From: Bacteroidales bacterium
GTDB taxonomy: Bacteria > Bacteroidota > Bacteroidia > Bacteroidales > F082
Assembly (NCBI GenBank): GCA_016290215.1
Contig: JAEETH010000004.1
Location: forward strand, 45,954 to 109,953
DNA: 64,000 nucleotides
Reading direction: 5' to 3'
A program made the translations under genes and the position numbers. The notes beneath the pieces were generated by a model. That model worked only from the letters and a program-made list of their open reading frames with translations. It ran no database searches and was not told where the DNA came from. Below, piece by piece: positions 1 through 64,000 of this stretch; the first letter of the stretch is position 1; each line of letters begins with the position of its first letter.

Positions 1-133
1 ATCGGCAATGCCATGTTCAACTGTAATTTTGTTTTTCAATTTGCACATTGGTGTTACACCAGCAACCAAATTGCAAAGATACAAATATTGAACAAATAAT
101 CTCCTAAAACAGGAAATATCAAATGAAAAGCGA

Positions 134-580
134 TTATCTAATCGTTTTGTAAACGATCTTGTCACAAGCCTTCGTGAATCCTACTCTTCGGATGATTTCA
201 ACGGAACTGAAGTCATTCACGTCAAACCAAAAATAATCGAAGAGGCGTTCACCCTTTTCGTCGCACCCATTCGTGATGCGCGACATGACATCGTTAAGCA
301 GAGGCAACAGTCTGTCTGTGTAGCCGTTTTCGCTGGTTGGGAGCAAATCGGGATGGGCATAGAACATCAACACACGGCCTCCTTTTTCCTTGTGCTCCAA
401 TTTGGGAATGTGGATGTTGGGGCTTTCTTTTGCAAAAGCGATATACATCACCATGCGGTTGCCTTCTTTGTTCCAACACTGAATGGAAAGCGATTCTTTC
501 GCCATGGAATAAAAACTACCGTTTACCAACTCCTTAGGAGTTTGATCTTCGAATGATGTAGTATTGACGTCGGGTTTCAT
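134..580 (-). CDS. Hypothetical protein, 148 aa
   Basis: I do not recognise this protein. The open frame extends upstream to 637, but the first ATG that leaves room for a leader is at 580 (protein begins MKPDVNTTSF). The last third (FWFDVNDFSSVEIIRRVGF) loosely recalls the end of GNAT acetyltransferases, where a late strand is followed by 'GF', but no acetyl-CoA loop is visible, so this is only a hint. It lies 72 bases downstream of the 653-1027 gene on the same strand and could be cotranscribed from the promoter at 1097-1125; no separate copy of that promoter was found in front of it. Confidence 0.6.
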   Translation of the reverse strand: MKPDVNTTSFEDQTPKELVNGSFYSMAKESLSIQCWNKEGNRMVMYIAFAKESPNIHIPKLEHKEKGGRVLMFYAHPDLLPTSENGYTDRLLPLLNDVMSRITNGCDEKGERLFDYFWFDVNDFSSVEIIRRVGFTKACDKIVYKTIR

Positions 581-652
581 AGTCGTTAAGTTGTTATTTT
601 TATAATTGGATTCTATCTGCAAAACTAGAAAACACAATGATAATGTTGATGA

Positions 653-1027
653 TTATGCTACCTTAGCAATCAAGCTTTTGGCATAGTTGAAGACAACCTG
701 TCGGGCACGGGTTTTCTGCTCTTTCGAGTTGATAGGCAGATGGTAATAAAGCACCGTCTTGCCACCACATACGAATGCCAAAATCTCTCCTTGGGCGCTC
801 TCTTTGAGGCGTATGGGCAGGGCACCTGGCTGAATGGCTTGCACCTTTCTGTCAAGCGCTTCTTTGCTCAAAGGACGGACGGAAAGCAACTTGTGACGAT
901 ACAAGATGTTGTTGACAGTAATTTGCTCGTACATTACGCCATTTTCAATTACGAATTGATGTGCCGCTTTGCCGTTTTGCTTGACGATAGCCTTGAAGTT
1001 GGTTTTGTTCAATTCTTTAATTTCCAT
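653..1027 (-). CDS. Small uncharacterised protein, paralogue of the 39671-40084 protein
   Basis: The protein is 124 aa and is not recognised. It aligns along its length with the product of 39671-40084: both begin MEI, then share a 'YEQ.TV....YRHKLL..R.LS' block near residues 35-60, a 'YHL' near residue 95 and a closing 'KSL..K'. The open frame reaches up to 1123, but the conserved start with the paralogue and the promoter whose -10 box ends at 1097 both place the ATG at 1027. The family looks cytosolic, with no signal peptide or membrane segment. It is preceded by a copy of the shared alternative promoter, so it belongs to the putative regulon. Function unknown. Confidence 0.75.
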   Translation of the reverse strand: MEIKELNKTNFKAIVKQNGKAAHQFVIENGVMYEQITVNNILYRHKLLSVRPLSKEALDRKVQAIQPGALPIRLKESAQGEILAFVCGGKTVLYYHLPINSKEQKTRARQVVFNYAKSLIAKVA

Positions 1028-1096
1028 AGTTAGTTTGTTTATATTGTTTTTCCCCGGGGGTAACCCCGCATACTGGCACCCTGCCGTACAATGATA

Positions 1097-1125
1097 TATA
1101 GTCACAGTTTTTGGATTATTCAACC
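1097..1125 (-). promoter_or_regulatory. Shared alternative promoter, copy A
   Basis: On the minus strand it reads GGTTGAA, 17 bases, CTATA (-10 hexamer TATATA). It ends 69 bases before the ATG at 1027. Same 29-base architecture as nine other sites in the window. Confidence 0.75.
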
Positions 1126-1150
1126 AAAACGCTTTTTATTTACCGTTTTT

Positions 1151-2248
1151 TCAGAAAAACCGTCCACTGGTGGATTTCAAAGGACCTGCTGAGCGAGGAT
1201 CCTTGAAAAACGTTTCCACGTCACTTATGGTGTAACCCAAATCGGGGAACAACGGTTCAAGCGCGGATCGGCGATATTCTCGCAGCAAATAAATGTTGTT
1301 TTCTTTTTCCTTTTTCAGTGGCGTGAGTCGCTTCTGGTATTGCTTGTTGTCAATCTCGCCCGACTTCAGTTGCCTATACAGTTCCTTGCACGCTTCGTCG
1401 ATCTCCTTCTCTCTCTTTTCCTTCTTTTCCTTCTTCTCTTCATAGATGGCCATGATGGCCTTCAGATCGTCGCAATACGCATAAAACAACCTGAATTTGA
1501 GACGTTCAATCGTGTCTTCTAGGTTTTGTATCTTAATTGGCATATCCTTAGTCTTCCAGTAAAGCTCACTCCTCAGATATATATTCTCCAGCTCCATGTC
1601 GTCAATCAAGGAAAGGCTTTCTTTTTCCAAAATATCAACGACCAGTTTCAACGAGTAAGCTTGATACAGGCTCTTTGCCTCATCATAGCGACTGTTAATC
1701 CTCATGAAGTTGGGCCACAACGACGAGAACGGATAGATGGATTCCGTTTCGGTTTTGCCGTTTTCGTCGACAACTCCACAGCGGTTGCTGCCTGATAAGG
1801 GGCTGCCAGCGATTTGGTAAACCAGTTTTTTCATTCCGTTACCATCGCAAATCAAGGCGGTTTCGCAGTTCAGCCACCATTCAAGGTAAACGCCCAAGGT
1901 AGGGTTGTGAAATCCGCTCGTCCCCGTGTAGGCCATTCCGTTTTGGATGGGCACAGGGCAGAGGAACATGCGACTATCCGACATGATCCTGTTTCTGTAC
2001 TGAAGAAACTTGAAAGCATTGTTGCAGAAGAGCGACCAGCCTCCTGTATTTTCTTCGTCAGTTTTAGGAGTTGGAGCTTGCTTTTTCCCACCAATGGACA
2101 AATAAGTGCCGGTGGTGTCCAGTTTCACTTCGTTGTCCACTTGCTCGCCAGCTTGCTCCAAAGGATAGCAATCGAGTACATTGCCGTTCAACAGTTGGAT
2201 TTTCCCTTCAGGATGTTTGAAGTCGTCGTGTGTTTTGATGATGCCCAT
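1151..2248 (-). CDS. Uncharacterised protein with charged coiled-coil segment, 365 aa
   Basis: I do not recognise this protein. It has no signal peptide or obvious membrane segment. The middle contains a hydrophilic region rich in Trp and Cys, and residues roughly 265-305 are a Lys/Glu run (EEKKEKKEKREKE) that should form a coiled coil. The frame is open back to 2281 (MNRLPL), but the -10 box of the upstream promoter covers 2293-2297, so transcription should begin near 2285. That leaves too little leader for 2281 and favours the ATG at 2248 (MGIIKTH). It is a single-gene unit or is followed, after a 123-base gap, by the 653-1027 gene with its own promoter. Confidence 0.7.
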   Translation of the reverse strand: MGIIKTHDDFKHPEGKIQLLNGNVLDCYPLEQAGEQVDNEVKLDTTGTYLSIGGKKQAPTPKTDEENTGGWSLFCNNAFKFLQYRNRIMSDSRMFLCPVPIQNGMAYTGTSGFHNPTLGVYLEWWLNCETALICDGNGMKKLVYQIAGSPLSGSNRCGVVDENGKTETESIYPFSSLWPNFMRINSRYDEAKSLYQAYSLKLVVDILEKESLSLIDDMELENIYLRSELYWKTKDMPIKIQNLEDTIERLKFRLFYAYCDDLKAIMAIYEEKKEKKEKREKEIDEACKELYRQLKSGEIDNKQYQKRLTPLKKEKENNIYLLREYRRSALEPLFPDLGYTISDVETFFKDPRSAGPLKSTSGRFF

Positions 2249-2292
2249 GATGATTGATTTTATTAATGGAAGTCTGTTCATGTCTATAGTGT

Positions 2293-2321
2293 TATAGCAT
2301 TACTGATTGGATTATTCAACC
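2293..2321 (-). promoter_or_regulatory. Shared alternative promoter, copy B
   Basis: Minus strand: GGTTGAA, 17 bases, CTATA (-10 hexamer TATAAC). Its first spacer bases (TAATCCAA) match those of copy A, suggesting that the two promoters are related by duplication. It drives the 1151-2248 gene and decides its start. Confidence 0.75.
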
Positions 2322-2371
2322 GGAATAACAAAAATTTTTTGCGTCTGTAAAAACAATCCCATTTCTTCATT

Positions 2372-2447
2372 GGCTGTAAGCAATCAGCCGTCAGCTATCA
2401 GCTCGGAAGCACCCTGGCTGACGGCTGATGGCTGAAAGCTGACGGCC
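2372..2447. repeat. REP-like palindromic repeat, copy 1
   Basis: A 13-base perfect inverted repeat (ATCAGCCGTCAGC at 2383-2395, its complement at 2417-2429) sits inside a run of related CAGC/GCTG words. The core word AGCTATCAGC(T/C) recurs at 3066 and 51249. It lies between the stop of the 2454-2993 gene and the promoter of the next gene, so it could serve as a transcription terminator or be a dispersed REP element. Confidence 0.6.
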
Positions 2448-2453
2448 ATATAG

Positions 2454-2993
2454 TTAGTGCTTTGCCTCTTTGTCGTTTATCTTGCCTCTCTCAAACCAAC
2501 GGCTAATATCGAAATAGATGGTCTCACTATAGCCGCCTAACCCTTCAAGCTCAAGGCAATCTATATGTCCTGGAAGCAGGCGCTGGCTCACCACCCTCAT
2601 GGTCGGGCGGTAGGTTCTCAGGAACTCGTATTCATGTCCCACGCAGATGACGCAATACGGATCTTCGAGCGTGCCCTTCCCTGTACTCTCTATCGCCTCG
2701 CAAATCAGTAGTTCTTGTCCCAGATATTCTGAAAGGGAAAGTTGTGCGCAAGTTAATCGCTGGGAGCCTGAAAGCCTGCCTTTGTTTTTCTGCTTCCAAT
2801 AGTCCACGCTGAGTTCGTCGGGAATAATGCCCTTTGCATAATCCTCAGTAAAGGTGTAGCCATACACCAAGCCGCGCATGGTTTCCGTGTCGAAATCACG
2901 CAGTTGACCTTCAACGAATTTTTTCAACCAATAGTTGTTGAAGGCGTTTTCGTAGTCTTGGTAGTTTACTTTCTTGGGGTAGTCTGTATTCAT
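2454..2993 (-). CDS. Hypothetical protein, 179 aa
   Basis: I do not recognise this protein. It is acidic, soluble-looking and has several aromatic-rich stretches (NNYWLKKFVEGQ, YFDISRWFERG) and a central CVICVGHEYEF block. No catalytic motif is evident. It is flanked by REP-like repeats on both sides. The only promoter I see is copy J at 3126-3154, 133 bases upstream, with a degraded REP-like element between promoter and gene, giving an unusually long leader compared with other members of the promoter set. Confidence 0.65.
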   Translation of the reverse strand: MNTDYPKKVNYQDYENAFNNYWLKKFVEGQLRDFDTETMRGLVYGYTFTEDYAKGIIPDELSVDYWKQKNKGRLSGSQRLTCAQLSLSEYLGQELLICEAIESTGKGTLEDPYCVICVGHEYEFLRTYRPTMRVVSQRLLPGHIDCLELEGLGGYSETIYFDISRWFERGKINDKEAKH

Positions 2994-3055
2994 AGCTGTA
3001 GTTGAATTTGGTGGTTATTTATTAAGTAAAGGTTCAAAACTAATATACAGAATTC

Positions 3056-3118
3056 TAAGCTGTAAGCTATCAGCTCGGTAGCGCCATGGCTGACTGTTGC
3101 TGGCTAAATGCTCACACA
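3056..3118. repeat. REP-like palindromic repeat, copy 2 (degraded)
   Basis: Contains the words AGCTGTAAGCTATCAGCTC and GGCTGACTGTTGCTGGC, related to the repeats at 2372-2447 and 51249-51315 but with a poorer stem. It sits between promoter copy J and its presumed gene. Confidence 0.5.
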
Positions 3119-3125
3119 ACTATTT

Positions 3126-3154
3126 TATAGTTTCAGTTTATGACATTTTCAACT
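3126..3154 (-). promoter_or_regulatory. Shared alternative promoter, copy J
   Basis: Minus strand: AGTTGAA, 17 bases, CTATA (-10 hexamer TATAAA), with a T-run and TTCC just upstream as in other copies. It points toward the 2454-2993 gene across a REP-like element. Confidence 0.65.
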
Positions 3155-3224
3155 TGGAATAGAAAAAAATTACGAAAATAAATCATATTTTTTGCAAGAT
3201 GTTTTCAATATTTCAAAAATTCTG

Positions 3225-3232
3225 TATTTTTG
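3225..3232 (+). promoter_or_regulatory. Housekeeping-type -7 box for the XRE-ImmA gene
   Basis: TATTTTTG fits the Bacteroidetes TAnnTTTG element. It is 84 bases upstream of the ATG at 3316. A clear -33 TTG at the usual distance is not obvious. Confidence 0.45.
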
Positions 3233-3315
3233 CAAACTGAAATCGCAATGGAAATAATCCCAATCAAAATCAATAAAACTAAGACAAAAAGAAAGTCAAA
3301 CAAAAAGAAAGAACT

Positions 3316-4380
3316 ATGAAAAGTGGAACAAACACAGTATTTGGAGAACGGCTGGCCAATGCCCGTAAGATGCGGTGCCTCTCGCAACGTGAGCTAAGCG
3401 AGAGGCTCGACATTTCTCTGTCGGCCAACGCCATTGCCAAGTACGAGACGGGCAAGATGATGCCGACAAGCGAGGTGCAGGCGGCCCTCGCCGTCGCGCT
3501 CGGGGTGGACATCGATTATTTCCACCACCCCTTCACCGTCAGCATTCCTGCCAGTGCCTGGAAATTCCGTAAGCGGGCTTCGCTAGGCACCAAACAAATT
3601 GCCGCCATCCAACAAATGGCCACCGACCAGATGGAATGCATCGCCGACATCGAACAGGTGTGCAACATCAACCAACCCTTTCAACTTGACTACAGCGACA
3701 CCCCCGTCGCCACCTTCATCCAAGCCGAAGCCATGGCACAACGCGTCCGCAACGAACTCGGCCTCGGCAACGCCCCTATCTTTACCCCTATCGCCTTGCT
3801 TGAGTCGCTTGGCGTCCGCATCGTGGAGGTGGAGGCCGACTCAAAGTTTGACGGCACCAGCGCCATGGCCGACCACACCCCATTGCTCGTCCTTAACGCC
3901 ACCTACGAACCCGAACGGAAGCGCTTCACCCTCTTCCACGAGATGGCGCATCTGCTGCTCCGTTTCGAGGAGGGTGCCGACGTCGAGCGCCTCTGCAACG
4001 CCTTCGCCAGCGAGATGCTCATCCCCACTTCGGTCCTTGTCGAACGTCTCGGCGAGCACCGCAAGAACCTTACCTTCGATGAATTGGCAGGTCTGCAACG
4101 CGACTACGGCATCTCCATCGAGGCCCTCATGTACAAAGCCCACTTACACTGCATTATCGACGATGCCTATTCCAAACGATTCAACATTGCTGTAAACAAG
4201 AAAACTAACGTAGCGTACCGCGACCGGGTGCGCATTAGCATTTGGCAACCCGAAAACACCACTTACTTGCGCCACCTCGTGCTGCAAGCCCTTAGCAACG
4301 AACTCATCACCCCCGCCAAGGCAGCCTCGCTGCTCGACGTTGAGGTGGATTCCATTGATCCAAAAAACATATATGTCTAA
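3316..4380 (+). CDS. XRE-family regulator with ImmA/IrrE metallopeptidase domain
   Basis: Residues about 8-65 form a helix-turn-helix (LANARKMRCLSQRELSERL, then SANAIAKYETGKMMP), typical of XRE/Cro DNA-binding domains. The second half has the ImmA/IrrE zinc peptidase signature LFHEMAHLLL near residue 212, an HExxH motif, followed by a downstream conserved NAFASEMLIP block that contributes a third ligand in the family. Known relatives are phage or mobile-element regulators, and antitoxins of COG2856-type toxin-antitoxin pairs that pair with PIN-like proteins. The next gene starts four bases after this stop, so they form an operon. It is transcribed against its neighbours and has a housekeeping-type promoter. 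Confidence 0.85.
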   Translation: MKSGTNTVFGERLANARKMRCLSQRELSERLDISLSANAIAKYETGKMMPTSEVQAALAVALGVDIDYFHHPFTVSIPASAWKFRKRASLGTKQIAAIQQMATDQMECIADIEQVCNINQPFQLDYSDTPVATFIQAEAMAQRVRNELGLGNAPIFTPIALLESLGVRIVEVEADSKFDGTSAMADHTPLLVLNATYEPERKRFTLFHEMAHLLLRFEEGADVERLCNAFASEMLIPTSVLVERLGEHRKNLTFDELAGLQRDYGISIEALMYKAHLHCIIDDAYSKRFNIAVNKKTNVAYRDRVRISIWQPENTTYLRHLVLQALSNELITPAKAASLLDVEVDSIDPKNIYV

Positions 4381-4383
4381 GAA

Positions 4384-4887
4384 ATGAAAATTATCACGTC
4401 TATAACTATGTTGGCAGACCTACTTGCCGATGACTTGCCCAAGAAAAGCAAGCTTGCTGGCATCACCCTCTTCAGCCTCGACATCTACCAAGCGTCCCGA
4501 CTGAGTGCCAAAACCCTTGAACGACTACAAACCCACTTGCGCAAAGGAAACCTCGAAGAGCTATGCTTCCCCGAAAAAGAGATGCCCAGCTATTTTGAAG
4601 AGTATGACCATTGCGAACAACATCGCTGCCTCACCCTCCAGGACTTCGTCGCTGTGGAATACGCCAAAAGCGATGGCTACATCCTGCTGGCCGAAAAAGG
4701 CTACCTGAGCCGTTATGCCATGCGAAAGGGCGTGGCGGTCATGAGCCTCAGTGAACTCGAGGAACTATGCGAACGACGATGTCGCGACCATTGGCGCAAG
4801 GACCGCTTGAAGTCCTACTACAAGGACAAGGCAGAAACAAGAGAAGAACCCTCGCAACAACCTATAGACGATGATATTACGATTTGA
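4384..4887 (+). CDS. PIN-like partner of the XRE-ImmA protein (putative toxin)
   Basis: The protein is 167 aa. Its middle (LQDFVAVEYAKSDGYILLAEKGYL, shortened here to the DFVAVEYAKSDGYILLAE core) followed by AMRKGVAVMSL resembles the late part of PIN nucleases: an alpha helix, a strand ending in an acidic position, then 'L...A...GV.V'. The usual second Asp is replaced (LLAEKGYL), so catalytic competence is unclear. The call leans on context: a 3-base gap from an XRE-ImmA gene is a recurrent COG2856/PIN-like toxin-antitoxin arrangement. The alternative is an unrelated accessory protein. Confidence 0.45.
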   Translation: MKIITSITMLADLLADDLPKKSKLAGITLFSLDIYQASRLSAKTLERLQTHLRKGNLEELCFPEKEMPSYFEEYDHCEQHRCLTLQDFVAVEYAKSDGYILLAEKGYLSRYAMRKGVAVMSLSELEELCERRCRDHWRKDRLKSYYKDKAETREEPSQQPIDDDITI

Positions 4888-4973
4888 CATCAACTCACCA
4901 CAACCGCCAGTCAACAAGAAGGCAGCATCGTGCCCAGTCGGAAGGCAAATGCGAAGCCCAATGGTTTTTTCCG

Positions 4974-5160
4974 CCTTTTCGCACGCGCAAACGGGTGGAA
5001 AAAACCACAGCTCGCCCTTTTTGCAATGCAAAAAGCCCGTCCGACGTTTTGCCGGGCCTTTTCGCACGTGCAAATGGACGGAGACAAGCATAGCTGGCCT
5101 TTTTTGCAATGCAAAAAGCCAGACCAATGCTTTTGCCGACCTTTTTGCAAGAAAAACGGG
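4974..5160. repeat. Array of alternating 41-42 bp palindrome-bearing repeats
   Basis: Five units start at 4974, 5016, 5057, 5098 and 5140 (spacing 42, 41, 41, 42); a degenerate sixth unit precedes them at about 4933. Each starts CCTTTT. Odd units carry CTTTTCGCACGYGCAAA, even units CTTTTTGCAATGCAAAAAG, a perfect palindrome, so the true period is an 83-base dimer. Because 83 is not a multiple of three, the similar peptides the repeat encodes on the minus strand (HCKKG, CEKA) appear in different frames, which argues against a protein-coding repeat. It fills the gap between the toxin-antitoxin-like pair and the DUF6261 gene. Confidence 0.75.
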
Positions 5161-5218
5161 CGGATGTGAAGATAGAAGTATATGTAAGGTGTTGGCAATT
5201 CATAAAGGAGGATTTATT

Positions 5219-5959
5219 ATGATTGTCCACAATCTTATCTCCGGGTTGAAGGCCACAGAAGTCGCTGGCCTTGCCCACACCCTGTGCGACCTCTACGACA
5301 GCTGCGCAGCTGAACTGAAAGCAGATGACTATCTGCGCAACGTGATGGCAGACATGAAAGGTCTGTCGGAACGTCTCCTGGACGCGTTCAGGAACCATCG
5401 TCTCATCACCTCGCTTGAGAACCACGACACACACCGCATGCGTTGCGTCAGTGCCTTGGTCAACCTCAAGAGGGGATACGACAAGATTCCTGACGAGTCC
5501 ATACAGTCCCATTGGACTGAATTGAAGCCTGTGTTCGAGAACTTCCTCTCGGCGATACAGGCAGGCAACTACCAGAGCAAGACTGCTCTCATCCAAGCGT
5601 TGCTCCGCCGTCTGTCCGACCCCAAGCTGTCCGCCCATCTGGAAGGCTTGGTCGACATGAAGACCACAGTGGACCAACTTCAAGCTGCCGAGAAGGACTT
5701 CGAGGCCATGCAGGTGGAATACCAACACCAGCTGCTGGAGGACAAGACCGAGTCGGCCACCGACCTCAAGGAGACCATCTTCGAGTTGATCAACCAAAGG
5801 CTGGTGGTGCATCTTGAAGCCAAATGCAACGAGGATGCCGGCACTTACAGCACCTTTGCCAGGCTTGTCGACGCCCAAGTCAGGGCAGGCAACGCCAAGG
5901 TAAGGGCACGCCGTAAGGTCAAAAAAGATACGCCGTCTGAAAATCCTACCACAGAATAA
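5219..5959 (+). CDS. DUF6261 family protein
   Basis: The protein is 246 aa, all-helical and soluble-looking, and resembles the DUF6261 proteins common in Bacteroides and Prevotella, whose function is unknown. The open frame extends back to 4871 through the repeat array, but ATG 5219 is preceded by a good ribosome binding site (AAAGGAGGA at 5203-5211), so I take that start. Residues about 145-175 (VDQLQAAEKDFEAMQVEYQ) should form a coiled coil and the tail is basic (RARRKVKK). These proteins are often found near mobile or repetitive DNA in this group; here a palindromic array lies directly upstream. Confidence 0.7.
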   Translation: MIVHNLISGLKATEVAGLAHTLCDLYDSCAAELKADDYLRNVMADMKGLSERLLDAFRNHRLITSLENHDTHRMRCVSALVNLKRGYDKIPDESIQSHWTELKPVFENFLSAIQAGNYQSKTALIQALLRRLSDPKLSAHLEGLVDMKTTVDQLQAAEKDFEAMQVEYQHQLLEDKTESATDLKETIFELINQRLVVHLEAKCNEDAGTYSTFARLVDAQVRAGNAKVRARRKVKKDTPSENPTTE

Positions 5960-6114
5960 CGCAGACGACGTGATCTAAAGTACGTGATGGACAAGGCATC
6001 GTTCCACAATAACTAGAAATTAAACCTGCTGACACCTTGCATATATCAGGAGGGAAAGCCTTCAGGTTCGGTGCCTTGTTCTATTTAAAACGCCTCCAAA
6101 AGTACACAAAAGGT

Positions 6115-6193
6115 CTGATACTTAAGCTGGTTTTTTAGGAAAAAAACACGGGGTGGTTTGTAAGATATACAGAATCAATATGTTAAGTATCAG
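6115..6193. repeat. 79-base segment bounded by an 11-base perfect inverted repeat
   Basis: CTGATACTTAA at 6115-6125 and its exact complement at 6183-6193 enclose an AT-rich segment; the right arm overlaps the stop codon of the WG-repeat gene. It may be a terminator stem or a remnant of a small mobile element. The rest of the gap 5960-6189 shows nothing else. Confidence 0.35.
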
Positions 6194-6825
6194 TCCAAAA
6201 TATCAAGATACTGGTCGCAGAAGCACTCAATCAGCATATCGTGCCATGTGTCCTCATCCATGGTTGCTTTCAGACTTGCCGGGATGAAGCTATGGTCTTC
6301 GACCTTCACATAGCCTTTCTCACCGTTAAGGGTAAACAGCGTAGGCTCGTCAATGTCGAGGACTTCGATGTCGTCGTAGATGGGTTCCAGCAGTTCGTCG
6401 ATAACCCACTGCCAGAGACCTTGGTGATTGCCGCTGCGGAAATAGACCGTCTGGCCGTCGCAGCTGTAGGAATCGAGGTTGCAGGGGGTGACTTCGCGAC
6501 CGTCCATTGCCATGATGCCAAAGCGGTTGCCTTTTTCTTTCTTGTAAAGGAAATGGTTAGGAATCTCGGGCACTGCTGCGATGGTCTCATAGACAAAAGG
6601 TGTGAGTTCGGTGCCCTTGCCGTCGGGGCGCACCAGCCCACATTTGTCGTCTTTGATGGCCACATAGGGACGTGTGTCCCAAATGAAATCGGAATAAGTA
6701 TATGCGAATTCGTCGTAATTAGCAGGAATGATGACTCGTCCATTGGGGAGTTTCACGCCCTTTTTGCCGTTTTCGCCGGTGAAGACTTCTGAGAAGTTGT
6801 TTTGGGGTTCGTTGTTGTTTTGCAT
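6190..6825 (-). CDS. WG-repeat-like protein, 211 aa
   Basis: The protein is built of short units with the WG-repeat flavour: a strand, 'G..' turn, then another strand, e.g. KKGVKLPNGRVIIPANYDE, DKCGLVRPDGKGT, NRFGIMAMDGREVTP and KGYVKVEDHSFIPAS. WG repeats in bacteria form beta-propeller-like binding surfaces and have no enzymatic role. There is no signal peptide, so it is probably cytosolic. It has its own promoter copy at 6873-6901 and is followed by nothing on the same strand for more than 3 kb, so it is a single-gene unit of the putative regulon. Confidence 0.75.
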   Translation of the reverse strand: MQNNNEPQNNFSEVFTGENGKKGVKLPNGRVIIPANYDEFAYTYSDFIWDTRPYVAIKDDKCGLVRPDGKGTELTPFVYETIAAVPEIPNHFLYKKEKGNRFGIMAMDGREVTPCNLDSYSCDGQTVYFRSGNHQGLWQWVIDELLEPIYDDIEVLDIDEPTLFTLNGEKGYVKVEDHSFIPASLKATMDEDTWHDMLIECFCDQYLDILD

Positions 6826-6872
6826 GGTAATCTGGTTTTAATGGTTAATGATGAATAGAACTTCTATTTTCC

Positions 6873-6901
6873 TATAGCGCAGAGAGGGTGCTTTTTTAAC
6901 C
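6873..6901 (-). promoter_or_regulatory. Shared alternative promoter, copy G
   Basis: Minus strand: GGTTAAA, 17 bases, CTATA (-10 hexamer TATAGG). One mismatch in the -35 block. It lies 47 bases before the WG-repeat gene. Confidence 0.65.
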
Positions 6902-6911
6902 TTGAGGTTGG

Positions 6912-7415
6912 TCAGAAGAAGGTCATCGTGCTGTTCGGGTCGCCGGGCATGTAGTAGTCTTTCAGCTGCACAATTTCCTTGGCGTTTTCAAACACCTCTT
7001 CGAAGGTGACGTGATATCCCCAGCCATCCTCTGTCCCGTCCTCGTAGCAGCCAAACAGCTTCTTGATTATTTTTTGAGCCATTTCGGGGCGGTCCTCATG
7101 GAGATGCTTGAAGAGGTATGAACTGCCAAATGTCAGCACCTTGGTGAGCAGGAAAAGGTATTCCTCGTCGCTGAGCTCCACAAAGTCTTTCCTTGTGGGT
7201 TCAATTGCACGGCGTGTTTTCACATTGAATTTGCAGGCCGACATTTCATAATAATGTTCGGGGTGGTAGAAAGGTTTTTTCTTGTTTGCCAGGTATTCTT
7301 TTGCCACAGCGGCATTTTTTGCCTCCTCCTCAAGGAAACGGAGTTCCACTTTGTTGAGTTCGTCTGGGGTGAGGTTCATGTCAGAGCCATCATCAATGGG
7401 GCCTAGAAGAATCAT
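6912..7415 (-). CDS. Uncharacterised 167-aa protein, paralogue of the 44349-44852 protein
   Basis: The protein has exactly the same length as the product of 44349-44852 and aligns with it: a 'YYP.Y.M..CK' segment near residue 55, then L(S/N)DEEY..LLT..L..G..Y.F.HL near residues 83-106, 'AKEI.QLK.Y..PGD.N' near the C-terminus. The central L.D.EY..LL block also occurs in the proteins of 22581-23669 and 23800-24822, so it defines a small local domain family of unknown function. No catalytic motif or signal peptide is seen. It has its own shared-promoter copy. Confidence 0.75.
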   Translation of the reverse strand: MILLGPIDDGSDMNLTPDELNKVELRFLEEEAKNAAVAKEYLANKKKPFYHPEHYYEMSACKFNVKTRRAIEPTRKDFVELSDEEYLFLLTKVLTFGSSYLFKHLHEDRPEMAQKIIKKLFGCYEDGTEDGWGYHVTFEEVFENAKEIVQLKDYYMPGDPNSTMTFF

Positions 7416-7440
7416 AATCGTATTGTTTTTTACATACGAA

Positions 7441-7469
7441 TATAGTCTGATCTATATGATTTTTCAACC
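7441..7469 (-). promoter_or_regulatory. Shared alternative promoter, copy F
   Basis: Minus strand: GGTTGAA, 17 bases, CTATA (-10 hexamer TATATT); T-run (GTTTTTTTTCTC) upstream. It lies 25 bases before the ATG at 7415. Confidence 0.75.
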
Positions 7470-7551
7470 TGGATTGAGAAAAAAAACTCTTTATATCCTT
7501 GCAAACGGAGAGTCGCTGACATCACCTCTAGTTCTGTAGTCTGTCATGATA

Positions 7552-7965
7552 TTAATTGTTTTGGTTCATTGTCCAGCGTTGGATGCTTTTGCCTCTGAAG
7601 TAACGGTATTCAGCTTTCTGTAATAAAAGGGTAAAGGGGGGCACTTGTATGCTTTCAACGATCCGCCTCACCTGTTCCAAGGTTGCTTTTTTTGCATCGA
7701 TTCTACCCAGCGTGACGTGAAGGATGAAGTCGTTTTCGATATCAGCACCAGCATCGATGGCTTCTTTCCTCAGCAAGTCCACCAGTGTTTGCAATGTTAG
7801 TGACAGCTGGGTCGAGGTGAGATGGATGATGATTTCACTGCCAGTTTTTGCTATGAAAGCGTTCACCTTGTCAAAAGTTTGATTTGGAGCCTCGTGACAA
7901 GACAATTGTCTGTCGAATGCTACAGAAAGTGCCTTCACGGGTTGGTCGTTGTTGATGAAGGCCAC
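7552..7965 (-). CDS. 2H phosphoesterase-like (2'-5' RNA ligase/LigT fold), 5' end uncertain
   Basis: The C-terminal half has the second HxT motif (FILHVTLGRI, near residue 90) followed by a stretch IQVPPFTLLLQKAEY and a GKSIQRW end, as in LigT/2H phosphoesterases acting on 2',3'-cyclic or 2'-5' RNA linkages. The first HxT motif, expected about 90 residues earlier, is not clear. The only in-frame start after the upstream stop is GTG 7965, yet the frame stays open and protein-like back to 8046 without an ATG, and a strong GGGGAGGAA lies at about 8030-8038. A lost base in an A-run near 7979 would join an ATG at about 8015 to this frame, so the gene may be frameshifted or truncated by the adjacent defence block. 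Confidence 0.45.
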   Translation of the reverse strand: MAFINNDQPVKALSVAFDRQLSCHEAPNQTFDKVNAFIAKTGSEIIIHLTSTQLSLTLQTLVDLLRKEAIDAGADIENDFILHVTLGRIDAKKATLEQVRRIVESIQVPPFTLLLQKAEYRYFRGKSIQRWTMNQNN

Positions 7966-8046
7966 GGTAATTGCTAGAATTTTGCCATGACCAACATTTT
8001 GTTTGGGGACACCATGGATGGATTTGTGAATTCCTCCCCTTTAGCG

Positions 8047-9204
8047 TTATGAGAGATGACGACTATCGCGCTGACATATTGGTGATGTATCAGGGGTGTC
8101 TGTAGGTACAAGTATACTCTGGAGTTCTTTTGCGACAGCCTCGGCAAGTAATACCGGGACTCCATTGCCAATCACCTTAAACTTTGCAGACTGTCTTTCT
8201 GGACCCCATACGTATTTGTCATCTACACTTTGAAGCCTCAAAGCTTCTCTAACTGTCAATCGTCTATTCTTATAGGGATGGAGGAATACCTCATTGTTTC
8301 CAAAACATGTTGTAGGGCTATAACGGAATCTATGAAGACGTTTAAAGGAGCGCCTTTTCGTGTCACCTTCTTCTATTTCCATTCGGCTGTCAGCGTTTTT
8401 TGAAAAAGCGAAAAACTCATTTCCATTTGGCAGTTCTTCAGCTCCACAAACACATTTCTCTACACATAAATCAAATGGGATTTCCTGTGGCTTTACAACA
8501 TCTTTGCACCCGAAAGGATTCTTTTCTGGCCAGTTGTAACAAGTCGTGGCGTTAGGGTATTGGGGTTGTGGCCAAGGGAATTCAAAGCTTCTAATGTCTT
8601 CAATCGTTGATTCTTTTTCGTTGTCAACAACAAACAAGTCTTTTCTTAACCCAACGATAAAGACTCTTTTACGATATTGCGGAACGCCATACTCCAATGC
8701 ATTAAGAGTTGCCCTATCCAAATAATAGTTCTCGCTAATTAGCTTTACGAGAAGCGTATCTAATATTCGCTTGGGTTCTTTACGCATTAACAGCCCCACA
8801 ACATTCTCCATCACGAAAAACGACGGTTTCATTTTCATAATGCGTTCAAGGAAAACATGTGTCATTTTCCCACGAGCGCCCTTAAACCCATCCCCTTTCC
8901 CATTCATTGTAAAATCTTGACAAGGCGGACCTCCAATAACTCCCCATAATTCTGGAATACCTTTGGGGAATGCTGTTTTGAGTATGTATTCTGGGGTCAA
9001 ATCGGTTAGAGATGATGTACTAGAAATTGGACACAATTTCTTTTTATGTCCTCTTGCCCACGATGATATTCCCTCATCATGAAGTTCTGCAAATGTCTTA
9101 TCATATTCATTTGCAAACACGACGTCAAAGCCGACATTTATGAACCCCATGTCCATGAAACCGCCGCCGGAAAACAATGATATTATTGGGATGCGTTTGA
9201 CCAT
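8047..9204 (-). CDS. DNA (cytosine-5) methyltransferase (DruM-like)
   Basis: The protein is 385 aa and shows the C5-methylase motifs in order: motif I ISLFSGGGFMDMGF (residues 8-21), motif IV GGPPCQDFT with the catalytic Cys, motif VI FFVMENVVGL, motif VIII QYRKRVFIVGL and motif X GNGVPVLLAEAVA near the C-terminus. It methylates cytosine in DNA at a target I cannot predict. It is the last gene of a closely packed four-gene run (979-aa protein, helicase, nuclease, methylase). In Druantia type II the methylase DruM accompanies DruE, DruF and DruG, which fits this set; a methylase that marks self DNA for the other three is the natural reading. Confidence 0.9.
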   Translation of the reverse strand: MVKRIPIISLFSGGGFMDMGFINVGFDVVFANEYDKTFAELHDEGISSWARGHKKKLCPISSTSSLTDLTPEYILKTAFPKGIPELWGVIGGPPCQDFTMNGKGDGFKGARGKMTHVFLERIMKMKPSFFVMENVVGLLMRKEPKRILDTLLVKLISENYYLDRATLNALEYGVPQYRKRVFIVGLRKDLFVVDNEKESTIEDIRSFEFPWPQPQYPNATTCYNWPEKNPFGCKDVVKPQEIPFDLCVEKCVCGAEELPNGNEFFAFSKNADSRMEIEEGDTKRRSFKRLHRFRYSPTTCFGNNEVFLHPYKNRRLTVREALRLQSVDDKYVWGPERQSAKFKVIGNGVPVLLAEAVAKELQSILVPTDTPDTSPICQRDSRHLS

Positions 9205-9205
9205 A

Positions 9206-10288
9206 TTATAATTGTTCGTAAACGAGCGTGTTTTCAGTTATTTTATACGTATAGTCATCTGCAATTTGTGATGCACGAGCGACATTGACAAACGTCAACA
9301 TTTTCCCAAGGTAATCTCTATAAGAATCCACTTCATAAGCGTCTAAGCCTGATACAAACAACGTATTATCTCCACTTTGTAAAACATACATGTTTGAACT
9401 AGGTAACTCAATTACACGGCCAGTTATTGTTTGATAGTATGAATCTGATCCGATCGCTCTAAACTTACAAATATGCCGACAGCTACAGTTTAAACACATT
9501 CCCAACTCAGGCTTAGCACATGAAGAAAACGACCTAGAAGATACCGTATTGTTTAGCACTTGTAATGTTTCCAGTACTTCGGATAAAAGGTGATGGCTGT
9601 ATTCTGGAAAATATGGAATTTCAAAACACTCACCATCAATGTCTATCAACATTAGAGAGCGAGGAATGCCCAATGACAAATGTTTGCACATTTCTGCATA
9701 GAGATGCAATTGAATAGAATATTCCAGTTTAATAATTCCACTTTCATCTTTAACATGTCCCGACTTGAAATCAACCACATCAATACAGCCATTGTCCACA
9801 ATTAGTTTGTCTGCAACTCCTTTGAGACCTATATCCGAGCAATCCAGTCGTTTCTCGGAATAAACTTTTTTTGTTCCGCTGTCTACTGTTGCTTTATTTG
9901 TTTTTTTAAGCATGCTTAATGCATAACGGATGGCACTGTTGCGTTTATCATAATTATTCAAACTGGCATGACGCAAGGTTGGATAATTAGCCGATAATTT
10001 ATCTTTTTCAACGATAACAAGTTCTTCCCATTTGTTCTTTAGATCCGCAATACTACTCAGTTCTCCTTTAAGTGTGAGCTCATACATCTTATGTATTATG
10101 GTACCGAGTATTGCATTCCTGTTGGATGGTAATGACAAAGAGGTATCATTAAAAACATTAAGTGCTTTTTGAAGTAATACTTGATAACCGCACCCTCGGC
10201 TCACCCATGAGAATGTACTTGGAGACAATGTTTTTATAGTAACATTATCCCAAGTATTATCAACATTTGGAATTTGGGTAAACCTCAT
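9206..10288 (-). CDS. PD-(D/E)XK nuclease with Fe-S-type cysteines (candidate DruG)
   Basis: The protein is 360 aa. Residues about 170-185 carry the RecB/Cas4-type core: GVADKLIVDNG then IDVVDFKSGHV, i.e. the Asp plus D-x-K pair, followed by a QLHLYAEM helix (the QxxxY motif). Late cysteines CLNCSCRHIC together with an upstream Cys (GCGYQ) match the iron-sulphur cluster of AddB/Cas4 nucleases. The ATG overlaps the helicase stop by four bases (ATGA), so translation is coupled. I infer that it is the nuclease subunit of the Druantia-like complex; assignment to DruG rests on gene content and not on direct comparison. Confidence 0.8.
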   Translation of the reverse strand: MRFTQIPNVDNTWDNVTIKTLSPSTFSWVSRGCGYQVLLQKALNVFNDTSLSLPSNRNAILGTIIHKMYELTLKGELSSIADLKNKWEELVIVEKDKLSANYPTLRHASLNNYDKRNSAIRYALSMLKKTNKATVDSGTKKVYSEKRLDCSDIGLKGVADKLIVDNGCIDVVDFKSGHVKDESGIIKLEYSIQLHLYAEMCKHLSLGIPRSLMLIDIDGECFEIPYFPEYSHHLLSEVLETLQVLNNTVSSRSFSSCAKPELGMCLNCSCRHICKFRAIGSDSYYQTITGRVIELPSSNMYVLQSGDNTLFVSGLDAYEVDSYRDYLGKMLTFVNVARASQIADDYTYKITENTLVYEQL

Positions 10289-13200
10289 AATCTATTTTGC
10301 AGTTTTTGAATATATTCGTAACAATTACTTGTTCTGCGCAACATATTAAAGGTGTCAATGACAATCACATTGTGCTCAGACAGATTTGTATTTAACAAAA
10401 CCTCTGCTTCAAGCAAAGCATCAGCTAACACAGATGTCTTGCTCACACCCGCCCATAGTGGATGCGATGCAAAGATAGGCTTACGTGTTCCACTAATGTC
10501 ATATAGGAATGGTATGCCGGACGATGTAATTTCGAGTTCAAATGGCTTTGTACGATAGAAACCTTCATTCAAAGCAACCAATCGGTCTTTAGCCGACTCT
10601 TTCCATCCGATTAACTCCGGATAATCAAAATTACCATCTGCACCCGCTTTGTATGAACTATCAACCATTACGCGGAATAATGCAATACCCAATCTCCAAT
10701 CGAGTAATCCATGGTAGGGCATATTCCGATATGTCTTCAAACACTTATAACAAGACGAATCACAACTATTGATATGCTCCTTGCTTAACATCTGCTTGAA
10801 ATACACATCCTCACCTTCAAGAATACGTTTCGTGTATTCGTCAAAGTTATCATAGAAATCCGCAACAAAGCCTGATCCATTTATCTTCTCGTCTGCCAAA
10901 CAGACTTCTCCCAAATTAACAGCTTTGGAAATCACGTCAACCACGTCTATCTCAGTTGGGTCAATATCCAAACGTGATGCAATAGCGCGTTGTATCAAAA
11001 AAGATAAAGTATAATATGCAGCACGTACACCTTGAGTGCGAAAATCGAGTTTACCATCTTGGCAGTGGAATGGTTCTAAAACCAATCCTTCTACGGTTGA
11101 CTTAGGTGAAAGAGTGATTACATTCGTAATTTTTTGAGCTGCCAACTGGATATCTTCAAAAGAGCCACTCGGTTTAACAATTGTCATTATATCTTTAGAA
11201 TCAGATGTGCTTAGTTCTATGCGTCCTTCCGTTAATAAATGAGGTTTGTCAGGCCCATTATAAATTGGGTTAGCAATCCATTGATTAGCAGAAGAATAAA
11301 CGCGTGTACCTCCAATATAATAAAACACCTCACATTCACAGCCATTAATTTGTCTGTCGCTAACACGCCATGTCTTTCCTCCTTGACGGAATGTTAATGT
11401 ATAGTTCTGATCTGCGGAGCTGTGAGTGACTAGTGGTGCTGCTGTGGTTTCCATGCGGATACCATTGCGTTTCACTAAAATATCTGAATCATCACGTTGG
11501 TCAAAACCTTTGGACAGGCTGGTGACAAAAGCAGCCGGAGTACAAATGGTAGAAGCTAACATGGGAGATTGGCAGTAAGGACAATTCTTTTCGGTCTCAT
11601 TGGGATTTGGTAATTCTGTCAAGATGTTCTTACAACTCGGATTACTACACTCCCAAAATGTCATACGCAATGGGAAAATAGGCGCATCGGGATCTCCTTT
11701 GGTTTTAATACATGGATTCCCATTACTACCTTCACCATAAGCCAATGAGGCTTGTGAAAAACCGATGCCGGTCAAAACACGCTTGTCCTTTGTGATAGAT
11801 GCACCAGGGGCAAAAGCAGAGATTGCTTGGTCGATAGGTCGTGATACATTTGAGATTTCCTCACCAATTTGATTCCCTTTTTCATATTGGAAACTATGGT
11901 ATAATAGACGGTCTCGAGTAGGCATTCCATACATTGGCAGAACACCATCATCAGCCAAACATTCTGCAAGAGAATCTGCCACAACAGAGTCATCATTAAC
12001 TGCTTTATTTATATTGTTGCACAAACTCCCTTCTTTATCTGGGTTATTTGCATACTCAACAAGTCGGGTTATCAGCTGCTCATCTTTTGTCAGTAAAGAG
12101 GCAATGTTCAACAATAATTGATTATTTGCCGATGAGGACAACCAAGCCTTCACTTCGTCTACAACTCCATTAGTATTATCTTTCCATTCTTGACGAGTGC
12201 CAAATTCGCCATGGGTATTACCATCAAGTCTAATATTGTACTTAATTGCATAAGCTTTAAAGGCATAGTAGAGTATTTCCTTAGCAAATAAACGCTGAAG
12301 AATCTCATATTGGTCCATAGAAAGGAATGGAGTCGGAGGCTGGTCACCTGTGATCTGTTGGGGATTTAGGAAATAATGCTCGTCGTGACTTCTACCACGA
12401 CAGAGGGTTAAAACTATTGAGTATGCCTGACCTCTTCTACCACCACGACCAACACGCTGCTGATAGTTGAATCGCTGAGGTGGCATATTGGTAAGCATTA
12501 CACCTTGAAGAGGGCCAATATCAACACCAACTTCCATGGTTGTTGTTACACTAAGAACATCAATTGAACGCGCTTTTTCTATGTATTCCGAATTAGTATC
12601 ATTGGGCTTGATTCGGACGATATCGCGGAACTCCAGTTGACGCTCTCCTTGGTCATCGGTTTGACCGGATAGCTCTTCACTGTGAAGGCGACATGCAGGA
12701 CGCTCTTTTACCACATTCAACATCAAGTCAGTTCGTTTGCGTAAGTTTTCTATAGTAATCGTGCTATGTTCGTCTAGACGCTGGAAGCACCCAGAACAAA
12801 TGCCAGCAGATTTATGTAAATGTACACGTCCACATTTTGGGCAAATATACCCTATATCATTTGAGGCCACACACCGAATAAGTAGTGTATGCGGTTGCAA
12901 GAACATTTGCTTGTTTCCAGTGTCCTTAAGATAATTAATAACAGCCTGTCCTAATGTATTGGCCACCTTTAACTGTCTTCCGTTCCTTCTCTCGAAAGGA
13001 ATGTTATACTTGTCACAACATGCATAAATATATGAGCGGATTGGGTCTTTCGTCTTTAGATTCTTAAAACTAGCATCCGTATCTCTCGGGAATATTTCAT
13101 CTGCATAAGGATTGTTGTAATACCGATATGAGTTGCCTATTAAACGAATTACCGAGTTGACTATTTCCATAAAGGTTTCACAAGATATATATTGCTGCAA

Positions 13201-16200
13201 GTTTGGTTCTGATGGATCTGCGATATTTGCCTCCGACAAAATCCTTTGGATTAAATCATTATCTTGCGGAACGGTTACCCAGCCAATTCCAGAACTCTCT
13301 GCATTATAATGCAAGCGGCCAAACAAGACCCTCATTACGTTTTGAATAATCGCCTTGCCGACTTTAGAATTCACATTTTCTATTAGCTTTGTCTTATCTT
13401 GGCCAACAGCTCGGTCAAGATATGAATCTATTTCATACCACTTTATTGGTTCTGCTGTTTGTGTTGCCTCATAGTGTTGATTGTTGGCATCACAGCCGGC
13501 AGGATTCGCATACAAATTATGAAACGCTTTATAAATGGGGGATTCTAAACTGTTTGTGGACTTTATCAAATTCTCAACAGATACCGTACGAGACAGAACA
13601 TCTTTTATCTCTGCAATATCATCATCAATACTAGCCAATGTTCGTTGAGCTTGACGTTTTTGCTTTGCATCTGCTTGTGGATTATCAAGAGTTTCTTGAG
13701 CCTCGTTTTTGTCAGAATATAATTCTTGTAACTCTTGTTCTTTTGTTGAATAGTCTATTGTAGAATCAAGCGTACATTGCTCAACAATAATATCACGCAT
13801 CAAATCCGTGTATTGCTCACGCTCAATACTATTTGCCACAACTGCGGCATCCTGTCGACTATCTGCAAATGTTACCAACTTACGATTATGGAGTGTTGGC
13901 AGTTGATAGAATAACTCTCGTGCATACAATTGAGTCACCTTATTGAAACCAGTTCGGAATCCTCGAATTGGAGAACGGTATGCTTTCCCATATTTACTAG
14001 TTGCGCAATGAGGACAATGACAAGGTAACGCAGGTGCTTGTGTTGCCACCTCAATATTGTTTTCTCCATCCAAGTCAGGTACTGTATAAAGGAATCCACG
14101 AATGCCTGGATGTGACTCGCCACTTGACGCTATGGTTACGAATCCTGTTTTTTCATCCAAATAGGCAAGTTGCCATTCACATTCTGCATCTTGTTCATCC
14201 TTGCCGAACCCGAGTTTATGGAGCATTTTTACCTCTTGTTCATGCAGATTGCGGTCTATCATATCGTCACTAACGTTATCTGGAATAGGATAGAATAACG
14301 CAAAGTCTCGATAATTACGTTTTTCCACCATTACTTGACTTTGTCGTTCTGGCAAATCCTCCAAGTTTGAACTTGTTGGCAGAATGTCTGTAATCCATTT
14401 ATTTGTCCCCAACTCTTTATAAGCATGACGTTTTCCACCATAGAACAGCGTGCCACATTGCTCGCAATAGAGTAATTCCAACACTCGTTTTTCACCATCA
14501 ATATCACGAGGATGTGCGTGCAGTTTTCCAACTGGTCTATCATGTTCTTCGTCATATTTATTCAAAGTAGCCCACAATCCATCAATGTTTCGATAAAAAA
14601 GATGGAAACGGAAGCGTTGCATAGCACCACAACTGACACCATATGTCTTCTCGTCAAAAATATCATAGAGACCTCGAAGAATTACAAAACCTTCAGCGGC
14701 TTGTGCGACATCTTTTTCATTTCCATCACCGAACAAACTATTGGCAAAGAAATGGCCACCCCAGGCAGACGGTGATTCTATTTCGCCTTTCCCTTTGCAG
14801 AAAGGAAGTGCCCGATTATGTCCATATTGGCCTAAATCAAAAGTATCTAATAGACGTTTAGCTATTGCCAATTCATCAGATGAGAGGACCTTTAGCAATT
14901 GCATAAGACCATCAGCTTGTGGCAAATTAAAATTCGCATACTTTGCCAAATCAACAGCTGCTTCATGACAAACAGAATTAACTTGTTGTTTTATAGCATC
15001 AACTCGTTCATAATCTTCGAAACATAAAGGATTCTCATAAAATAAATCATAGACCTTGATGAAAGGGTTTTTTGGCAACAATGAAGTATACTGCTGATTA
15101 CATTTTACGTAATGGCCTTCTACCACATTTTCATTTGAGAACTCACATCCAAAAAAGTCCTTGAGGAATTTAAGACTTTCCGCCTGTTTCTCTCCGGTCA
15201 CCTCTAATGATGCAGAAGAAGATAGAATCCTCAATTGTGGGCTGTCTGGTGTAAGGCCCAATCTGTTTATTAACAATCGGATTAAATATGCAGTCTCCGT
15301 TCCAGAGGTTCCTCGATTTAAATGCAACTCATCAATAACTAGATGGAATATATGAGAGGGGTCTTTTTGCAACCATGCTCGGGTCTTTGTCAGAATTGGA
15401 TTATCCACCTCACGCATAAGCATCATGGCCAACATTGAGTAGTTCGTGATAAGTATATCAGGAGGTGTTTGTTGCATATCAAAGCGTGTGCGCATTTCAG
15501 CAGAAGCAATACCATCTTTACCTTTGGTCATCGGAGATATTGTCCGACGTATATCATATTTTTCTTGATTCTTTTTGATATCCTCTTCTGATAGTCCTGT
15601 TGTATCCAGCAATTTAAGAGTATCCTCAGTCATAGAGTCCAACTCCTGCATCGCATGAAGCAAACTGTTATATATACGGGTATTTGCAGCTGTTTCTTTA
15701 AACTTAGGATAACCTGACGTGGGAGTTGCTCCATTGTAACGACCGAAGAAAATTCGATTTCCATTTAAATGCTTAGTCATCCATTCTTGAACATTGTCGT
15801 TATCTAATGCATCACGAAGACGTGTCATCTGGTCTTCTACAAGTGCATTCATAGGGTAAATAATAAGTGCCCGAACGGCCGCATCACGTTGTTCATGCGG
15901 TCTCTGCATTGCACACGGAGCTAATAAGCCCGGTGTGCCTTTAACTGCACCTTCTGGAAAAATAAACAGGTCTTTTTTGTTTATAGGCTCTCCATTATCT
16001 GCTTTCCACCATGCATTCTCAGAATAGGTTACAGGTTTTTCCCATTCTCGTTCTGCTTCGGCAATAATATCCGCAAGCATTGGAAGCAAAAATGATTCCG
16101 TTTTACCGGAACCAGTACCAGATGTGATAACGCAGTTTTTACCCTCTAGCGACTTTCGAAGCATCTCTGCTTGATGACGATAGATAGGATAATCACCACT

Positions 16201-16503
16201 AATTAATCCCTTATTGATAAACTCTTTAAACAGCTGTTGTGCTGCACTATTCATGCCAGGCAAATCTGATGGGCGTAAAGTTGAGATTCGTAAATTCTTT
16301 CCATCATCCATCTTCACATTTTCGTATGTCGGCATAGGTTCAATCCAGGGCTCACGAGAAGCAACTTGATCTGTACGGAGTAGTTCTTCTCTCTCATTTT
16401 CTATACTCTCATATCGAGTGCCAAAAGCAGTTTTTATATACAGAATGAAGTCATCCTTAATCTCTTTATATGCGTGGATTGGGTTTATTAAATATTTAGC
16501 CAT
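10285..16503 (-). CDS. Very large DEAD/DEAH-type helicase with DUF1998 C-terminus (DruE-like)
   Basis: The protein is 2072 aa. Walker A TSGTGSGKTES lies near residue 130, the DEAH-like box LVIDELHLNRG near residue 390, and the second RecA domain with MEVGVDIG and QRVGRGGRRG near residues 1330-1355. Many CxxC pairs (CEQCG, CPHC, CPKCG...CSGC, CPYC) suggest several zinc-binding sites. The C-terminus contains CDSSCYKCLKTYRN, the DUF1998 hallmark. Size and architecture match DruE, the signature protein of Druantia anti-phage systems, better than DISARM DrmA/DrmB, which split these domains over two proteins. It is 13 bases downstream of the 979-aa gene and overlaps the nuclease gene by four bases. 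Confidence 0.85.
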   Translation of the reverse strand: MAKYLINPIHAYKEIKDDFILYIKTAFGTRYESIENEREELLRTDQVASREPWIEPMPTYENVKMDDGKNLRISTLRPSDLPGMNSAAQQLFKEFINKGLISGDYPIYRHQAEMLRKSLEGKNCVITSGTGSGKTESFLLPMLADIIAEAEREWEKPVTYSENAWWKADNGEPINKKDLFIFPEGAVKGTPGLLAPCAMQRPHEQRDAAVRALIIYPMNALVEDQMTRLRDALDNDNVQEWMTKHLNGNRIFFGRYNGATPTSGYPKFKETAANTRIYNSLLHAMQELDSMTEDTLKLLDTTGLSEEDIKKNQEKYDIRRTISPMTKGKDGIASAEMRTRFDMQQTPPDILITNYSMLAMMLMREVDNPILTKTRAWLQKDPSHIFHLVIDELHLNRGTSGTETAYLIRLLINRLGLTPDSPQLRILSSSASLEVTGEKQAESLKFLKDFFGCEFSNENVVEGHYVKCNQQYTSLLPKNPFIKVYDLFYENPLCFEDYERVDAIKQQVNSVCHEAAVDLAKYANFNLPQADGLMQLLKVLSSDELAIAKRLLDTFDLGQYGHNRALPFCKGKGEIESPSAWGGHFFANSLFGDGNEKDVAQAAEGFVILRGLYDIFDEKTYGVSCGAMQRFRFHLFYRNIDGLWATLNKYDEEHDRPVGKLHAHPRDIDGEKRVLELLYCEQCGTLFYGGKRHAYKELGTNKWITDILPTSSNLEDLPERQSQVMVEKRNYRDFALFYPIPDNVSDDMIDRNLHEQEVKMLHKLGFGKDEQDAECEWQLAYLDEKTGFVTIASSGESHPGIRGFLYTVPDLDGENNIEVATQAPALPCHCPHCATSKYGKAYRSPIRGFRTGFNKVTQLYARELFYQLPTLHNRKLVTFADSRQDAAVVANSIEREQYTDLMRDIIVEQCTLDSTIDYSTKEQELQELYSDKNEAQETLDNPQADAKQKRQAQRTLASIDDDIAEIKDVLSRTVSVENLIKSTNSLESPIYKAFHNLYANPAGCDANNQHYEATQTAEPIKWYEIDSYLDRAVGQDKTKLIENVNSKVGKAIIQNVMRVLFGRLHYNAESSGIGWVTVPQDNDLIQRILSEANIADPSEPNLQQYISCETFMEIVNSVIRLIGNSYRYYNNPYADEIFPRDTDASFKNLKTKDPIRSYIYACCDKYNIPFERRNGRQLKVANTLGQAVINYLKDTGNKQMFLQPHTLLIRCVASNDIGYICPKCGRVHLHKSAGICSGCFQRLDEHSTITIENLRKRTDLMLNVVKERPACRLHSEELSGQTDDQGERQLEFRDIVRIKPNDTNSEYIEKARSIDVLSVTTTMEVGVDIGPLQGVMLTNMPPQRFNYQQRVGRGGRRGQAYSIVLTLCRGRSHDEHYFLNPQQITGDQPPTPFLSMDQYEILQRLFAKEILYYAFKAYAIKYNIRLDGNTHGEFGTRQEWKDNTNGVVDEVKAWLSSSANNQLLLNIASLLTKDEQLITRLVEYANNPDKEGSLCNNINKAVNDDSVVADSLAECLADDGVLPMYGMPTRDRLLYHSFQYEKGNQIGEEISNVSRPIDQAISAFAPGASITKDKRVLTGIGFSQASLAYGEGSNGNPCIKTKGDPDAPIFPLRMTFWECSNPSCKNILTELPNPNETEKNCPYCQSPMLASTICTPAAFVTSLSKGFDQRDDSDILVKRNGIRMETTAAPLVTHSSADQNYTLTFRQGGKTWRVSDRQINGCECEVFYYIGGTRVYSSANQWIANPIYNGPDKPHLLTEGRIELSTSDSKDIMTIVKPSGSFEDIQLAAQKITNVITLSPKSTVEGLVLEPFHCQDGKLDFRTQGVRAAYYTLSFLIQRAIASRLDIDPTEIDVVDVISKAVNLGEVCLADEKINGSGFVADFYDNFDEYTKRILEGEDVYFKQMLSKEHINSCDSSCYKCLKTYRNMPYHGLLDWRLGIALFRVMVDSSYKAGADGNFDYPELIGWKESAKDRLVALNEGFYRTKPFELEITSSGIPFLYDISGTRKPIFASHPLWAGVSKTSVLADALLEAEVLLNTNLSEHNVIVIDTFNMLRRTSNCYEYIQKLQNRL

Positions 16504-16516
16504 ATATGTACGTTAA

Positions 16517-19456
16517 TTATTGTTGTCCTAACTTTTGAAGTATTTTTTCTGGTTGAATTGCTCCCGCCAAGGGGTTCACATCCAAACTATATGTTCGACT
16601 TCCAAATACAGAGTTCGGAGTGCTGCCAGTCAAGAGCGTAAGTGCCCTCGCATAAAGCAAAGGCAGACGGAACTGTTGAGGCAAGCTGATTTGGATACTA
16701 TCTTCGTCATACTGTATTACCTTGGCTTGAGATTTATACATGCCAACAAAGTACCCCCAATACTTATCTATTTCAACCATGCGCCCTTTGTCAATCATAA
16801 TGGTCGTTTCATCTCTGGTCCCCGGGAAGAATGTTACCACATCATTTTGTCTGTCAAAAGCATCTTTATCTATTTCATAGTTGGCAACAGCTTGCTTAGC
16901 TGTCAATTTTTCAGGATATATTGCAGCCATTTTCTTATAATCAATAGCCCTGAAACTGTTTACACCAAAGAGATCCCTTTCGGTACCATTGATGGTTTTA
17001 TCAGCAATATAATTATCTATCGAAGGTAAAGTTGCAAGGAGTGCATTTGCATAGACGGTATCCTGATAAAGCAAGTTGCATTTTTCAGCCAAAGCAGAAA
17101 AAGCAGAACGTTTTGAAGCATGTATGTAAATAGTTTGTGGTTGCAAGAAATCGGTGTTCTCAACATACTCAATGTGAAAATCTAACGGGCGTTGGTATTT
17201 CTCTATTTTTTCAATCAAAGCAACAGAGCGACCGCCTGTTAAGAGACACTTATACTCATTTTCCACGCACGAAACAGTTACCATATTTCTTCCCATAAGC
17301 CCCTTGGATACAGTGCGTTTATATTTTGGGGTAAGTAGTATTAAGGTCGGGCGATTAGCAGTCATACAAAATCCGGCATCAGTATAGGCATAGTTAATAT
17401 ATCCCATACGGAAATAGTCGGCTAACGCATTTGCAAGCGAGTATCTATCAATCTGATGTTGTATATCTTCATTTTCGAATTCACTTGACAATCTGTCTCT
17501 TATCTCTTTTAACCAAGGCATTGTGATAATCCATCGGTTTGTTTCGTATGAAGCAGAAGTGATGGCATAAAGAAGATAATCCTTTTTTAGATATTTTCCA
17601 GCACTAATTGTGCAAGGCCGAGCATTATGCATCTGCATATTAAGCGTAGTCCAGTTAATCAGATTCTTTTTGACAAACTCGCTTGACAATTCAAGTCCTT
17701 TAGACAATGATGGATTGCCCAAACTTCCCCATTTGTCAAGTTGTAATTCTTTAAATTTGGTAGGCAGAGTAAACTCCCTAAACTTATAAGTCCGGCCATA
17801 TGGAATTGGAGTCTCGTTGCAATACAATTGGAACTCCGTATGACGCTGTAAACGATTTGGAAACACCTTGAGAATCCAAAGGCTTTTCTGAGGGTCAAAT
17901 TTCAGCTCTGAAGAATAACGTTGTGGACTGTTGACAGAAACAGCATATATTTTATCATTAGATACATCAACACCTGTGATTTCGAATTGCGCTGGTAACA
18001 GTTCGGAAAGGAAAACAGTATCCGCATCATCTTCGGCCTTGACTTCTAAATTGTTGACCGACTTACATCGAATATCCGTTTTAAAGCGAAGGTTGTTTCT
18101 ATTTGAAAATTCTTCAAGCGCACGTTCGATTCGATATACAGAATAGAAACCACCTAACGCACTATCCGTTATTAGAACAGCATTGTTTGCAGAAAGCCAC
18201 TCATTAAAATCTATTGCAGCATCATGTCTTATAACTGCAAAATAAAAATTACCTTTTACAAATTCATTTGTAGCAATATATTTGTTTTTATACTGACGTA
18301 AGATATAATAGTCGGTCACAACGTGACGGCCGCTTAATGACTTATCTATTTCCTCATGAATACTATATGAACCTTGTCTATTAGCGAATATTGCTTTTAA
18401 TTCAATATCGTCTAAAACAAATGGTTGATTGGCATACCCGTCGTTTCTGATATAAACTTCGGGCAAATGGTTTTTGTTAGAATCTGCAACAAATGCCATA
18501 TAATCCATATTGTCTACATCAGAACAATAGAGTTGAAATGCAAAGGCGCAATTATTGCTATGCAAATCATAATCCATTTGCAACAATAATGGATAACATG
18601 TATTACCACATTCCACGCGAATTCGTCCCGTACTACGGTCTCGCTCTTTGATACGTGTCGTTCCATCCCAATTGTCGTATTCGCTTCTCAGTTCTGCCAA
18701 CAAATACTCTCGGAATTCTTTGTTCGTAAGTAGTTTAAACTTGGATTGTTGAATCCCAATATACATGTAGTAATTGGTGAAAGACGACAACAATCGGTCA
18801 TCCTCGATATTTACCTTGGGAACCAAACCTGCACGGTCAAATAAAAAACAAAACTTTTGTAATCTAGATGGAGAAAGAAGGCTTTCTTTCATTAATGAAC
18901 GAGCATATTGTTTGGTGCCATTTTCTGAAATAACCCTTCTAGGCCTAAATGGTAGATCATTACTAATAGCCCAATTGTTAATCAACACCCATATTTTATC
19001 CAATTTGATAGCAGCAAGAAAACTTGATATAACTGTTGGCTCGTTATTTATAAAACGATTTGCATAAAGGAAAGGACGCAAATGACCATAATAGTCATTA
19101 CCATGTAATTCCAAGTCATCGTTTTCGCAAATTGGCATTATTAAAAAGGCAATAATAGGTAGAAGTATCACATAGTTATTATCCTTTATGGCTTGTTCTT
19201 CAATTTGATTGATCTTATTTTGAAGGTCTTTTAAGCTATTGTTACCATCAAGACTTATCCAAAACTTTCTTACAAAATCATTACGAATGAAGTCATCACT
19301 AAAGGTATTAGCAAGTCTTCCATTTGCGATTTCCGCATTTTCATCTTTTGCATAATCGATAAGATCTTGCATGGTTATGTGGAGAATAACCCTGTCCCCA
19401 ACATTCCTATCAAAATAGTAACTATAAATAAGATTACTCCAACTTGCTAAATTCAT
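16517..19456 (-). CDS. Large uncharacterised Druantia-type accessory protein (candidate DruF)
   Basis: The protein is 979 aa. I see no Walker motif, nuclease core, signal peptide or membrane span. It is rich in aromatic and Asn residues, with many predicted beta strands, and has a winged-helix-like stretch near residues 660-700 (LANALADYFRMGYINYAYTD). It lies directly upstream of the giant helicase with a 13-base gap, so both are expressed together. By gene content (methylase, large unknown, small nuclease, DruE) it would correspond to DruF of Druantia type II; that label is inferred from context only. The promoter is not clear: an imperfect AAACTTTG box occurs at about 19496-19503. Confidence 0.7.
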   Translation of the reverse strand: MNLASWSNLIYSYYFDRNVGDRVILHITMQDLIDYAKDENAEIANGRLANTFSDDFIRNDFVRKFWISLDGNNSLKDLQNKINQIEEQAIKDNNYVILLPIIAFLIMPICENDDLELHGNDYYGHLRPFLYANRFINNEPTVISSFLAAIKLDKIWVLINNWAISNDLPFRPRRVISENGTKQYARSLMKESLLSPSRLQKFCFLFDRAGLVPKVNIEDDRLLSSFTNYYMYIGIQQSKFKLLTNKEFREYLLAELRSEYDNWDGTTRIKERDRSTGRIRVECGNTCYPLLLQMDYDLHSNNCAFAFQLYCSDVDNMDYMAFVADSNKNHLPEVYIRNDGYANQPFVLDDIELKAIFANRQGSYSIHEEIDKSLSGRHVVTDYYILRQYKNKYIATNEFVKGNFYFAVIRHDAAIDFNEWLSANNAVLITDSALGGFYSVYRIERALEEFSNRNNLRFKTDIRCKSVNNLEVKAEDDADTVFLSELLPAQFEITGVDVSNDKIYAVSVNSPQRYSSELKFDPQKSLWILKVFPNRLQRHTEFQLYCNETPIPYGRTYKFREFTLPTKFKELQLDKWGSLGNPSLSKGLELSSEFVKKNLINWTTLNMQMHNARPCTISAGKYLKKDYLLYAITSASYETNRWIITMPWLKEIRDRLSSEFENEDIQHQIDRYSLANALADYFRMGYINYAYTDAGFCMTANRPTLILLTPKYKRTVSKGLMGRNMVTVSCVENEYKCLLTGGRSVALIEKIEKYQRPLDFHIEYVENTDFLQPQTIYIHASKRSAFSALAEKCNLLYQDTVYANALLATLPSIDNYIADKTINGTERDLFGVNSFRAIDYKKMAAIYPEKLTAKQAVANYEIDKDAFDRQNDVVTFFPGTRDETTIMIDKGRMVEIDKYWGYFVGMYKSQAKVIQYDEDSIQISLPQQFRLPLLYARALTLLTGSTPNSVFGSRTYSLDVNPLAGAIQPEKILQKLGQQ

Positions 19457-19579
19457 GATGAATAAAGATATTATTTGGTCTTTTAATTCGAGTACAAAGT
19501 TTCTTTTTTTATGATATTTCTGCTATGAATGTCCTTAAGCTTCTTTGTATTTATTACGCAAACTTGCAATTACAAACGC

Positions 19580-19885
19580 CTATTCCAGAAACAACCAATT
19601 ATTTGCGATGTCCGAAATCTTGTCGTTGTCAGGCTCCAAATTGCCATCATCATCGGTACGAAGCAAATCCTTTAGAGGATATAGTTCTGTGGTCTTGCTC
19701 GCTTTGATAGCTTCTTTGGCGTCGGCCTTGATTGTAATTTTGCCGCAACGTCTGCCAATAGCGAGAACGTCATCAGTGTTATAGCTGCCTTCGACATAGT
19801 CTTGAACGATGTCGTAGACGCGTTGCTCTAAAGCATGTTTCTCTTGTATGCTTCCCATATTCAACTTGTTATTTTCTTTAACCAT
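19580..19885 (-). CDS. Small acidic hypothetical protein, about 92-101 aa
   Basis: I do not recognise this protein. It is highly charged, with the tail DDDGNLEPDNDKISDIANNW. A TATCTTTG box at 19902-19909 lies so close to the ATG at 19885 that the second ATG (19858, MGSIQEKHALEQ) may be the real start. It precedes the 979-aa gene by 123 bases on the same strand, so it might be a leader gene of the Druantia-like operon, perhaps regulatory or inhibitory, but nothing in the sequence proves that. Confidence 0.55.
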   Translation of the reverse strand: MVKENNKLNMGSIQEKHALEQRVYDIVQDYVEGSYNTDDVLAIGRRCGKITIKADAKEAIKASKTTELYPLKDLLRTDDDGNLEPDNDKISDIANNWLFLE

Positions 19886-19901
19886 GCTTTTTTATTCGGT
19901 A

Positions 19902-19909
19902 CAAAGATA
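19902..19909 (-). promoter_or_regulatory. Housekeeping -7 box before the small protein and Druantia-like operon
   Basis: TATCTTTG on the minus strand matches TAnnTTTG. It contrasts with the TTGAAA-N17-TATAAT-like promoters found elsewhere in the window. Confidence 0.5.
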
Positions 19910-20106
19910 GAAAACAATTCTGAAATGCTGCTAATCATATTGAAAAGAATTATCAAAAATGATTATTGGCACACCAAACGAATTCCTGTGACATCATTGC
20001 ACCAGCATCAGCTTTAGAAACGAAAATGGCAAAATTGTAGTGGATGCAAGAGTCCATGATTTTCTTGCACCTATTACTCCTTTCTCGTAATCAAACCATG
20101 TTTATC
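19910..20106. other. Gap with no clear gene
   Basis: AT-rich. On the minus strand a 34-codon frame (MDSCIHYNFAIFV..., about 19972-20076) looks peptide-like but lacks a good ribosome binding site and has no recognisable family, so it may be the remnant of a lost gene. Confidence 0.3.
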
Positions 20107-22503
20107 TTATGCATCCAACCGGCTTTCAATAGCTCTTTGCCAGTCGCCAATTATCCTCATGTTGCCTTTGTCGGTCATGCACGATTCCACGTGCTTGTAG
20201 TTGATAATCTTCATGATGACCAAGATGTCGCGCGCCGCCTTCCGCTTTTCCTCGTAGGTCATCGACAGCTCATATTGGTTGTCAAGCAAGTCGCCCTTCA
20301 AGTGGCTCTCCGCATTAAGGTAAGCCTTCTTGATCAATGAGGTATAATACATGATTTTCCTGTCGTTCCTGCCATCTTTTGAATGCAACGCTGAGCCGAT
20401 GGCCGTGTCGAGATAGTCGATGCCTCTCCCATAGATGAAGGTGCAATAGGCTTCCAACACACGACGCATATCGTTGCCTATGGAGATATCGGTCACTTCT
20501 TCGGGCTTGGTCGAGTTGGCATACTTGAAAACCAAACCCATAAGGCGTTTGTATTCTCCGCCATTCTCCACGTCCTTTCGCATCAACACCTTTCCGCATG
20601 CCAATTCATACACCTGATAGGTGGTCATATTTTCGTCCCACCTGTCGAAACTGTCTCTTATGATGCTTGGATATATGCTGGCAAAACGTTGTATGGTCTG
20701 CATGTCGTGCGACATCAGCACCACCTTGCTCTCGTTGTTGCCTTTTAGCATGTTCCTGATTTGCGTGTTGATGAAGGTGACAACGCCAACGCGATTGCCA
20801 TAGTCGTAACTGGAGATGGGGTCGTCAATGATCAGGAGCATGGGGTCTTTGTAAATGTCGTTGAGGTTGCGGCCGGCATTCAACATGGCAAAGAAATAGG
20901 CCAATCCAATGATGTTGCGCTCGCCTTCCGAAACGCGCCTCGGCATCACATCATTACCTCGTGTTTTCAAACGATAATTGTTGCTCTTCTCGTCGAAGGT
21001 CAGCGTCAGACGGTTATCATCGTCAAAGATGGAAAACAGATAGCTGTTGATCAGATTCACGGCACGTCCCGCATCACTGTCGGCAGCTTTCAATTGGTCT
21101 AATTGCACTGCGGCATCTCTAATCTTATCCTTTTTATCCTGCAACTCTCTTTTCTTGTCGTCATAATCGGTTTTTTGGGCATTATAAGTGCTTATCAGCA
21201 TGCCGTTTTCCATGACGGCCAATTCGATATTCAACTTGTGCAAGTGTTTTTCCAATTTGTCTCGTTCATTGACGGACGTGTTGTATTGGTCAACATCATC
21301 GCCCAATTTTGTCCACGCATTGTCCAATTGCTTCATCGCTTCTTGCATTGCCATCTCATAATCGCCCACCAAGGGATTGAGGGGATTGTTGAGTTTTTGC
21401 TGAAGCCTATTTCGCACTTCCCCAATCAACTGGTTGATTTGGCCAATGCCATCTTGTGCCACCTTAAGGTCGCTGCCATAGATGTTATCGGGTAGCGATG
21501 GCAGAACAGGCATGTAGTCATGCAATGATGCGATGGCGCGAGCAAGCTCATCCTTGTGGTCATCAACGGCTTTGCTTAAGATGTGACTGACGGCATCCAC
21601 CAGCGTGCTGTGTTGCTTGTCGTCAATGTTTTGGAGGCACAGGGGACAGATGACCCTATGGTGGGCTATGATATCGTTTTTCAACGAGTTGACGTATGTG
21701 TATCCCTGCTGAGACAAATCCAGCAAGTATTTTTCGCGTTCGCTTAGTTCTGGCTGTTCAACTTTTTTTGACAGCAAGGCCGAAATCTGTTTGGGGTCGA
21801 AAAATGAAGATGTCGAAGGCTTGCTCCATGAAATGGTATTACCCGACTTTAGTGTTCGCAACTTACTTAATTCATCGTCAAATTGTTGTTTCAAGTTGGA
21901 ATTGGGCGTTGTGTTGCTATAAGCCGCCACAACATCATCCACCGTCTTTTCGGTTACAGAAGCCTTGTTTTTTCCTCCTTTGATGTCGCGACCTCTATCA
22001 GCATACCCTTTGTTTTTCAAGGCATCAACAAGATTATTATATGCCTGTTGGACTCCCGCTTTGCTGGGGTCTTTATGCTCTTTGACAGCTGAATCCAGTT
22101 GGTCTCGATCTTTTCTTAATTGGGTCAATTCATCGTCCAGTCTTTGTATCTCCTGGTTGCGTTGGATGTCTTTATTGCCTAAAATGAGTATGGTTTCGAG
22201 GCCGTCGGTGTGTGTCTTTACGTTTTTTTCGACGAAGGCTTCGTTATACACAAACACGCGTTTGCGCATGTCCTCATACAAATCTTCGTCCAAGAATTTG
22301 ACTTCAAACTCGTTCCCGTTGGGATTGGGATGGGCATATTCGTAAAGAGCGCGTGCCAAGGTGCTTTTTCCACTTCCATTGCGCCCGAAAAGGATGTTGA
22401 TGGGCTTCTCTAAAATGTGCTTCAGTTGAGAAGGCTGTCCGTTGGGGTCAGTATAGCAGCCGCCTTTGATGCTTACTCCTGTAATATCCGAAAAACCTGC
22501 CAT
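20107..22503 (-). CDS. AAA_13-family ATPase resembling RloC/PrrC anticodon nucleases
   Basis: The protein is 798 aa. Walker A GRNGSGKST is at residues 40-48. Long coiled coils flank a zinc-hook motif VICPLCLQNI near residue 285, as in Rad50 and RloC. The ABC signature region (RRVSEGERNIIGLAYF) is near residue 520 and Walker B (LLIIDDPISSYD) near 558. After it, MRRVLEAYCTF near residue 678 and a later YKHVE give the R...E...H arrangement of PrrC/RloC-type nuclease tails. RloC cuts tRNA anticodon loops when DNA damage or phage infection releases its ATPase control. It has its own TATCTTTG promoter and sits next to the Druantia-like operon, so a second, independent defence gene is likely. Confidence 0.75.
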   Translation of the reverse strand: MAGFSDITGVSIKGGCYTDPNGQPSQLKHILEKPINILFGRNGSGKSTLARALYEYAHPNPNGNEFEVKFLDEDLYEDMRKRVFVYNEAFVEKNVKTHTDGLETILILGNKDIQRNQEIQRLDDELTQLRKDRDQLDSAVKEHKDPSKAGVQQAYNNLVDALKNKGYADRGRDIKGGKNKASVTEKTVDDVVAAYSNTTPNSNLKQQFDDELSKLRTLKSGNTISWSKPSTSSFFDPKQISALLSKKVEQPELSEREKYLLDLSQQGYTYVNSLKNDIIAHHRVICPLCLQNIDDKQHSTLVDAVSHILSKAVDDHKDELARAIASLHDYMPVLPSLPDNIYGSDLKVAQDGIGQINQLIGEVRNRLQQKLNNPLNPLVGDYEMAMQEAMKQLDNAWTKLGDDVDQYNTSVNERDKLEKHLHKLNIELAVMENGMLISTYNAQKTDYDDKKRELQDKKDKIRDAAVQLDQLKAADSDAGRAVNLINSYLFSIFDDDNRLTLTFDEKSNNYRLKTRGNDVMPRRVSEGERNIIGLAYFFAMLNAGRNLNDIYKDPMLLIIDDPISSYDYGNRVGVVTFINTQIRNMLKGNNESKVVLMSHDMQTIQRFASIYPSIIRDSFDRWDENMTTYQVYELACGKVLMRKDVENGGEYKRLMGLVFKYANSTKPEEVTDISIGNDMRRVLEAYCTFIYGRGIDYLDTAIGSALHSKDGRNDRKIMYYTSLIKKAYLNAESHLKGDLLDNQYELSMTYEEKRKAARDILVIMKIINYKHVESCMTDKGNMRIIGDWQRAIESRLDA

Positions 22504-22542
22504 GATAACTTGTGTTTAATGAGATGGTATAGTTCTCAATGA

Positions 22543-22550
22543 CAAAGATA
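22543..22550 (-). promoter_or_regulatory. Housekeeping -7 box for the RloC-like gene
   Basis: TATCTTTG on the minus strand, 40 bases before the ATG at 22503. Confidence 0.5.
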
Positions 22551-22580
22551 ATGGGAATTATATACCGTCCAGACTGTTAC

Positions 22581-23669
22581 CTAACAGCTAAGCGGGTCAT
22601 CAAGTTCAGTAGTTTCTTTGGCATGTTGATATTCAATTTTGTTGCTATCCAAGAGCGCTTGTATATGGTGATAAGCCATGTTGCCAGAAAAACGAGCTTT
22701 CATAACGATTGCAGCATCGTGATAAGAATTGACGTTCAAAGCTTTCAAAACGGCTTTTGCATCTATATTGTATATAACTTCAACATCATTTTGAAACGGA
22801 TATGTATAATCATGCCAGACAGCCATTCTGTTTTCAGAAAAACAAGCCCAAATATTGGTAATACTATCTTCACCGTTATCGTTGGTTTCATCACACAAAC
22901 CGACAACGGCATCTCCCTCTCCCAGCAATTCAAAAACGTCTTTTTCGATTTCTGAAAAAACTAAAGTATATGATACTTTGTTGTTACTCTCGGAAATACT
23001 TATTGCTTCTAAATTGTTGATTTCTGAAATCTTCTTATAGAGATCCAAATCATATTCATATAAATTGTTGAATGTTACCCTGCGATGATCCATCACAATA
23101 ACAAGCAACTTCAAGTAATCGTCTTTCGTCAACAAGATGTCGTAGGGGAACACTTGCGTTTTTCCGGTTTGATCTATCGTACACACAGTGATATTACAGA
23201 TTTGATGTGGCATTTCTCCAATTCTTGAGGCATAGGCACAGTCACACCCATAGTATTCTGCATCAGCGTCCTCATATTGATAAAACAATAGATTCCTTAA
23301 TTCTGGAGCATCATCAAGGACTTCGTCCAGATCCTTTCCTTCTGATTCTTTTATGCGTTTTTGAATATCTGTAAACTGTTGATTAGTAAGTTTGACATAG
23401 TAGGTCCCTTGTTGATAAAACTCATCGGAGTTATTTATAGTATCTTCTGGAGAACAAGAAGGGTCATTGCTTTCAACAACATTAAAGTCTTCAAATTCTC
23501 CCTTTTCATCCGCAATTATATCGTCTTCGTTACACGTCTCTTCTGAACGAGGATCGACCTCATAATAATAACCATCCCACTTGGATTCAAGATAATTTTT
23601 TGCCATTTCAAGGTGAGCCTCGTGCAACTCTTCTGGGCTCAACATCTGCGGGTTTGTGTAAGTATCCAT
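22581..23669 (-). CDS. Uncharacterised acidic protein with the local L.D.EY-type domain, 362 aa
   Basis: I do not recognise the family. The first 100 residues are strongly acidic. Near residues 185-220 the protein has FPYDILLTKDDYLKLL followed by VTFNNLYEYDLDLYKKI, which lines up with the L.D.EY..LL...L....F..L....P.L..K block of the 6912-7415, 44349-44852 and 23800-24822 products. It also has a Cys-rich spot (YYGCDCAYAS) near residue 145. No signal peptide. Unlike the two 167-aa relatives it carries a housekeeping TATATTTG promoter, so the domain family is not confined to the alternative-promoter set. Confidence 0.65.
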   Translation of the reverse strand: MDTYTNPQMLSPEELHEAHLEMAKNYLESKWDGYYYEVDPRSEETCNEDDIIADEKGEFEDFNVVESNDPSCSPEDTINNSDEFYQQGTYYVKLTNQQFTDIQKRIKESEGKDLDEVLDDAPELRNLLFYQYEDADAEYYGCDCAYASRIGEMPHQICNITVCTIDQTGKTQVFPYDILLTKDDYLKLLVIVMDHRRVTFNNLYEYDLDLYKKISEINNLEAISISESNNKVSYTLVFSEIEKDVFELLGEGDAVVGLCDETNDNGEDSITNIWACFSENRMAVWHDYTYPFQNDVEVIYNIDAKAVLKALNVNSYHDAAIVMKARFSGNMAYHHIQALLDSNKIEYQHAKETTELDDPLSC

Positions 23670-23692
23670 ATTGTTATTTGATTTTTATTGCG

Positions 23693-23700
23693 CAAATATA
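23693..23700 (-). promoter_or_regulatory. Housekeeping -7 box
   Basis: TATATTTG on the minus strand, 24 bases before the ATG at 23669. Confidence 0.45.
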
Positions 23701-23742
23701 CGTTTTTTTACCATCATCTAGGGTTTACTCATAGTTTTTTAG

Positions 23743-23772
23743 TTGTGTATATGAATTATTTTCCTATCTTTG
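23743..23772 (+). promoter_or_regulatory. Housekeeping -33/-7 promoter for the LRR protein
   Basis: TTG at 23743-23745, 19 bases, TATCTTTG at 23765-23772: a good fit to the Bacteroidetes sigma consensus. The upstream in-frame TTG (23770) lies inside the -7 box and therefore cannot be the start codon. Confidence 0.6.
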
Positions 23773-23799
23773 AAGCTCAAATTTACAACACAGCATACC

Positions 23800-24822
23800 A
23801 TGATGATTCCCGACGAAGCATATAAAAACAATTTGGATCTCGTTGAGTTTGAAATACCCGAAGGCACCCGTCACATCGGAAAAAGTGCTTTTGCGGGTTG
23901 CGAGAACCTGCGCTCCATCACCATTCCCAATAGTGTCACCGCCATCGGGAAAGGTGCATTCTTCCATTGCCGCAACCTAAAGGTTGTCGTGATTCCCGCA
24001 AAAGTCAAAACCATCGGTGAATATACTTTTGCAGATTGCTATAATCTCAAATCGGTCAATCTCCCCCAAGGACTGCGACGGATCGAATGCGGCGCATTCC
24101 TAAAGTGTTTTGAGTTGAAACACATCGCCATCCCTTCAAGTGTTAGAATGATAGATGAACTCGCCTTCGATAGATGCGACCAGTTGGACCAAGTCTCAAT
24201 GTCACAGATTAAGACTATCAACAAGCGATCACAATGTTTGGCGCAAGCCAAAGACTACCTTCTCAACCGAAAGGAACGTAATAAGTACTATCCCGTGTAT
24301 CTTGTGCCTGAACAAATGGAAGAAGACGATCCTGCCGTGCTATACTATGCTTTCTCCGATGAGGAAGTGGTCCCTATGCGGCATTTTCTGGATATGGCGG
24401 GTTTCAACGACTATCAGGTTGACCTATGGAATTTGAAAAAGCAAAAGGGGTTCCCTCAAGGTTTCGAAGCCGTTCTCAATGATCCAAATATAGACTATGA
24501 CAACCTGTCGCCCATCCTCGACCTCTGCCATCACTGCTATCTGTATAGGATGATGTGCGTATATTATACCTCCGATCGTGAGGTTCAGCAGGTTCCGTTT
24601 GTTTTGCCTTTGACCGATGCAGAATACGCTTATCTGTTGTCGGAATTGCTGATGAATAGGCATTTTACCTATAATGACCTTCTTCTATGCAATCCTAAGT
24701 TGGGAAAAAAACTCACCAAAAGAATCAACAACACCTCTTTGGAAGAGGAGTCTTTGGACCACAACCCTTTCCTAATCCTGTTTGAAGAGGCTGAGGAAGA
24801 CGTGAAAGAGATGAGTATCTAA
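23800..24822 (+). CDS. BspA-like leucine-rich-repeat protein fused to the local L.D.EY domain
   Basis: The first 130 residues contain four to five LRR_5 (BspA/TpLRR) repeats of about 23 residues, e.g. IGKSAFAGCENLRSITIP, IGKGAFFHCRNLKVVVIP and IGEYTFADCYNLKSVNLP. The remainder is different: a KYYPVYLV segment, then LTDAEYAYLLSELL near residue 280, matching the 167-aa paralogues elsewhere in the window. There is no signal peptide, unusual for BspA-type surface proteins, so a cytosolic role is likely. The start is ATG 23800 because the frame upstream overlaps the promoter. Confidence 0.75.
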   Translation: MMIPDEAYKNNLDLVEFEIPEGTRHIGKSAFAGCENLRSITIPNSVTAIGKGAFFHCRNLKVVVIPAKVKTIGEYTFADCYNLKSVNLPQGLRRIECGAFLKCFELKHIAIPSSVRMIDELAFDRCDQLDQVSMSQIKTINKRSQCLAQAKDYLLNRKERNKYYPVYLVPEQMEEDDPAVLYYAFSDEEVVPMRHFLDMAGFNDYQVDLWNLKKQKGFPQGFEAVLNDPNIDYDNLSPILDLCHHCYLYRMMCVYYTSDREVQQVPFVLPLTDAEYAYLLSELLMNRHFTYNDLLLCNPKLGKKLTKRINNTSLEEESLDHNPFLILFEEAEEDVKEMSI

Positions 24823-24836
24823 AAATCTTCCTGCGA

Positions 24837-25829
24837 TTAACTCCAGATCTCGCCATAATAATTATCAATAGAGAAAAGGGGCTCTTCTTCGGGGTCGTAG
24901 GGGTCGTAGGTCTTCAAATAATCGAAATACTTTAGATAAGAGTTAAAAGTATAATCATCAAATAATCCATATCCCTCTTCTATTCCCTCTCCTTCCATGA
25001 TGGAACATAGAATGGTGTTCCATCCGTCAATGTGCGGATAAAGCAATCCGAAATCCATCAACAATACACACCGGGGAACATCGTAAGTCGACTCCAAAAG
25101 CAGAGGGATTTCAGATGCGCATGGAATTTCTTGGATCTTGTCGATGAAATAATTACTGTCAAGCGGTTCCCAGCAAAGGCCCTCGAAAAGACATTCGTAA
25201 GGGTATAGCCCGTAAAGGAACCCGAGCACCTCTTGTGCGGTCGCCTTAATTTTCACCGGAGCCGAATAATCGCATGAATAAAGCCAGTCGCTGTCCTCCC
25301 ATGGTGTTGTTATGTTACCTAAGTCTCCCTCATAGTATTTACACTGACTGGGAATTACATACACTTCGGTTTTAAACCAAAAGGTATAACGCCCACCTTT
25401 AATGGCCTTCAGCTTTTCGCGTAATCCGGCAATGGTCTCGTCATCCACCTCGTCTTCTTCAAGAGCGAACCGTAGTCTATCCAGTTCGTGCGTCACCTCG
25501 AGTCCCGATATGCCTTCTCCATTAAACAAACGTTTTGAAGCTCCTTTCCTGGGCCAAAGCTTGTCTATTAATTGGTCACAGAACCTTTGGGCGACATCGG
25601 TCAGCTCCATCTCCTTCACTTTCAAGTCCTCAAACAACTCGTCATAGTTGGTTTGACTCTTGATGAGACCAAGCATTTCAGGCTTCGATAGCCTGACTGA
25701 GAATCTCATGTCTCCAAGCACTTGCGATCCATCCATGTGCATCATCGGAACAACGGGAATGCTTGTGCTCTTTACTCTTCTAAGTGCTCTTTTGGCCAGT
25801 TTTGTTTTTGCTTCTTTTGTGTCTTTCAT
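24837..25829 (-). CDS. Uncharacterised protein, 330 aa
   Basis: I do not recognise this protein. The N-terminus is basic (TKLAKRALRRVKS), then a segment SVRLSKPEMLGLIKSQTNY that distantly recalls the L.D.EY block of neighbouring genes, followed by an acidic, Tyr- and Asp-rich C-terminal half (YDPYDPEEEPLF). No signal peptide or catalytic motif. It is convergent with the LRR gene, with only 14 bases between stops, and has a TACCTTTG box at 25856-25863. Confidence 0.6.
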   Translation of the reverse strand: MKDTKEAKTKLAKRALRRVKSTSIPVVPMMHMDGSQVLGDMRFSVRLSKPEMLGLIKSQTNYDELFEDLKVKEMELTDVAQRFCDQLIDKLWPRKGASKRLFNGEGISGLEVTHELDRLRFALEEDEVDDETIAGLREKLKAIKGGRYTFWFKTEVYVIPSQCKYYEGDLGNITTPWEDSDWLYSCDYSAPVKIKATAQEVLGFLYGLYPYECLFEGLCWEPLDSNYFIDKIQEIPCASEIPLLLESTYDVPRCVLLMDFGLLYPHIDGWNTILCSIMEGEGIEEGYGLFDDYTFNSYLKYFDYLKTYDPYDPEEEPLFSIDNYYGEIWS

Positions 25830-25855
25830 GGTAGGTTTTCTATTAAAAATAGACG

Positions 25856-25863
25856 CAAAGGTA
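25856..25863 (-). promoter_or_regulatory. Housekeeping -7 box
   Basis: TACCTTTG on the minus strand, 27 bases before the ATG at 25829. Confidence 0.45.
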
Positions 25864-25925
25864 GCATAATTATCGAAGTAAATAGGAGTTTTTCAACTTT
25901 TTGCTGCAATTTTGCACGGTTTTTG

Positions 25926-25933
25926 TACTTTTG
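25926..25933 (+). promoter_or_regulatory. Housekeeping -7 box for the amidohydrolase-like gene
   Basis: TACTTTTG on the plus strand, about 105 bases before the ATG at 26038. Confidence 0.45.
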
Positions 25934-26037
25934 CCGCGCAATGACATCAAGAGTGCCCAGGCACACCAACCGAGTTCATGAGTTATACCACGGTGGTCAA
26001 ATGATGTGAGTTAAGAATTTAACTAAAATGATAACTT

Positions 26038-26703
26038 ATGCAGTACAACAGAATTGTTTTGAATGAGCCACATGCCTCCATCGAAGGCTTGTATGACGAC
26101 CAACTGAGTGGATGGTGCATCGATGAACGCTTTGTCAACGAGGTGGTGTTCCGCTTGACGGACTGGCACACGGACTACTTGTTTCACGGATTCAAGCGCC
26201 CCAATATCAGGACGGTGCGCTTCCCGTTTTCGCGATTCATCGTGGATGCGGAACGGTTGTGGGATGACCCGATGGAGGACCTTGGGCAAGGCATCATCTA
26301 CCGACACTTTGACGGCTATCGGAGGCAAGTGCAGCCTGTGAGCGAAGCCAAGTTGCTACGACTTTGGGAAGATCATCAGCGAAAGCTGAAAAGAAACCTG
26401 TGCGAAGGAGCGCTGCTGCTGGATTGCCATTCCTTCCCAGAGGACATGGGCGACGTGGATGTGTGTATTGGATTCAATGAGGATTGGTCGAAGCCGAGTA
26501 AAGAACTGCTGGAATATGCCGTGAACCTCTTCGAGGACAATGGCTATTCCGTGGGTATTAACTATCCCTACAGCAATTCCGAGGCACCTGCATGCCCGTT
26601 CACTTACCAATCCATGATGCTGGAGGTGAACAAACGGGTGTATCTCAAGCATCGCTCAGCATACCTGAAGATGCAGAATGAAAAGAAACGAAGCGTAAGG
26701 TAG
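26038..26703 (+). CDS. N-formylglutamate amidohydrolase family protein
   Basis: The protein is 221 aa. It shows the N-formylglutamate amidohydrolase pattern: an early NEPHAS motif (residues 9-14) supplying a metal ligand, 'DERFVNEV', the arginine-rich FPFSRFIVDAERLWDD and GIIYRH segments, and LLLDCHSFPEDM with a second metal-binding His, then a closing 'TYQSMMLEVNKRVYL'. Known members hydrolyse N-formyl-L-glutamate to glutamate and formate in histidine degradation, but the family is broad and no hut genes are adjacent, so the substrate is uncertain. Monocistronic with a TACTTTTG promoter. Confidence 0.8.
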   Translation: MQYNRIVLNEPHASIEGLYDDQLSGWCIDERFVNEVVFRLTDWHTDYLFHGFKRPNIRTVRFPFSRFIVDAERLWDDPMEDLGQGIIYRHFDGYRRQVQPVSEAKLLRLWEDHQRKLKRNLCEGALLLDCHSFPEDMGDVDVCIGFNEDWSKPSKELLEYAVNLFEDNGYSVGINYPYSNSEAPACPFTYQSMMLEVNKRVYLKHRSAYLKMQNEKKRSVR

Positions 26704-26733
26704 GTGGTAAACCAGCTGCTGGAAACGGTGACA

Positions 26734-29700
26734 TTATCTTAACTCATGAATCACCCCATGAACGGGATAATAGATCAAAGCATGTGTGACATCAATGCCA
26801 GCGGCCTTTAGGCTTTCGGCGTATGCAGAGAGCTGGGCATAATGTTTTTTGGTGTGCGCATGGAGATCCACGCCCGGGAAGGTCTTGTAGTCCACCAACA
26901 CGCAGTATTGGCCTTGCTCGTCGGAATACTGCCACAACAGGTCCATCTCACCACGCAGTGTTTGACCCGATGGCAGCGTCGCCTGGAAGGGATATTCCCT
27001 CTCGATGCCGTCGCCCTCCCGCTGCGGGAAATGCTGTTGCAACTGGTCATACAGCAAGTCGGCGGAACGGAGGATGGCATCGACATGACCGGCAAGCTGT
27101 CCCATAAAGCCATAGCCACCGATGACACGCAAAGCGGCATCCTTGTTCGCTTCATCTTGCCCTGGTCGATAGACTGCAAAGATGTTGTGGATGCACGAAC
27201 CGATGGCGGCATAGTCGCTACCCCAGCCTTTCGAACTGATCTCGGTGCCTTTTTCTGTCCAAGCACGATGTGTAGTGTAGCCACTAAAGGCCTCTATCTT
27301 ACTCGGAGAGAGATAACGTTTCTCATAAGACGTGTGCTTTGTGGGTTTTTCCTTAATGCTGTATTCGTCGGATGCGTTGGCATCATCCTCGGCGGACAAT
27401 GTCGCGGGTTCCAACTGGCAGGGTTTGAATTCCTTCTTGCCCCAGACATTCTCTGCGGTTGGGTTTACTACACCTGCATTGATGAGCCAATTATATTTCC
27501 CATTATAACCAAAAGTAATGAGTTGGTCTTTTGCGCGCGTCATGCCTACATAGAGCAGGCGGCGTTCTTCGCTGGCTGCTTTTGAAATCAAAAGGTCATA
27601 AATCGGCTGGTTCACAATGTTATCCAATACGGCGGCAGGAATGTCGCTGTTGTATTGTTTCAGAATGAACGGGAAGAAATGAATATAATAATCCTTGTTG
27701 AAGGGGTCAGCAGTGGTAGCATTGTCCTTTAATACCATCTCGCGCACTCGCATAAAGTTTTTCCTGATGAAATCCTTTTGTTCCAATATGTCCTTGTGTA
27801 AGCCATGCATGATGACCACGGGCCACTCCAATCCTTTGGCGCCATGATAGGTAAACACCTTCACCGTATCCGACATGTTGTCTTTTTCCTTGTCGGGCTC
27901 GTTGCTGTTCAGGTAATTGAGGAAGCCGCTGATGGAGCTTCCTTGGCCCATTTGCAGGCACATCTCGTCATAATCATTGGCAAGGTGTTGCAGGGTGGCG
28001 AGGTTCTGTTGACGGATGTGCGCATCGCCCCATCGGGCAGTCAGCGCAGGGATGTTGCATTCGTAAATCAAACCCTTGACCATTTCGGGGATGGACAAGT
28101 GCTTATAGCGCTCTGATTGCTTAAGCAACTCCGACACGGCATCGTCTTGCCATTGGTCGGTGGGGTTGTTTTGCTCGACATAGCCAATACGGTCTTTCAG
28201 TATTTCCTCTGTTGTCTTGCCCCACAACAGCCGCATCAGATCGGCACGGACATGCTTGTCAGATGGGTTTTGCAGAAAATGCAACAAGGTAACGACCAGT
28301 TGGACTTCGATGCGTTGCATGATGGCATCTTCTGGCTCTGAAACGGGGACGTGGAGGCCGCGCAAGGCTTTCACAATCTTTTTCGCGTCTTCATTGGTCT
28401 TGCAGAGCACGGCGATGTCACGTGGAGAGATTTCTGAGGGGGCGCAGTCGAGTTGACCTTTATGTACCAACATCTTGGATTGTAACAACTGTTTCACTTG
28501 GGTTGCCAAATCCAATGCGGCACCTTCGACATTACTTGCCGAGCTTTCAAAATGGGCAATTGGAGGGTATGTGACGTTGTCGTTCTTATGATGCGCATCC
28601 AACTTGATGAGCAGGTCGTTGATGCCATCGTTTTTGAAGGGTTCATAAAAGGTTTCATTCACCAGTTTCACTAACTGCGGACGCGAACGCCAGCTTTCTG
28701 TCAGGCGGCCTGTGCCCAGCATGTATGGCCCCTCTTCTTGATGAATTTTGCCATCGTTATAGAAAGTGAAATGTTGTGCCACCGAATTGACCAGCTCGGT
28801 GTCGGACCCACGGAAGCCATAGATGGCCTGCTTGGGGTCGCCCACCCAATAGGAATGACCTCCGCCTTGGGCGACTAGTTCCGACAAGCGGTTAAATATC
28901 TTCAGCTGGATGGGATTAGAATCCTGGAACTCGTCCACCATGACCAGGCGGTAGTGGCTGCTGACATAGTCTTGCACCTCCTTTTCGTCAGTGAGTAGTT
29001 GCAAGAACAACTGCTCCATATCGTTGTAGGAAATCAGTCGGTTTTTCTTCTTATAGTTGATGTAGTCGTTGCGCCAGACCTCAGCGAGCTTGAAGATGGA
29101 CTTGACGAAAGGTTCTAGGATCGTTAGATTGAGTTTAGCAGCGGGCAGTTGCGACAATTGTGACATCAACAAGGAATACTCGGGGCAGTTTTTATCAATT
29201 TTCGTCCTTCCACCTACGGGCGATTCTATCACTTTGGACAATGGCAACAAATCCATCACATCAGTACAATTCAACAGAGGTTTTATGCTGTCACGCTGTT
29301 TTATCGCTGTATCATTTTTATTTGTTGTAGGAATATAGGCAACAACATAATTGTAGTAGGCATTCAAATAATTCAACAGTTGAGGCAATAGACTTGAATC
29401 CACATGCTTGTTGAAAACCGCTCTCAGGGTCTCTATACTCTTGTCGATGCTGACTTGGAGATTGGTCACATTATAATACTCCATCTTCTCCACAATATCT
29501 CTGAGGTATCTTTGCCAGAAAAGATAGTCGGGATTGCTTGAAGAATCGCAGATATCGAAATGGTTGCGAAAACGTTTGAAATTGTCCAAGTCTGCCTGTG
29601 CTTTCAGCTTGCCATTATCATCCGTTTCGTTCATGATACGTGCCAGCGACTGGTTCATATAATAATCCTCGTCGCGCTCCGAAATGGGTTGGATGTCGGC

Positions 29701-29988
29701 CCCATAATCCAAAAGGTACCAAAACTTTTGGATAAAATGCAGGGCTACGGAATGCACGGTTCCCATGGCGGCACTGTCCATTTGTGCAGCGGCATCCAGT
29801 TTTCCCTTGTCGAGAATCTGCACCCGCGCTTTTTCCCTGAACTCAGCCGCAGCCAATTCGGTGAAAGTCGTCAAAATCACTTGTGATGGCTCTACCTCCC
29901 CATTTGAGAGTTTCTCGGCCAGCAAATTGGTTAAGGTGTAGGTCTTTCCTGACCCAGCACCGGCGTTGATATAAGTCGTGTTTTTCAT
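26734..29988 (-). CDS. UvrD/RecB-type helicase-nuclease (AddA-like)
   Basis: The protein is 1084 aa with superfamily 1A helicase motifs in order: Walker A NAGAGSGKTYT (residues 7-17), TTFTELAAAEFREKAR, MVDEFQDSN, WVGDPKQAIYGFRGSD, YHGAKGLEWPVVIMHG and RRLLYVGMTRAKDQLI. The C-terminus has a RecB-family nuclease core (RGEMDLLW...VLVDYKTF). With the next-door protein, overlapping by four bases, it should form an AddAB-type complex that resects double-strand breaks to start recombination. It is the downstream gene of the pair. AddAB is normally chromosomal and protective against foreign DNA as well. Confidence 0.85.
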   Translation of the reverse strand: MKNTTYINAGAGSGKTYTLTNLLAEKLSNGEVEPSQVILTTFTELAAAEFREKARVQILDKGKLDAAAQMDSAAMGTVHSVALHFIQKFWYLLDYGADIQPISERDEDYYMNQSLARIMNETDDNGKLKAQADLDNFKRFRNHFDICDSSSNPDYLFWQRYLRDIVEKMEYYNVTNLQVSIDKSIETLRAVFNKHVDSSLLPQLLNYLNAYYNYVVAYIPTTNKNDTAIKQRDSIKPLLNCTDVMDLLPLSKVIESPVGGRTKIDKNCPEYSLLMSQLSQLPAAKLNLTILEPFVKSIFKLAEVWRNDYINYKKKNRLISYNDMEQLFLQLLTDEKEVQDYVSSHYRLVMVDEFQDSNPIQLKIFNRLSELVAQGGGHSYWVGDPKQAIYGFRGSDTELVNSVAQHFTFYNDGKIHQEEGPYMLGTGRLTESWRSRPQLVKLVNETFYEPFKNDGINDLLIKLDAHHKNDNVTYPPIAHFESSASNVEGAALDLATQVKQLLQSKMLVHKGQLDCAPSEISPRDIAVLCKTNEDAKKIVKALRGLHVPVSEPEDAIMQRIEVQLVVTLLHFLQNPSDKHVRADLMRLLWGKTTEEILKDRIGYVEQNNPTDQWQDDAVSELLKQSERYKHLSIPEMVKGLIYECNIPALTARWGDAHIRQQNLATLQHLANDYDEMCLQMGQGSSISGFLNYLNSNEPDKEKDNMSDTVKVFTYHGAKGLEWPVVIMHGLHKDILEQKDFIRKNFMRVREMVLKDNATTADPFNKDYYIHFFPFILKQYNSDIPAAVLDNIVNQPIYDLLISKAASEERRLLYVGMTRAKDQLITFGYNGKYNWLINAGVVNPTAENVWGKKEFKPCQLEPATLSAEDDANASDEYSIKEKPTKHTSYEKRYLSPSKIEAFSGYTTHRAWTEKGTEISSKGWGSDYAAIGSCIHNIFAVYRPGQDEANKDAALRVIGGYGFMGQLAGHVDAILRSADLLYDQLQQHFPQREGDGIEREYPFQATLPSGQTLRGEMDLLWQYSDEQGQYCVLVDYKTFPGVDLHAHTKKHYAQLSAYAESLKAAGIDVTHALIYYPVHGVIHELR

Positions 29989-32744
29989 TTCAGTCTGCCT
30001 TTTAAGATGGGATGTGATGTGGGTGTTTCAGCGGGTTCTTTTTTGTCCTCATCGTAACGAGGTTTTTTGGATGGTCGAAATATGTATTCTGAGTTTTTTA
30101 CCACCGACACAAGGGTTTTGTTTCCACCTCTGCCTTGTGTGTTTTCCTTTACTTCCAATGGACAGAGTTCTTTGCCTTTTTGGTTTTGGTTTGCATAATA
30201 ACAATCCTTTTTGCCCAACAAGTCCATCATCTCTGCCTCCTCAATATGACCTTGCTTGATTTCATCCATACGATATTGGTATGCTTTTTTGATTTTCTCA
30301 AACAAATCGCCAGTCTCACCATCAATATGCTTGATCAGTGTTGAATTGGGAATCTCTTCGAAGTCACAGGTAATCAATTGTTTCAATGGCATCAGGTAGT
30401 AGCCCACGCCGACCACCCTCTTTCCGGGATAGGTGGCCAACACGGTTTGTCGGTACAACTCCAACTGAATGGCATTGTTTTGTTCCAGCTTTTCTTTAAA
30501 TCGCTTACCAAAACTCCATTTGAAATCGAAGATGACATAATCGCCTTGGCTGTTGGTCAACAGAAAGTCGATACGTGCGCCAAAAGCACCGATGTCTTCC
30601 AGGGATAACGGATCGTTTTCGTTGGTGGGGAATGGCAACTCGCAGCCCTCGGGTTTTAGTTTGAGTTGTTCCATAATCGAGATGAGCGCGAGCATACTCT
30701 CCTTCAAGTCTTCTTTGAAATTGTGCAGTTCGCTGGCGTTCTCTGGTTGCAACAAGATTAGGCCTGTGGCATTGATGGCGTCATCGAGCCGCTGGTCAAA
30801 CTCGTTTTCTGTGAGATTACGCATCTTGGAATAGTCTTTTTCCCCATCTTCTATGACATGTTGGAAGAAGTAGTGCGCAACCAAGCCCTTGGTCAGGTAG
30901 GCGCTCTTTAGTTGTTCGTCGTCAGGCAAGGGCAACTTGGCCACATGTTGCATCACATAGTTGAACGGCAACTGGATGAGTGTGTCGATGGAGGTGTTGC
31001 TTTCCTTGCGTCCTTTGTAAGCCAGAGCCCCTAGCTCATAAGCAAACTGCGATTGATAATGGTCGATAGGTTTCGTGACCATATTTATCGTTGGCATCTT
31101 AAAGATGTTGTCGGGATTATCGCTAGGCATTTTTCCTCCATTCATATAGTTGGCTTCAGCTACCATGCTATGTTCGCTCAAACGTGTGGTGCCGTCGTAG
31201 GCGCTTCTGACAAGGATGACTTGTTCCTTTACTGCGTTAAGAAGGCGGATGCGCTCGTTGCGAAGGGTTTTCAGATGTTGGCCGAAGTCGGGCAGCTGCA
31301 CATTGTTGTTGCTGAGGTAGGTGCGCTCATCACTATTGAGGAAATCGTATGGGTCGATTTCGGTGTCTTCGGCTTGGCAGTCGAGCCAAACAAGGGTGTT
31401 GGCTGGTATGGCCATGCAACGCACATCGTTGATGACGTTAAGGGAGCCACTCTCTGGTTGTTGCAGCGCATAGTTCATGGGACGATAAATCTGGAGCAAC
31501 CGCTTTTCGATGTCATCGTATTCAATTGGATTGGGCAATGAAGTGGTAGCGGTAGAGAAGGAAGACAACAAATCAGAGAGTTTGTGCAGTTGCTTGATGC
31601 GTTCCTCAGGCATGTCGTCCATGCCATTGAAACCTCGAACCCATTGCTGCAGTTGGGTGATATAGTCAACCAAGTCTTCTTTTGGGATTCCGCTGTCGTA
31701 GGGTTTGCGTATGACATTTAGGAAAGGCATCTTTTTGGCTTTGGCCTGTGGTGTGGCCTTTCCTTCGTCGTTCAAAAACTCAAACGACGCTATGGTATCC
31801 TCCCAATCGTCGCGCCATTGGCCGTCGTCACGTTCTTTCTTCTCTCCAAAGCCGCCGTTTTTCAACAGCACACGAGCCAACTCATAACGCAATTTGGCAG
31901 GTATTGGGCTCATTGGGAGTTGGAGGTAGGAAACGAGGTTGTAGATGTTGACAGGGCGGGCGAAGACACTCATGCTCAGTTTGAACAGTTGCAACAGTTG
32001 CGGGTTGCTTTGCGTAAGCGAAGCGTGTACGGCGGGTTTGTCCCAAGTGTATAAAGTATAATTCAATCGCATATTGTCGCGGTTGACTATTACGGTGTCC
32101 TTAGGAAGCTCTTCCACTTGCGCCATCCACTCGTAGGCCTCGTTCACGTCGTCAAACTCCAGTAGCTTGATTTTGGTGACATCCAACTGAGCGGGGTCCG
32201 TTGTTTCCGGTACGGTCTTATGTAGGGCCGTCCCGTGTTTTTCTATTCGCTCCAAGGTGCGCTGCACCAAAGTGGGAATCTCGCTCCACGGGCAATCAAT
32301 TTGGATGTCGCTTACGCAGTCGGCCAATGATTTGTCTTTGTAAGCTTCATAGACCTCACGCCAATAGTCGGGAGCGCCTTTTGAATGGAAATCGGTTTCG
32401 ATGTTAGCAAGGACGGAGAGTTTGGTAAGCTTTGCCCCCGTCACCTTTCCATCCCATCCTGCCATCAGCAGGTCATCGCGCCAATGTAGCAGTTTTGATG
32501 CCACACCAAAGGGATCGATACGGGCCGCCTTTTCAAAAGGTGTATCGCTGAGATGCTTTTGCATCGCGTTGTGGTAATCGGCTTCTCGTTCCACGTCGGT
32601 TTTGGCGTTGGTGGGAATGCCAAGACGCAGCCCCAGTTCCTGTAAGAGGCCCTTTGTACCCAAATACTCGGTACCCATCACACGGGGTCGGTCTCCGAGA
32701 AAGATTTCCTCGTCATATTCTGGACGATAAACGATTTTTATCAT
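29985..32744 (-). CDS. PD-(D/E)XK exonuclease subunit (AddB-like)
   Basis: The protein is 919 aa. A nuclease core lies near residues 735-770: GARIDFLLTN, YVIFDFKWSFG (D-x-K) and an IQLELYRQT helix. A cysteine (CYYANQ) and others near the C-terminus could complete an Fe-S site, but the full four-Cys set is not obvious. The N-terminal part is poorly conserved, as expected of AddB proteins, which have a degenerate helicase domain. It starts the operon with the AddA-like gene (ATGA overlap) and has a TAACTTTG promoter. Assignment as AddB relies mainly on this partnership. Confidence 0.75.
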   Translation of the reverse strand: MIKIVYRPEYDEEIFLGDRPRVMGTEYLGTKGLLQELGLRLGIPTNAKTDVEREADYHNAMQKHLSDTPFEKAARIDPFGVASKLLHWRDDLLMAGWDGKVTGAKLTKLSVLANIETDFHSKGAPDYWREVYEAYKDKSLADCVSDIQIDCPWSEIPTLVQRTLERIEKHGTALHKTVPETTDPAQLDVTKIKLLEFDDVNEAYEWMAQVEELPKDTVIVNRDNMRLNYTLYTWDKPAVHASLTQSNPQLLQLFKLSMSVFARPVNIYNLVSYLQLPMSPIPAKLRYELARVLLKNGGFGEKKERDDGQWRDDWEDTIASFEFLNDEGKATPQAKAKKMPFLNVIRKPYDSGIPKEDLVDYITQLQQWVRGFNGMDDMPEERIKQLHKLSDLLSSFSTATTSLPNPIEYDDIEKRLLQIYRPMNYALQQPESGSLNVINDVRCMAIPANTLVWLDCQAEDTEIDPYDFLNSDERTYLSNNNVQLPDFGQHLKTLRNERIRLLNAVKEQVILVRSAYDGTTRLSEHSMVAEANYMNGGKMPSDNPDNIFKMPTINMVTKPIDHYQSQFAYELGALAYKGRKESNTSIDTLIQLPFNYVMQHVAKLPLPDDEQLKSAYLTKGLVAHYFFQHVIEDGEKDYSKMRNLTENEFDQRLDDAINATGLILLQPENASELHNFKEDLKESMLALISIMEQLKLKPEGCELPFPTNENDPLSLEDIGAFGARIDFLLTNSQGDYVIFDFKWSFGKRFKEKLEQNNAIQLELYRQTVLATYPGKRVVGVGYYLMPLKQLITCDFEEIPNSTLIKHIDGETGDLFEKIKKAYQYRMDEIKQGHIEEAEMMDLLGKKDCYYANQNQKGKELCPLEVKENTQGRGGNKTLVSVVKNSEYIFRPSKKPRYDEDKKEPAETPTSHPILKGRLK

Positions 32745-32771
32745 GGTATTTTACGATTGCTTTTTCTGTGG

Positions 32772-32779
32772 CAAAGTTA
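32772..32779 (-). promoter_or_regulatory. Housekeeping -7 box for the AddAB-like operon
   Basis: TAACTTTG on the minus strand, 28 bases before the ATG at 32744. Confidence 0.45.
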
Positions 32780-32822
32780 AAAAAATCTCATTCAACTGCT
32801 AACTCAATGTAGATTATTTGTT

Positions 32823-33899
32823 TCACCATCTCAAGCCCCCCTTAGGGTACTGCTTTTTGATGCCGCTATAGTTCTTCGGCGAGAATGGGTTGTTGCCATG
32901 GTGGTTTTCGCAAAGATCAGCAACGAATGCACTGACTTTGATGTGCAGGTCAATAGCCGCCAATGGGTTGTCGAAATTGGTCTTGATGGTGATGATGGGA
33001 GCCTCGTTGGGAAGTACCTGCCAGTCGGCATTAGGTGCGGTTTTGCGGATGTTGGTGGCAATCTTTTCTTCTTCGGGGCTGACCAGGAGGATCACAGCTG
33101 CGTCGCTTTCCGAAAGGGTGTGGTTCTTCTTCTGGTGTCGCGTGTGGTTGCTGGCGAAGATAAACCTGCCATGGCAGAAGTTGCGGTAGTCGGTCATCTG
33201 GGCTGAGACCGTGCCGCTCTCGGCCAGCACCGACTCAAGATAGTGGGCTGAAGGTTCACCATAACCGCCGTGTAGCACCAGGAAGTGTTGGATGGACGAA
33301 AGTGGGGTCAGGGGTTCATCTGAGTTGTTGAGTTCATACTGGTAGCAATGGGTCGGTTCAAGGTCGACCTTCAGTTGCTCACTGGCCGACTTCCCAGTGA
33401 AGGCTTTGTAGAACAGTGCATCTCGGTAGAACTGCTTCGTCACAGAGATGAAGCCGTTCATCCCAGGACCGCCGTCAAGCTCGTGAGGGAAGACAAACAC
33501 ATGGTCTTTGTTTAGTTTTTTCAGCAGGATGTTTTTCGGAGAGTCGTGGCAGGTAAAGCCGCCAGTGTTTTCCAGGTTGACTTCTGCCATCCGCTTGGTC
33601 GCGTCTTTGATGTCAATGTTATTACCGCCATCCGACATCAACAGGCAACGGCAGCTCCGGAGCACCTCGTCCGATATGGAACGCAGCATGAAAGGGGTAG
33701 TGCTTTTCCCGATGCCCACATATTGTTCATAGAGCATGCTGGCATAATGGCCCTGCATGCCCCCGTTGCCGACAAAGAGCATGGGCTTTCCGGGTTCGGC
33801 AAAGAGGAAATCGTGCAGCTTGCTGACATCTTGGCTATCAGCTAGTTTGAGTGCTTCTTCGGTTCCTTTCAGGATTTCCGACATTAATGGTTTGCTCAT
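32823..33899 (-). CDS. SIS-domain (sugar isomerase fold) protein
   Basis: The protein is 358 aa. Residues about 40-60 (MLFVGNGGMQGHYASMLYEQ) are the typical first strand, glycine loop and helix of a SIS phosphosugar-binding domain, followed by FMLRSISDEVL and CRCLLMSDGGNN, equivalent to the Ser-rich phosphate loop. A second SIS-like half follows (LVLHGGYGEPSAHYLES, then VILLVSPEE). This layout recalls glucosamine-6-phosphate isomerase-type proteins without the amidotransferase domain. The true ligand is unknown. It has its own copy of the shared alternative promoter (33925-33953), which ties it to the neighbouring ADP-ribose cassette. Confidence 0.65.
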   Translation of the reverse strand: MSKPLMSEILKGTEEALKLADSQDVSKLHDFLFAEPGKPMLFVGNGGMQGHYASMLYEQYVGIGKSTTPFMLRSISDEVLRSCRCLLMSDGGNNIDIKDATKRMAEVNLENTGGFTCHDSPKNILLKKLNKDHVFVFPHELDGGPGMNGFISVTKQFYRDALFYKAFTGKSASEQLKVDLEPTHCYQYELNNSDEPLTPLSSIQHFLVLHGGYGEPSAHYLESVLAESGTVSAQMTDYRNFCHGRFIFASNHTRHQKKNHTLSESDAAVILLVSPEEEKIATNIRKTAPNADWQVLPNEAPIITIKTNFDNPLAAIDLHIKVSAFVADLCENHHGNNPFSPKNYSGIKKQYPKGGLRW

Positions 33900-33924
33900 A
33901 GGATTATGTGTTTGGTTTTTTATT

Positions 33925-33953
33925 TATAGACTTCTTTTCAGCCGTTTTCAACT
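33925..33953 (-). promoter_or_regulatory. Shared alternative promoter, copy K
   Basis: Minus strand: AGTTGAA, 17 bases, CTATA (-10 hexamer TATAAA). It ends 25 bases before the ATG of the SIS gene. Confidence 0.65.
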
Positions 33954-33973
33954 TTGGAAGGAAACTTTTTCAC

Positions 33974-34846
33974 TCACCGTTTCCTTTTGTTGGAGTTTTC
34001 CATCCCGAGGAAGCCGCGGTATTTGGCCACTGTGCGGCGGCTGATTTCGTAACCCATCTCCAGCAATCTGGCGCAGAGCTCGTCGTCGCTGAGCGGCTGG
34101 TCTTTATCCTCGTTTTCGACAAGCCGTTGGATCGTTTCAAGCACTTCAAGTCGCGAAACCAGGCTTCCGTTCCATTTGATGCCATCGTCGAAGAGCGAAG
34201 GCTTTTCGAGGCTGCATGTGTTATTGTCGAGAGTGAAAACCTTGCCGCAAGGCGAGTAGATACATACGCCTTGCGTGCATCGCGACACCGTGGTGTTGTT
34301 GATGTCCAATGCCTTGGCCACGTCATCAAGGGTCATCTTCTTGCTGAAGCTTGGATCGCCGGTCAACACGAACTTGATTTGCCCCATAATGCAATGCTCG
34401 ATAATCTTCTCCACTTTGTCGTCGCCAATGCCCTCGTAGAGATTGTAAAGCGCATAGACGGCTGTTTGCTGGTACAGCCTGCACAACTGTCTATAGGTAT
34501 AGTTCTCTGGATTGAAATCGTTCAGCTTGAATTCGGTCTCTATGTCAATCTTGCCATTGGCATCGAATAGGGTGATCCCCATACCTTTCTTGGAATAGGT
34601 CTTTTGGGGAAAAGTCTCGAGGTAGTCGTCAATGAAGTTCCTCAAACGCTTGATGTCGTCTTCCGAAGTGAGGTTGATGGTACAACTGGTGTCACGTCCG
34701 TCGATGCGGACAGCCATCTTTCCCAGTTCGCTGGTAAGCGTCATAGAGGTGCGGCTCGATCGCGCATCCTTCAATGTCAGTTCCTTAGTGTTAAAGCGAA
34801 AGAACATGATATCAGTGGTGTTTTGATGTTTTTGAATTATAGTCAA
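33974..34846 (-). CDS. Truncated sigma-54 (RpoN)-like protein
   Basis: The protein is 290 aa. The C-terminal 200 residues match RpoN: a helix-turn-helix MTLDDVAKALDINNTTVSR near residue 170, followed by GVCIYSPCGKVFTL (compare the 'TPRG.F.L' of RpoN), and near the end the RpoN box ISRRTVAKYR that in sigma-54 reads the -24 element. The Gln-rich region I that receives the activator ATPase signal is missing; the first 100 residues are unrelated. Full RpoN is about 480 aa. It could be an activator-independent sigma-like factor, an anti-activator, or a core-binding decoy. It lies 16 bases downstream of the retropepsin-like gene, probably as an operon. Confidence 0.75.
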   Translation of the reverse strand: MTIIQKHQNTTDIMFFRFNTKELTLKDARSSRTSMTLTSELGKMAVRIDGRDTSCTINLTSEDDIKRLRNFIDDYLETFPQKTYSKKGMGITLFDANGKIDIETEFKLNDFNPENYTYRQLCRLYQQTAVYALYNLYEGIGDDKVEKIIEHCIMGQIKFVLTGDPSFSKKMTLDDVAKALDINNTTVSRCTQGVCIYSPCGKVFTLDNNTCSLEKPSLFDDGIKWNGSLVSRLEVLETIQRLVENEDKDQPLSDDELCARLLEMGYEISRRTVAKYRGFLGMENSNKRKR

Positions 34847-34862
34847 TAATTATGCCAAACTG

Positions 34863-35561
34863 TCAGTTGGCAGAATGGTCATCCATTGGTCGTAGCCAGA
34901 GGATGCCATTCTTGTAGTCAAGCAGTACGGTGAAGCTGTTGAAGAAGTCGTAGCCAACGACTCCAGTAGTACCCGAGAGGCCGATGAGCGAAAGCTCAAG
35001 GATGCTAGGGAGTGTGCCATACTGCACATTGAAGTTGTAGCCTTCGATGCCGGTCGGCACACGATAGATGGGCGTCTCAAAATCGCCATAGCCCACATAG
35101 AAGTCAGTGGCTTGGCTGTCGGGGGTCAGCCCGTCAAGGGTGCTCGCCTTCACATAGCTAATCTTGGCTCCCGTGTCAAGGAAGAAGTTGCCTTCCTTTC
35201 CTCTCAGTTGCATCGTCACTTTAGGGATGCCGAAGCTCTGGCTCATGGTGATGGCCTGGCTGCCAGGCAGCGACAGGTCTTCATCGCTGAAGGTGATGGT
35301 GCCATGGCTGTAGTCGACAAGTACGGAAAACTGTTGCAACATGTCGTTGCCAACAAGTGCGTCAACATGTGTGCCAAGCAACTCACTGATGGTGTCGGGC
35401 GACACAGGTAGAAGCCCTTTAGATACATGTGTTCCAAGGAATTCAAAATCACTGCCGTTGAAGATGGAAAAAGGAGAACCTGTGTCGATTAATAAGGTTC
35501 TTTCATTGTCGTTGATGAGGAGATGATGGTCGAAACCATTAATGGTAAATGTTTGTTTCAT
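34863..35561 (-). CDS. Two-domain retropepsin-like aspartic protease
   Basis: The protein is 232 aa with two aspartyl protease half-sites: LLIDTGSPF near residue 23 and NFFLDTGAKISY near residue 130, each followed by the hydrophobic-Gly block that closes a retropepsin lobe (ALVGNDMLQQF and GVVGYDFFNSF). Retropepsins normally dimerise two single-site chains; here both lobes are in one polypeptide, as in gene-duplicated aspartyl proteases such as PerP/DUF4124-like bacterial members. There is no signal peptide, so it should act inside the cell. It precedes the sigma-54-like gene by 16 bases, inviting the idea of proteolytic control of that regulator. No clear promoter was assigned. Confidence 0.7.
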   Translation of the reverse strand: MKQTFTINGFDHHLLINDNERTLLIDTGSPFSIFNGSDFEFLGTHVSKGLLPVSPDTISELLGTHVDALVGNDMLQQFSVLVDYSHGTITFSDEDLSLPGSQAITMSQSFGIPKVTMQLRGKEGNFFLDTGAKISYVKASTLDGLTPDSQATDFYVGYGDFETPIYRVPTGIEGYNFNVQYGTLPSILELSLIGLSGTTGVVGYDFFNSFTVLLDYKNGILWLRPMDDHSAN

Positions 35562-35728
35562 AATGCTTTATATTAAATATAACGGATTCTTTTCACAATC
35601 TTTCACGAAAATATAATCAAAAACAATGCCAAAACCATATTGGCTGACAAAATGACCAAAACTAAAATAAAATACTTGATAAGTTGGTATGCCTCTGGTA
35701 AGGAAGCTTGTCTAAGATGCTTTGTCAA

Positions 35729-36304
35729 TTATATCTTGACTTCTTTCTTGCTTCCTTCAATCATGTCAAACTTTTCGCCTTTCAGTTTCCCCTCAAAGTG
35801 CTCAATCTTCAGGATATGTACCTTCTTGGCATCGAAGACAGCGTAATTCTTCAAGCCATCGGGTTTTACTTGAGCCTGCGGCCAAACATTACAGAACACC
35901 CCGATGTTGTCGAGAAACGCTGCTGCGGCCTTTTCCGATTCCAAGCTTACCTTTTTGCTGTTGGTGAGCGCCATACCGATCCATTTGCGGAATTCCTTGC
36001 CAAGTTGGGTCGTTTTCTGAGGGATGGCTTGGCCGAGTTTAGCTTCTGCACGTTTGACGATGCTTTCAGGAACGGGTTGGGCCGAGACCAGGTGGTTGTC
36101 ATCGGTCAATTCAGGAATCTCCACAGTGTAGAGATAATGGTCCTTCACGGGTGGAAGGTTGCGGGGTTGTGAATAATGCACTGCGCTGGCTTCCGATTCG
36201 GTCAGATAAACGCCAAAACCGAACTTGATGCCTGTGCCGTCGCCGGCTTTGCTTAAATCGAATTTGTTGAAGAGTTCCGGAGAACCGTGATAACAGGTAA
36301 TCAT
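35729..36304 (-). CDS. ADP-ribosyltransferase-like protein (candidate toxin)
   Basis: The protein is 191 aa. The N-terminus YHGSPELFNKFDLSK has the H of the ART active site, followed near residue 30 by FGFGVYLTESEASAVHYS, the conserved tyrosine segment (G.GVYLT..) and helix found in PARP/MuF-type ADP-ribosyltransferases. The third catalytic position is not certain. Such enzymes transfer ADP-ribose from NAD+ to protein, nucleic acid or small targets. It is the last gene of an operon encoding two ADP-ribose-removing families (PARG-type, NADAR) and a kinase. The natural reading is modifier plus erasers, but target and toxicity are inferred. Confidence 0.65.
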   Translation of the reverse strand: MITCYHGSPELFNKFDLSKAGDGTGIKFGFGVYLTESEASAVHYSQPRNLPPVKDHYLYTVEIPELTDDNHLVSAQPVPESIVKRAEAKLGQAIPQKTTQLGKEFRKWIGMALTNSKKVSLESEKAAAAFLDNIGVFCNVWPQAQVKPDGLKNYAVFDAKKVHILKIEHFEGKLKGEKFDMIEGSKKEVKI

Positions 36305-36314
36305 ATTGTTGTGT

Positions 36315-37247
36315 TTATTTATTTGCTTGTATCATTCCTTTGCTGCCCATATAGCTCACGCTGCGCGAGGCGGTTGCGGCAGCGGTTTCCAGCACCTTGC
36401 GTACCTCCTCTGAGGTGAGTTGGGCGATGTTGAGTTTATTTAGTTTGCATAGCTCGGCGAGGAAAACCGACGAGGTCCAGTCGCCGGCGCCTTCCCAATC
36501 CACCACATTTTTGTTAGGAACAGGGGCAATCTTCTGCCAGCCTTGGCTTCGCAGGTTGAATTCCATGCCTTCCTCTCCCATGGTTCGGATGAAGAGTTTA
36601 TCGGGATAGTTGGCCACAAACGAGGTGTCAAGGATGTTGGTGCCTGAGAACTTGATGACATCGCTGACTTCAACGCATTTAAGGAACTTGTTCATTTCTT
36701 TGTTGCCTTCTGGCTCGTAATAGACCAACACGCCTTGTTCCTTCAAGGCTTTGGCCAGTTCGCGAGGACCAGCGTCGGACACGTCGAAGAAATAGGCATC
36801 GGGCTTGAAATCGAGTGCGTCGACAAAGCCTTGCACTTCGTCCTTGCGCAGCTGCTTCCTTTTCGGGAAGCGGCTGTTGGGGGCGGTGGCACGGTGGCTC
36901 ATGGTGTGTTGCCCATTGGCGTCAAGTTTGTGGATGCATGTCATCAAGGTGGTGCCACCATCCTTGCTGTTTTTGACAAAGCGAGTGTTGGCACCGTAGC
37001 GTTTCAGGTCGGCGGTGATCTTCAGGCCTTGTTCCGACTCGTCGAAATGACTGATGGGATAGGCCTCCACACCCAGATAAGGCAGCATGCACATCACATT
37101 GCCGCAAGTATTGCCCACTTCTTCAATGATTTTCTTGTCAACAAAAGGATTACGTTTTTTAGTAGTGTCAAATCCTTCGGGGTACTCCCGTTGGTAGATG
37201 ATGTCTAAGGCAAAGTTGCCAGTGCCGAGAATGCGTTTTTTGGTCAT
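36315..37247 (-). CDS. PfkB-family carbohydrate kinase
   Basis: The protein is 310 aa and has the ribokinase/PfkB fold: GTGNFALDIIYQ at the start (residues 7-18), GGNVCG-like 'VGNTCGNVMCMLPYLG', and the second signature DWEGAGDWTSSVFLA near residue 255, containing the GAGD anion hole and catalytic Asp. Family members phosphorylate ribose, fructose-6-phosphate, nucleosides or similar sugars. In this operon a ribosyl or ADP-ribose-derived substrate is plausible but unproven. Its ATG overlaps the NADAR stop by four bases and its stop is 10 bases before the ART-like gene, so the three are translationally linked. Confidence 0.8.
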   Translation of the reverse strand: MTKKRILGTGNFALDIIYQREYPEGFDTTKKRNPFVDKKIIEEVGNTCGNVMCMLPYLGVEAYPISHFDESEQGLKITADLKRYGANTRFVKNSKDGGTTLMTCIHKLDANGQHTMSHRATAPNSRFPKRKQLRKDEVQGFVDALDFKPDAYFFDVSDAGPRELAKALKEQGVLVYYEPEGNKEMNKFLKCVEVSDVIKFSGTNILDTSFVANYPDKLFIRTMGEEGMEFNLRSQGWQKIAPVPNKNVVDWEGAGDWTSSVFLAELCKLNKLNIAQLTSEEVRKVLETAAATASRSVSYMGSKGMIQANK

Positions 37248-37837
37248 AATGTGAAGTTGAGGGTTGGTTTGTTCTTGAATTCAAAATGTCCGTTGTCGCG
37301 CAACTCCATAAGAAGTCTGCCCATGAGATTCGGTCCAACATATTCATTGCCTTTGAGCACGACACCCCAAGTGTCGGCATCTTTGCCTTTCTTTCTTGAG
37401 GTTTCATCTTCTACAATATACTTGCCCTTGCTTCGCTCCAACTCTTTGCGGAAGGCCTCACTCTGTTCAAATTTTTGTGTCAGGCAATACTTCATGGCGT
37501 CAACCACCATGCTCGGCCAATGGTCGTGAAACCATTCGGGATGGGCCTTGTAGAGGTGTTTTACATGCATCTTTATCCCCATGCCAGCTTTGACTTCCAT
37601 CATCTCTTTGATGCCTTCGGTGGCATCGGGTCTCAGTTTCATGATGTGGAAAAGGCGTTCCGTGCAGTCGAAGGTGATGCCATTGACAACAATGGGGGTC
37701 CTGTAGAAATTGCCAAGGATGCCCCATTCGTCTTTTGTCCCCCGAATACAAATTGTCTCGGTGGCAGGATACCGTTCGATGCTGTAATACTCGGGATAGT
37801 TGTCCCTAATCATTTCGTGTAGTTTCATGGTCTTCAA
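37244..37837 (-). CDS. NADAR family protein (YbiA-like)
   Basis: The protein is 197 aa. It has the NADAR/DUF1768 outline: WGILGNFYRTPIVVNG near residue 40 (compare 'FSNF...P...G...T.E'), TERLFHIMKL, a basic block (IKMHVKHLYKAHPEW), KYCLTQKFEQSEAFR and the closing YVGPNLMGRLLMELRD (family 'G.N.LG..LM..R'). NADAR proteins handle N-glycosidic bonds; some reverse guanine ADP-ribosylation made by DarT1-type toxins. The start at 37837 lies inside the preceding gene by 32 bases (or 23 if the ATG at 37828 is used), implying coupled translation with the PARG-like enzyme. Confidence 0.85.
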   Translation of the reverse strand: MKTMKLHEMIRDNYPEYYSIERYPATETICIRGTKDEWGILGNFYRTPIVVNGITFDCTERLFHIMKLRPDATEGIKEMMEVKAGMGIKMHVKHLYKAHPEWFHDHWPSMVVDAMKYCLTQKFEQSEAFRKELERSKGKYIVEDETSRKKGKDADTWGVVLKGNEYVGPNLMGRLLMELRDNGHFEFKNKPTLNFTL

Positions 37838-38798
37838 GTAGGTACATATTAGACAAGGCGTTCATGAAAGCCCTGCGTTTTCGTTCTTCATCGATGTCGT
37901 TTTTGTATTTGAACACTTCCTCGAAAGCGGCGAGGTTGCCGCTGCGGTCGTTGTGGTCGCTGAGGATGGCGAAGGTGATGAGGCGGTAACGGTCTTTGAA
38001 CTCGTCTTCTTCCATCACCTGCTTGAAGAGTTCAGCCATCTCGCGCGGCGGGGTCTTGAAGGCACCGCAGCCAAAGGCACCCAGCACCAGGCTGTCGTGG
38101 CCCTTGATTAGGCCTATGCGGAAGATGGTGCGAATCTTGTTGAGCGTGATGGCCTTGCCCTCTTCGGGGATGTGCCCATCGGGAGTGAGGCGGATGGGGA
38201 ACCTGCCGTTCATGTTGAGTGCGGCATTGGTGATGACGCCGATTTGGAAAGGCTCCTCCATCAGCGTATAGTCGGGGCCCGCTTCGCGGAAAACCGTGAC
38301 TTGGGGCGAATAAATCGCACTGAAGTCGAGCGAGCGGGAGATGGGGTAGTTGTTGCCTTCGCGATGTTCGTAGCCGTAGCGAGTGGCATACTTGCCATCA
38401 AAGCTGAAGATGGAGCGCGTCAGCGTGCTGCGCCGGCAGATAGTCTCTTCCTGGGCACGGGCACCGCCTTCCACGCCACCACCGGGGTGTCCAGCACTGG
38501 CAAAGTTGAGCAGGGCAGGGTTGTAACCCTCTTTGACCAATTGCTCGGCCACCTTGAGGCAATCGCCTTTTTCGACCCTGACAAGACTACCGTTTTCCAG
38601 CTTTGGAGCGTCAACAGGACCTAAATCCTTGTGGTAGCAACGACTTCCGTCGATCATCGGTTGCATGTCGAGGTCGATGCGTTTGCCCGAAGGGGTGATG
38701 TAGTAGCCGGTCTTGATGATGCCGGTGGTTTCGCGGAACACCTCTGCATTGCGTTTCTTTACGAGGGTGACTTGGGGGTCATAGTTGGAACTACGCAT
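37806..38798 (-). CDS. Microbial-type PARG (TIGR02452/DUF2263) ADP-ribose glycohydrolase
   Basis: The protein is 330 aa. It carries the catalytic PARG signature HPGGGVEGGARAQEE near residue 110, with the glycine-rich loop and the two glutamates that bind the ribose, plus VLGAFGCGAFKTPP near residue 245, the macrodomain-like phosphate-binding turn. The family removes ADP-ribose from modified targets. It is the first gene of the cassette PARG-NADAR-PfkB-ART and is preceded by a shared alternative promoter 33 bases upstream, so the whole cassette should respond to the same signal. Confidence 0.85.
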   Translation of the reverse strand: MRSSNYDPQVTLVKKRNAEVFRETTGIIKTGYYITPSGKRIDLDMQPMIDGSRCYHKDLGPVDAPKLENGSLVRVEKGDCLKVAEQLVKEGYNPALLNFASAGHPGGGVEGGARAQEETICRRSTLTRSIFSFDGKYATRYGYEHREGNNYPISRSLDFSAIYSPQVTVFREAGPDYTLMEEPFQIGVITNAALNMNGRFPIRLTPDGHIPEEGKAITLNKIRTIFRIGLIKGHDSLVLGAFGCGAFKTPPREMAELFKQVMEEDEFKDRYRLITFAILSDHNDRSGNLAAFEEVFKYKNDIDEERKRRAFMNALSNMYLLEDHETTRND

Positions 38799-38831
38799 TA
38801 ATATTGATGGTTTTGTTGTTGTTCAAGGATA

Positions 38832-38860
38832 TATAGTAGCAGATGTTGATTGTTTCAACC
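38832..38860 (-). promoter_or_regulatory. Shared alternative promoter, copy H
   Basis: Minus strand: GGTTGAA, 17 bases, CTATA (-10 hexamer TATATA). It drives the ADP-ribose cassette 38798-35729. Confidence 0.75.
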
Positions 38861-38911
38861 TTATTTTGTTTTTATTGCTTAGTTTTAGACAAAATTCTTG
38901 CTGCAAAATTA

Positions 38912-39370
38912 CTAATTAATACCATGAAAGCAAAAGCTTTTCAATAGATGATTGATTGTTGCCGAATCGACTTGCCCTTGTGGGTAAGTGAGTTGTAATG
39001 TGAGGATGATGTCGCCATTGTCTGTGTTGGGGAAACGAGCTGTTTTTGTGTAATGGACCGTCCCGGATGCGTCAATATCGTGGTGCACATAAAACACCTC
39101 GTCTTGTGGATAAAGGTCACGGGTGGTCAAGCCCGTGTCGTCCAAATCCATCCAGGTCATGTCCATGCACCCGGTGGCTGTCAATTCCAACCCTTTGCCG
39201 TGACAAGAGATACCGTCGCCATTCTCAGGCGGTGGATCCATCGTCATGAAGGAGGAATAGTCCAGCTCAAAGCCGAAGCGTTCATTGTGGTAATGGACGT
39301 ATTCCGTGGTTTTAGGCTGACAGCCGGTCATAAAAACAAGCCATACAAAAAGCAATAATGACTTTTTCAT
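38912..39370 (-). CDS. Small lipoprotein, 152 aa
   Basis: A lipoprotein signal peptide is seen: Lys-Lys start, hydrophobic core, then FMTGC with the lipidated Cys at residue 17. The mature part (FGFELDYSSFMTMDPPP) looks like the small beta-rich domain found in several Bacteroidetes lipoproteins of unknown function. It ends with a cysteine-containing KSFCFHGIN. It lies 12 bases downstream of a membrane protein gene and may be cotranscribed with it and the 39671-40084 gene from promoter copy C. Confidence 0.75.
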   Translation of the reverse strand: MKKSLLLFVWLVFMTGCQPKTTEYVHYHNERFGFELDYSSFMTMDPPPENGDGISCHGKGLELTATGCMDMTWMDLDDTGLTTRDLYPQDEVFYVHHDIDASGTVHYTKTARFPNTDNGDIILTLQLTYPQGQVDSATINHLLKSFCFHGIN

Positions 39371-39382
39371 AATATCTTAAAC

Positions 39383-39637
39383 TTAATTGATTTTCTTTTT
39401 CTTGATGTTCAAATCGTACCCTTTTGACGGCCAACCCATATAGATGTCAAGGCATACACTAATAATGAGCCAAACCACCATTAGCCACGAAAGAAATGAC
39501 AACAAAACATCTTCTATGATCTCTTTTGTTGAGATGTACTCGATTTCTCTGTCATACAGATAGAAATATTCGTACGAGAAGATGCCGATAGCCGAGATAA
39601 GTATACCAATGATATACCAAGTGATAATGCTAGTCAT
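39383..39637 (-). CDS. Small two-span membrane protein, 84 aa
   Basis: Two hydrophobic segments are visible, ITWYIIGILISAIGIFSY (residues 4-21) and LLSFLSWLMVVWLIISV (about residues 46-62), with a charged loop between and a Lys-rich tail (NIKKKKIN). No family recognised. It lies between the 39671-40084 gene (33-base gap) and the lipoprotein gene (12-base gap), all on the minus strand. Confidence 0.65.
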   Translation of the reverse strand: MTSIITWYIIGILISAIGIFSYEYFYLYDREIEYISTKEIIEDVLLSFLSWLMVVWLIISVCLDIYMGWPSKGYDLNIKKKKIN

Positions 39638-39670
39638 ATTATTATGGATTTAGGTTTATGATTATGGCCT

Positions 39671-40084
39671 TCATGCCGCGCAGGAAGCCGATGGGGCTTC
39701 CTGCAGCTGCTTGGCCGTCTTTGGGAGGAGGCTTTTGGAGAAGAGGATCACCAGCCGCTTGGCTTGGGCCATTCCCCTTTTTGAGCCGACCATAAGGTGG
39801 TAGAACACCGTCGACTTGGTGGTGAAGACCAGTGCCACGACAGTGCCGTTGCCTTGGTCGCGCAAACGGAGCGGTTCGATGCAAGGCTTGGCCTCGAAGG
39901 CTTTCTTGTTGAGCAGCTCCGAGCTTAGCTTTCTGAGTGCAAGCAGTTTGTGACGGTAGGTCACCTCTCCAACGGTGACTTGTTCGTACCACATGTCGTT
40001 CTCGAAGGTGGTTTGGTGGGTTTCGTTGCCGGCCGACTTGAGCATTTCGGCGAATTCCGTTTGGTTGACTTGCTGGATCTCCAT
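39671..40084 (-). CDS. Small uncharacterised protein, paralogue of the 653-1027 protein
   Basis: The protein is 137 aa and aligns with the 653-1027 product over about 115 residues (MEI start, FEND.WYEQVTV...YRHKLLALR.LS, FYHLMVGSK, SKSLLPK), then has a short extra tail ending APSASCAA. The frame is open to 40144, but homology and the promoter at 40152-40180 place the ATG at 40084. The two paralogues are about 39 kb apart but share both promoter type and leader length (67-69 bases), suggesting duplication of the whole unit. Function unknown. Confidence 0.75.
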   Translation of the reverse strand: MEIQQVNQTEFAEMLKSAGNETHQTTFENDMWYEQVTVGEVTYRHKLLALRKLSSELLNKKAFEAKPCIEPLRLRDQGNGTVVALVFTTKSTVFYHLMVGSKRGMAQAKRLVILFSKSLLPKTAKQLQEAPSASCAA

Positions 40085-40151
40085 AGTATTATTGTTTTTT
40101 TGATGATAATGGAGGGTGAAGACACCCCTGTGGCGCCCTGCCACATAATAC

Positions 40152-40180
40152 TATAGAACAAACCTATGGGTTTTTCAACC
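40152..40180 (-). promoter_or_regulatory. Shared alternative promoter, copy C
   Basis: Minus strand: GGTTGAA, 17 bases, CTATA (-10 hexamer TATAGT). Its spacer is nearly the same as in copy D at 44888-44916 (ending GTTTGTTC in both). A T-run and CTCCCCC lie upstream of the -35 block. Confidence 0.8.
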
Positions 40181-40212
40181 AGGGGGAGTGAAAAAAATTT
40201 TTCTCCCAACTG

Positions 40213-43101
40213 TCAATCAATGGTAACCACTTTCACCTCGCTGCTGGAGAGGTTTCCTTCTTGTATCACCTGAATCTGTACGGGAATCTTACTTTGCAGC
40301 TCTTCCACATGGCTGATAATGCCCACATGTCGACCCGACTTGGTGTGGAGCGAACGCAGTGTATTGATGGCATTCTGCAAGGGTTCGCCACTGAGTGTGC
40401 CAAAGCCCTCGTCAATAAATAGGGTATCCACTGCCAGCTGTTGGCCAATATCACTGAGCGCAAGAGCCAACGACAAGGAAACGAGGAAGCTCTCTCCACC
40501 GGAGATGGTGCTTGCCGCACGGCTCACATAGCCTTGATAGGCATCTTCGAGCGAAATGACGAACGTGCCAGGCACCACTTTCAGCGTGTATCGGTCGGTC
40601 AGCGTCCTCATATAGTGGTTGGCCGAATGGATGAGGCTGTTCAACACATAACTCTGGGCAATTTTACGGAACTTATTGCCCGTTGAGTCGCCAATGAGCT
40701 GATTCATGCGCGACCATTTTTGATAATCGGCTTCCTTTTTGTTGGCTTCTACCTTCAAATGGCCAAGCTGTTTCTTGTTCTCTTCATCGGCCTTCAGCTC
40801 CTGGTTGATGGCGCCCTTCTTCTCTGAGATGTCAGACATCTTTTTTTCATTGTCCTTGATGCGCTCCTCCATCAATTCGATGGAATCTTCCTCCTTCAGT
40901 TCGGGCTTCGTTTGTCTGTGTTCTTCCAGTTTCCGACTAGCCTCATCTTTCAGGGTTTTCTTAGTAAGCACTTTGTTTTTGTCGGCTACAAGCAAGGCTT
41001 GGATCTCGTTGATGTTTTGTGAAGAGTGGGCATTCAAGGCGGTCAGTCGCTCTAAGTCAAGTTCTGGATGAGTACCAAGGAAGGCCCTCAATTGCTGTTC
41101 GTTGGTATTAAAGGTGTCCGTTGCTTGTTTCAGCTGCACCTGTTCCGTGTTCTTCTTGAGCTCTTCGGCGATGGCGATTCTACCTTTGCAGTCGCTGATG
41201 GCTTGTTCGGCCTTCTGTGCGGTCTTTTTCAGTTGCTCTAGGCCCTTGTTGGCCTTATCGAGGGCATCTCTTTGGGCCTTGATGAGGTTTTCCTTTTTCT
41301 CGCCTTCGGCAATCTTGTTTTCAAGTTTTTGCAGGCGTGTCTCGGTGTTGGCCTTTAAGGTGGCCAGCTTCTCGGTGGTGTCTTGGTCGATGGTCTCAAA
41401 ACCACAAATCTTGCAGGCCTCGATGACTCTTTGGGTGGCCATCTTGAGGGTGTTGTCTTTGTCGAAGGCCTCTTTTTCCTTGTCGTACGATGTTTTGGCA
41501 GCCTTTATCTCAGCTTCCAGCTTGTTTTTCTCGTTCACTAGTTCTTGGTGCGCCGACTCGGCCTCGGTGTAAGCCGCTCTCAGCTCACCAACGAGTTGTG
41601 CCAGTTCTTCTTCATGCGGCAGCTCGCTTTTGATTTCCTGTCGGCAGACGGGGCAGATGTCGCCCACATGCAGTTTTTGGCGCAGGGTCTGGGCAAACTT
41701 GTCGATGGTGTCGCTTTGCTTGTCGAGCAATGCCTTGCGGTCGTCCATCTTCACCTTGGCGTCGTGGATGAGCGGATCCATGGTTGCTGCCTCTTTCTGT
41801 TTTTGATCGATGTCGGCAAGTGTATCTTTGAGCAACGTGGTTTTGCTTTCTCTGCGGTCCTTTTCCTTTTTATAGGTCTCGATTCGCTCGTAGGTCGTGG
41901 CGATGTTTCGCTGCAGCTCCTTGGCGTTGTCGCGTTCTTTGCGCAGTTCGGGCAGATGGAGCTCGGCAAGTTCAGCATCTTGGGTCTTTAACTCGACTTC
42001 CTGTTTCTCATAGGCGGCTTGCGCGTCATTGACCTCTTTTTGAGCCTTTTCTAAAGCAGGCTGTAACGTTTCCGAAAGCGTCTTTCTTTCGTTATAGATG
42101 GTATTGTCGCAGGTTTCTATTTGCTTTTTCCCGTTGGCGATAGCTCTCTCGGCTGCCTTCATCGCTCCCATCCAGTTGCGGGCTTCAATCGTGGCATTCC
42201 ATTGGTGGACCAGCGTTTCCTTGTTCTTGAATTCGTCGCCTTCCACTACAGCTTGAGCCTGTAAGTGCTCTTGAGTGGCAGTGGTGACAGCCTTTTCCAA
42301 GTCGGTATCCGTCTTAATCCATTGCAGTTTGGCCTTGTCCGCTTCGCCTGCTTTCTTGACCTGCTCCAACAGTGCTTCGTATCCGGCAAGCTCCTCCTTT
42401 TTGGCAGCGATGTCTTCTTCGTCCATGGTGCTCATGCCTTCGACCTTTTGCTGGGCTGTTTCCCATTCTTTCTTCTTTTGACCAGTCACATCAAAGACCT
42501 TCTTGCCAATCTTCGAATAGATGTCAACTCCGGTGATTTTTTCCAGAATTTCTGCCTTGTCGTCATCTTTACTGTTTAGGAAACGGGTGAACTCGCCTTG
42601 AGCCAACAATGTTGTACGGCAGAACTGGCCGAAATCGAGGCCGATGGCCTCTTGAATCTCAGCACTAATCTCTTTGTCTTTGGTATAAGTGAAGGCCGTG
42701 TCGATATTCTTCAATTGCCAGGACTTGCTTTGAAGGGCTCCTGTTGTTTTTTTGTAGGCACGTGCAATACTCCAAGTGGCTTCGTAGTGTATGCCGTTGC
42801 TTCCCGTGAAGGTGAGCGACACAAAAGCCTCGCCCGTATTCCTTCGCATCAGTTGTCGCGGATCTTTGATGGTGACGTCAGCATTTCCGTCTTTCGTGTC
42901 GCCTTGCATCTGCGTTCCAGCCAACCTAGGGGTGGTGGCAAACAGTGCCAGGCAGATGGCGTCCAAGATGGTCGACTTGCCCGAGCCCGTCTTACCCGTA
43001 ATCAGGAACACTTCGCTGTTGGCCAACGGCTGTGCTTCAAAATCAATCGTGGCATCCTCAATCGATGCAATGTTGTGTATGGTCAGTTTTTGTAGTTTCA
43101 T
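40213..43101 (-). CDS. sbcC: Exonuclease subunit SbcC
   Basis: The protein is 962 aa. Walker A ITGKTGSGKST near residue 35, long coiled coils around the zinc-hook CPVCRQEI near residue 484, then the ABC signature STISGGESFLVSLSLA and Walker B TLFIDEGFGTLS near the C-terminus. Together with SbcD it forms the Rad50/Mre11-type complex that opens hairpins and trims protein-blocked DNA ends. The gene follows sbcD by 15 bases. The hook and head motifs are intact, so it should be functional. Confidence 0.95.
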   Translation of the reverse strand: MKLQKLTIHNIASIEDATIDFEAQPLANSEVFLITGKTGSGKSTILDAICLALFATTPRLAGTQMQGDTKDGNADVTIKDPRQLMRRNTGEAFVSLTFTGSNGIHYEATWSIARAYKKTTGALQSKSWQLKNIDTAFTYTKDKEISAEIQEAIGLDFGQFCRTTLLAQGEFTRFLNSKDDDKAEILEKITGVDIYSKIGKKVFDVTGQKKKEWETAQQKVEGMSTMDEEDIAAKKEELAGYEALLEQVKKAGEADKAKLQWIKTDTDLEKAVTTATQEHLQAQAVVEGDEFKNKETLVHQWNATIEARNWMGAMKAAERAIANGKKQIETCDNTIYNERKTLSETLQPALEKAQKEVNDAQAAYEKQEVELKTQDAELAELHLPELRKERDNAKELQRNIATTYERIETYKKEKDRRESKTTLLKDTLADIDQKQKEAATMDPLIHDAKVKMDDRKALLDKQSDTIDKFAQTLRQKLHVGDICPVCRQEIKSELPHEEELAQLVGELRAAYTEAESAHQELVNEKNKLEAEIKAAKTSYDKEKEAFDKDNTLKMATQRVIEACKICGFETIDQDTTEKLATLKANTETRLQKLENKIAEGEKKENLIKAQRDALDKANKGLEQLKKTAQKAEQAISDCKGRIAIAEELKKNTEQVQLKQATDTFNTNEQQLRAFLGTHPELDLERLTALNAHSSQNINEIQALLVADKNKVLTKKTLKDEASRKLEEHRQTKPELKEEDSIELMEERIKDNEKKMSDISEKKGAINQELKADEENKKQLGHLKVEANKKEADYQKWSRMNQLIGDSTGNKFRKIAQSYVLNSLIHSANHYMRTLTDRYTLKVVPGTFVISLEDAYQGYVSRAASTISGGESFLVSLSLALALSDIGQQLAVDTLFIDEGFGTLSGEPLQNAINTLRSLHTKSGRHVGIISHVEELQSKIPVQIQVIQEGNLSSSEVKVVTID

Positions 43102-43116
43102 GGTTATTGTTCTCCT

Positions 43117-44286
43117 TTATTTGTCGTTTCGTGCATCGTCGTTCACCAAATTCACAATCTCGTTAAACATGTCGGTCATCTCTTCGTCGAAGCTGATGCC
43201 TTCGTAATTGGCATACTGTTTGGCGATTTCAATGGGTTGCTCCGCCTGAAATTCCTGTACCGTCAGCACCTTGGCCTCGGTCTGGTTGATGGTTTTCCTT
43301 TTGGCGTTGATGTGGCAGACATGACATTGTTTCTCCTTGACCAGACTTGTCGCTTCGGCTTGGGCTTCAACGGGTAGGAAGTCGTCAATCTCCACGTTCA
43401 AACGGATATAAGCTAGGATATCGTCAGGGAACTTTTTCAACAGTTCCTTGGCCGTTTCCCACGGTGCCAGCCCTTCGGAAGGCAGGGTCACCAAGGGACG
43501 AGGATTGTTGATTTCAATCTCTGTCACGGTTGGAGTATCGCCATGCTTATCGATTTCAACCATACTTACGGAATGACTAAAGGTCTCGTCGAAGCTGATG
43601 GGCAGCGGGGTGCCCGAGTATCTTACGTTATGTTTCCCGCTATGGATAAACTGCCCGTGATGAATGTGGCCCAAGGCCAGATAGTCATAGCCATCGCCCA
43701 GTTGTTCCAAGTCTATCGATTCGATGCCACCCACGACATATTCCGTGCCTTGGTCATGACCCAAGAAATCGCAACCTTTCACCGTGGTGTGGGCAGTCAT
43801 CACCACCGGCAATCCTTCTGTGTTCATGGCAGCCGTCTTGTCGAGCAATTGTTGGAAGAATCCTTCTGGGAGATTTCGTTCGTTGACATAAGGGATGGCG
43901 ATGACGTAGCCTTTTCCAGGCACTTCAATGATATGCTCATCAATGTTCTCCTTCTCCAGCTGTCCGATGGCATATACATTCAGTGCTCGCCAAGGCGTTC
44001 TGAATATCTCGTGTTTCGTGCCGCTGTCGTGGTTGCCGGCAGTCATCACGATGACCATCTCGGGATTGGCCTTGTGTATGCTCACGAGCGTATTCGATAG
44101 TGTAGTCTGTATGGCATTCGATGGCTGTGACGTATGGAAAACGTCGCCACATAGCAGAAACACATCGGGCTTCTGTTCCTCTACAGTCTTAACCATCTGG
44201 TCAAGCATATTTTGCTGTTCGTTAGTGCGGTCGTGACCGTAGAGCACATGCCCCAAGTGCCAGTCGCTGGTATGTAATATTTTCAT
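43117..44286 (-). CDS. sbcD: Exonuclease subunit SbcD
   Basis: The protein is 389 aa. It begins MKILHTSDWHLGHVLYG, the first metallophosphoesterase motif, followed by VFLLCGDVFHTSQPS, VMTAGNHDSGT and later ALGHIHHGQ, which together give the metal-binding site of Mre11/SbcD nucleases. It is the upstream gene of the sbcDC operon, with a TACCTTTG -7 box at 44325-44332, so this ordinary repair operon uses the housekeeping promoter type although it sits between alternative-promoter genes. Confidence 0.95.
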   Translation of the reverse strand: MKILHTSDWHLGHVLYGHDRTNEQQNMLDQMVKTVEEQKPDVFLLCGDVFHTSQPSNAIQTTLSNTLVSIHKANPEMVIVMTAGNHDSGTKHEIFRTPWRALNVYAIGQLEKENIDEHIIEVPGKGYVIAIPYVNERNLPEGFFQQLLDKTAAMNTEGLPVVMTAHTTVKGCDFLGHDQGTEYVVGGIESIDLEQLGDGYDYLALGHIHHGQFIHSGKHNVRYSGTPLPISFDETFSHSVSMVEIDKHGDTPTVTEIEINNPRPLVTLPSEGLAPWETAKELLKKFPDDILAYIRLNVEIDDFLPVEAQAEATSLVKEKQCHVCHINAKRKTINQTEAKVLTVQEFQAEQPIEIAKQYANYEGISFDEEMTDMFNEIVNLVNDDARNDK

Positions 44287-44324
44287 GGTTGTTTCTTTTC
44301 GTTTGATGTTTTGATTTCTGATAG

Positions 44325-44332
44325 CAAAGGTA
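44325..44332 (-). promoter_or_regulatory. Housekeeping -7 box for sbcDC
   Basis: TACCTTTG on the minus strand, 39 bases before the sbcD ATG. Confidence 0.5.
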
Positions 44333-44348
44333 GTATTTATTTCCGGGA

Positions 44349-44852
44349 TTATATGAAAATCCTGGAATTATTCAAATCACCAGGGAAGAAATAGTTCTTC
44401 AGTTGAAAGATTTCCTTGGCGTTGTCGTGCATTTCGCTGAAGGCAATCTGATAGAGGGCACCTTTGCTCTTCAGGTCGTCGGGATAGCCAGCCATGGCTT
44501 GGGTGAAGACCTTTTGGGCCAGGGCAGGGTTTTCGTGACGAAGGTGACTGAAACGGTAGGTTGTGCCATAGAGCAGTGCCCGGGTAAGCAGATAGACATA
44601 TTCCTCATCGTTGAGTTCCACCTCCACCTTCTGATGATCGAAAAGTTTGCGCTCTTCTACATCGACTTTGGCACAGGTCATCTCATACAGTGGGTAATAC
44701 TTAGGTCTTCTCATGGAGTTGGAATACTCTTTGGCGACTTTCTCGCATTGGTCTTTATCATCGTGCAGCCACAAAGAGAACTTCGGTGGGAGTTCATTAT
44801 TGGGTTCAAAGAGCTCGGCAGGGTTCATGTTGGGGTCTTCAAGGAAAATCAT
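44349..44852 (-). CDS. Uncharacterised 167-aa protein, paralogue of the 6912-7415 protein
   Basis: It has the same length and the same order of conserved blocks as the 6912-7415 product: KYYPLYEMTCAKV near residue 51, LNDEEYVYLLTRALLYGTTY near residue 79, and DNAKEIFQLKNYFFPGD at the end. The N-terminal 25 residues differ. Function unknown; cytosolic. It stands alone after promoter copy D and is followed by sbcDC, which has its own promoter. Confidence 0.75.
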   Translation of the reverse strand: MIFLEDPNMNPAELFEPNNELPPKFSLWLHDDKDQCEKVAKEYSNSMRRPKYYPLYEMTCAKVDVEERKLFDHQKVEVELNDEEYVYLLTRALLYGTTYRFSHLRHENPALAQKVFTQAMAGYPDDLKSKGALYQIAFSEMHDNAKEIFQLKNYFFPGDLNNSRIFI

Positions 44853-44887
44853 AATCTTTGTTGTTTTTGTGAATGATCCTTATTAAT

Positions 44888-44916
44888 TATAGAACAAACA
44901 TATTGGTTTTTCAACC
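44888..44916 (-). promoter_or_regulatory. Shared alternative promoter, copy D
   Basis: Minus strand: GGTTGAA, 17 bases, CTATA; the full hexamers read TTGAAA and TATAAT, the closest of all copies to the classical sigma-70 consensus. It lies 35 bases before the ATG at 44852. Confidence 0.8.
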
Positions 44917-44938
44917 AATGAAGGGGAAAAAGTGTGTT

Positions 44939-45469
44939 TCATTCAAAATACTTCATCCCCTCATAGTTATACTTCACGAAGTCCTTTTCCTTGTGGCAAC
45001 TGGCTTGTAGGCGGGGCACCCATTCGTCCATGGGAAGGCCTCCTTTCAGGTAGGTGTTGATGGTCTCGCAGAAGAGGTTGACTTCGTTGAGGATGTCTTC
45101 GTTGGTGTTATTGGGGAAGCCAAAGCTATAGGCTTCATCCCAGTTGGATACGAACATGGAGGTGAAATAGCCTTGTAGGCCATAACGCTCGGCGAAGCTG
45201 CTGGCAAAGCACCAGATGCCGATCACCTTTCTGCCCTTCAGGAGGTCGACAATACTACGGTCAACTACATAATTCATCCAACTGGTACCGAATAGCCCGC
45301 TTGTGGTCCCGTGCCCGAGGCCCATCACCAAGGGGTCGTCGTCGCGCTTAAGCTGTTCGACGACTTCCTCCTTGGTGGGGTTGTACAATAAGGTTACGTT
45401 CTCAAGACCCTCGTAAGTTTTCTTCAACCTAGCGGTGTCTTCCATTGTGTCAACGTGAATCACTATCAT
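44939..45469 (-). CDS. Caspase/CHAT-like cysteine protease candidate, 176 aa
   Basis: The chain opens with a strand (MIVIHVD), a second strand and helix (NVTLLYNPTKEEVVEQL), then PLVMGLGHGTTSGLFG with His53-Gly54, and VIGIWCFASSFAERYG with Cys87. A His-Gly after one core strand and a Cys after the next is the dyad layout of clan CD proteases (caspases, CHAT, gingipains). The domain is small but complete enough to be a minimal fold. The gene follows an AAA+ ATPase gene by 24 bases under one promoter, which suggests an ATPase-controlled protease. The catalytic call rests on motif layout only. Confidence 0.5.
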   Translation of the reverse strand: MIVIHVDTMEDTARLKKTYEGLENVTLLYNPTKEEVVEQLKRDDDPLVMGLGHGTTSGLFGTSWMNYVVDRSIVDLLKGRKVIGIWCFASSFAERYGLQGYFTSMFVSNWDEAYSFGFPNNTNEDILNEVNLFCETINTYLKGGLPMDEWVPRLQASCHKEKDFVKYNYEGMKYFE

Positions 45470-45493
45470 AATCTTTATATTGTTTCGTTGTTT

Positions 45494-47251
45494 TTATCCA
45501 CGGAACCCGATTGGTCTGCGACTATTCGTGTTGCGTCCAGCAATCTGTTCCTTCGAGCAGAGTTCTTCGATGTGGTTGAGGTCAGGGGTGCCACCAAAGA
45601 GGAGGTGGTCAACCATCACCTTGCGCGCTATGTTCTCAATCTGACCCCCGCTGAAGTCGTAGGAGCGGGCCAACACATTGGCATCAGCCTCGGCTAAATC
45701 GGGGATGAAGCTCTGCCAGATGTGCGTCTTAGCCTCAACACTGGGCTGGTGGAACTCCACCTTATACAGGAAACGTCTGTCAAAGGCGCTATCGAGGTTG
45801 CAAGTCAGGTTAGTGGTGGCAATCATAATGCCATCGATGTCTTCCATAGCTTGGAGCAGGATGTTCTGAATCGCGTTCTCCGTCTTCTCAAGGGTGGGGT
45901 TGTTGCCTCCCACGCTCGTGCGCACCGAGAGCACGGCATCAGCTTCGTTGATGAGCAGGATAGGGATGCGTTTCGATTTCTTCACGCGTTGGGCATAGCT
46001 CTCGAAGATGCTTTTCACTATCTTCTCCGTCTCACCGTACCACTTGTCACGAATCGACGAGATGTCGACCTGCATGATGTCGCGGCCCGTCATGCGGGCC
46101 AGTTGTAAGGCAGTCTCTGTCTTACCGGTGCCAGGGGCTCCATAGAAGAGGCAGTTGAAGCCCTTGCGGAGATTGGCTTTCTCCAAACGTTCGCGGATGG
46201 CTTGCAGCTGCTCATCCTCGAGCAGGTGCTGCAAAGTGTCAATTTGTCCTTGGTCCTCGGCGGAATAGAACAACGCTTTGGGCTTGATGTCGTTGCAGCT
46301 GAGCATGTCGCTGTGGTCGTCCTCGTCAACCTCATCGATATTGGTCGGGATGTCGTATTCGCTGAGGAAGAGCTTGCGAGCCTTGTCGGTGAGTTGGAAG
46401 ACATTGGTCGATAACAAGCCGTCATTTGCGGTAAGCGTTAGAAGTCCTTCCTTGATAAAGGGGTGAAGTCCGTTTTCCATTAGTATGGGGAACTCGTCCT
46501 CGATATCGTCGATGGAGAGAAACTCCAACTGACCGAGAGGAACCCTTACCTGGTGGTCGACTACCAGTCGTTTGCAGAAGTAAAGTAGATATACCTTGTC
46601 GGGGTTGTACACCCTTAAGTTGTTAATGTTACGGGCGATGGCTAACTGTGGATTGTCGTTGAACAGCTCCATGGTTTCGTAGTGTAGCTCTTCCTCGTCG
46701 ATTTGGCTGTTGCGACCGGCTTCACGCAGTAGCTTGGTGAAGAGTTTCATGAACTCGTCGGCTGTCAGATTGGCAGTGTTGACAATGGGCAAGGATTGAT
46801 TGCTGCAGAAGGCAACCTTGGCTTTCTCGCTCAGCTGATAGGCAGGGCTGTTGCCGTGAAATGAACCACGTTTTCTGATATAGCGGCGGTGCATCAGAAC
46901 CTTCAGGGTATCCGCCTTACGCATGATGCTGATGGGCGAGCAAGAGAAATAGTCCGTTAGCTCACGGGTGTTCACCGTTGATTCGGAATCGGAGATGAAA
47001 GGGCAGAGCATCACCGCCTCTTCGGGTGTCACCTTTAGGTCGGAGGCCACTGACTCGATAAGGGACTTATGGCGTTTGAAGAATTTGTCTTCGAGCTTAC
47101 AGCCTTGTGCCAGCTGTATGAGTCGCTCAAGTTTGTCGAGCAGGGTCATGCTTTTCAGCATGGTTTTGTTGACAGGAGTAACCAGTGCATACTTGGGGAT
47201 GGGGTCGAACATTTCGTCGTCCAACTCAAAGGAGTCTTGCTTTCTTTTCAT
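45494..47251 (-). CDS. AAA+ ATPase with N-terminal winged-helix-like region
   Basis: The protein is 585 aa. The last 230 residues are an AAA+ module: Walker A FYGAPGTGKTETA near residue 370, a Walker B variant ILLINEADAVL near 432 (Asn in place of the first Asp, as in some AAA subfamilies), sensor-1 IMIATTNL and arginine-finger region SAFDRRF. The first 340 residues contain helical segments that look like winged helices (ISIMRKADTLKVLMHRRYI). The module resembles Cdc48/FtsH-type unfoldases without a protease domain. It is transcribed with the downstream caspase-like gene from promoter copy E, so the two may act as one machine. Confidence 0.8.
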   Translation of the reverse strand: MKRKQDSFELDDEMFDPIPKYALVTPVNKTMLKSMTLLDKLERLIQLAQGCKLEDKFFKRHKSLIESVASDLKVTPEEAVMLCPFISDSESTVNTRELTDYFSCSPISIMRKADTLKVLMHRRYIRKRGSFHGNSPAYQLSEKAKVAFCSNQSLPIVNTANLTADEFMKLFTKLLREAGRNSQIDEEELHYETMELFNDNPQLAIARNINNLRVYNPDKVYLLYFCKRLVVDHQVRVPLGQLEFLSIDDIEDEFPILMENGLHPFIKEGLLTLTANDGLLSTNVFQLTDKARKLFLSEYDIPTNIDEVDEDDHSDMLSCNDIKPKALFYSAEDQGQIDTLQHLLEDEQLQAIRERLEKANLRKGFNCLFYGAPGTGKTETALQLARMTGRDIMQVDISSIRDKWYGETEKIVKSIFESYAQRVKKSKRIPILLINEADAVLSVRTSVGGNNPTLEKTENAIQNILLQAMEDIDGIMIATTNLTCNLDSAFDRRFLYKVEFHQPSVEAKTHIWQSFIPDLAEADANVLARSYDFSGGQIENIARKVMVDHLLFGGTPDLNHIEELCSKEQIAGRNTNSRRPIGFRG

Positions 47252-47302
47252 AAGGCGGGTGATTTAAAAGATTCTTTATATTGTTTCGTCTGTCATTCTA
47301 TT

Positions 47303-47331
47303 TATAGCGCCCCGAATGCAGATTTTCAACC
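47303..47331 (-). promoter_or_regulatory. Shared alternative promoter, copy E
   Basis: Minus strand: GGTTGAA, 17 bases, CTATA (-10 hexamer TATAAA), preceded by CTTTTTTTCACGCCC. It drives the AAA+/caspase-like pair and lies between it and the sigma factor gene. Confidence 0.8.
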
Positions 47332-47353
47332 AAGGGCGTGAAAAAAAGTTTTG

Positions 47354-48022
47354 TCAGGCGCACATACGGTAAGGTGAGCTGGCACCTTCGATGAAGGTGC
47401 GCAGCTTAGTGAGAGCTTTCTGGATACTCTTGTGAACAGCTGTCGTGCTGACATTGAGTCGGTTGGCAATCTCTTCAAGTTTCATTGCCTTGTTGTCGAA
47501 GCCAAAGTAGCAGCGAATCAAGAACTGCTCCTTGGGCTTGAGGGTGGCAATGGCTTCGTTCAGCGTCTCAAGCTGCCAAGCCTGCTCAGACTCCCAGTTG
47601 CAGCACATAGAGGTGAGGGTGAACACGTTGGCGTCGTCGAGGCAAGTGAAAAGGCTTTCTTCTTTCTCAACGAATCTTGGCTCTCCGTTCACCACCTCTG
47701 GCACCAGAACCGCAAAGGAAGGACGCCAGCGGTTGATTTCTGCCACCATGGCATGCCAAATGCATCGGTTGGCATAGGTTTTGAAAGACGCGTTACGGTT
47801 GCCGTCATAGTGGCAGGCTGCCGAAACCAGAGCTTCGTAGCCGGCATCCAACAAGTCACTTTCTGTCAGGTTGTGGAAACCGGTTTGCTGGCAGAGGAGT
47901 GCTTTCGCTATGCTACTGACAAGGCTAATGTGTGTCGCCACCAGTTGCGACTGGTAGGTGTTGAGCTTGAGGTTCGTGTTGCTGTTCGTTGGGAGTTGCT
48001 GCTGGGTGTAAGTGTCTTTCAT
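47354..48022 (-). CDS. Sigma-70-family alternative sigma factor
   Basis: The protein is 222 aa. Residues about 25-105 are region 2: LVSSIAKALL, then LTESDLLDAGYEALVSAACHYD (core binding) and FKTYANRCIWHAMVAEI (-10 recognition). After a linker, residues about 155-215 are region 4, with LKPKEQFLIRCYFG and the helix-turn-helix LEEIANRLNVSTTAVHKSI that reads the -35. Region 1 and a clear region 3 are missing, so it is an alternative factor, larger than a minimal ECF. It is the best candidate for the factor that uses the ten shared promoters in this window. No anti-sigma gene is adjacent. Confidence 0.85.
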   Translation of the reverse strand: MKDTYTQQQLPTNSNTNLKLNTYQSQLVATHISLVSSIAKALLCQQTGFHNLTESDLLDAGYEALVSAACHYDGNRNASFKTYANRCIWHAMVAEINRWRPSFAVLVPEVVNGEPRFVEKEESLFTCLDDANVFTLTSMCCNWESEQAWQLETLNEAIATLKPKEQFLIRCYFGFDNKAMKLEEIANRLNVSTTAVHKSIQKALTKLRTFIEGASSPYRMCA

Positions 48023-48046
48023 AGGCTTGTTTTGTTTTTAATTTAT

Positions 48047-48075
48047 TGTATATTAGTGAATTACTTATTTCAAAC
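48047..48075 (-). promoter_or_regulatory. Possible promoter of the sigma factor gene
   Basis: Minus strand: GTTTGAA, 17 bases, ATACA (then AT). Same 29-base geometry as the shared promoter but with one -35 and two -10 mismatches. It also partly fits the housekeeping -33 TTTG. Weak evidence for autoregulation. Confidence 0.3.
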
Positions 48076-48246
48076 GAGGCCAAGATAAGGGCAACGAAAT
48101 CCAACCAATGCTCAAAACTGACATTTTTCAGGAGTTCATAATCTTATATTGCGGGGCGATTTTATGCAAAAATCGTGCCGAAATGTTAAAAATCGGAAAT
48201 ATTTTTTTGTTTTTTGTAGAGACGGTGTCACACCGCCTTTACCGTG

Positions 48247-48912
48247 TCATTCCCCTCTCACCGTCCGATTCAGCCACTGGCAGAAGTCTTTGGTCTTCTC
48301 GAACTCGCTCAGCACCCAGTCGACGAGATGCGGGTCGGAAAGGCGTTTCTCGGGGAGGTCTTGCACCACGAGCCAGTCGCGCTGCTTGAAGAGTTCGGCT
48401 TGGGGATGGTCTTTGGGATAGCCGTTGGGCACACGTTTCATGGCGTGGCTGGTGTCAAGGTCGAAGCCTTTGGCTTTGGCGATGGCTTCCACCAACGGTT
48501 CGCCGTTGAAGAGGATTTCGTCGCGGATGGTCTTCAGCATGGTAGTGTCGGGCATGTACATCCCTGTGCAGAGCATATTGTGGCCGAGGTATTCCGATTC
48601 CTTGGCCTCCAGATGGAAGTAGTAGCCGCTCAGCATCGATTTCTTGCCTTCGGGACAGACGAACACACCGAAGTGGGTCTTGTAGGGCCGCTTGTCGGGC
48701 GAGAAACGCGTATCACGGTAGAAACGGTAGGTGCAGTCCTTCAAGGTGAGGCCTTTGCAGTTGTCGTCGAACTTTTGCACGCCGGCGATGATTTGCTCGG
48801 CTAAAGCATTGAAATTGGCCTGCGCCGTTTGGTATTGCTTCTTATGCTCTTGGAACCACGGGCGGTTGTTGTTATGTAGGACGTCGTCGAGAAAAGTGAG
48901 GATTTCTTCCAT
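48247..48912 (-). CDS. DUF2461 (TIGR02453) family protein
   Basis: The protein is 221 aa and matches the DUF2461 family: EILTFLDDVLHNNNRPWF at the start (family 'FL..L..NN...WF...K..Y'), then YRFYRDTRFSPDKRPYKTHF and a central YYFHLEAKES segment. Members are widespread in Bacteroidetes and have no known function. No signal peptide. It has a TATCTTTG promoter (48932-48939) and is a single-gene unit. The 224-base gap downstream (48023-48246) holds only the sigma-gene leader and a short GGTGTCACACC palindrome at about 48224. Confidence 0.85.
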   Translation of the reverse strand: MEEILTFLDDVLHNNNRPWFQEHKKQYQTAQANFNALAEQIIAGVQKFDDNCKGLTLKDCTYRFYRDTRFSPDKRPYKTHFGVFVCPEGKKSMLSGYYFHLEAKESEYLGHNMLCTGMYMPDTTMLKTIRDEILFNGEPLVEAIAKAKGFDLDTSHAMKRVPNGYPKDHPQAELFKQRDWLVVQDLPEKRLSDPHLVDWVLSEFEKTKDFCQWLNRTVRGE

Positions 48913-48931
48913 AGGAGTTTCAGATTTGGTG

Positions 48932-48939
48932 CAAAGATA
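48932..48939 (-). promoter_or_regulatory. Housekeeping -7 box
   Basis: TATCTTTG on the minus strand, 20 bases before the ATG at 48912. Confidence 0.5.
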
Positions 48940-48949
48940 GGAAAAAAAC

Positions 48950-48993
48950 GCGGATTACAAATCCGCAGGTTCATTGCGGCGGATTGCAATCCG
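48950..48993. repeat. Pair of GGATT palindromes (REP-like or terminator)
   Basis: GCGGATT-ACA-AATCCGC at 48950-48966 and the perfect 14-base palindrome CGGATTGCAATCCG at 48980-48993 lie in tandem. They are downstream of the MATE gene and could end its transcript, or be dispersed REP-type elements. Confidence 0.5.
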
Positions 48994-49051
48994 TCAGAAA
49001 ACCCGACAAGGGCTAGTGCAAAGCAGAGAAAAAGATTTATATTAGATTTGT

Positions 49052-50371
49052 TTAAGATTTGTTTCCAAAAAACACCGCCCTTTTTGCCATCAACGTCATG
49101 GAAAGACCTCGTGCCACCATAAACATCAGGAAAGCAATCCACAAACCATGGTTGCCGAAAGGTGGCATTAATAACAAGGTGGCGGGCAGGAATACGCCGA
49201 TGGACGAGATGAGCATGGTGTTGCGGATGGCACGCGATGCCGTTGCACCGATGTAGACGCCGTCCCAAAGGAAGGCGGCAAAGGTGATGAGCGGGATGGC
49301 AGCCAAGTAGATGTGATAAGGTTTAGCCATCGGGATAATGTCGGGCTGGTCGCTGACGAGGCCGATGAACCAGTCGGGGAAGAGGGCATAAAGCACCGTG
49401 AAGGGCAAGGCGATGATGAGTCCCCAAAGAAACAGCAGTTTTGCAGTTTGATGGAGTTGTTTGGCATCATGTGCTCCCGTGAAACGTCCCACCAAGGCCT
49501 CGCCCGCGTAGGCGAAGCCATCGGTGAAGTAGGAGAAGATGTAGAAGAACTGCATCAATATCATGTTGACGGCTAACAGGTCGTCGCCGAGCTTGGCCGA
49601 CTGGTTGTTGAAGAAGGCAATGCTTAGCACTAAAAGTATGCTGCGAATCATAAAGTCGGCGTTGACCTTGAAGAAACGCTTCAGTTTGTCGGCTTGCAGT
49701 AGGATAACCCGACGGATGGGGATGAGATGATAGCGGAACTTGGCAAAAAGGAAGATAATCGCAGTTATTAATCCGCAGTATTGTGCGATAACCGTGCCTA
49801 AGGCCACACCACTTACATCCATGCCCATGGCGTTGACGAAGATGATGCTCAGGACGATGTTCACCACATTGGTCAGGATGGCGATGACCATGGGGATGGT
49901 GGTATTTTGCATACCGATGAACCATCCGTTGAAGGCATAGAGACAGAGCACTGCCGGCGCGGCCCAGATGCGGACGTGGAAATAGGTGGCGGTGTAGGCC
50001 AGCACCTCGTCGCTGCCGTTGAGCAACTTCATGCTGAGCCATTCTACCGCATTTTGAAGTGACAAAATCAAAACTGTGGCAATCAGTGCAATGCAAAGGG
50101 AACGATAGAGTGAATAGGCAATTTCGGCGCGGTCGTTGGCACCGTATGCCTGTGCCGTGAAGCCCGTCGTGCCCGCCCGCATGAAGCTGAAGATGGAGTA
50201 CATCACGCTGAAGATGGTGCCACCCAAGCCGATGGCCCCGATGTAGGCGAGGCTGTCCTGGTGCCCCATCAGCATCATGTCGACGAAGCCCAACAATGGC
50301 ACGGTGATGTTGCTGATGATGTTGGGGATGGCGAGCTTCAGTATCGAACGGTTGAGCGAGTTTTGGGGCAT
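49052..50371 (-). CDS. MATE-family efflux transporter
   Basis: The protein is 439 aa with about twelve hydrophobic spans. The start (RSILKLAIPNIISNI, then VPLLGFVDMMLMGH) matches the first two helices of MATE/DinF transporters, including the conserved 'P...........D...G' pattern, and a related pattern recurs in the second half. These inner-membrane antiporters export cationic compounds using Na+ or H+ gradients. The promoter on the minus strand is TACTTTTG at 50395-50402, divergent from the ferredoxin gene. Confidence 0.85.
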   Translation of the reverse strand: MPQNSLNRSILKLAIPNIISNITVPLLGFVDMMLMGHQDSLAYIGAIGLGGTIFSVMYSIFSFMRAGTTGFTAQAYGANDRAEIAYSLYRSLCIALIATVLILSLQNAVEWLSMKLLNGSDEVLAYTATYFHVRIWAAPAVLCLYAFNGWFIGMQNTTIPMVIAILTNVVNIVLSIIFVNAMGMDVSGVALGTVIAQYCGLITAIIFLFAKFRYHLIPIRRVILLQADKLKRFFKVNADFMIRSILLVLSIAFFNNQSAKLGDDLLAVNMILMQFFYIFSYFTDGFAYAGEALVGRFTGAHDAKQLHQTAKLLFLWGLIIALPFTVLYALFPDWFIGLVSDQPDIIPMAKPYHIYLAAIPLITFAAFLWDGVYIGATASRAIRNTMLISSIGVFLPATLLLMPPFGNHGLWIAFLMFMVARGLSMTLMAKRAVFFGNKS

Positions 50372-50394
50372 TTGAGTTTTTGTTTTTGCGGATG

Positions 50395-50442
50395 CAAAAG
50401 TACAATAAACTTGCCTTTATTTCGGAGTTTTCTCTACATTTG
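50395..50442. promoter_or_regulatory. Divergent housekeeping promoters
   Basis: TACTTTTG on the minus strand (50395-50402) serves the MATE gene; TACATTTG on the plus strand (50435-50442) serves the ferredoxin gene. Confidence 0.5.
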
Positions 50443-50463
50443 CAGCAATAAAACGACACTCCT

Positions 50464-51246
50464 ATGATATTCTACTTCAGCGGCTGTGGCAACAGCAAAT
50501 ATGTGGCGGAAACTATCGCCGCAGGCCTCAACGACAATTTGACTTTCATCCCCGAAGCGGCTCGCGAAGGCCGATATGACTACACTTTGGCCGAAGGCGA
50601 AAGACTTGGCTTCGTGTTCCCTGTCTATTCTTGGGCACCGCCAAAGTTGGTGCTGGATTTTGTGAAAAAGCTAAACATAAAGGTCGGCCCTTCGACAGGC
50701 TCAGGGACCTTGCCTTACATTTATTTTGCCTGCACCTGTGGCGACAATTGCGGCCTCACGGAGAAAGTTTTTCGCAAGGCTGTGGAAGAAAAAGGTTGGT
50801 CGTTGTCGGCCTGTTTCAGTGTGCAAATGCCTGAAACTTACATCGGTATGGCGGGCTTCAAACTCGACACACCAGAAAATGCCCAACTGAAGATTGACAG
50901 AGCAAACGACCTTCTGAAGCGAAATATTACACGGCTCATCAACAAGGAGCATTTTTCAGAAATGGTTGTGGGTAGCTTAGCATGGCTCAAGACTTATTTG
51001 GTGAATCCTGGCTTCAACCGATCCGCCACCGACGACTCGAAATACCTGTCGACCGAGGCTTGCATCCATTGTGGCAAATGCGTGGAAACATGCCCGTTGA
51101 AAAATATCACTCTCGAAGAAGGTCGCCCAAAATGGCACGGTCACTGCACGATGTGCATGAGTTGCTACCACCATTGCCCAGTGAATGCCATTCAATACGG
51201 CAAAGCCACGGCGGGGAAGGGTCAGTATTACTTTGGGAGAAGATAA
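50464..51246 (+). CDS. EFR1-type flavodoxin-ferredoxin fusion
   Basis: The protein is 260 aa. The first 150 residues are flavodoxin-like, starting MIFYFSGCGNSKYVAETIA with the FMN phosphate loop. The C-terminal part has two 4Fe-4S motifs, CIHCGKCVETCP (residues about 200-211) and CTMCMSCYHHCP (about 222-233). EFR1-family proteins are cytosolic electron carriers of unknown partner in anaerobes. Monocistronic, read divergently from the MATE gene. Confidence 0.85.
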   Translation: MIFYFSGCGNSKYVAETIAAGLNDNLTFIPEAAREGRYDYTLAEGERLGFVFPVYSWAPPKLVLDFVKKLNIKVGPSTGSGTLPYIYFACTCGDNCGLTEKVFRKAVEEKGWSLSACFSVQMPETYIGMAGFKLDTPENAQLKIDRANDLLKRNITRLINKEHFSEMVVGSLAWLKTYLVNPGFNRSATDDSKYLSTEACIHCGKCVETCPLKNITLEEGRPKWHGHCTMCMSCYHHCPVNAIQYGKATAGKGQYYFGRR

Positions 51247-51248
51247 TA

Positions 51249-51315
51249 AGCTATCAGCTATCAGCCGTCAGCTTTCTGCTTGGTCATTACAATGCTGATA
51301 GCTGAAAGCTAATAG
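51249..51315. repeat. REP-like palindromic repeat, copy 3
   Basis: AGCTATCAGC occurs twice (51249-51258, 51256-51265) and is matched by its complement GCTGATAGCT at 51294-51303. Shares words with copies at 2372 and 3056. Directly after the ferredoxin stop, so a terminator role is possible. Confidence 0.55.
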
Positions 51316-51358
51316 CTCAATTCAACAATTAAACAGTCAACACTTCAACATAAATACA

Positions 51359-51366
51359 TATCTTTG
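51359..51366 (+). promoter_or_regulatory. Housekeeping -7 box
   Basis: TATCTTTG, 35 bases before the ATG at 51402. Confidence 0.5.
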
Positions 51367-51401
51367 CACCATAAATTATTCATTATCAAAATACAAGTCC
51401 T

Positions 51402-52907
51402 ATGAAAAACAAAAAACCACTTAAACAACTCTTTCTTGCCGTTACGTTGGTTTTCGTGACGGTTGGCGTTTCCTTTGGCCAATGTGTCATCCCTATTACT
51501 GACGACCAGCCTTATATTGAGGACTTCGAAGGTGATGGCTTTGATTGTTGGAGCGTCGATGTTTCGGGCGGAGGCAGTTGGTCGCTACTCGCAGGCACCA
51601 CTTCCACCGTGGTTTCGTTCTCCTACCACAACAACGAAGAAGAAGGTCGACTCATTTCGCCCATCTTTGACATGTCGGCGGTTGGTGGCGCTATTTTCAG
51701 CTTTTCGTATGCCATGATGGGATTTTACACCAACGACGAACTTGAGGTTGCCTATCGTTCATCGGAGGACGACGATTGGCATGTTTTAGGTGTGTATAGC
51801 CTTAGTGATTACACCAATACTTACGAAGAGACCTTTACATTGGATAACCTCACTTCCACCTATCAAGTATCGTTTTTGGGAAGAGGTCTTGGAGGAATGT
51901 ACATTTTTGTCGACAATATCGAAATTGCCTCTAATTCAAGTTGCGCACGCCCTGTCAGCCTTCAGGCTAACGACATCACCGCCACTTCTGCACTCCTCAG
52001 CTGGTCGACGACGGGCAATGAAGAAAGTTGGACGATTGAGTTGAATGGCAATGTAATTGATGTTGACACCCAACCGTATCTGCTGGAAGACTTACGTCCT
52101 CAAGCGGAATACACGTTCCGAGTTAGGGCTAACTGCGGAGAAGGCGTTGTTTCGGCATGGGCCACGCCCGTTACCTTCACCACGCTTTGCGATGTGATTA
52201 CCGTGACCGATGAAGCACCTTATTTAGACGATTTCGAGGCCTCGGAGGATTTCTTGTGCTGGCAAAACGAGATTATCTCGGGCATAGACGGCTGGGTGAT
52301 TGACCCTGGCTATCTTATCCTCAACAACACGGCGTTTTTCATCTGGTTGGGCGACGAGGCCATGCTCGTTACGGCTCCGCTCGACATCACTGCCGTTACC
52401 GAACCGACCTTGACTTTCAAGCATAGGCAGCCTGTGCTGGAACAAAGGGTGGACGAACTTTCGGTTTGGTACGCCACTTCATTGGAAGACGAATGGCATC
52501 TGCTCGGAAACTACACCGATGCTTGCCCAGATTGGGAAACCATCATCCTTGCGTTGCCTGAAGCTTCGGCCACCTATCGCATCGCTTTCAAGGGTAAATC
52601 AAACAATGCCGACGGCGTGTATTTCGATGATGTGCGTGTGGGCAACTACTTTGACGATGGCGTTGCCGAGCAGTCGGTTCTTGTCGTCACGGCCAGCCCT
52701 AATCCCACTTCGGACAAGGTCTTGGTGGAGATAAATGCCGTTGAAGGTCAGGTTGTTGTATTCGATGTGCTGGGCAAGCAGATGCTCATGACTTCAGTCG
52801 TCGAAGGCCATGCCGAAATCGACCTCAGCACTTTTGCCAAGGGTGTTTATGTGGCACGTATTTCGAGTGAAGCAGGCACACGCACCATCAAATTGGTGAA
52901 GGAGTAA
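51402..52907 (+). CDS. Secreted protein with cleaved-adhesin-like domains, FnIII and T9SS sorting domain
   Basis: The protein is 501 aa. A signal peptide covers about residues 1-26 (basic start, LFLAVTLVFVTVGVSFG). Two related beta-sandwich domains (DFEGDGFDCWSVD near 40 and DFEASEDFLCWQNE near 275) look like the MAM/cleaved-adhesin type that follows gingipain-like proteins. Between them, about residues 183-262, is a fibronectin III domain (SALLSWSTTGNEESWTIEL). The last 80 residues (SPNPTSDKVLVEI, VFDVLGKQML, FAKGVYVARI) are a type A type IX secretion sorting signal, so the protein should reach the cell surface. Confidence 0.85.
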   Translation: MKNKKPLKQLFLAVTLVFVTVGVSFGQCVIPITDDQPYIEDFEGDGFDCWSVDVSGGGSWSLLAGTTSTVVSFSYHNNEEEGRLISPIFDMSAVGGAIFSFSYAMMGFYTNDELEVAYRSSEDDDWHVLGVYSLSDYTNTYEETFTLDNLTSTYQVSFLGRGLGGMYIFVDNIEIASNSSCARPVSLQANDITATSALLSWSTTGNEESWTIELNGNVIDVDTQPYLLEDLRPQAEYTFRVRANCGEGVVSAWATPVTFTTLCDVITVTDEAPYLDDFEASEDFLCWQNEIISGIDGWVIDPGYLILNNTAFFIWLGDEAMLVTAPLDITAVTEPTLTFKHRQPVLEQRVDELSVWYATSLEDEWHLLGNYTDACPDWETIILALPEASATYRIAFKGKSNNADGVYFDDVRVGNYFDDGVAEQSVLVVTASPNPTSDKVLVEINAVEGQVVVFDVLGKQMLMTSVVEGHAEIDLSTFAKGVYVARISSEAGTRTIKLVKE

Positions 52908-52911
52908 AGCT

Positions 52912-54573
52912 TTACGAATACAGGAATCTTCTGATACTACGCTTAGGTGTCTTCTCAAACTCCTTGTCGACGAGGACGATGGAAGACACCTTTGAGTATG
53001 CGGGCAGCATGGCGTTCAATGCGGCGAGGTTCTCGTTCATCAGTTCTTCCATGCTCTTGTTCTGTAGATCGTATTTCTCATCAGGATAGACCAAAGCGAC
53101 GATTTTTCCTTGACGACCCACCACGAGCGACTCGACCACACCAGGCAGGTTGTTCACCTTGTCTTCGATCTCTTCGGGATAGATGTTCTGGCCGTTGGAA
53201 CTCAAAATCATGGCCTTGGAACGACCCTTGATGAACAGCAAGCCCTTCTTGTTCATGGTACCGAGGTCGCCGGTATGGAGCCAGCCTTCTTCGTCGATGG
53301 CGGCGCGGGTGGCCTCTTCGTTCTTGTAGTAACCCATCATCACGTGTTCGCCGCGGAATAGGATTTCGCCCACCACATTCTCCGGGTCGGGTGAGTCGAT
53401 TTTCAGCTCGTTGCGGGTGACGCAAGAGCCGCAGCAGCCTATCACTTCATTGTACCAGTGTTCGTAGCAGATGAGCGGTCCGGCCTCGGTCATGCCATAG
53501 CCCACCACGAAGGGGAACTTGATGCGGCGGAACACCTTCTCCACCTCCGCGTTGATGGCAGCGCCTCCCGTGATGAGCCAGATGAGGTTGCCACCGAAAG
53601 CTTCCATCAGCTGTTTGTAGATGGTCTTCTCCACAATCTTGCAGAGCAACGGCGTGTGCCACAGGAACTTCACCATAGGTTTGTTCAAGGCGGGGAAAAT
53701 CTTCGCCTTGAAGATTTTCTCCAGCACTAACGGCACGGTGAGGATCATATAAGGTTTGGTTTCTTTGTAAGCCTTCAGCAGGATGGTCGGCGAAGGGGTC
53801 TTGCTCAGGAAATACACATGGCAGCCGCCCGCAATCTGGTATAGGAACTCGATCGTCATGCCGAACATGTGGGAGAGGGGCAGCATACACACTTCCGTCC
53901 AGCCGGCATGGTTGGGGATGGTCTCCTGGCTGTATTGCACGTTGGCGGAGATGGCGCGATATGAAAGCATGACGCCTTTAGGCGCGCTGGTGGTGCCCGA
54001 GGTGTAGTTGATGATCATCAGCTCGTCGAGGTTGTCGGTGGGCAGGTTGACATCGGCCTTGGTGAAGCCATTGGGGTATCTCTCGTTGAACAGCTTTTCA
54101 GCATCCTCTTTCACCGTATTCAGTTGTTCATCTTTGGTATATAGAACGCGGAACTGCTCCGTCCCGATGGCGATTTGGATGTTGGGCATCTTTTCGGGGT
54201 GGAGGCGTTTCCACACGGCGGGACCGACGAAGATAGCCTTGGCGTCGGAGTGGGTGACGAGGTTCTCGATGTCGCTCTCGACGAAGGCGTCCATGATCGA
54301 CACCACCACGCCACGGTTGGCGGCGATGGCTAAGAAGGCGATGGCCCAGTTGGCGCAGTTCTTCGAGCAGATGGCGATTTTGTCGCCAGCCTTCAGCCCT
54401 GCCACTTCGAGCATGGCCTGCACCTGCATCATCTTGGCGCCCATCTCGCCATAGGTATAGCTTGTGACGTCGTCGTAGTCGGTCAATGCGGGTTCGTCCC
54501 AGTTCTTTGGGAGGTTCTCATTGAAGTATTCAAAGAAATGCTTAGTGGGTGCTAAAGGTTTCGTCGTAGTCAT
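52912..54573 (-). CDS. AMP-binding acyl-CoA ligase
   Basis: The protein is 553 aa. It has the adenylate-forming signatures: NYTSGTTSAPKGVMLS near residue 190, YGMTEAGPLI near 350, TGDLGTMNKKG near 430 and GRSKAMI near 442, with the C-terminal 'EKTPKRSIRR' carrying the catalytic Lys. It resembles long-chain fatty-acid CoA ligases and converts a carboxylic acid to an acyl-AMP and then acyl-CoA in the cytosol or at the inner membrane face. Convergent with the secreted protein gene; TATCTTTG promoter at 54601-54608. Confidence 0.85.
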   Translation of the reverse strand: MTTTKPLAPTKHFFEYFNENLPKNWDEPALTDYDDVTSYTYGEMGAKMMQVQAMLEVAGLKAGDKIAICSKNCANWAIAFLAIAANRGVVVSIMDAFVESDIENLVTHSDAKAIFVGPAVWKRLHPEKMPNIQIAIGTEQFRVLYTKDEQLNTVKEDAEKLFNERYPNGFTKADVNLPTDNLDELMIINYTSGTTSAPKGVMLSYRAISANVQYSQETIPNHAGWTEVCMLPLSHMFGMTIEFLYQIAGGCHVYFLSKTPSPTILLKAYKETKPYMILTVPLVLEKIFKAKIFPALNKPMVKFLWHTPLLCKIVEKTIYKQLMEAFGGNLIWLITGGAAINAEVEKVFRRIKFPFVVGYGMTEAGPLICYEHWYNEVIGCCGSCVTRNELKIDSPDPENVVGEILFRGEHVMMGYYKNEEATRAAIDEEGWLHTGDLGTMNKKGLLFIKGRSKAMILSSNGQNIYPEEIEDKVNNLPGVVESLVVGRQGKIVALVYPDEKYDLQNKSMEELMNENLAALNAMLPAYSKVSSIVLVDKEFEKTPKRSIRRFLYS

Positions 54574-54600
54574 AGTATAAAAATTGAAGTTTTAAAAGTG

Positions 54601-54647
54601 CAAAGATATGAAATGTTTTGTTTAGGTGAGAAAAGTGACTATTTTTG
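54601..54647. promoter_or_regulatory. Divergent housekeeping promoters
   Basis: TATCTTTG on the minus strand (54601-54608) for the acyl-CoA ligase and TATTTTTG on the plus strand (54640-54647) for the GH92 gene. Confidence 0.5.
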
Positions 54648-54688
54648 CGGGGTGAAATAGTACTTTTACTCTTATAAATCATCCTATC

Positions 54689-56917
54689 ATGAAACACATT
54701 TCCCTGCTGGTGGGCATTTTGTTGCTGCCCCTCTTCCTCAGCGCACAAAGCGCCAACGACTACACCCAATACGTGAACCCTTTCATCGGCACGCAGACCG
54801 ACGAGACGGGCGCCCTCAGCGGCAGCACCTTCCCTGGCGCCACGATGCCGCAGGGCATGGTGCAGCTGAGTCCCGAGACCGAACTGATGGTCACTTGGGA
54901 CCCTTGCTCGGGCTATGACTACAACAAAGACATCATCTACGGCTTCACCCATACCCACCTCAGTGGCACGGGTTGCACCGACCTTATCGACGTGAGCCTT
55001 ATGCCCTTGAACCGAGCCGTGACACCCGAACAGCTGGCAGCCGCCGACTTCGGTCAGCACTATAGCCACGACAAAGAGTCCGCTCGACCAGGGTATTATC
55101 AGGTGTTGTTGCAAGAGAGTAATGTCAATGTGGAGTTGTCGGCCACCACGCGCACGGGTATCCATCGTTATACCTTCCCCGAAGGGCAACCCCAGACCGT
55201 GGTCCTCGACCTCGACCGTGGCACCTTCCGTGGCGAAGCCTATTACTCCAAGCGTCGCAGCTACGATGTGATTCAGGCGCAAATCCGCCTCGTCGACGAC
55301 CACACCATCGAAGGCTATCGTGTCATCACGGGCTGGGCCAAGATGCGTAAGGTGTACTTCCGCGCTGAGTTCTCCAAGCCTATCGTCAGCCATATCCTGA
55401 TGAACGGCAACCTCAACGTGGGCAGTAGCGATGTCGTCAACGGCCGCACGCTGCGTGCGGCGTTGAGTTTCGACCCCAAAGACAGTCGCGAATTGATGGT
55501 CAAAGTCGCCATCTCGCCCGTCGACAACCTAGGCGCAAGAACCAACATGTACGCCGAGGCCAAAGGTTGGGATTTTGACGGCTATGTCAAAGCCGCCCAC
55601 GACACCTGGCAGCGTGAACTCAGTCGCATCGACATCGAAGGCACCGACGAGCAGAAGACCATCTTCTACACGGGCCTCTACCATGTGCTGATGCAACCCA
55701 ACACCATGAGCGACGTGGATGGTCGTTATATGAACACCAACTTTGAAATCAAGCAGATGCATCCGGGACAGACTTATCACAGCACCTTCAGCCTTTGGGA
55801 TACCTTCCGCGCTGCTCATCCGCTTTATACGCTCATCGCCCCCGACATCGCAGCACAGTTTGTCCGCGACATGGTGGCGCACTGCCAGACCTATGGCTAC
55901 CTGCCCATTTGGGACCTTTGGGGACAGGACAACTACTGCATGATTGGCAACCACGCCATCCCCGTGCTCGCCGATGCCATCATGGCCGAGATACCAGGCA
56001 TCGATGTGGAAGCGGCTTATCAGGCCATGGTGGAAAGCAGCACACGAAGCCACTTCAACTCACCCTTTGAGATTTGGGAACAATATGGTTACCTGCCGCA
56101 GACTTTGCAAGACGAGAGCGTTAGCATCACCATGGAGCAGGCTTTCGACGATGCTTGCGTGGCGTTAGTGGCCAAGAAACTCGGCAAAAATGAAGACTAC
56201 GAGCGGTTTTATCGCCGTAGTATGTTCTACAAAAATCTCTTTGACCCCGAAACGGGCTTCTTCCGTCCAAAGGACGAAAAGGGCAATTGGATGGAAGGCT
56301 TCGATCCGCTGTCGTACGAACAGCCTTGCTTCGTGGAAGGCAATGCATGGCAATATATGTGGTTCGTGCCGCAAGATCCACAAGGCCTCATTGACCTCTT
56401 CGGCGGCACAAAAGCCTTCCTGAAGAAACTCGACGAGAACTTCAGCCTTACAGCCACTTCGGGTGAGGTGAACGGCAACGCCAGCGGTTTCATTGGGCAA
56501 TACGCACACGGCAACGAGCCCAGCCACCACACTGTCTATCTCTACAACTTTGCGGGCAAGCCCGAGCGCACGCAGGAGTTGGTGGAGCAGGTGAGGAGCG
56601 AGTTTTACCGCGCCACGCCGTGTGGTTATGCCGGCAACGACGACTGTGGACAGATGTCGGCTTGGTACATCTTCTCAAGCCTCGGTTTCTATCCTTTCCA
56701 TGCGGGTTCGGCAGAGTATGTTATCGGAACGCCGTTGTTTACCAAGGCGACTTTGCATCTTGATGGAGGCAAGGAATTTGTCATCACTGCCAAGAACAAG
56801 ACACCTGAGCGCATCCATGTCAAGAGCGTAAAGCTGAACGGGAAGCCGATTAAAGATTACAAGCTTACGCACCAACAAATCATGGCGGGTGGAACTTTAG
56901 AGTTTATTTTGAAATGA
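54689..56917 (+). CDS. GH92-family alpha-mannosidase
   Basis: The protein is 742 aa, a usual length for GH92. A signal peptide (residues 1-20, ending LFLSAQS) is followed by the family's first block YVNPFIGT and FPGATMPQGMVQLSP. Further conserved parts are SGYDYNKDIIYGFTHTHLSGTG, STFSLWDTFRAAHPL and GNEPSHHTVYLYNF, which hold calcium and substrate contacts. GH92 enzymes are calcium-dependent exo-mannosidases, often alpha-1,2, acting on N-glycans or yeast mannan in the periplasm or on the surface. No SusCD pair adjoins it, so it is not in an obvious utilisation locus. Confidence 0.9.
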   Translation: MKHISLLVGILLLPLFLSAQSANDYTQYVNPFIGTQTDETGALSGSTFPGATMPQGMVQLSPETELMVTWDPCSGYDYNKDIIYGFTHTHLSGTGCTDLIDVSLMPLNRAVTPEQLAAADFGQHYSHDKESARPGYYQVLLQESNVNVELSATTRTGIHRYTFPEGQPQTVVLDLDRGTFRGEAYYSKRRSYDVIQAQIRLVDDHTIEGYRVITGWAKMRKVYFRAEFSKPIVSHILMNGNLNVGSSDVVNGRTLRAALSFDPKDSRELMVKVAISPVDNLGARTNMYAEAKGWDFDGYVKAAHDTWQRELSRIDIEGTDEQKTIFYTGLYHVLMQPNTMSDVDGRYMNTNFEIKQMHPGQTYHSTFSLWDTFRAAHPLYTLIAPDIAAQFVRDMVAHCQTYGYLPIWDLWGQDNYCMIGNHAIPVLADAIMAEIPGIDVEAAYQAMVESSTRSHFNSPFEIWEQYGYLPQTLQDESVSITMEQAFDDACVALVAKKLGKNEDYERFYRRSMFYKNLFDPETGFFRPKDEKGNWMEGFDPLSYEQPCFVEGNAWQYMWFVPQDPQGLIDLFGGTKAFLKKLDENFSLTATSGEVNGNASGFIGQYAHGNEPSHHTVYLYNFAGKPERTQELVEQVRSEFYRATPCGYAGNDDCGQMSAWYIFSSLGFYPFHAGSAEYVIGTPLFTKATLHLDGGKEFVITAKNKTPERIHVKSVKLNGKPIKDYKLTHQQIMAGGTLEFILK

Positions 56918-57750
56918 AAGCAAAGAGCATTGTACAAATTGGCATCATTTATCTGATAGCCACAGCGATAGGGTTTCTTGTATTCAAGGTTTCAAAAAAT
57001 GCCATGTCGGAGCTGTGGGCATTGTTTTTGGCTGATGTGGTGGCCACGATTATTGTGTGGTTTTTCGGCCTTATCCATAAAAACGTGTCGGTTTACGACC
57101 CTTATTGGAGCGTGGCGCCTCCTGTAATGTTCACCGCTTGGGCTTTTTACAAGTCAGCGTTTACCTTACCTGTCATTCTGCTGCTCCTTGCCGTTTGGTA
57201 TTGGGGCATCCGTTTGACGGGCAATTGGGCCTATACCTTCAAGGGCCTTGACCACGAGGATTGGCGCTACACCCGTTACCGCGAAACGCAGTCGCCCTTC
57301 ATTTTCCAAATCATCAATTTCTTCGGTCTGAACATGATGCCGACGGTTTTGGTATTTGCCGCCATGCTTCCTGGATTCGGTTTGTTTGAGTCGGCGGAAG
57401 CGGCCAACATATTGACTTGGATGGGTTTTGCAATTTGCATTTCAGCAGCCACTTTACAGCTGATTGCCGATACCCAGATTCATCGTTTTCGCGAAGAACA
57501 CCCTGGTCAGTATTGTAATGTAGGCTTTTGGAAACACGGTCGTCACCCCAACTATCTCGGCGAAATCTCGATGTGGTGGGGAGTCTGGACGATGTATGCT
57601 TCAATTTATGGTTTTGATTGGCTGATTCTTGCCCCTGTAGCCATGACTGCACTCTTCCTGTTTATCAGCATTCCGATGATGGAACGACGCCAGCTTCAAA
57701 ACAAGCCAGGCTATGCTGAGTATCGGGAAAAGACAAGAATGCTGATTTGA
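56914..57750 (+). CDS. DUF1295 (steroid 5-alpha-reductase-like) membrane protein
   Basis: The protein is 278 aa with several membrane spans. The C-terminal block RHPNYLGEISMWWGVW and NKPGYAEYREKTRMLI is the DUF1295/ICMT-like motif that binds a nucleotide or methyl-donor cofactor on the cytosolic side. Substrate unknown. The ATG overlaps the GH92 stop by four bases, so it is translationally coupled, although a functional link is not evident. Convergent with the Vsr gene. Confidence 0.8.
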   Translation: MKAKSIVQIGIIYLIATAIGFLVFKVSKNAMSELWALFLADVVATIIVWFFGLIHKNVSVYDPYWSVAPPVMFTAWAFYKSAFTLPVILLLLAVWYWGIRLTGNWAYTFKGLDHEDWRYTRYRETQSPFIFQIINFFGLNMMPTVLVFAAMLPGFGLFESAEAANILTWMGFAICISAATLQLIADTQIHRFREEHPGQYCNVGFWKHGRHPNYLGEISMWWGVWTMYASIYGFDWLILAPVAMTALFLFISIPMMERRQLQNKPGYAEYREKTRMLI

Positions 57751-57754
57751 CGGC

Positions 57755-58309
57755 TTATTTTTGCCCATAGGGCTGAGCTTCTTCCGCCGCCAAAGCTGCT
57801 GGAGTCTCTTGAAAATCGTATGGCACCACCTTCGGCTGATGCAAGGCCAGAAAATGTTCGTTGAGCAGCAGCTCCACGCGCAGCATCGTCTCCTCGATGC
57901 GCTTGGGCGTCAGTTGGCACTCCCACACCACGATGACCTGCCATCCGTTGTCGTGTAGTATTTGATAGTTCTTTTGGTCGCGTTCCTGGTTTCTTTTGAT
58001 CTTGTTCACCCAAAACTCCCGATTCGTCTGCGGAATCTTACAGCATTGGGAACTATCTTCTCTAAACTCTAAACTCTCAACACTAAACTCCACAAAGTGC
58101 CCATGCCAGAAACACCCATTCACAAAAATCGCCGTCCGATACCGCCGCATGACGATGTCGGGCTTGCCTGGCACGCTCTTCACGTTGAGGCGATAGCGGT
58201 AGCCGTGTCGCCACAGCCATTGCCTGACCTTCAGCTCGGGCTTGGTGCCTTTACCGTGAATGCGCGACATGCAGTAATGTCGCTGCGCGGGAGTCATTTT
58301 GTCGGTCAT
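57755..58309 (-). CDS. Very short patch repair endonuclease (Vsr-like) with an insertion
   Basis: The protein is 184 aa. Vsr motifs are in order: RIHGKGTKPELKVRQWLW, GYRYRLNVKSVPGKPDIV (catalytic Asp), FVNGCFWHGH, then CKIPQTNREFW and VIVVWECQL. Vsr nicks at T:G mismatches formed by deamination of methylated cytosine, so it usually accompanies a Dcm-type methylase; one lies at 8047-9204. Between GHF and CKIP an extra 15-17 residues (FSVESLEFREDSSQ) are encoded by a simple CTCTAAACT-type repeat at 58057-58091, just before the second Zn-binding Cys. The insertion is in frame, but might reduce activity. Confidence 0.8.
   Translation of the reverse strand: MTDKMTPAQRHYCMSRIHGKGTKPELKVRQWLWRHGYRYRLNVKSVPGKPDIVMRRYRTAIFVNGCFWHGHFVEFSVESLEFREDSSQCCKIPQTNREFWVNKIKRNQERDQKNYQILHDNGWQVIVVWECQLTPKRIEETMLRVELLLNEHFLALHQPKVVPYDFQETPAALAAEEAQPYGQK
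58057..58091. repeat. Simple CTCTAAACT-type repeat inside the Vsr gene
   Basis: The words CTCTAAACT, CTAAACTCTCAA and CACTAAACTCC follow each other. Such degenerate repeats are normally intergenic in this group, but here lie in frame within a conserved gene. Confidence 0.55.
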
Positions 58310-58953
58310 GATAGGAGTATTTGGTGTAGCTCTTCAACCGAATTGGCGACCTTTAAGTTTTCGATGCTACTCATATCCCGATACCCCCAGTTCACCGCAA
58401 TGCCCATGATGCCGCCGTTGGCAGCGGTCTCCATGTCGGTGTCGGAGTCGCCAATCATGACGGCATCTTCTTTCTCGATGCCCGCCTTGCGTAACACCTC
58501 GTTGACGATTTCGGGGTCGGGCTTGAGAGGAAAATTGGTGCGACCGCCCAAAACCGCCACAAAGGGAATCTCGGGAAAGAACTCCTTGATGAGGTGCTCG
58601 GTGCCTTCCTGAAACTTGTTGGATGCGACGGCCAGCATCACGCCTTCATGGTGCAGTTTAGCCAAAAGGTCGTGTATGCCAGAAAAAGGTTTTGTGTGCA
58701 CGTCGATATGGGTAATGTAGTAGGCTCTGAAGTCGTTATAGGCGGCATCCACCATGTCGTCGGTCTTATGGCCAAGGGGTAAGGCCTTTCGCATCAGGTT
58801 ACGGGCACCGTGGCCGACCATGGCCATGACTTTGTCGCGCGTAAAGGTCGGGAAGCCTCTCAAGCTCATGGCGTGGTTGACGGCCTCCTTGAGGTCGTCG
58901 ATGGTGTCGAGCAGCGTGCCGTCAAGGTCAAATATCGCTAATTTGTATCTCAT
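58306..58953 (-). CDS. HAD-superfamily phosphatase, phosphoglycolate phosphatase-like
   Basis: The protein is 215 aa. HAD motif I FDLDGTLLDT (residues 8-17), motif II VASNK near residue 112, Lys in PLKPDPEIV near 152 and motif IV VMIGDSDTDMETA near 170 are all present, with a helical cap between motifs I and II. The cap type fits the Gph/PGP group that dephosphorylates 2-phosphoglycolate, though substrate specificity is broad in this superfamily. The stop overlaps the ATG of the Vsr gene by four bases, so they are cotranscribed. Confidence 0.85.
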   Translation of the reverse strand: MRYKLAIFDLDGTLLDTIDDLKEAVNHAMSLRGFPTFTRDKVMAMVGHGARNLMRKALPLGHKTDDMVDAAYNDFRAYYITHIDVHTKPFSGIHDLLAKLHHEGVMLAVASNKFQEGTEHLIKEFFPEIPFVAVLGGRTNFPLKPDPEIVNEVLRKAGIEKEDAVMIGDSDTDMETAANGGIMGIAVNWGYRDMSSIENLKVANSVEELHQILLS

Positions 58954-58957
58954 GACT

Positions 58958-59632
58958 TTACCAGATAAAAGGCAAAACCTTGTATTTCACCCGTTGTTTG
59001 TATTCGCTGTAGCCTTCCAGCCCTTGTTCGAGGACGGTTTCTTCGTTGCGGATACGTTTGGCTATCAAAGGGATATACAATAGCATGATGCCGAACGAAA
59101 TCGGCGAGGCCAACACCAAAGGCATCATCAGGAAGAGGAGGGTGGTGGCCATATACATCGGGTGACGGACGATGCCATAAAGCCCAGTGTCGATGACTTT
59201 TTGGTGCTCTTGTACTTCGATGGTGCGAGAGAGGTAGGTGTTCTCGCGAAGGACTTCCGCATAAAGCAGATAACACACCAAGAAAAGGCCGGCGGCCACC
59301 CATACGACCCAATTCGGCAACATGCACCATTGGAAGCGCCAATTGAGGCCTGCCACAACGAAGGCGGCGATGAACAGCAAGCCACTCAGTGCCACGACGG
59401 TCTTTTGCTCCTTCTCTTGTTCTTTGGCGTTCAGCCGTTTTTGCAATAGTTCAGGGTTTTTTGCCATCATGACCATCCCTGCTATGAACATGGGTACAAA
59501 CAAAATGCCCATCAGCAGCCAGCCCTGCCAATAGTGGAGCGAGCCTGCGGGCAAGAAGATGAGCAGACCCAAGATGATGACGCCAAGGAGGAATTTTGTC
59601 AGCGCTTGAAAAAACAAGTTTGATTTCATCAT
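58958..59632 (-). CDS. Isoprenylcysteine methyltransferase-like membrane protein
   Basis: The protein is 224 aa with about five membrane spans. The C-terminal VRHPMYMATTLLFL near residue 160 and the EGYSEYKQRVKYKVLPFIW end are the ICMT/PEMT-like methyl-donor binding block. A TACCTTTG promoter at 59652-59659 means the frame extension to 59653 is not translated, so I place the start at 59632 (MMKSNLFF). It lies 4 bases upstream of the HAD gene and forms an operon with it and the Vsr gene. Confidence 0.75.
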   Translation of the reverse strand: MMKSNLFFQALTKFLLGVIILGLLIFLPAGSLHYWQGWLLMGILFVPMFIAGMVMMAKNPELLQKRLNAKEQEKEQKTVVALSGLLFIAAFVVAGLNWRFQWCMLPNWVVWVAAGLFLVCYLLYAEVLRENTYLSRTIEVQEHQKVIDTGLYGIVRHPMYMATTLLFLMMPLVLASPISFGIMLLYIPLIAKRIRNEETVLEQGLEGYSEYKQRVKYKVLPFIW

Positions 59633-59651
59633 TGAATTGTATTGGATATGC

Positions 59652-59659
59652 AAAGGTAC
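59652..59659 (-). promoter_or_regulatory. Housekeeping -7 box
   Basis: TACCTTTG on the minus strand, 20 bases before the ATG at 59632. Confidence 0.5.
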
Positions 59660-59924
59660 AAAATATCTATTTCATCAAAACATGTGTCAAAAGTTACTGT
59701 TCAAAACCATGTATATCTGAAAAGCTATTAGTTAGATTCCCAAGGAAATGGAGGTTGTTCATTTTTCTATATGCGGCGGCTTGTGGGGCATACAAAGGGG
59801 TGACTTGCTTATGCCGCCGTTTATAAGACCACGCCCCAACTCCATTCCCTTAGGGAATCTCAATAAGGTGGATTAATATGCACAGCTATATGTAATAAAC
59901 CGCAATAATCAGCGTTATCTATTT
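59660..59924. other. Gap without recognised gene
   Basis: A CGGCGG...CCGCCG arm pair (about 59776-59818) could form a weak stem. No promoter for the following hydrolase gene and no reading frame of interest was recognised. Confidence 0.3.
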
Positions 59925-60767
59925 ATGAGACAATTCTTTACTTATCTACTTCTGACAATGCTTGGCATAGTGTTTCTATCGGGTTGCCAAGCACAAAAAG
60001 CCTCCATCCGAGGCCCTCAATGCGAGATTGCCTATAAAGTTACTTTGCCCGATGGGTTCGATCCAACAACAGACCAATGTCCAATGGTGATTCTGATGCA
60101 CGGCATCTTCTCCAGCAAGGACTTTATCCCCATGCCGCAGCTTGCGAAAGGTCTTGCCAAAGCCGGCATCGCCTCCATCCGTTTTGACTTCAACGGACAC
60201 GGCAAGAGCGAAGGCCGCAAGCAGGACATGACCATCGAGAAGGAGCTGGCCGATGCGCGCGCCGTCTGGGGTTATGTGCAAGGTCTGCCCTATGTGCAAG
60301 GTGTGGGCTTGTTGGGCCACTCGCAAGGCGGTGTCGTCGCCTCGATGGCAGCTGGACGTCTGGCCAGCGAAAGCACGGCGCCGTCGGGTGTGGTGCTTAT
60401 CGCCCCAGGCTCGGTCATCAAGGAGGCTTGTCAGGGTGGCAAGTTCTTCAATGCACGCTTCGACCCCAAGGACCCGCCGGAATACATCCGCTGTTGGGGT
60501 TTGTATAAGCTGGGGCGCGAATACCTCGTCACCACGCAGCAGCTCGACATCTATGGCACTGCGGCAGCCTACCAAGGTCCTGTGCTTCTCCTTCACGGCG
60601 ACCGCGACGACATCGTGCCGATGTGGTGCAGCGAGCGTTACTTGGAGGCCTACGGCTCTCATGCCACCCTAAAAGTGGTGGAAGGCGAAAACCACACCAT
60701 CACCCGCCGTCGCAAGCAAGTCGTTGCTGAGACAGTGGAGTTTTTTAGAGGGGTGTTTGGGAAGTGA
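59925..60767 (+). CDS. Alpha/beta hydrolase lipoprotein
   Basis: The protein is 280 aa. A lipoprotein signal ends IVFLSGC with the lipidated Cys at residue 21. Hydrolase features follow in order: MHGIFSSKDF (oxyanion loop), SIRFDFNGHGKSEG, the nucleophile elbow LLGHSQGGVVAS with Ser near residue 134, LLHGDRDDIVP with the acid, and GENHTI with the catalytic His. It is therefore a membrane-anchored esterase- or acylpeptidase-like enzyme on the periplasmic side; substrate unknown. Monocistronic and convergent with the small YqaE gene. Confidence 0.85.
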   Translation: MRQFFTYLLLTMLGIVFLSGCQAQKASIRGPQCEIAYKVTLPDGFDPTTDQCPMVILMHGIFSSKDFIPMPQLAKGLAKAGIASIRFDFNGHGKSEGRKQDMTIEKELADARAVWGYVQGLPYVQGVGLLGHSQGGVVASMAAGRLASESTAPSGVVLIAPGSVIKEACQGGKFFNARFDPKDPPEYIRCWGLYKLGREYLVTTQQLDIYGTAAAYQGPVLLLHGDRDDIVPMWCSERYLEAYGSHATLKVVEGENHTITRRRKQVVAETVEFFRGVFGK

Positions 60768-60793
60768 TGGTTTGATGGATGGCCTGTCGGTTT

Positions 60794-60949
60794 CTAATTA
60801 TTCTTGTTCAGGATAATCAGCGCGGCGATGACGCCCGGCACCCAGCCGCAGAGCGTGAGCAGAAACACGATGAGCATCGAGCCGCAGCCGCGGTCGATCA
60901 CTGCCAGCGGCGGGAAGATAATAGCTAGGATGACTTGGAGGCAGGACAT
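60794..60949 (-). CDS. YqaE/Pmp3 family small membrane protein
   Basis: The protein is 51 aa. It has the family outline: a first span VILAIIFPPLAVI, a Gly-rich turn DRGCGS, and a second span LIVFLLTLCGWVPGVIAAL ending ILNKNN, matching 'PP...F...G......L....G..PG..HA'. These proteolipids sit in the inner membrane and are often stress-induced. The start ATG 60949 has no strong ribosome binding site. A longer overlapping frame on the same strand is a shadow. Confidence 0.8.
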   Translation of the reverse strand: MSCLQVILAIIFPPLAVIDRGCGSMLIVFLLTLCGWVPGVIAALIILNKNN

Positions 60950-60957
60950 GGTTGTTT

Positions 60958-63183
60958 TTAGTTCGGTTTATCGAAAAGGAAGTCAAATGTTTGATAAGGC
61001 GTATTGTCACCAATTAAGCGAGCCAAATCCTCTGGTGAACGGGAGTGACCGGCTGAGGCTGCTCTTGGAAGCATATAACCAATTGATTGCTTAAATCTGT
61101 AATAATTCCCTAGTTTAAATAGTAATCTTACAGGGTTCTCGTTATCTGTCACATTAGTCAACGTGATGGATTCAATCTTATATGCCCCCAAAAGGGGTTT
61201 GTTGTCAAATGGTGCGAGATATTTGATTCGGGAGAAATCTTGCATCAAGTTGGGCTTGTATCCCGAAAGAAATTCTTCAGCTGTACCCTCCATCAAAGCC
61301 TCTAAGTCATTGACTTTTTTGTCAATGGAGAATACAATCATCAATTCTTCTTTCTTTTGTTGAGGACCCTTCATCCCACTAGTGTAGCCCATTTCCTTCA
61401 GTTTCTGTGTTGGGTCTTCTCCTAATTTATAGTCTTCTCCTTCAGTTACAAAGAAGTACTTATTTAGTTCAAATAACAATGCCTCGTTTTCTTTCCTTTC
61501 CTGTTCGTTTTCAGTGTTTTCCAATGCCAGCACAAATACCTCTTCGTTGTCAAACGGACTGAATACCTTGCCAATCAGTTTATTTAGGTTTTTGTCCATA
61601 TAGCCTTTGGCGTAGGTGGATGGCTTGGGAGCAAAGGCATAGAATTGGAACTTGGATGCCAATACTTCTTGGATTTTCTTCCTAAAGATGGTTCTGACAT
61701 GTGCTTTCCATTGCGCCTTCTCCGATTCTTTGTTTCGCGCGTACATTCTGACAACGAATAGGAAATTGATGTCATAATACATCAACAACAAGGTGTCGCG
61801 GTCGAAGAGGCGATTGTCGAATTGGGTGGAGATATAGGTCTCTTCACGAGGTTTGACATTCAGGTCGTTCCCTTCGGCATCAGTGCCTCGGTCGTAGGTC
61901 GGCTGGTCGTCAACAAAAGCGGACAAGAAGAAGTTGGGAATGATGTCATAACCCTCGTTGGGCGAATCGGGGCGCAGCCTTATGTCTCTGAATCTTTTAT
62001 CGGTCTCACTTTTCATCTGTCGCCCTTCTTCATTGTCTTTCCACAAGTCAATGTTCCATTGTATCACATTACGGGCGTAGGTGTATTGCTTCGAGACGGA
62101 AGGCTTTCCAAGAGCCGTCGACATCTTGTAATACTTGGAGTCACCGATGTAGTACACTTCTCGGTTTTGAGACGAAGTAAGCGCCAAGTCGGTGTACATG
62201 TGGTCCACCTGTTTGCCGTCGTCTTGGTCGGCCAATCCGGGCGGGATTTTGTCATGAGAAGTGCCTATGAGTTCGTCTATCATCGCCTCAAAGATGATAT
62301 TGTATTTCTTGGCAAGCAGATATTCCTTGTTTTCGGTGTTGACGGCGAGCAGGTAGGTGTTGTCGAAAAATGCATAGCAGAGTTCCCATAGCAGCACCGC
62401 TTTGTCGGAGAAATACTTGTATCGGATTTCTTTCAATCTGGTTTTGCCGTAACCTTTGCGATAGGTCTCAAACTGCGACGGAGTGAGCAACTCATATTGC
62501 ATATTGATAGGCGTGCGGAAGCCGTACTCGCGGTTGACATAGTCAAGGATGGAGAAGAAGATGACGAACAGCTCCTCGTCGAAATTGATTTGCCGTTTGC
62601 GGTTGACGGGATCCAGATAAACCGGAGTGCCGTTTTGGAGGATGGCTTCTGATTGTGAGATGGTCCGCGTCCAGTTGATTTTGTTGTGGCCCGAGTGGAT
62701 GTTTTTGACCGTGTATAGAAAGAAATCCTGGTTCTCTTGGTTGAATTGGATGAGGGACAGGATGATGTCGAGATAGGTGTTGGCTTGATGCCGCATCCCT
62801 TTCCCCGAGCGCGGAAGACGACGGTAATAGATGGCCTGTGAATTGGGTTTATGCTGGTGGTAAACAGCAATTGTCCTATAAATCCACACTGCAAACTCGT
62901 AAAGGAACTTGCGGTATTCTTGGGTCAAGTGTTTCTGCTGCCCTTCAGGTGTGATGATTTCTTTTGGGTCGATAGTTGTATTAGGGCCAATCACCAATTG
63001 ATCCTTGTCGTTGAGCAAAACCTTGGGGAGAATAAACACACAATCGGGTATGGCGGGCTCGTAGTAATAACCCACATAGCTCACGCTGACGTTTTTGTTG
63101 ATGTCTTGCAACTCACTGATACCGTGCAGCGCTACTTTGACATCTTCGGCAGCATATTGGTGTTCCTCAAAAATGATATACAT
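60958..63183 (-). CDS. Restriction-endonuclease-like protein (LlaJI-type candidate), 741 aa
   Basis: Near residues 345-365 the protein has DHMYTDLALT followed by VYYIGDSKYYKM, i.e. an Asp and a D-x-K after a hydrophobic strand, as in PD-(D/E)XK nucleases; LlaJI-family restriction enzymes have a similar setting. The long N-terminal half is helical with many aromatic residues, and I see no ATPase motif. It starts at the ATG overlapping the stop of the upstream YhcG-like gene, so the two are cotranscribed. Its target could be DNA of invading elements. Family assignment is tentative. Confidence 0.55.
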   Translation of the reverse strand: MYIIFEEHQYAAEDVKVALHGISELQDINKNVSVSYVGYYYEPAIPDCVFILPKVLLNDKDQLVIGPNTTIDPKEIITPEGQQKHLTQEYRKFLYEFAVWIYRTIAVYHQHKPNSQAIYYRRLPRSGKGMRHQANTYLDIILSLIQFNQENQDFFLYTVKNIHSGHNKINWTRTISQSEAILQNGTPVYLDPVNRKRQINFDEELFVIFFSILDYVNREYGFRTPINMQYELLTPSQFETYRKGYGKTRLKEIRYKYFSDKAVLLWELCYAFFDNTYLLAVNTENKEYLLAKKYNIIFEAMIDELIGTSHDKIPPGLADQDDGKQVDHMYTDLALTSSQNREVYYIGDSKYYKMSTALGKPSVSKQYTYARNVIQWNIDLWKDNEEGRQMKSETDKRFRDIRLRPDSPNEGYDIIPNFFLSAFVDDQPTYDRGTDAEGNDLNVKPREETYISTQFDNRLFDRDTLLLMYYDINFLFVVRMYARNKESEKAQWKAHVRTIFRKKIQEVLASKFQFYAFAPKPSTYAKGYMDKNLNKLIGKVFSPFDNEEVFVLALENTENEQERKENEALLFELNKYFFVTEGEDYKLGEDPTQKLKEMGYTSGMKGPQQKKEELMIVFSIDKKVNDLEALMEGTAEEFLSGYKPNLMQDFSRIKYLAPFDNKPLLGAYKIESITLTNVTDNENPVRLLFKLGNYYRFKQSIGYMLPRAASAGHSRSPEDLARLIGDNTPYQTFDFLFDKPN

Positions 63184-64000
63184 TAGTCCTTGTCGTTTTT
63201 GATTCTGTCGCCCAAATTCTGTTCTATTTCTTCGATGGTAGGGATGGTACCTTCCACTTTCTCCGGATAGAGTTTGGCCAGTTCGTACTCCGAAATGCCT
63301 AAGGGCTGACTGCTGGCTTCCAGTGCATATTGTGCCACAAGGCTATCTTTCTCCTTGCAAATCAAGATGCCGATAGTGGGATTGTCACGCCCTTCTTTCT
63401 TTAATATGTGGTTGCATGCCACGACATATCCTCCGAGTTGTCCGGCATCGGCAAACTCAAACTTGCCAATTTTCACCTCAATCACTACGTAGCACGACAA
63501 GTTCAAATTGTAGAAAAGTAGGTCGATGAAGTTCTCCGTGTCGCCTATCTGCAAGCGGTATTCCTTGCCTACATAAGCGAAGCCAGTGCCTAATTCTACC
63601 AAGAATTGTGTGATGTTGTCGAGTAGTTTGTCTTTTAACAACCGTTCGTTGTATTTATCGGTGATGCCAGTAAAGGCAAAGTCATACGGGTCTTTTGTCA
63701 ATTCTTGCGCCAGGTCGCTTGTCTCATCTGGTAAAGTGCGGCTGAAATTGGTCAATGCCTTCCCCTGCCGTTCGTAGAGGTCGGTGTCAAGGAAGTTGAG
63801 CAGCATGTTGCGGCTCCAACCATTTTGCATGGTCTGATGGACAAAGAATAGTGCTTTTTGCGGAGCGTTTTTACATTTGTCAATGAGCAACATGTGGTGC
63901 CCCCACGGGACGGAGAATATTTCACTTTTGATTTGCTCCACAAGTTGAGGCAGAATTGTATCATTGGATTTTGCAGCAGGTTGCTGCAATTTTTCCTCGT
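63183..64000 (-). CDS. YhcG/DUF1016-type PD-(D/E)XK nuclease, 5' end outside the window
   Basis: At least 272 residues are visible and the frame runs off the window end (in frame 'EEKLQQPAAKSND'), so the N-terminal domain is missing. The YhcG signature is seen: ILPQLVEQIKSEIFSVPWGH, NGWSRNMLLNFLDT, and the nuclease core GDTENFIDLLFYN with CYVVIEVKIG (E-x-K), then AGQLGGYV. YhcG-type proteins are associated with restriction-modification and Holliday junction handling. It overlaps the following gene by one base (TAATG). Expected full length is about 330-350 aa. Confidence 0.8.
   Translation of the reverse strand, partial: EEKLQQPAAKSNDTILPQLVEQIKSEIFSVPWGHHMLLIDKCKNAPQKALFFVHQTMQNGWSRNMLLNFLDTDLYERQGKALTNFSRTLPDETSDLAQELTKDPYDFAFTGITDKYNERLLKDKLLDNITQFLVELGTGFAYVGKEYRLQIGDTENFIDLLFYNLNLSCYVVIEVKIGKFEFADAGQLGGYVVACNHILKKEGRDNPTIGILICKEKDSLVAQYALEASSQPLGISEYELAKLYPEKVEGTIPTIEEIEQNLGDRIKNDKD

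Follow-up and report, generated by a model that had tools for sequence, protein, structure and literature searches.

The window, i.e., the whole stretch of 64,000 nucleotides that was analysed, carries on its minus strand a series of genes preceded by copies of a 29-base motif, RGTTRAA-N17-CTATA. The earlier note had listed ten copies, all on this strand, and a pattern scan of the window returned exactly ten at the same positions. The gene at the upper end (47354..48022) encodes a sigma factor of 222 aa with regions 2 and 4 and the C-terminus MCA, referred to here as the island sigma; directly behind it, a motif at 47303..47331 precedes the gene of a 585-aa AAA ATPase (45494..47251; Pfam AAA 2.8e-21, PADLOC IetA-like 86 bits). 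The site at 44888..44916 lies before the gene of a 167-aa protein (44349..44852) that matches no family and precedes sbcD and sbcC, coding for an SbcCD-type nuclease (40213..44286). Motifs at 40152..40180 and 38832..38860 stand before a gene of a 137-aa protein family (39671..40084, C-terminus SCAA) and before PARG, NADAR and PfkB-type genes (36315..38798), respectively. The gene of a lone sigma-54 DNA-binding domain protein with an RpoN box and a new N-terminal part (33974..34846; Pfam Sigma54_DBD 3.4e-25) is followed by a motif at 33925..33953 and the gene of a 358-aa protein matching no family (32823..33899). The remaining sites precede a paralogue of the 167-aa family (site 7441..7469, gene 6912..7415), a WG-repeat-like protein scoring under the Pfam cut-off (site 6873..6901, gene 6190..6825), a DUF4919 protein (site 3126..3154, gene 2454..2993), a 376-aa protein matching no family (site 2293..2321, gene 1151..2281) and a 124-aa member of the 137-aa family (site 1097..1125, gene 653..1027). 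Two site pairs precede paralogues, one pair in the 137-aa family (1097/40152) and one in the 167-aa family (7441/44888). The predicted fold of the 137-aa family is a good model (pLDDT 87) with a disordered tail, and a search by fold matched nothing in the PDB with confidence (best E 4e-3, TM about 0.2). PADLOC matches of the cluster genes were partial or weak, except for SbcC, the AAA protein and a Druantia-like protein, which resemble defence ATPases.

Geometry and genomic distribution of the motif

The motif was absent from 100 dinucleotide shuffles of the window, and the base composition predicts 0.044 chance copies with both strands summed, in line with the earlier estimate of about 0.02 per strand. 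Against a hand-made gene list of the window, none of the ten sites overlaps a gene; fully intergenic 29-mers make up 6.8% of the window, and the chance of finding all ten intergenic is about 2e-12. From site 47303 down to site 1097, the distances to the start codons chosen here are 51, 35, 67, 33, 25, 25, 47, 132, 11 and 69 bases; the true start of the 1151-2281 gene may be further inside. Identical spacing, as had been claimed, was borne out when spacers of 12-22 were scanned with the boxes fixed: all ten copies in the window have 17 bases and no other length occurs, while in 495 kb made up of the window and related loci, some pieces of which overlap, there were 51 copies at 17 and 0 to 3 at each other length. 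The claim that genes with ordinary roles carry the TAnnTTTG box instead held in part: sbcD does have such a box (TACCTTTG close upstream), yet 62 bases separate it from a motif-bearing gene upstream, and the PARG gene has both the motif and a perfect TTTG-N19-TAnnTTTG (38904-38934) upstream, so that the split is not clean. With up to one mismatch and at N19 spacing, no TTTG-N19-TAnnTTTG overlaps the ten sites.

Genome-wide, the motif was not scattered inside genes; occurrence inside genes just as often is what the earlier note had named as refuting its reading. A whole-genome scan gave 12 exact copies, ten of them in the window and intergenic, and no exact copy of the reversed pattern. The eleventh lies 33 bases before htrA, and the twelfth (C126:26304) has no ORF of at least 50 aa starting within 300 bases. 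When one mismatch was allowed, the signal was lost in noise, with 69 copies (the 12 exact ones included) against 72 for the reversed control. In related genomes, 27 of the 36 orthologues of these genes had the exact motif upstream, and 31 did when one mismatch was allowed, as against 1 of 53 other genes from the region, close relatives not being independent; this count supports the earlier claim of a regulon and is a fair test of conservation, unlike a list of 46 related sites that were selected by their boxes and are biased accordingly (boxes 98% conserved, spacers 61%), and from which matches such as G126:C19, C126, G162:C104, G135:C9 and those of G094 are omitted. Site by site, the exact motif was kept before the 167-aa gene preceding sbcD in 4/4 relatives, before the 137-aa-family gene in 7/7, before the PARG genes and before the 358-aa gene in 2/2 each, before the WG-repeat-like gene in 1/1 and before the 376-aa gene in 3/6. 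Before the AAA orthologue it was exact in five of nine relatives, had one mismatch in three and was missing in one; before the DUF4919 gene it was exact in G119 and G158 with two mismatches in G100, and before the 124-aa gene it was exact in G100 with one mismatch in G158. Outside these positions, the motif stands directly before sbcD in three genomes (G113, G145 and G092). An AAA paralogue bears it in 4/9 sigma carriers vs 1/11 others, a weak contrast, and no sigma gene was found beside AAA paralogues at the 30 paralogue loci scanned.

The island sigma and its leader

By its sequence, the protein encoded at 47354..48022 belongs to the sigma-70 family: it scored 34.5 bits with Sigma70_r4 (cut-off 24.1, E 1.5e-8), 22.9 bits with Sigma70_r2 (just below the cut-off of 24) and 61.2 bits with TIGR02937 (cut-off 42.9), and a PDB profile search returned sigma factors with E down to 7e-20. 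The structure model is of medium quality (pLDDT 75, pTM 0.56), and Foldseek matched it to sigma factors over the whole chain at a TM of about 0.3. No region 3 family matched the 222-aa protein; a relative in G090 is longer (276 aa). Membership in FliA/WhiG (group 3) was rejected, the scores of 62.3 and 58.7 bits being far under the cut-offs of 201 and 189.6. A phage or plasmid origin was likewise rejected, since plasmids yielded no relative, and phages and IMG/VR one each at 25% identity. The gene is flanked by the AAA ATPase and a DUF2461 gene, with a 176-aa protein matching no family further on, and no anti-sigma partner was recognised by family next to it. Across relatives, the sigmas diverge fast (28-80% identity) and their -35-reading helix differs, while the promoter code is unchanged.

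Upstream of the sigma gene, on the same strand, an exact match to a sigma-54-like -24/-12 box, GG-N10-GC, lies at 48165..48180, and the genome contains elsewhere a complete rpoN scoring over the cut-off; a complete rpoN was present in all 13 genomes searched. Among 16 sigma leaders compared by eye, GG-N10-G occurs in 11, GG-N10-GC in only 3, and the box is missing in 5; in relatives that retain the box, GT or GA can stand in place of the GC. The conserved leader also holds a short upstream ORF (MNS; 48128..48139, minus strand) with the start context AAGATTATG. The leader had no Rfam match, and single-sequence folds gave no hairpin common to the sigma leaders.

Co-occurrence of sigma gene and motif in the genus

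Close relatives of the island sigma were found in 15 of the 99 genomes of the genus; of 18 genomes with matches, G098, G102 and G106 (E about 1e-9) are not counted, and the matches in G098 and G102 adjoin htrA, like a second RpoD-like sigma discussed below. With a tighter form of the motif, 69 of 97 copies fell in the 15 carriers, a mean of 4.6 vs 0.33 per genome, and at least two copies were present in 15/15 carriers vs 4/84 others (Mann-Whitney p 3e-12); the reversed control gave 9 across all 99 genomes. The 28 tight motifs in the 84 non-carriers comprise 15 before htrA, 4 before other regulon-type genes and 9 left over, about as many as the 7 of the reversed control. One of the four non-carriers with at least two copies, G090, encodes the 276-aa sigma, which is of this kind and ends in NMCA; in the other three (G092, G162 and G135) no related sigma was found. 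In this genome and in G119, G166, G167 and G168, a motif directly follows the sigma gene; in G113 and G145 it precedes the AAA-sigma pair, and in G172 it is found 259 bases upstream of the start of the sigma gene. The distribution of the sigma on an htrA tree required 10 changes against a shuffled mean of about 11, i.e., it is not clustered, and shared descent alone is therefore a poor account of the association. Independent pairs on well-supported branches numbered only four; none ran in the opposite direction, and a sign test on them did not reach significance. Since most sites are carried along with the sigma, their co-occurrence is no proof of recognition.

Candidate readers and the proposed regulon

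From what was computed directly, namely where the sites lie, how fixed their geometry is, how they are conserved before orthologues and how they co-occur with the sigma gene, we infer that the ten sites are very probably promoters of one regulon. The classical -35/-10 layout proposed in the earlier note agrees with the 17-base spacer, the asymmetric boxes and the position 11-132 bases before start codons. We consider it likely, on sequence grounds, that these promoters form one alternative-sigma regulon whose reader is most plausibly the sigma encoded at 47354..48022.

The htrA site bears on whether another sigma might read the motif. A second RpoD-like sigma, of 288 aa, is encoded behind htrA; the pair is conserved in the genus, with this sigma in 20/20 htrA regions examined. 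The motif before htrA is kept in 12/18 close genomes without the island sigma and in 10/11 with it, counted without one of the 30 loci, that of G165; another reader is therefore possible, or the site outlives loss of the sigma. The second sigma retains in its region 4 the ERxRQ helix, which in E. coli sigma-70 reads TTGA. The motif might thus be a real alternative promoter read by this sigma, with the island sigma serving other targets, but we regard this as unlikely, given that a sigma so widely present is accompanied by so few tight motifs in the 84 genomes lacking the island sigma, that the distant members G072, G109, G041 and G014 keep it and have no motif before htrA, and that its -10-reading region is the same as in the primary sigma. 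It is less probable still that the 29 bases are an activator or repressor site acting with another sigma; in favour of this, the -35-like box is long (GGTTGAAAA), but the two boxes are asymmetric and form no inverted repeat with each other, the spacing is fixed at 17 with the TATA box in the right place, and no default promoter (up to one mismatch) overlaps the sites. A reading in which the copies are left over from gene duplication or from transposition that brought a single promoter along is barely credible. Two site pairs do stand before paralogues, but most sites differ from one another in spacer and flanks, the genes behind them are for the most part unrelated, and orthologous sites keep their boxes while spacers drift, albeit in sites chosen by their boxes.

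With the island sigma as the reader, the ten sites of this uncultured gut Bacteroidales would probably define one stress/repair gene set switched on by a co-encoded sigma factor. Stress would activate the putative sigma-54-type promoter of the sigma gene, the short leader ORF may act as a second control, and the sigma, with its protease-tag-like tail, would accumulate. It would then turn on the AAA ATPase, the SbcCD nuclease, ADP-ribose removal by PARG/NADAR and the small uncharacterised proteins and, in some relatives, the operon to which it belongs. The promoters, of the form GGTTGAAAA-15-CTATA, would be spread across a variable gene region of 47 kb. Outside the region, a few chromosomal genes would be reached: htrA and, in some relatives, sbcD and the AAA paralogue. 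A fuller and more doubtful scheme is that a patchily inherited region with its own sigma and promoter code recruited htrA-second sigma, sbcD and the AAA paralogue, with the sigma gated by the sigma-54 promoter, by the leader ORF and by a CA/AA tail at its C-terminus that a stress-loaded protease recognises, and with the lone sigma-54 DNA-binding domain competing at the sigma promoter to close the loop.

The island sigma resembles alternative sigmas of the sigma-70 family (FliA/WhiG, RpoH, RpoS, ECF) in its regions 2 and 4, its two-box promoters of fixed spacing, its location beside its predicted targets and, in some relatives, a motif ahead of its operon, and differs from them in being region-borne, patchy within one genus and without a recognised anti-sigma neighbour. 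The default Bacteroidetes promoter is TTTG/TAnnTTTG, read by sigma-ABfr, according to PMC7366714 and PMC12632263, whereas the ten sites lack TAnnTTTG and pair GGTTGAA with CTATA at a spacing like that of -35 and -10 boxes. B. thetaiotaomicron promoter motif 2 and the ECF regulons EcfO, SigW-1 and SigH-1 likewise constitute, according to PMC7366714 and PMC12596196, a second promoter class tied to stress genes; there, however, motif 2 elements lie at -10/-30 with TGTT near -10 (compared by description), and the three sigmas are ECF sigmas acting genome-wide, unlike the island sigma. The GG-N10-GC box recalls the sigma-54-dependent grpE and groES of Bacteroides (PMC12316311), but here the putative sigma-54 target is a sigma-70-type sigma, and a lone sigma-54 DNA-binding domain lies in the region. 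Adjacent PARG and NADAR genes are known from systems removing ADP-ribosylation from nucleic acids, and a Deinococcus PARG operon is induced by DNA damage (PMC11833690); unlike in known systems, the pair here stands under a predicted motif promoter beside SbcCD and AAA genes.

Alternative transcription in Bacteroidetes, as far as the available open-licence literature describes it, consists of ECF sigmas and sigma-54, and the promoter sequences described for it are few. No earlier description of this promoter code was found in that literature, outside which many subscription papers lie, and a sigma-controlled gene set of this sort would probably be new to this bacterial group. With a candidate reader for a new promoter code, the predicted stress/repair regulon becomes directly testable, and the promoter/sigma pair could serve as an orthogonal tool in Bacteroides genetics. 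Diverging sigmas set against a constant promoter code offer a good system for studying how sigma specificity persists, and the predicted regulon would tie ADP-ribose removal, SbcCD and htrA into one response.

The putative promoter motif and the genes behind it

An earlier note had described ten minus-strand copies of RGTTRAA-N17-CTATA in the window as too many for chance and constant in spacing, and each of these points held. Exactly ten copies were found (1097-1125, 2293-2321, 3126-3154, 6873-6901, 7441-7469, 33925-33953, 38832-38860, 40152-40180, 44888-44916 and 47303-47331), all intergenic by a hand-made gene list; 100 shuffles of the window yielded no match, and with the boxes fixed and spacers of 12-22 scanned, only 17 occurred. 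A scan of the genome assembly, which spans 3.8 Mb in 153 contigs and is 85% complete, also bore the pattern out, with 12 exact copies, namely these ten, one on contig C38 located 33 bases upstream of a gene, and one on contig C126 that could be assigned to no gene, and no copy of the reversed pattern. Tolerating one mismatch erased the signal genome-wide.

The sigma-70-family gene (47354-48022, minus strand), whose product is the candidate reader of the motif (hereafter island sigma), is the rightmost of a series running right to left, and a motif site stands next to it. In that direction, successive sites precede an AAA ATPase gene and a 176-aa gene; a 167-aa gene, sbcD and sbcC; a 137-aa gene and two small genes; PARG, NADAR, PfkB-type, ADP-ribosyltransferase-like and aspartyl-protease-like genes with a lone sigma-54 DNA-binding domain; and a 358-aa gene. 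Five more sites, each before small genes, lie farther left, beyond AddAB-like, RloC-like and Druantia-like genes that lack the motif. A defence-like block (8047-22503, minus strand) comprises a C5 methylase, a PD-(D/E)XK nuclease, a large DEAD helicase, a Druantia-like protein and an RloC-like ATPase, none with the motif. A gene for an HTH and ImmA/IrrE-type peptidase protein (3316-4380, plus strand), divergent from a motif-bearing gene, is kept in three genomes (G119, G158 and G100). SbcCD (40213-44286, minus strand) is more than 80% identical in G114 and G167 versus 38-52% at the equivalent position in G144 and G126, and these genes seem to have been exchanged between genomes.

Searches with the island sigma gave 10 matches among 149 family genomes, every one in the window's genus, and 15 strong matches among 99 genomes within the genus; named records of its relatives are uncultured Bacteroidales or Bacteroidia, including a bin from goat abomasum and RUG isolates. 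The related sigmas sit amid a recurring set of gene families (neighbours mostly 75-98% identical, the sigma itself 28-80%), and the genes preceded by motif sites are again the same ones. The 220 bases upstream of orthologues (at least 60% identity) of the ten motif-bearing genes served as an unselected test: the exact motif was present in 27/36 and a match with at most one mismatch in 31/36, versus 1/53 for other genes of the region; with 160 bases searched, the values were 25/36 versus 0/53. The motif also stands ahead of a 469-aa gene in G158 (L209:11125), RmuC-like judging by its first residues alone, and, within an inverted repeat, ahead of an M42-peptidase-like gene in G144, G104, G166 and G167 (L200:2181).

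Sigma factors and the htrA site

A tighter form, RGTTGAAAA-N15-CTATA, occurred 97 times in the 99 genus genomes versus 9 times reversed. The 15 island-sigma carriers held 69 copies (mean 4.6, minimum 2) and the other 84 genomes 28. Judged by position, 15 of the 28 precede htrA and 9 lie elsewhere, while sbcD, an AAA paralogue, an M42-peptidase-like gene and a 137-aa-family gene have one apiece. The motif lies behind the sigma gene in the window's genome, G119, G166, G167 and G168, ahead of an AAA-sigma pair in G113 and G145, and, in G172, 259 bases upstream of the sigma. G090, without a close sigma relative, has three tight motifs (before a 137-aa gene, before htrA with a different spacer, and one other), and a looser profile found there a 276-aa sigma ending NMCA; the looser profile found no such protein in G092, G162 or G135. 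Directly left of the window (L199:3277-3912, minus strand) a second, very divergent sigma ends in SLCA, with relatives in G119, G158 and G100 and an AAA gene nearby in the latter two.

Judging by its sequence, the gene behind the C38 site is a putative HtrA/DegP-like protease gene. Its site was intact in 22/29 readable close genomes (10/11 with the island sigma, 12/18 without). The island sigma was scattered across a tree built from 41 htrA proteins (10 changes). None of the four independent pairs available on well-supported branches went against the motif-sigma association, but four pairs are too few for significance. The site more likely outlives loss of an often gained and lost sigma. The less likely reading is that it is read by a second RpoD-like sigma, which is encoded after htrA in 20/20 regions examined (L043:8936-10402 and the gene behind in L193) and is 53-58% identical to the primary sigma, encoded elsewhere; survival of the site is favoured over this second reader because sigma-less genomes, once htrA and the four other regulon-type genes are set aside, have motifs at about control level.

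Possible control of the sigma gene, and protein tails

Upstream of the island sigma gene, CGGCACGATTTTTGCA fits GG-N10-GC and is the sole zero-mismatch match in the window. Read by eye, GG-N10-G was present in 11/16 sigma leaders (GC in 3) and absent from those of G113, G145, G126a, G172 and G140; a complete rpoN was found in 13/13 genomes searched. About 27 bases past the sigma-54-like box, 14/16 leaders (exceptions G125 and G140) carry AAGATTATGA, opening an ORF of 3-8 codons and varying sequence (the one ahead of G114's second sigma has 2 codons). Two window genes have the same string at their start codons, which gives it the look of a translation start. The leader with AAGATTATG and the tiny ORF (48128-48145, minus strand, and relatives) is conserved even where identity of the sigma protein has fallen to about 33%. 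The lone sigma-54 DNA-binding domain (33974-34846, minus strand) has the RpoN box and neither the activator nor the core-binding part. Of 13 genomes searched, only G000 (the window's genome), G144, G114 and G140 encode it, all four with the island sigma; it might compete for the -24/-12 box of the sigma gene.

A readable C-terminus is available for 19 related sigmas (main type 14, second type 4, and that of G090), and every one finishes in alanine, 18 as CA and one as AA; the ending is AA or VA in 12/12 members of the 137-aa family. Within the window, tag-like ends are SCAA (39671-40084), KVA (653-1027) and MCA (47354-48022), all on the minus strand and common to two unrelated regulon families. 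Given their likeness to ssrA-type tags, the sigma and 137-aa-family tails may be protease tags.

Relation to known regulons

By their descriptions in excerpts of the published accounts, the Bacteroides promoter classes (TAnnTTTG, motif 2 at -10/-30, and EcfO) differ from this motif (PMC7366714, PMC12596196, PMC12632263), and a text search of the open-licence literature by motif letters or topic found no description of it. Excerpts of other work describe Bacteroides folding-stress genes driven by sigma-54 (PMC12316311), and PARG and NADAR as stripping ADP-ribose off nucleic acids, with a DNA-damage-induced PARG operon in Deinococcus (PMC11833690). We read the ten sites and their genes as a putative stress or repair regulon, which would be filed as an alternative-sigma regulon, a known kind, here with what appears to be a new promoter code and an unusual, region-borne sigma.
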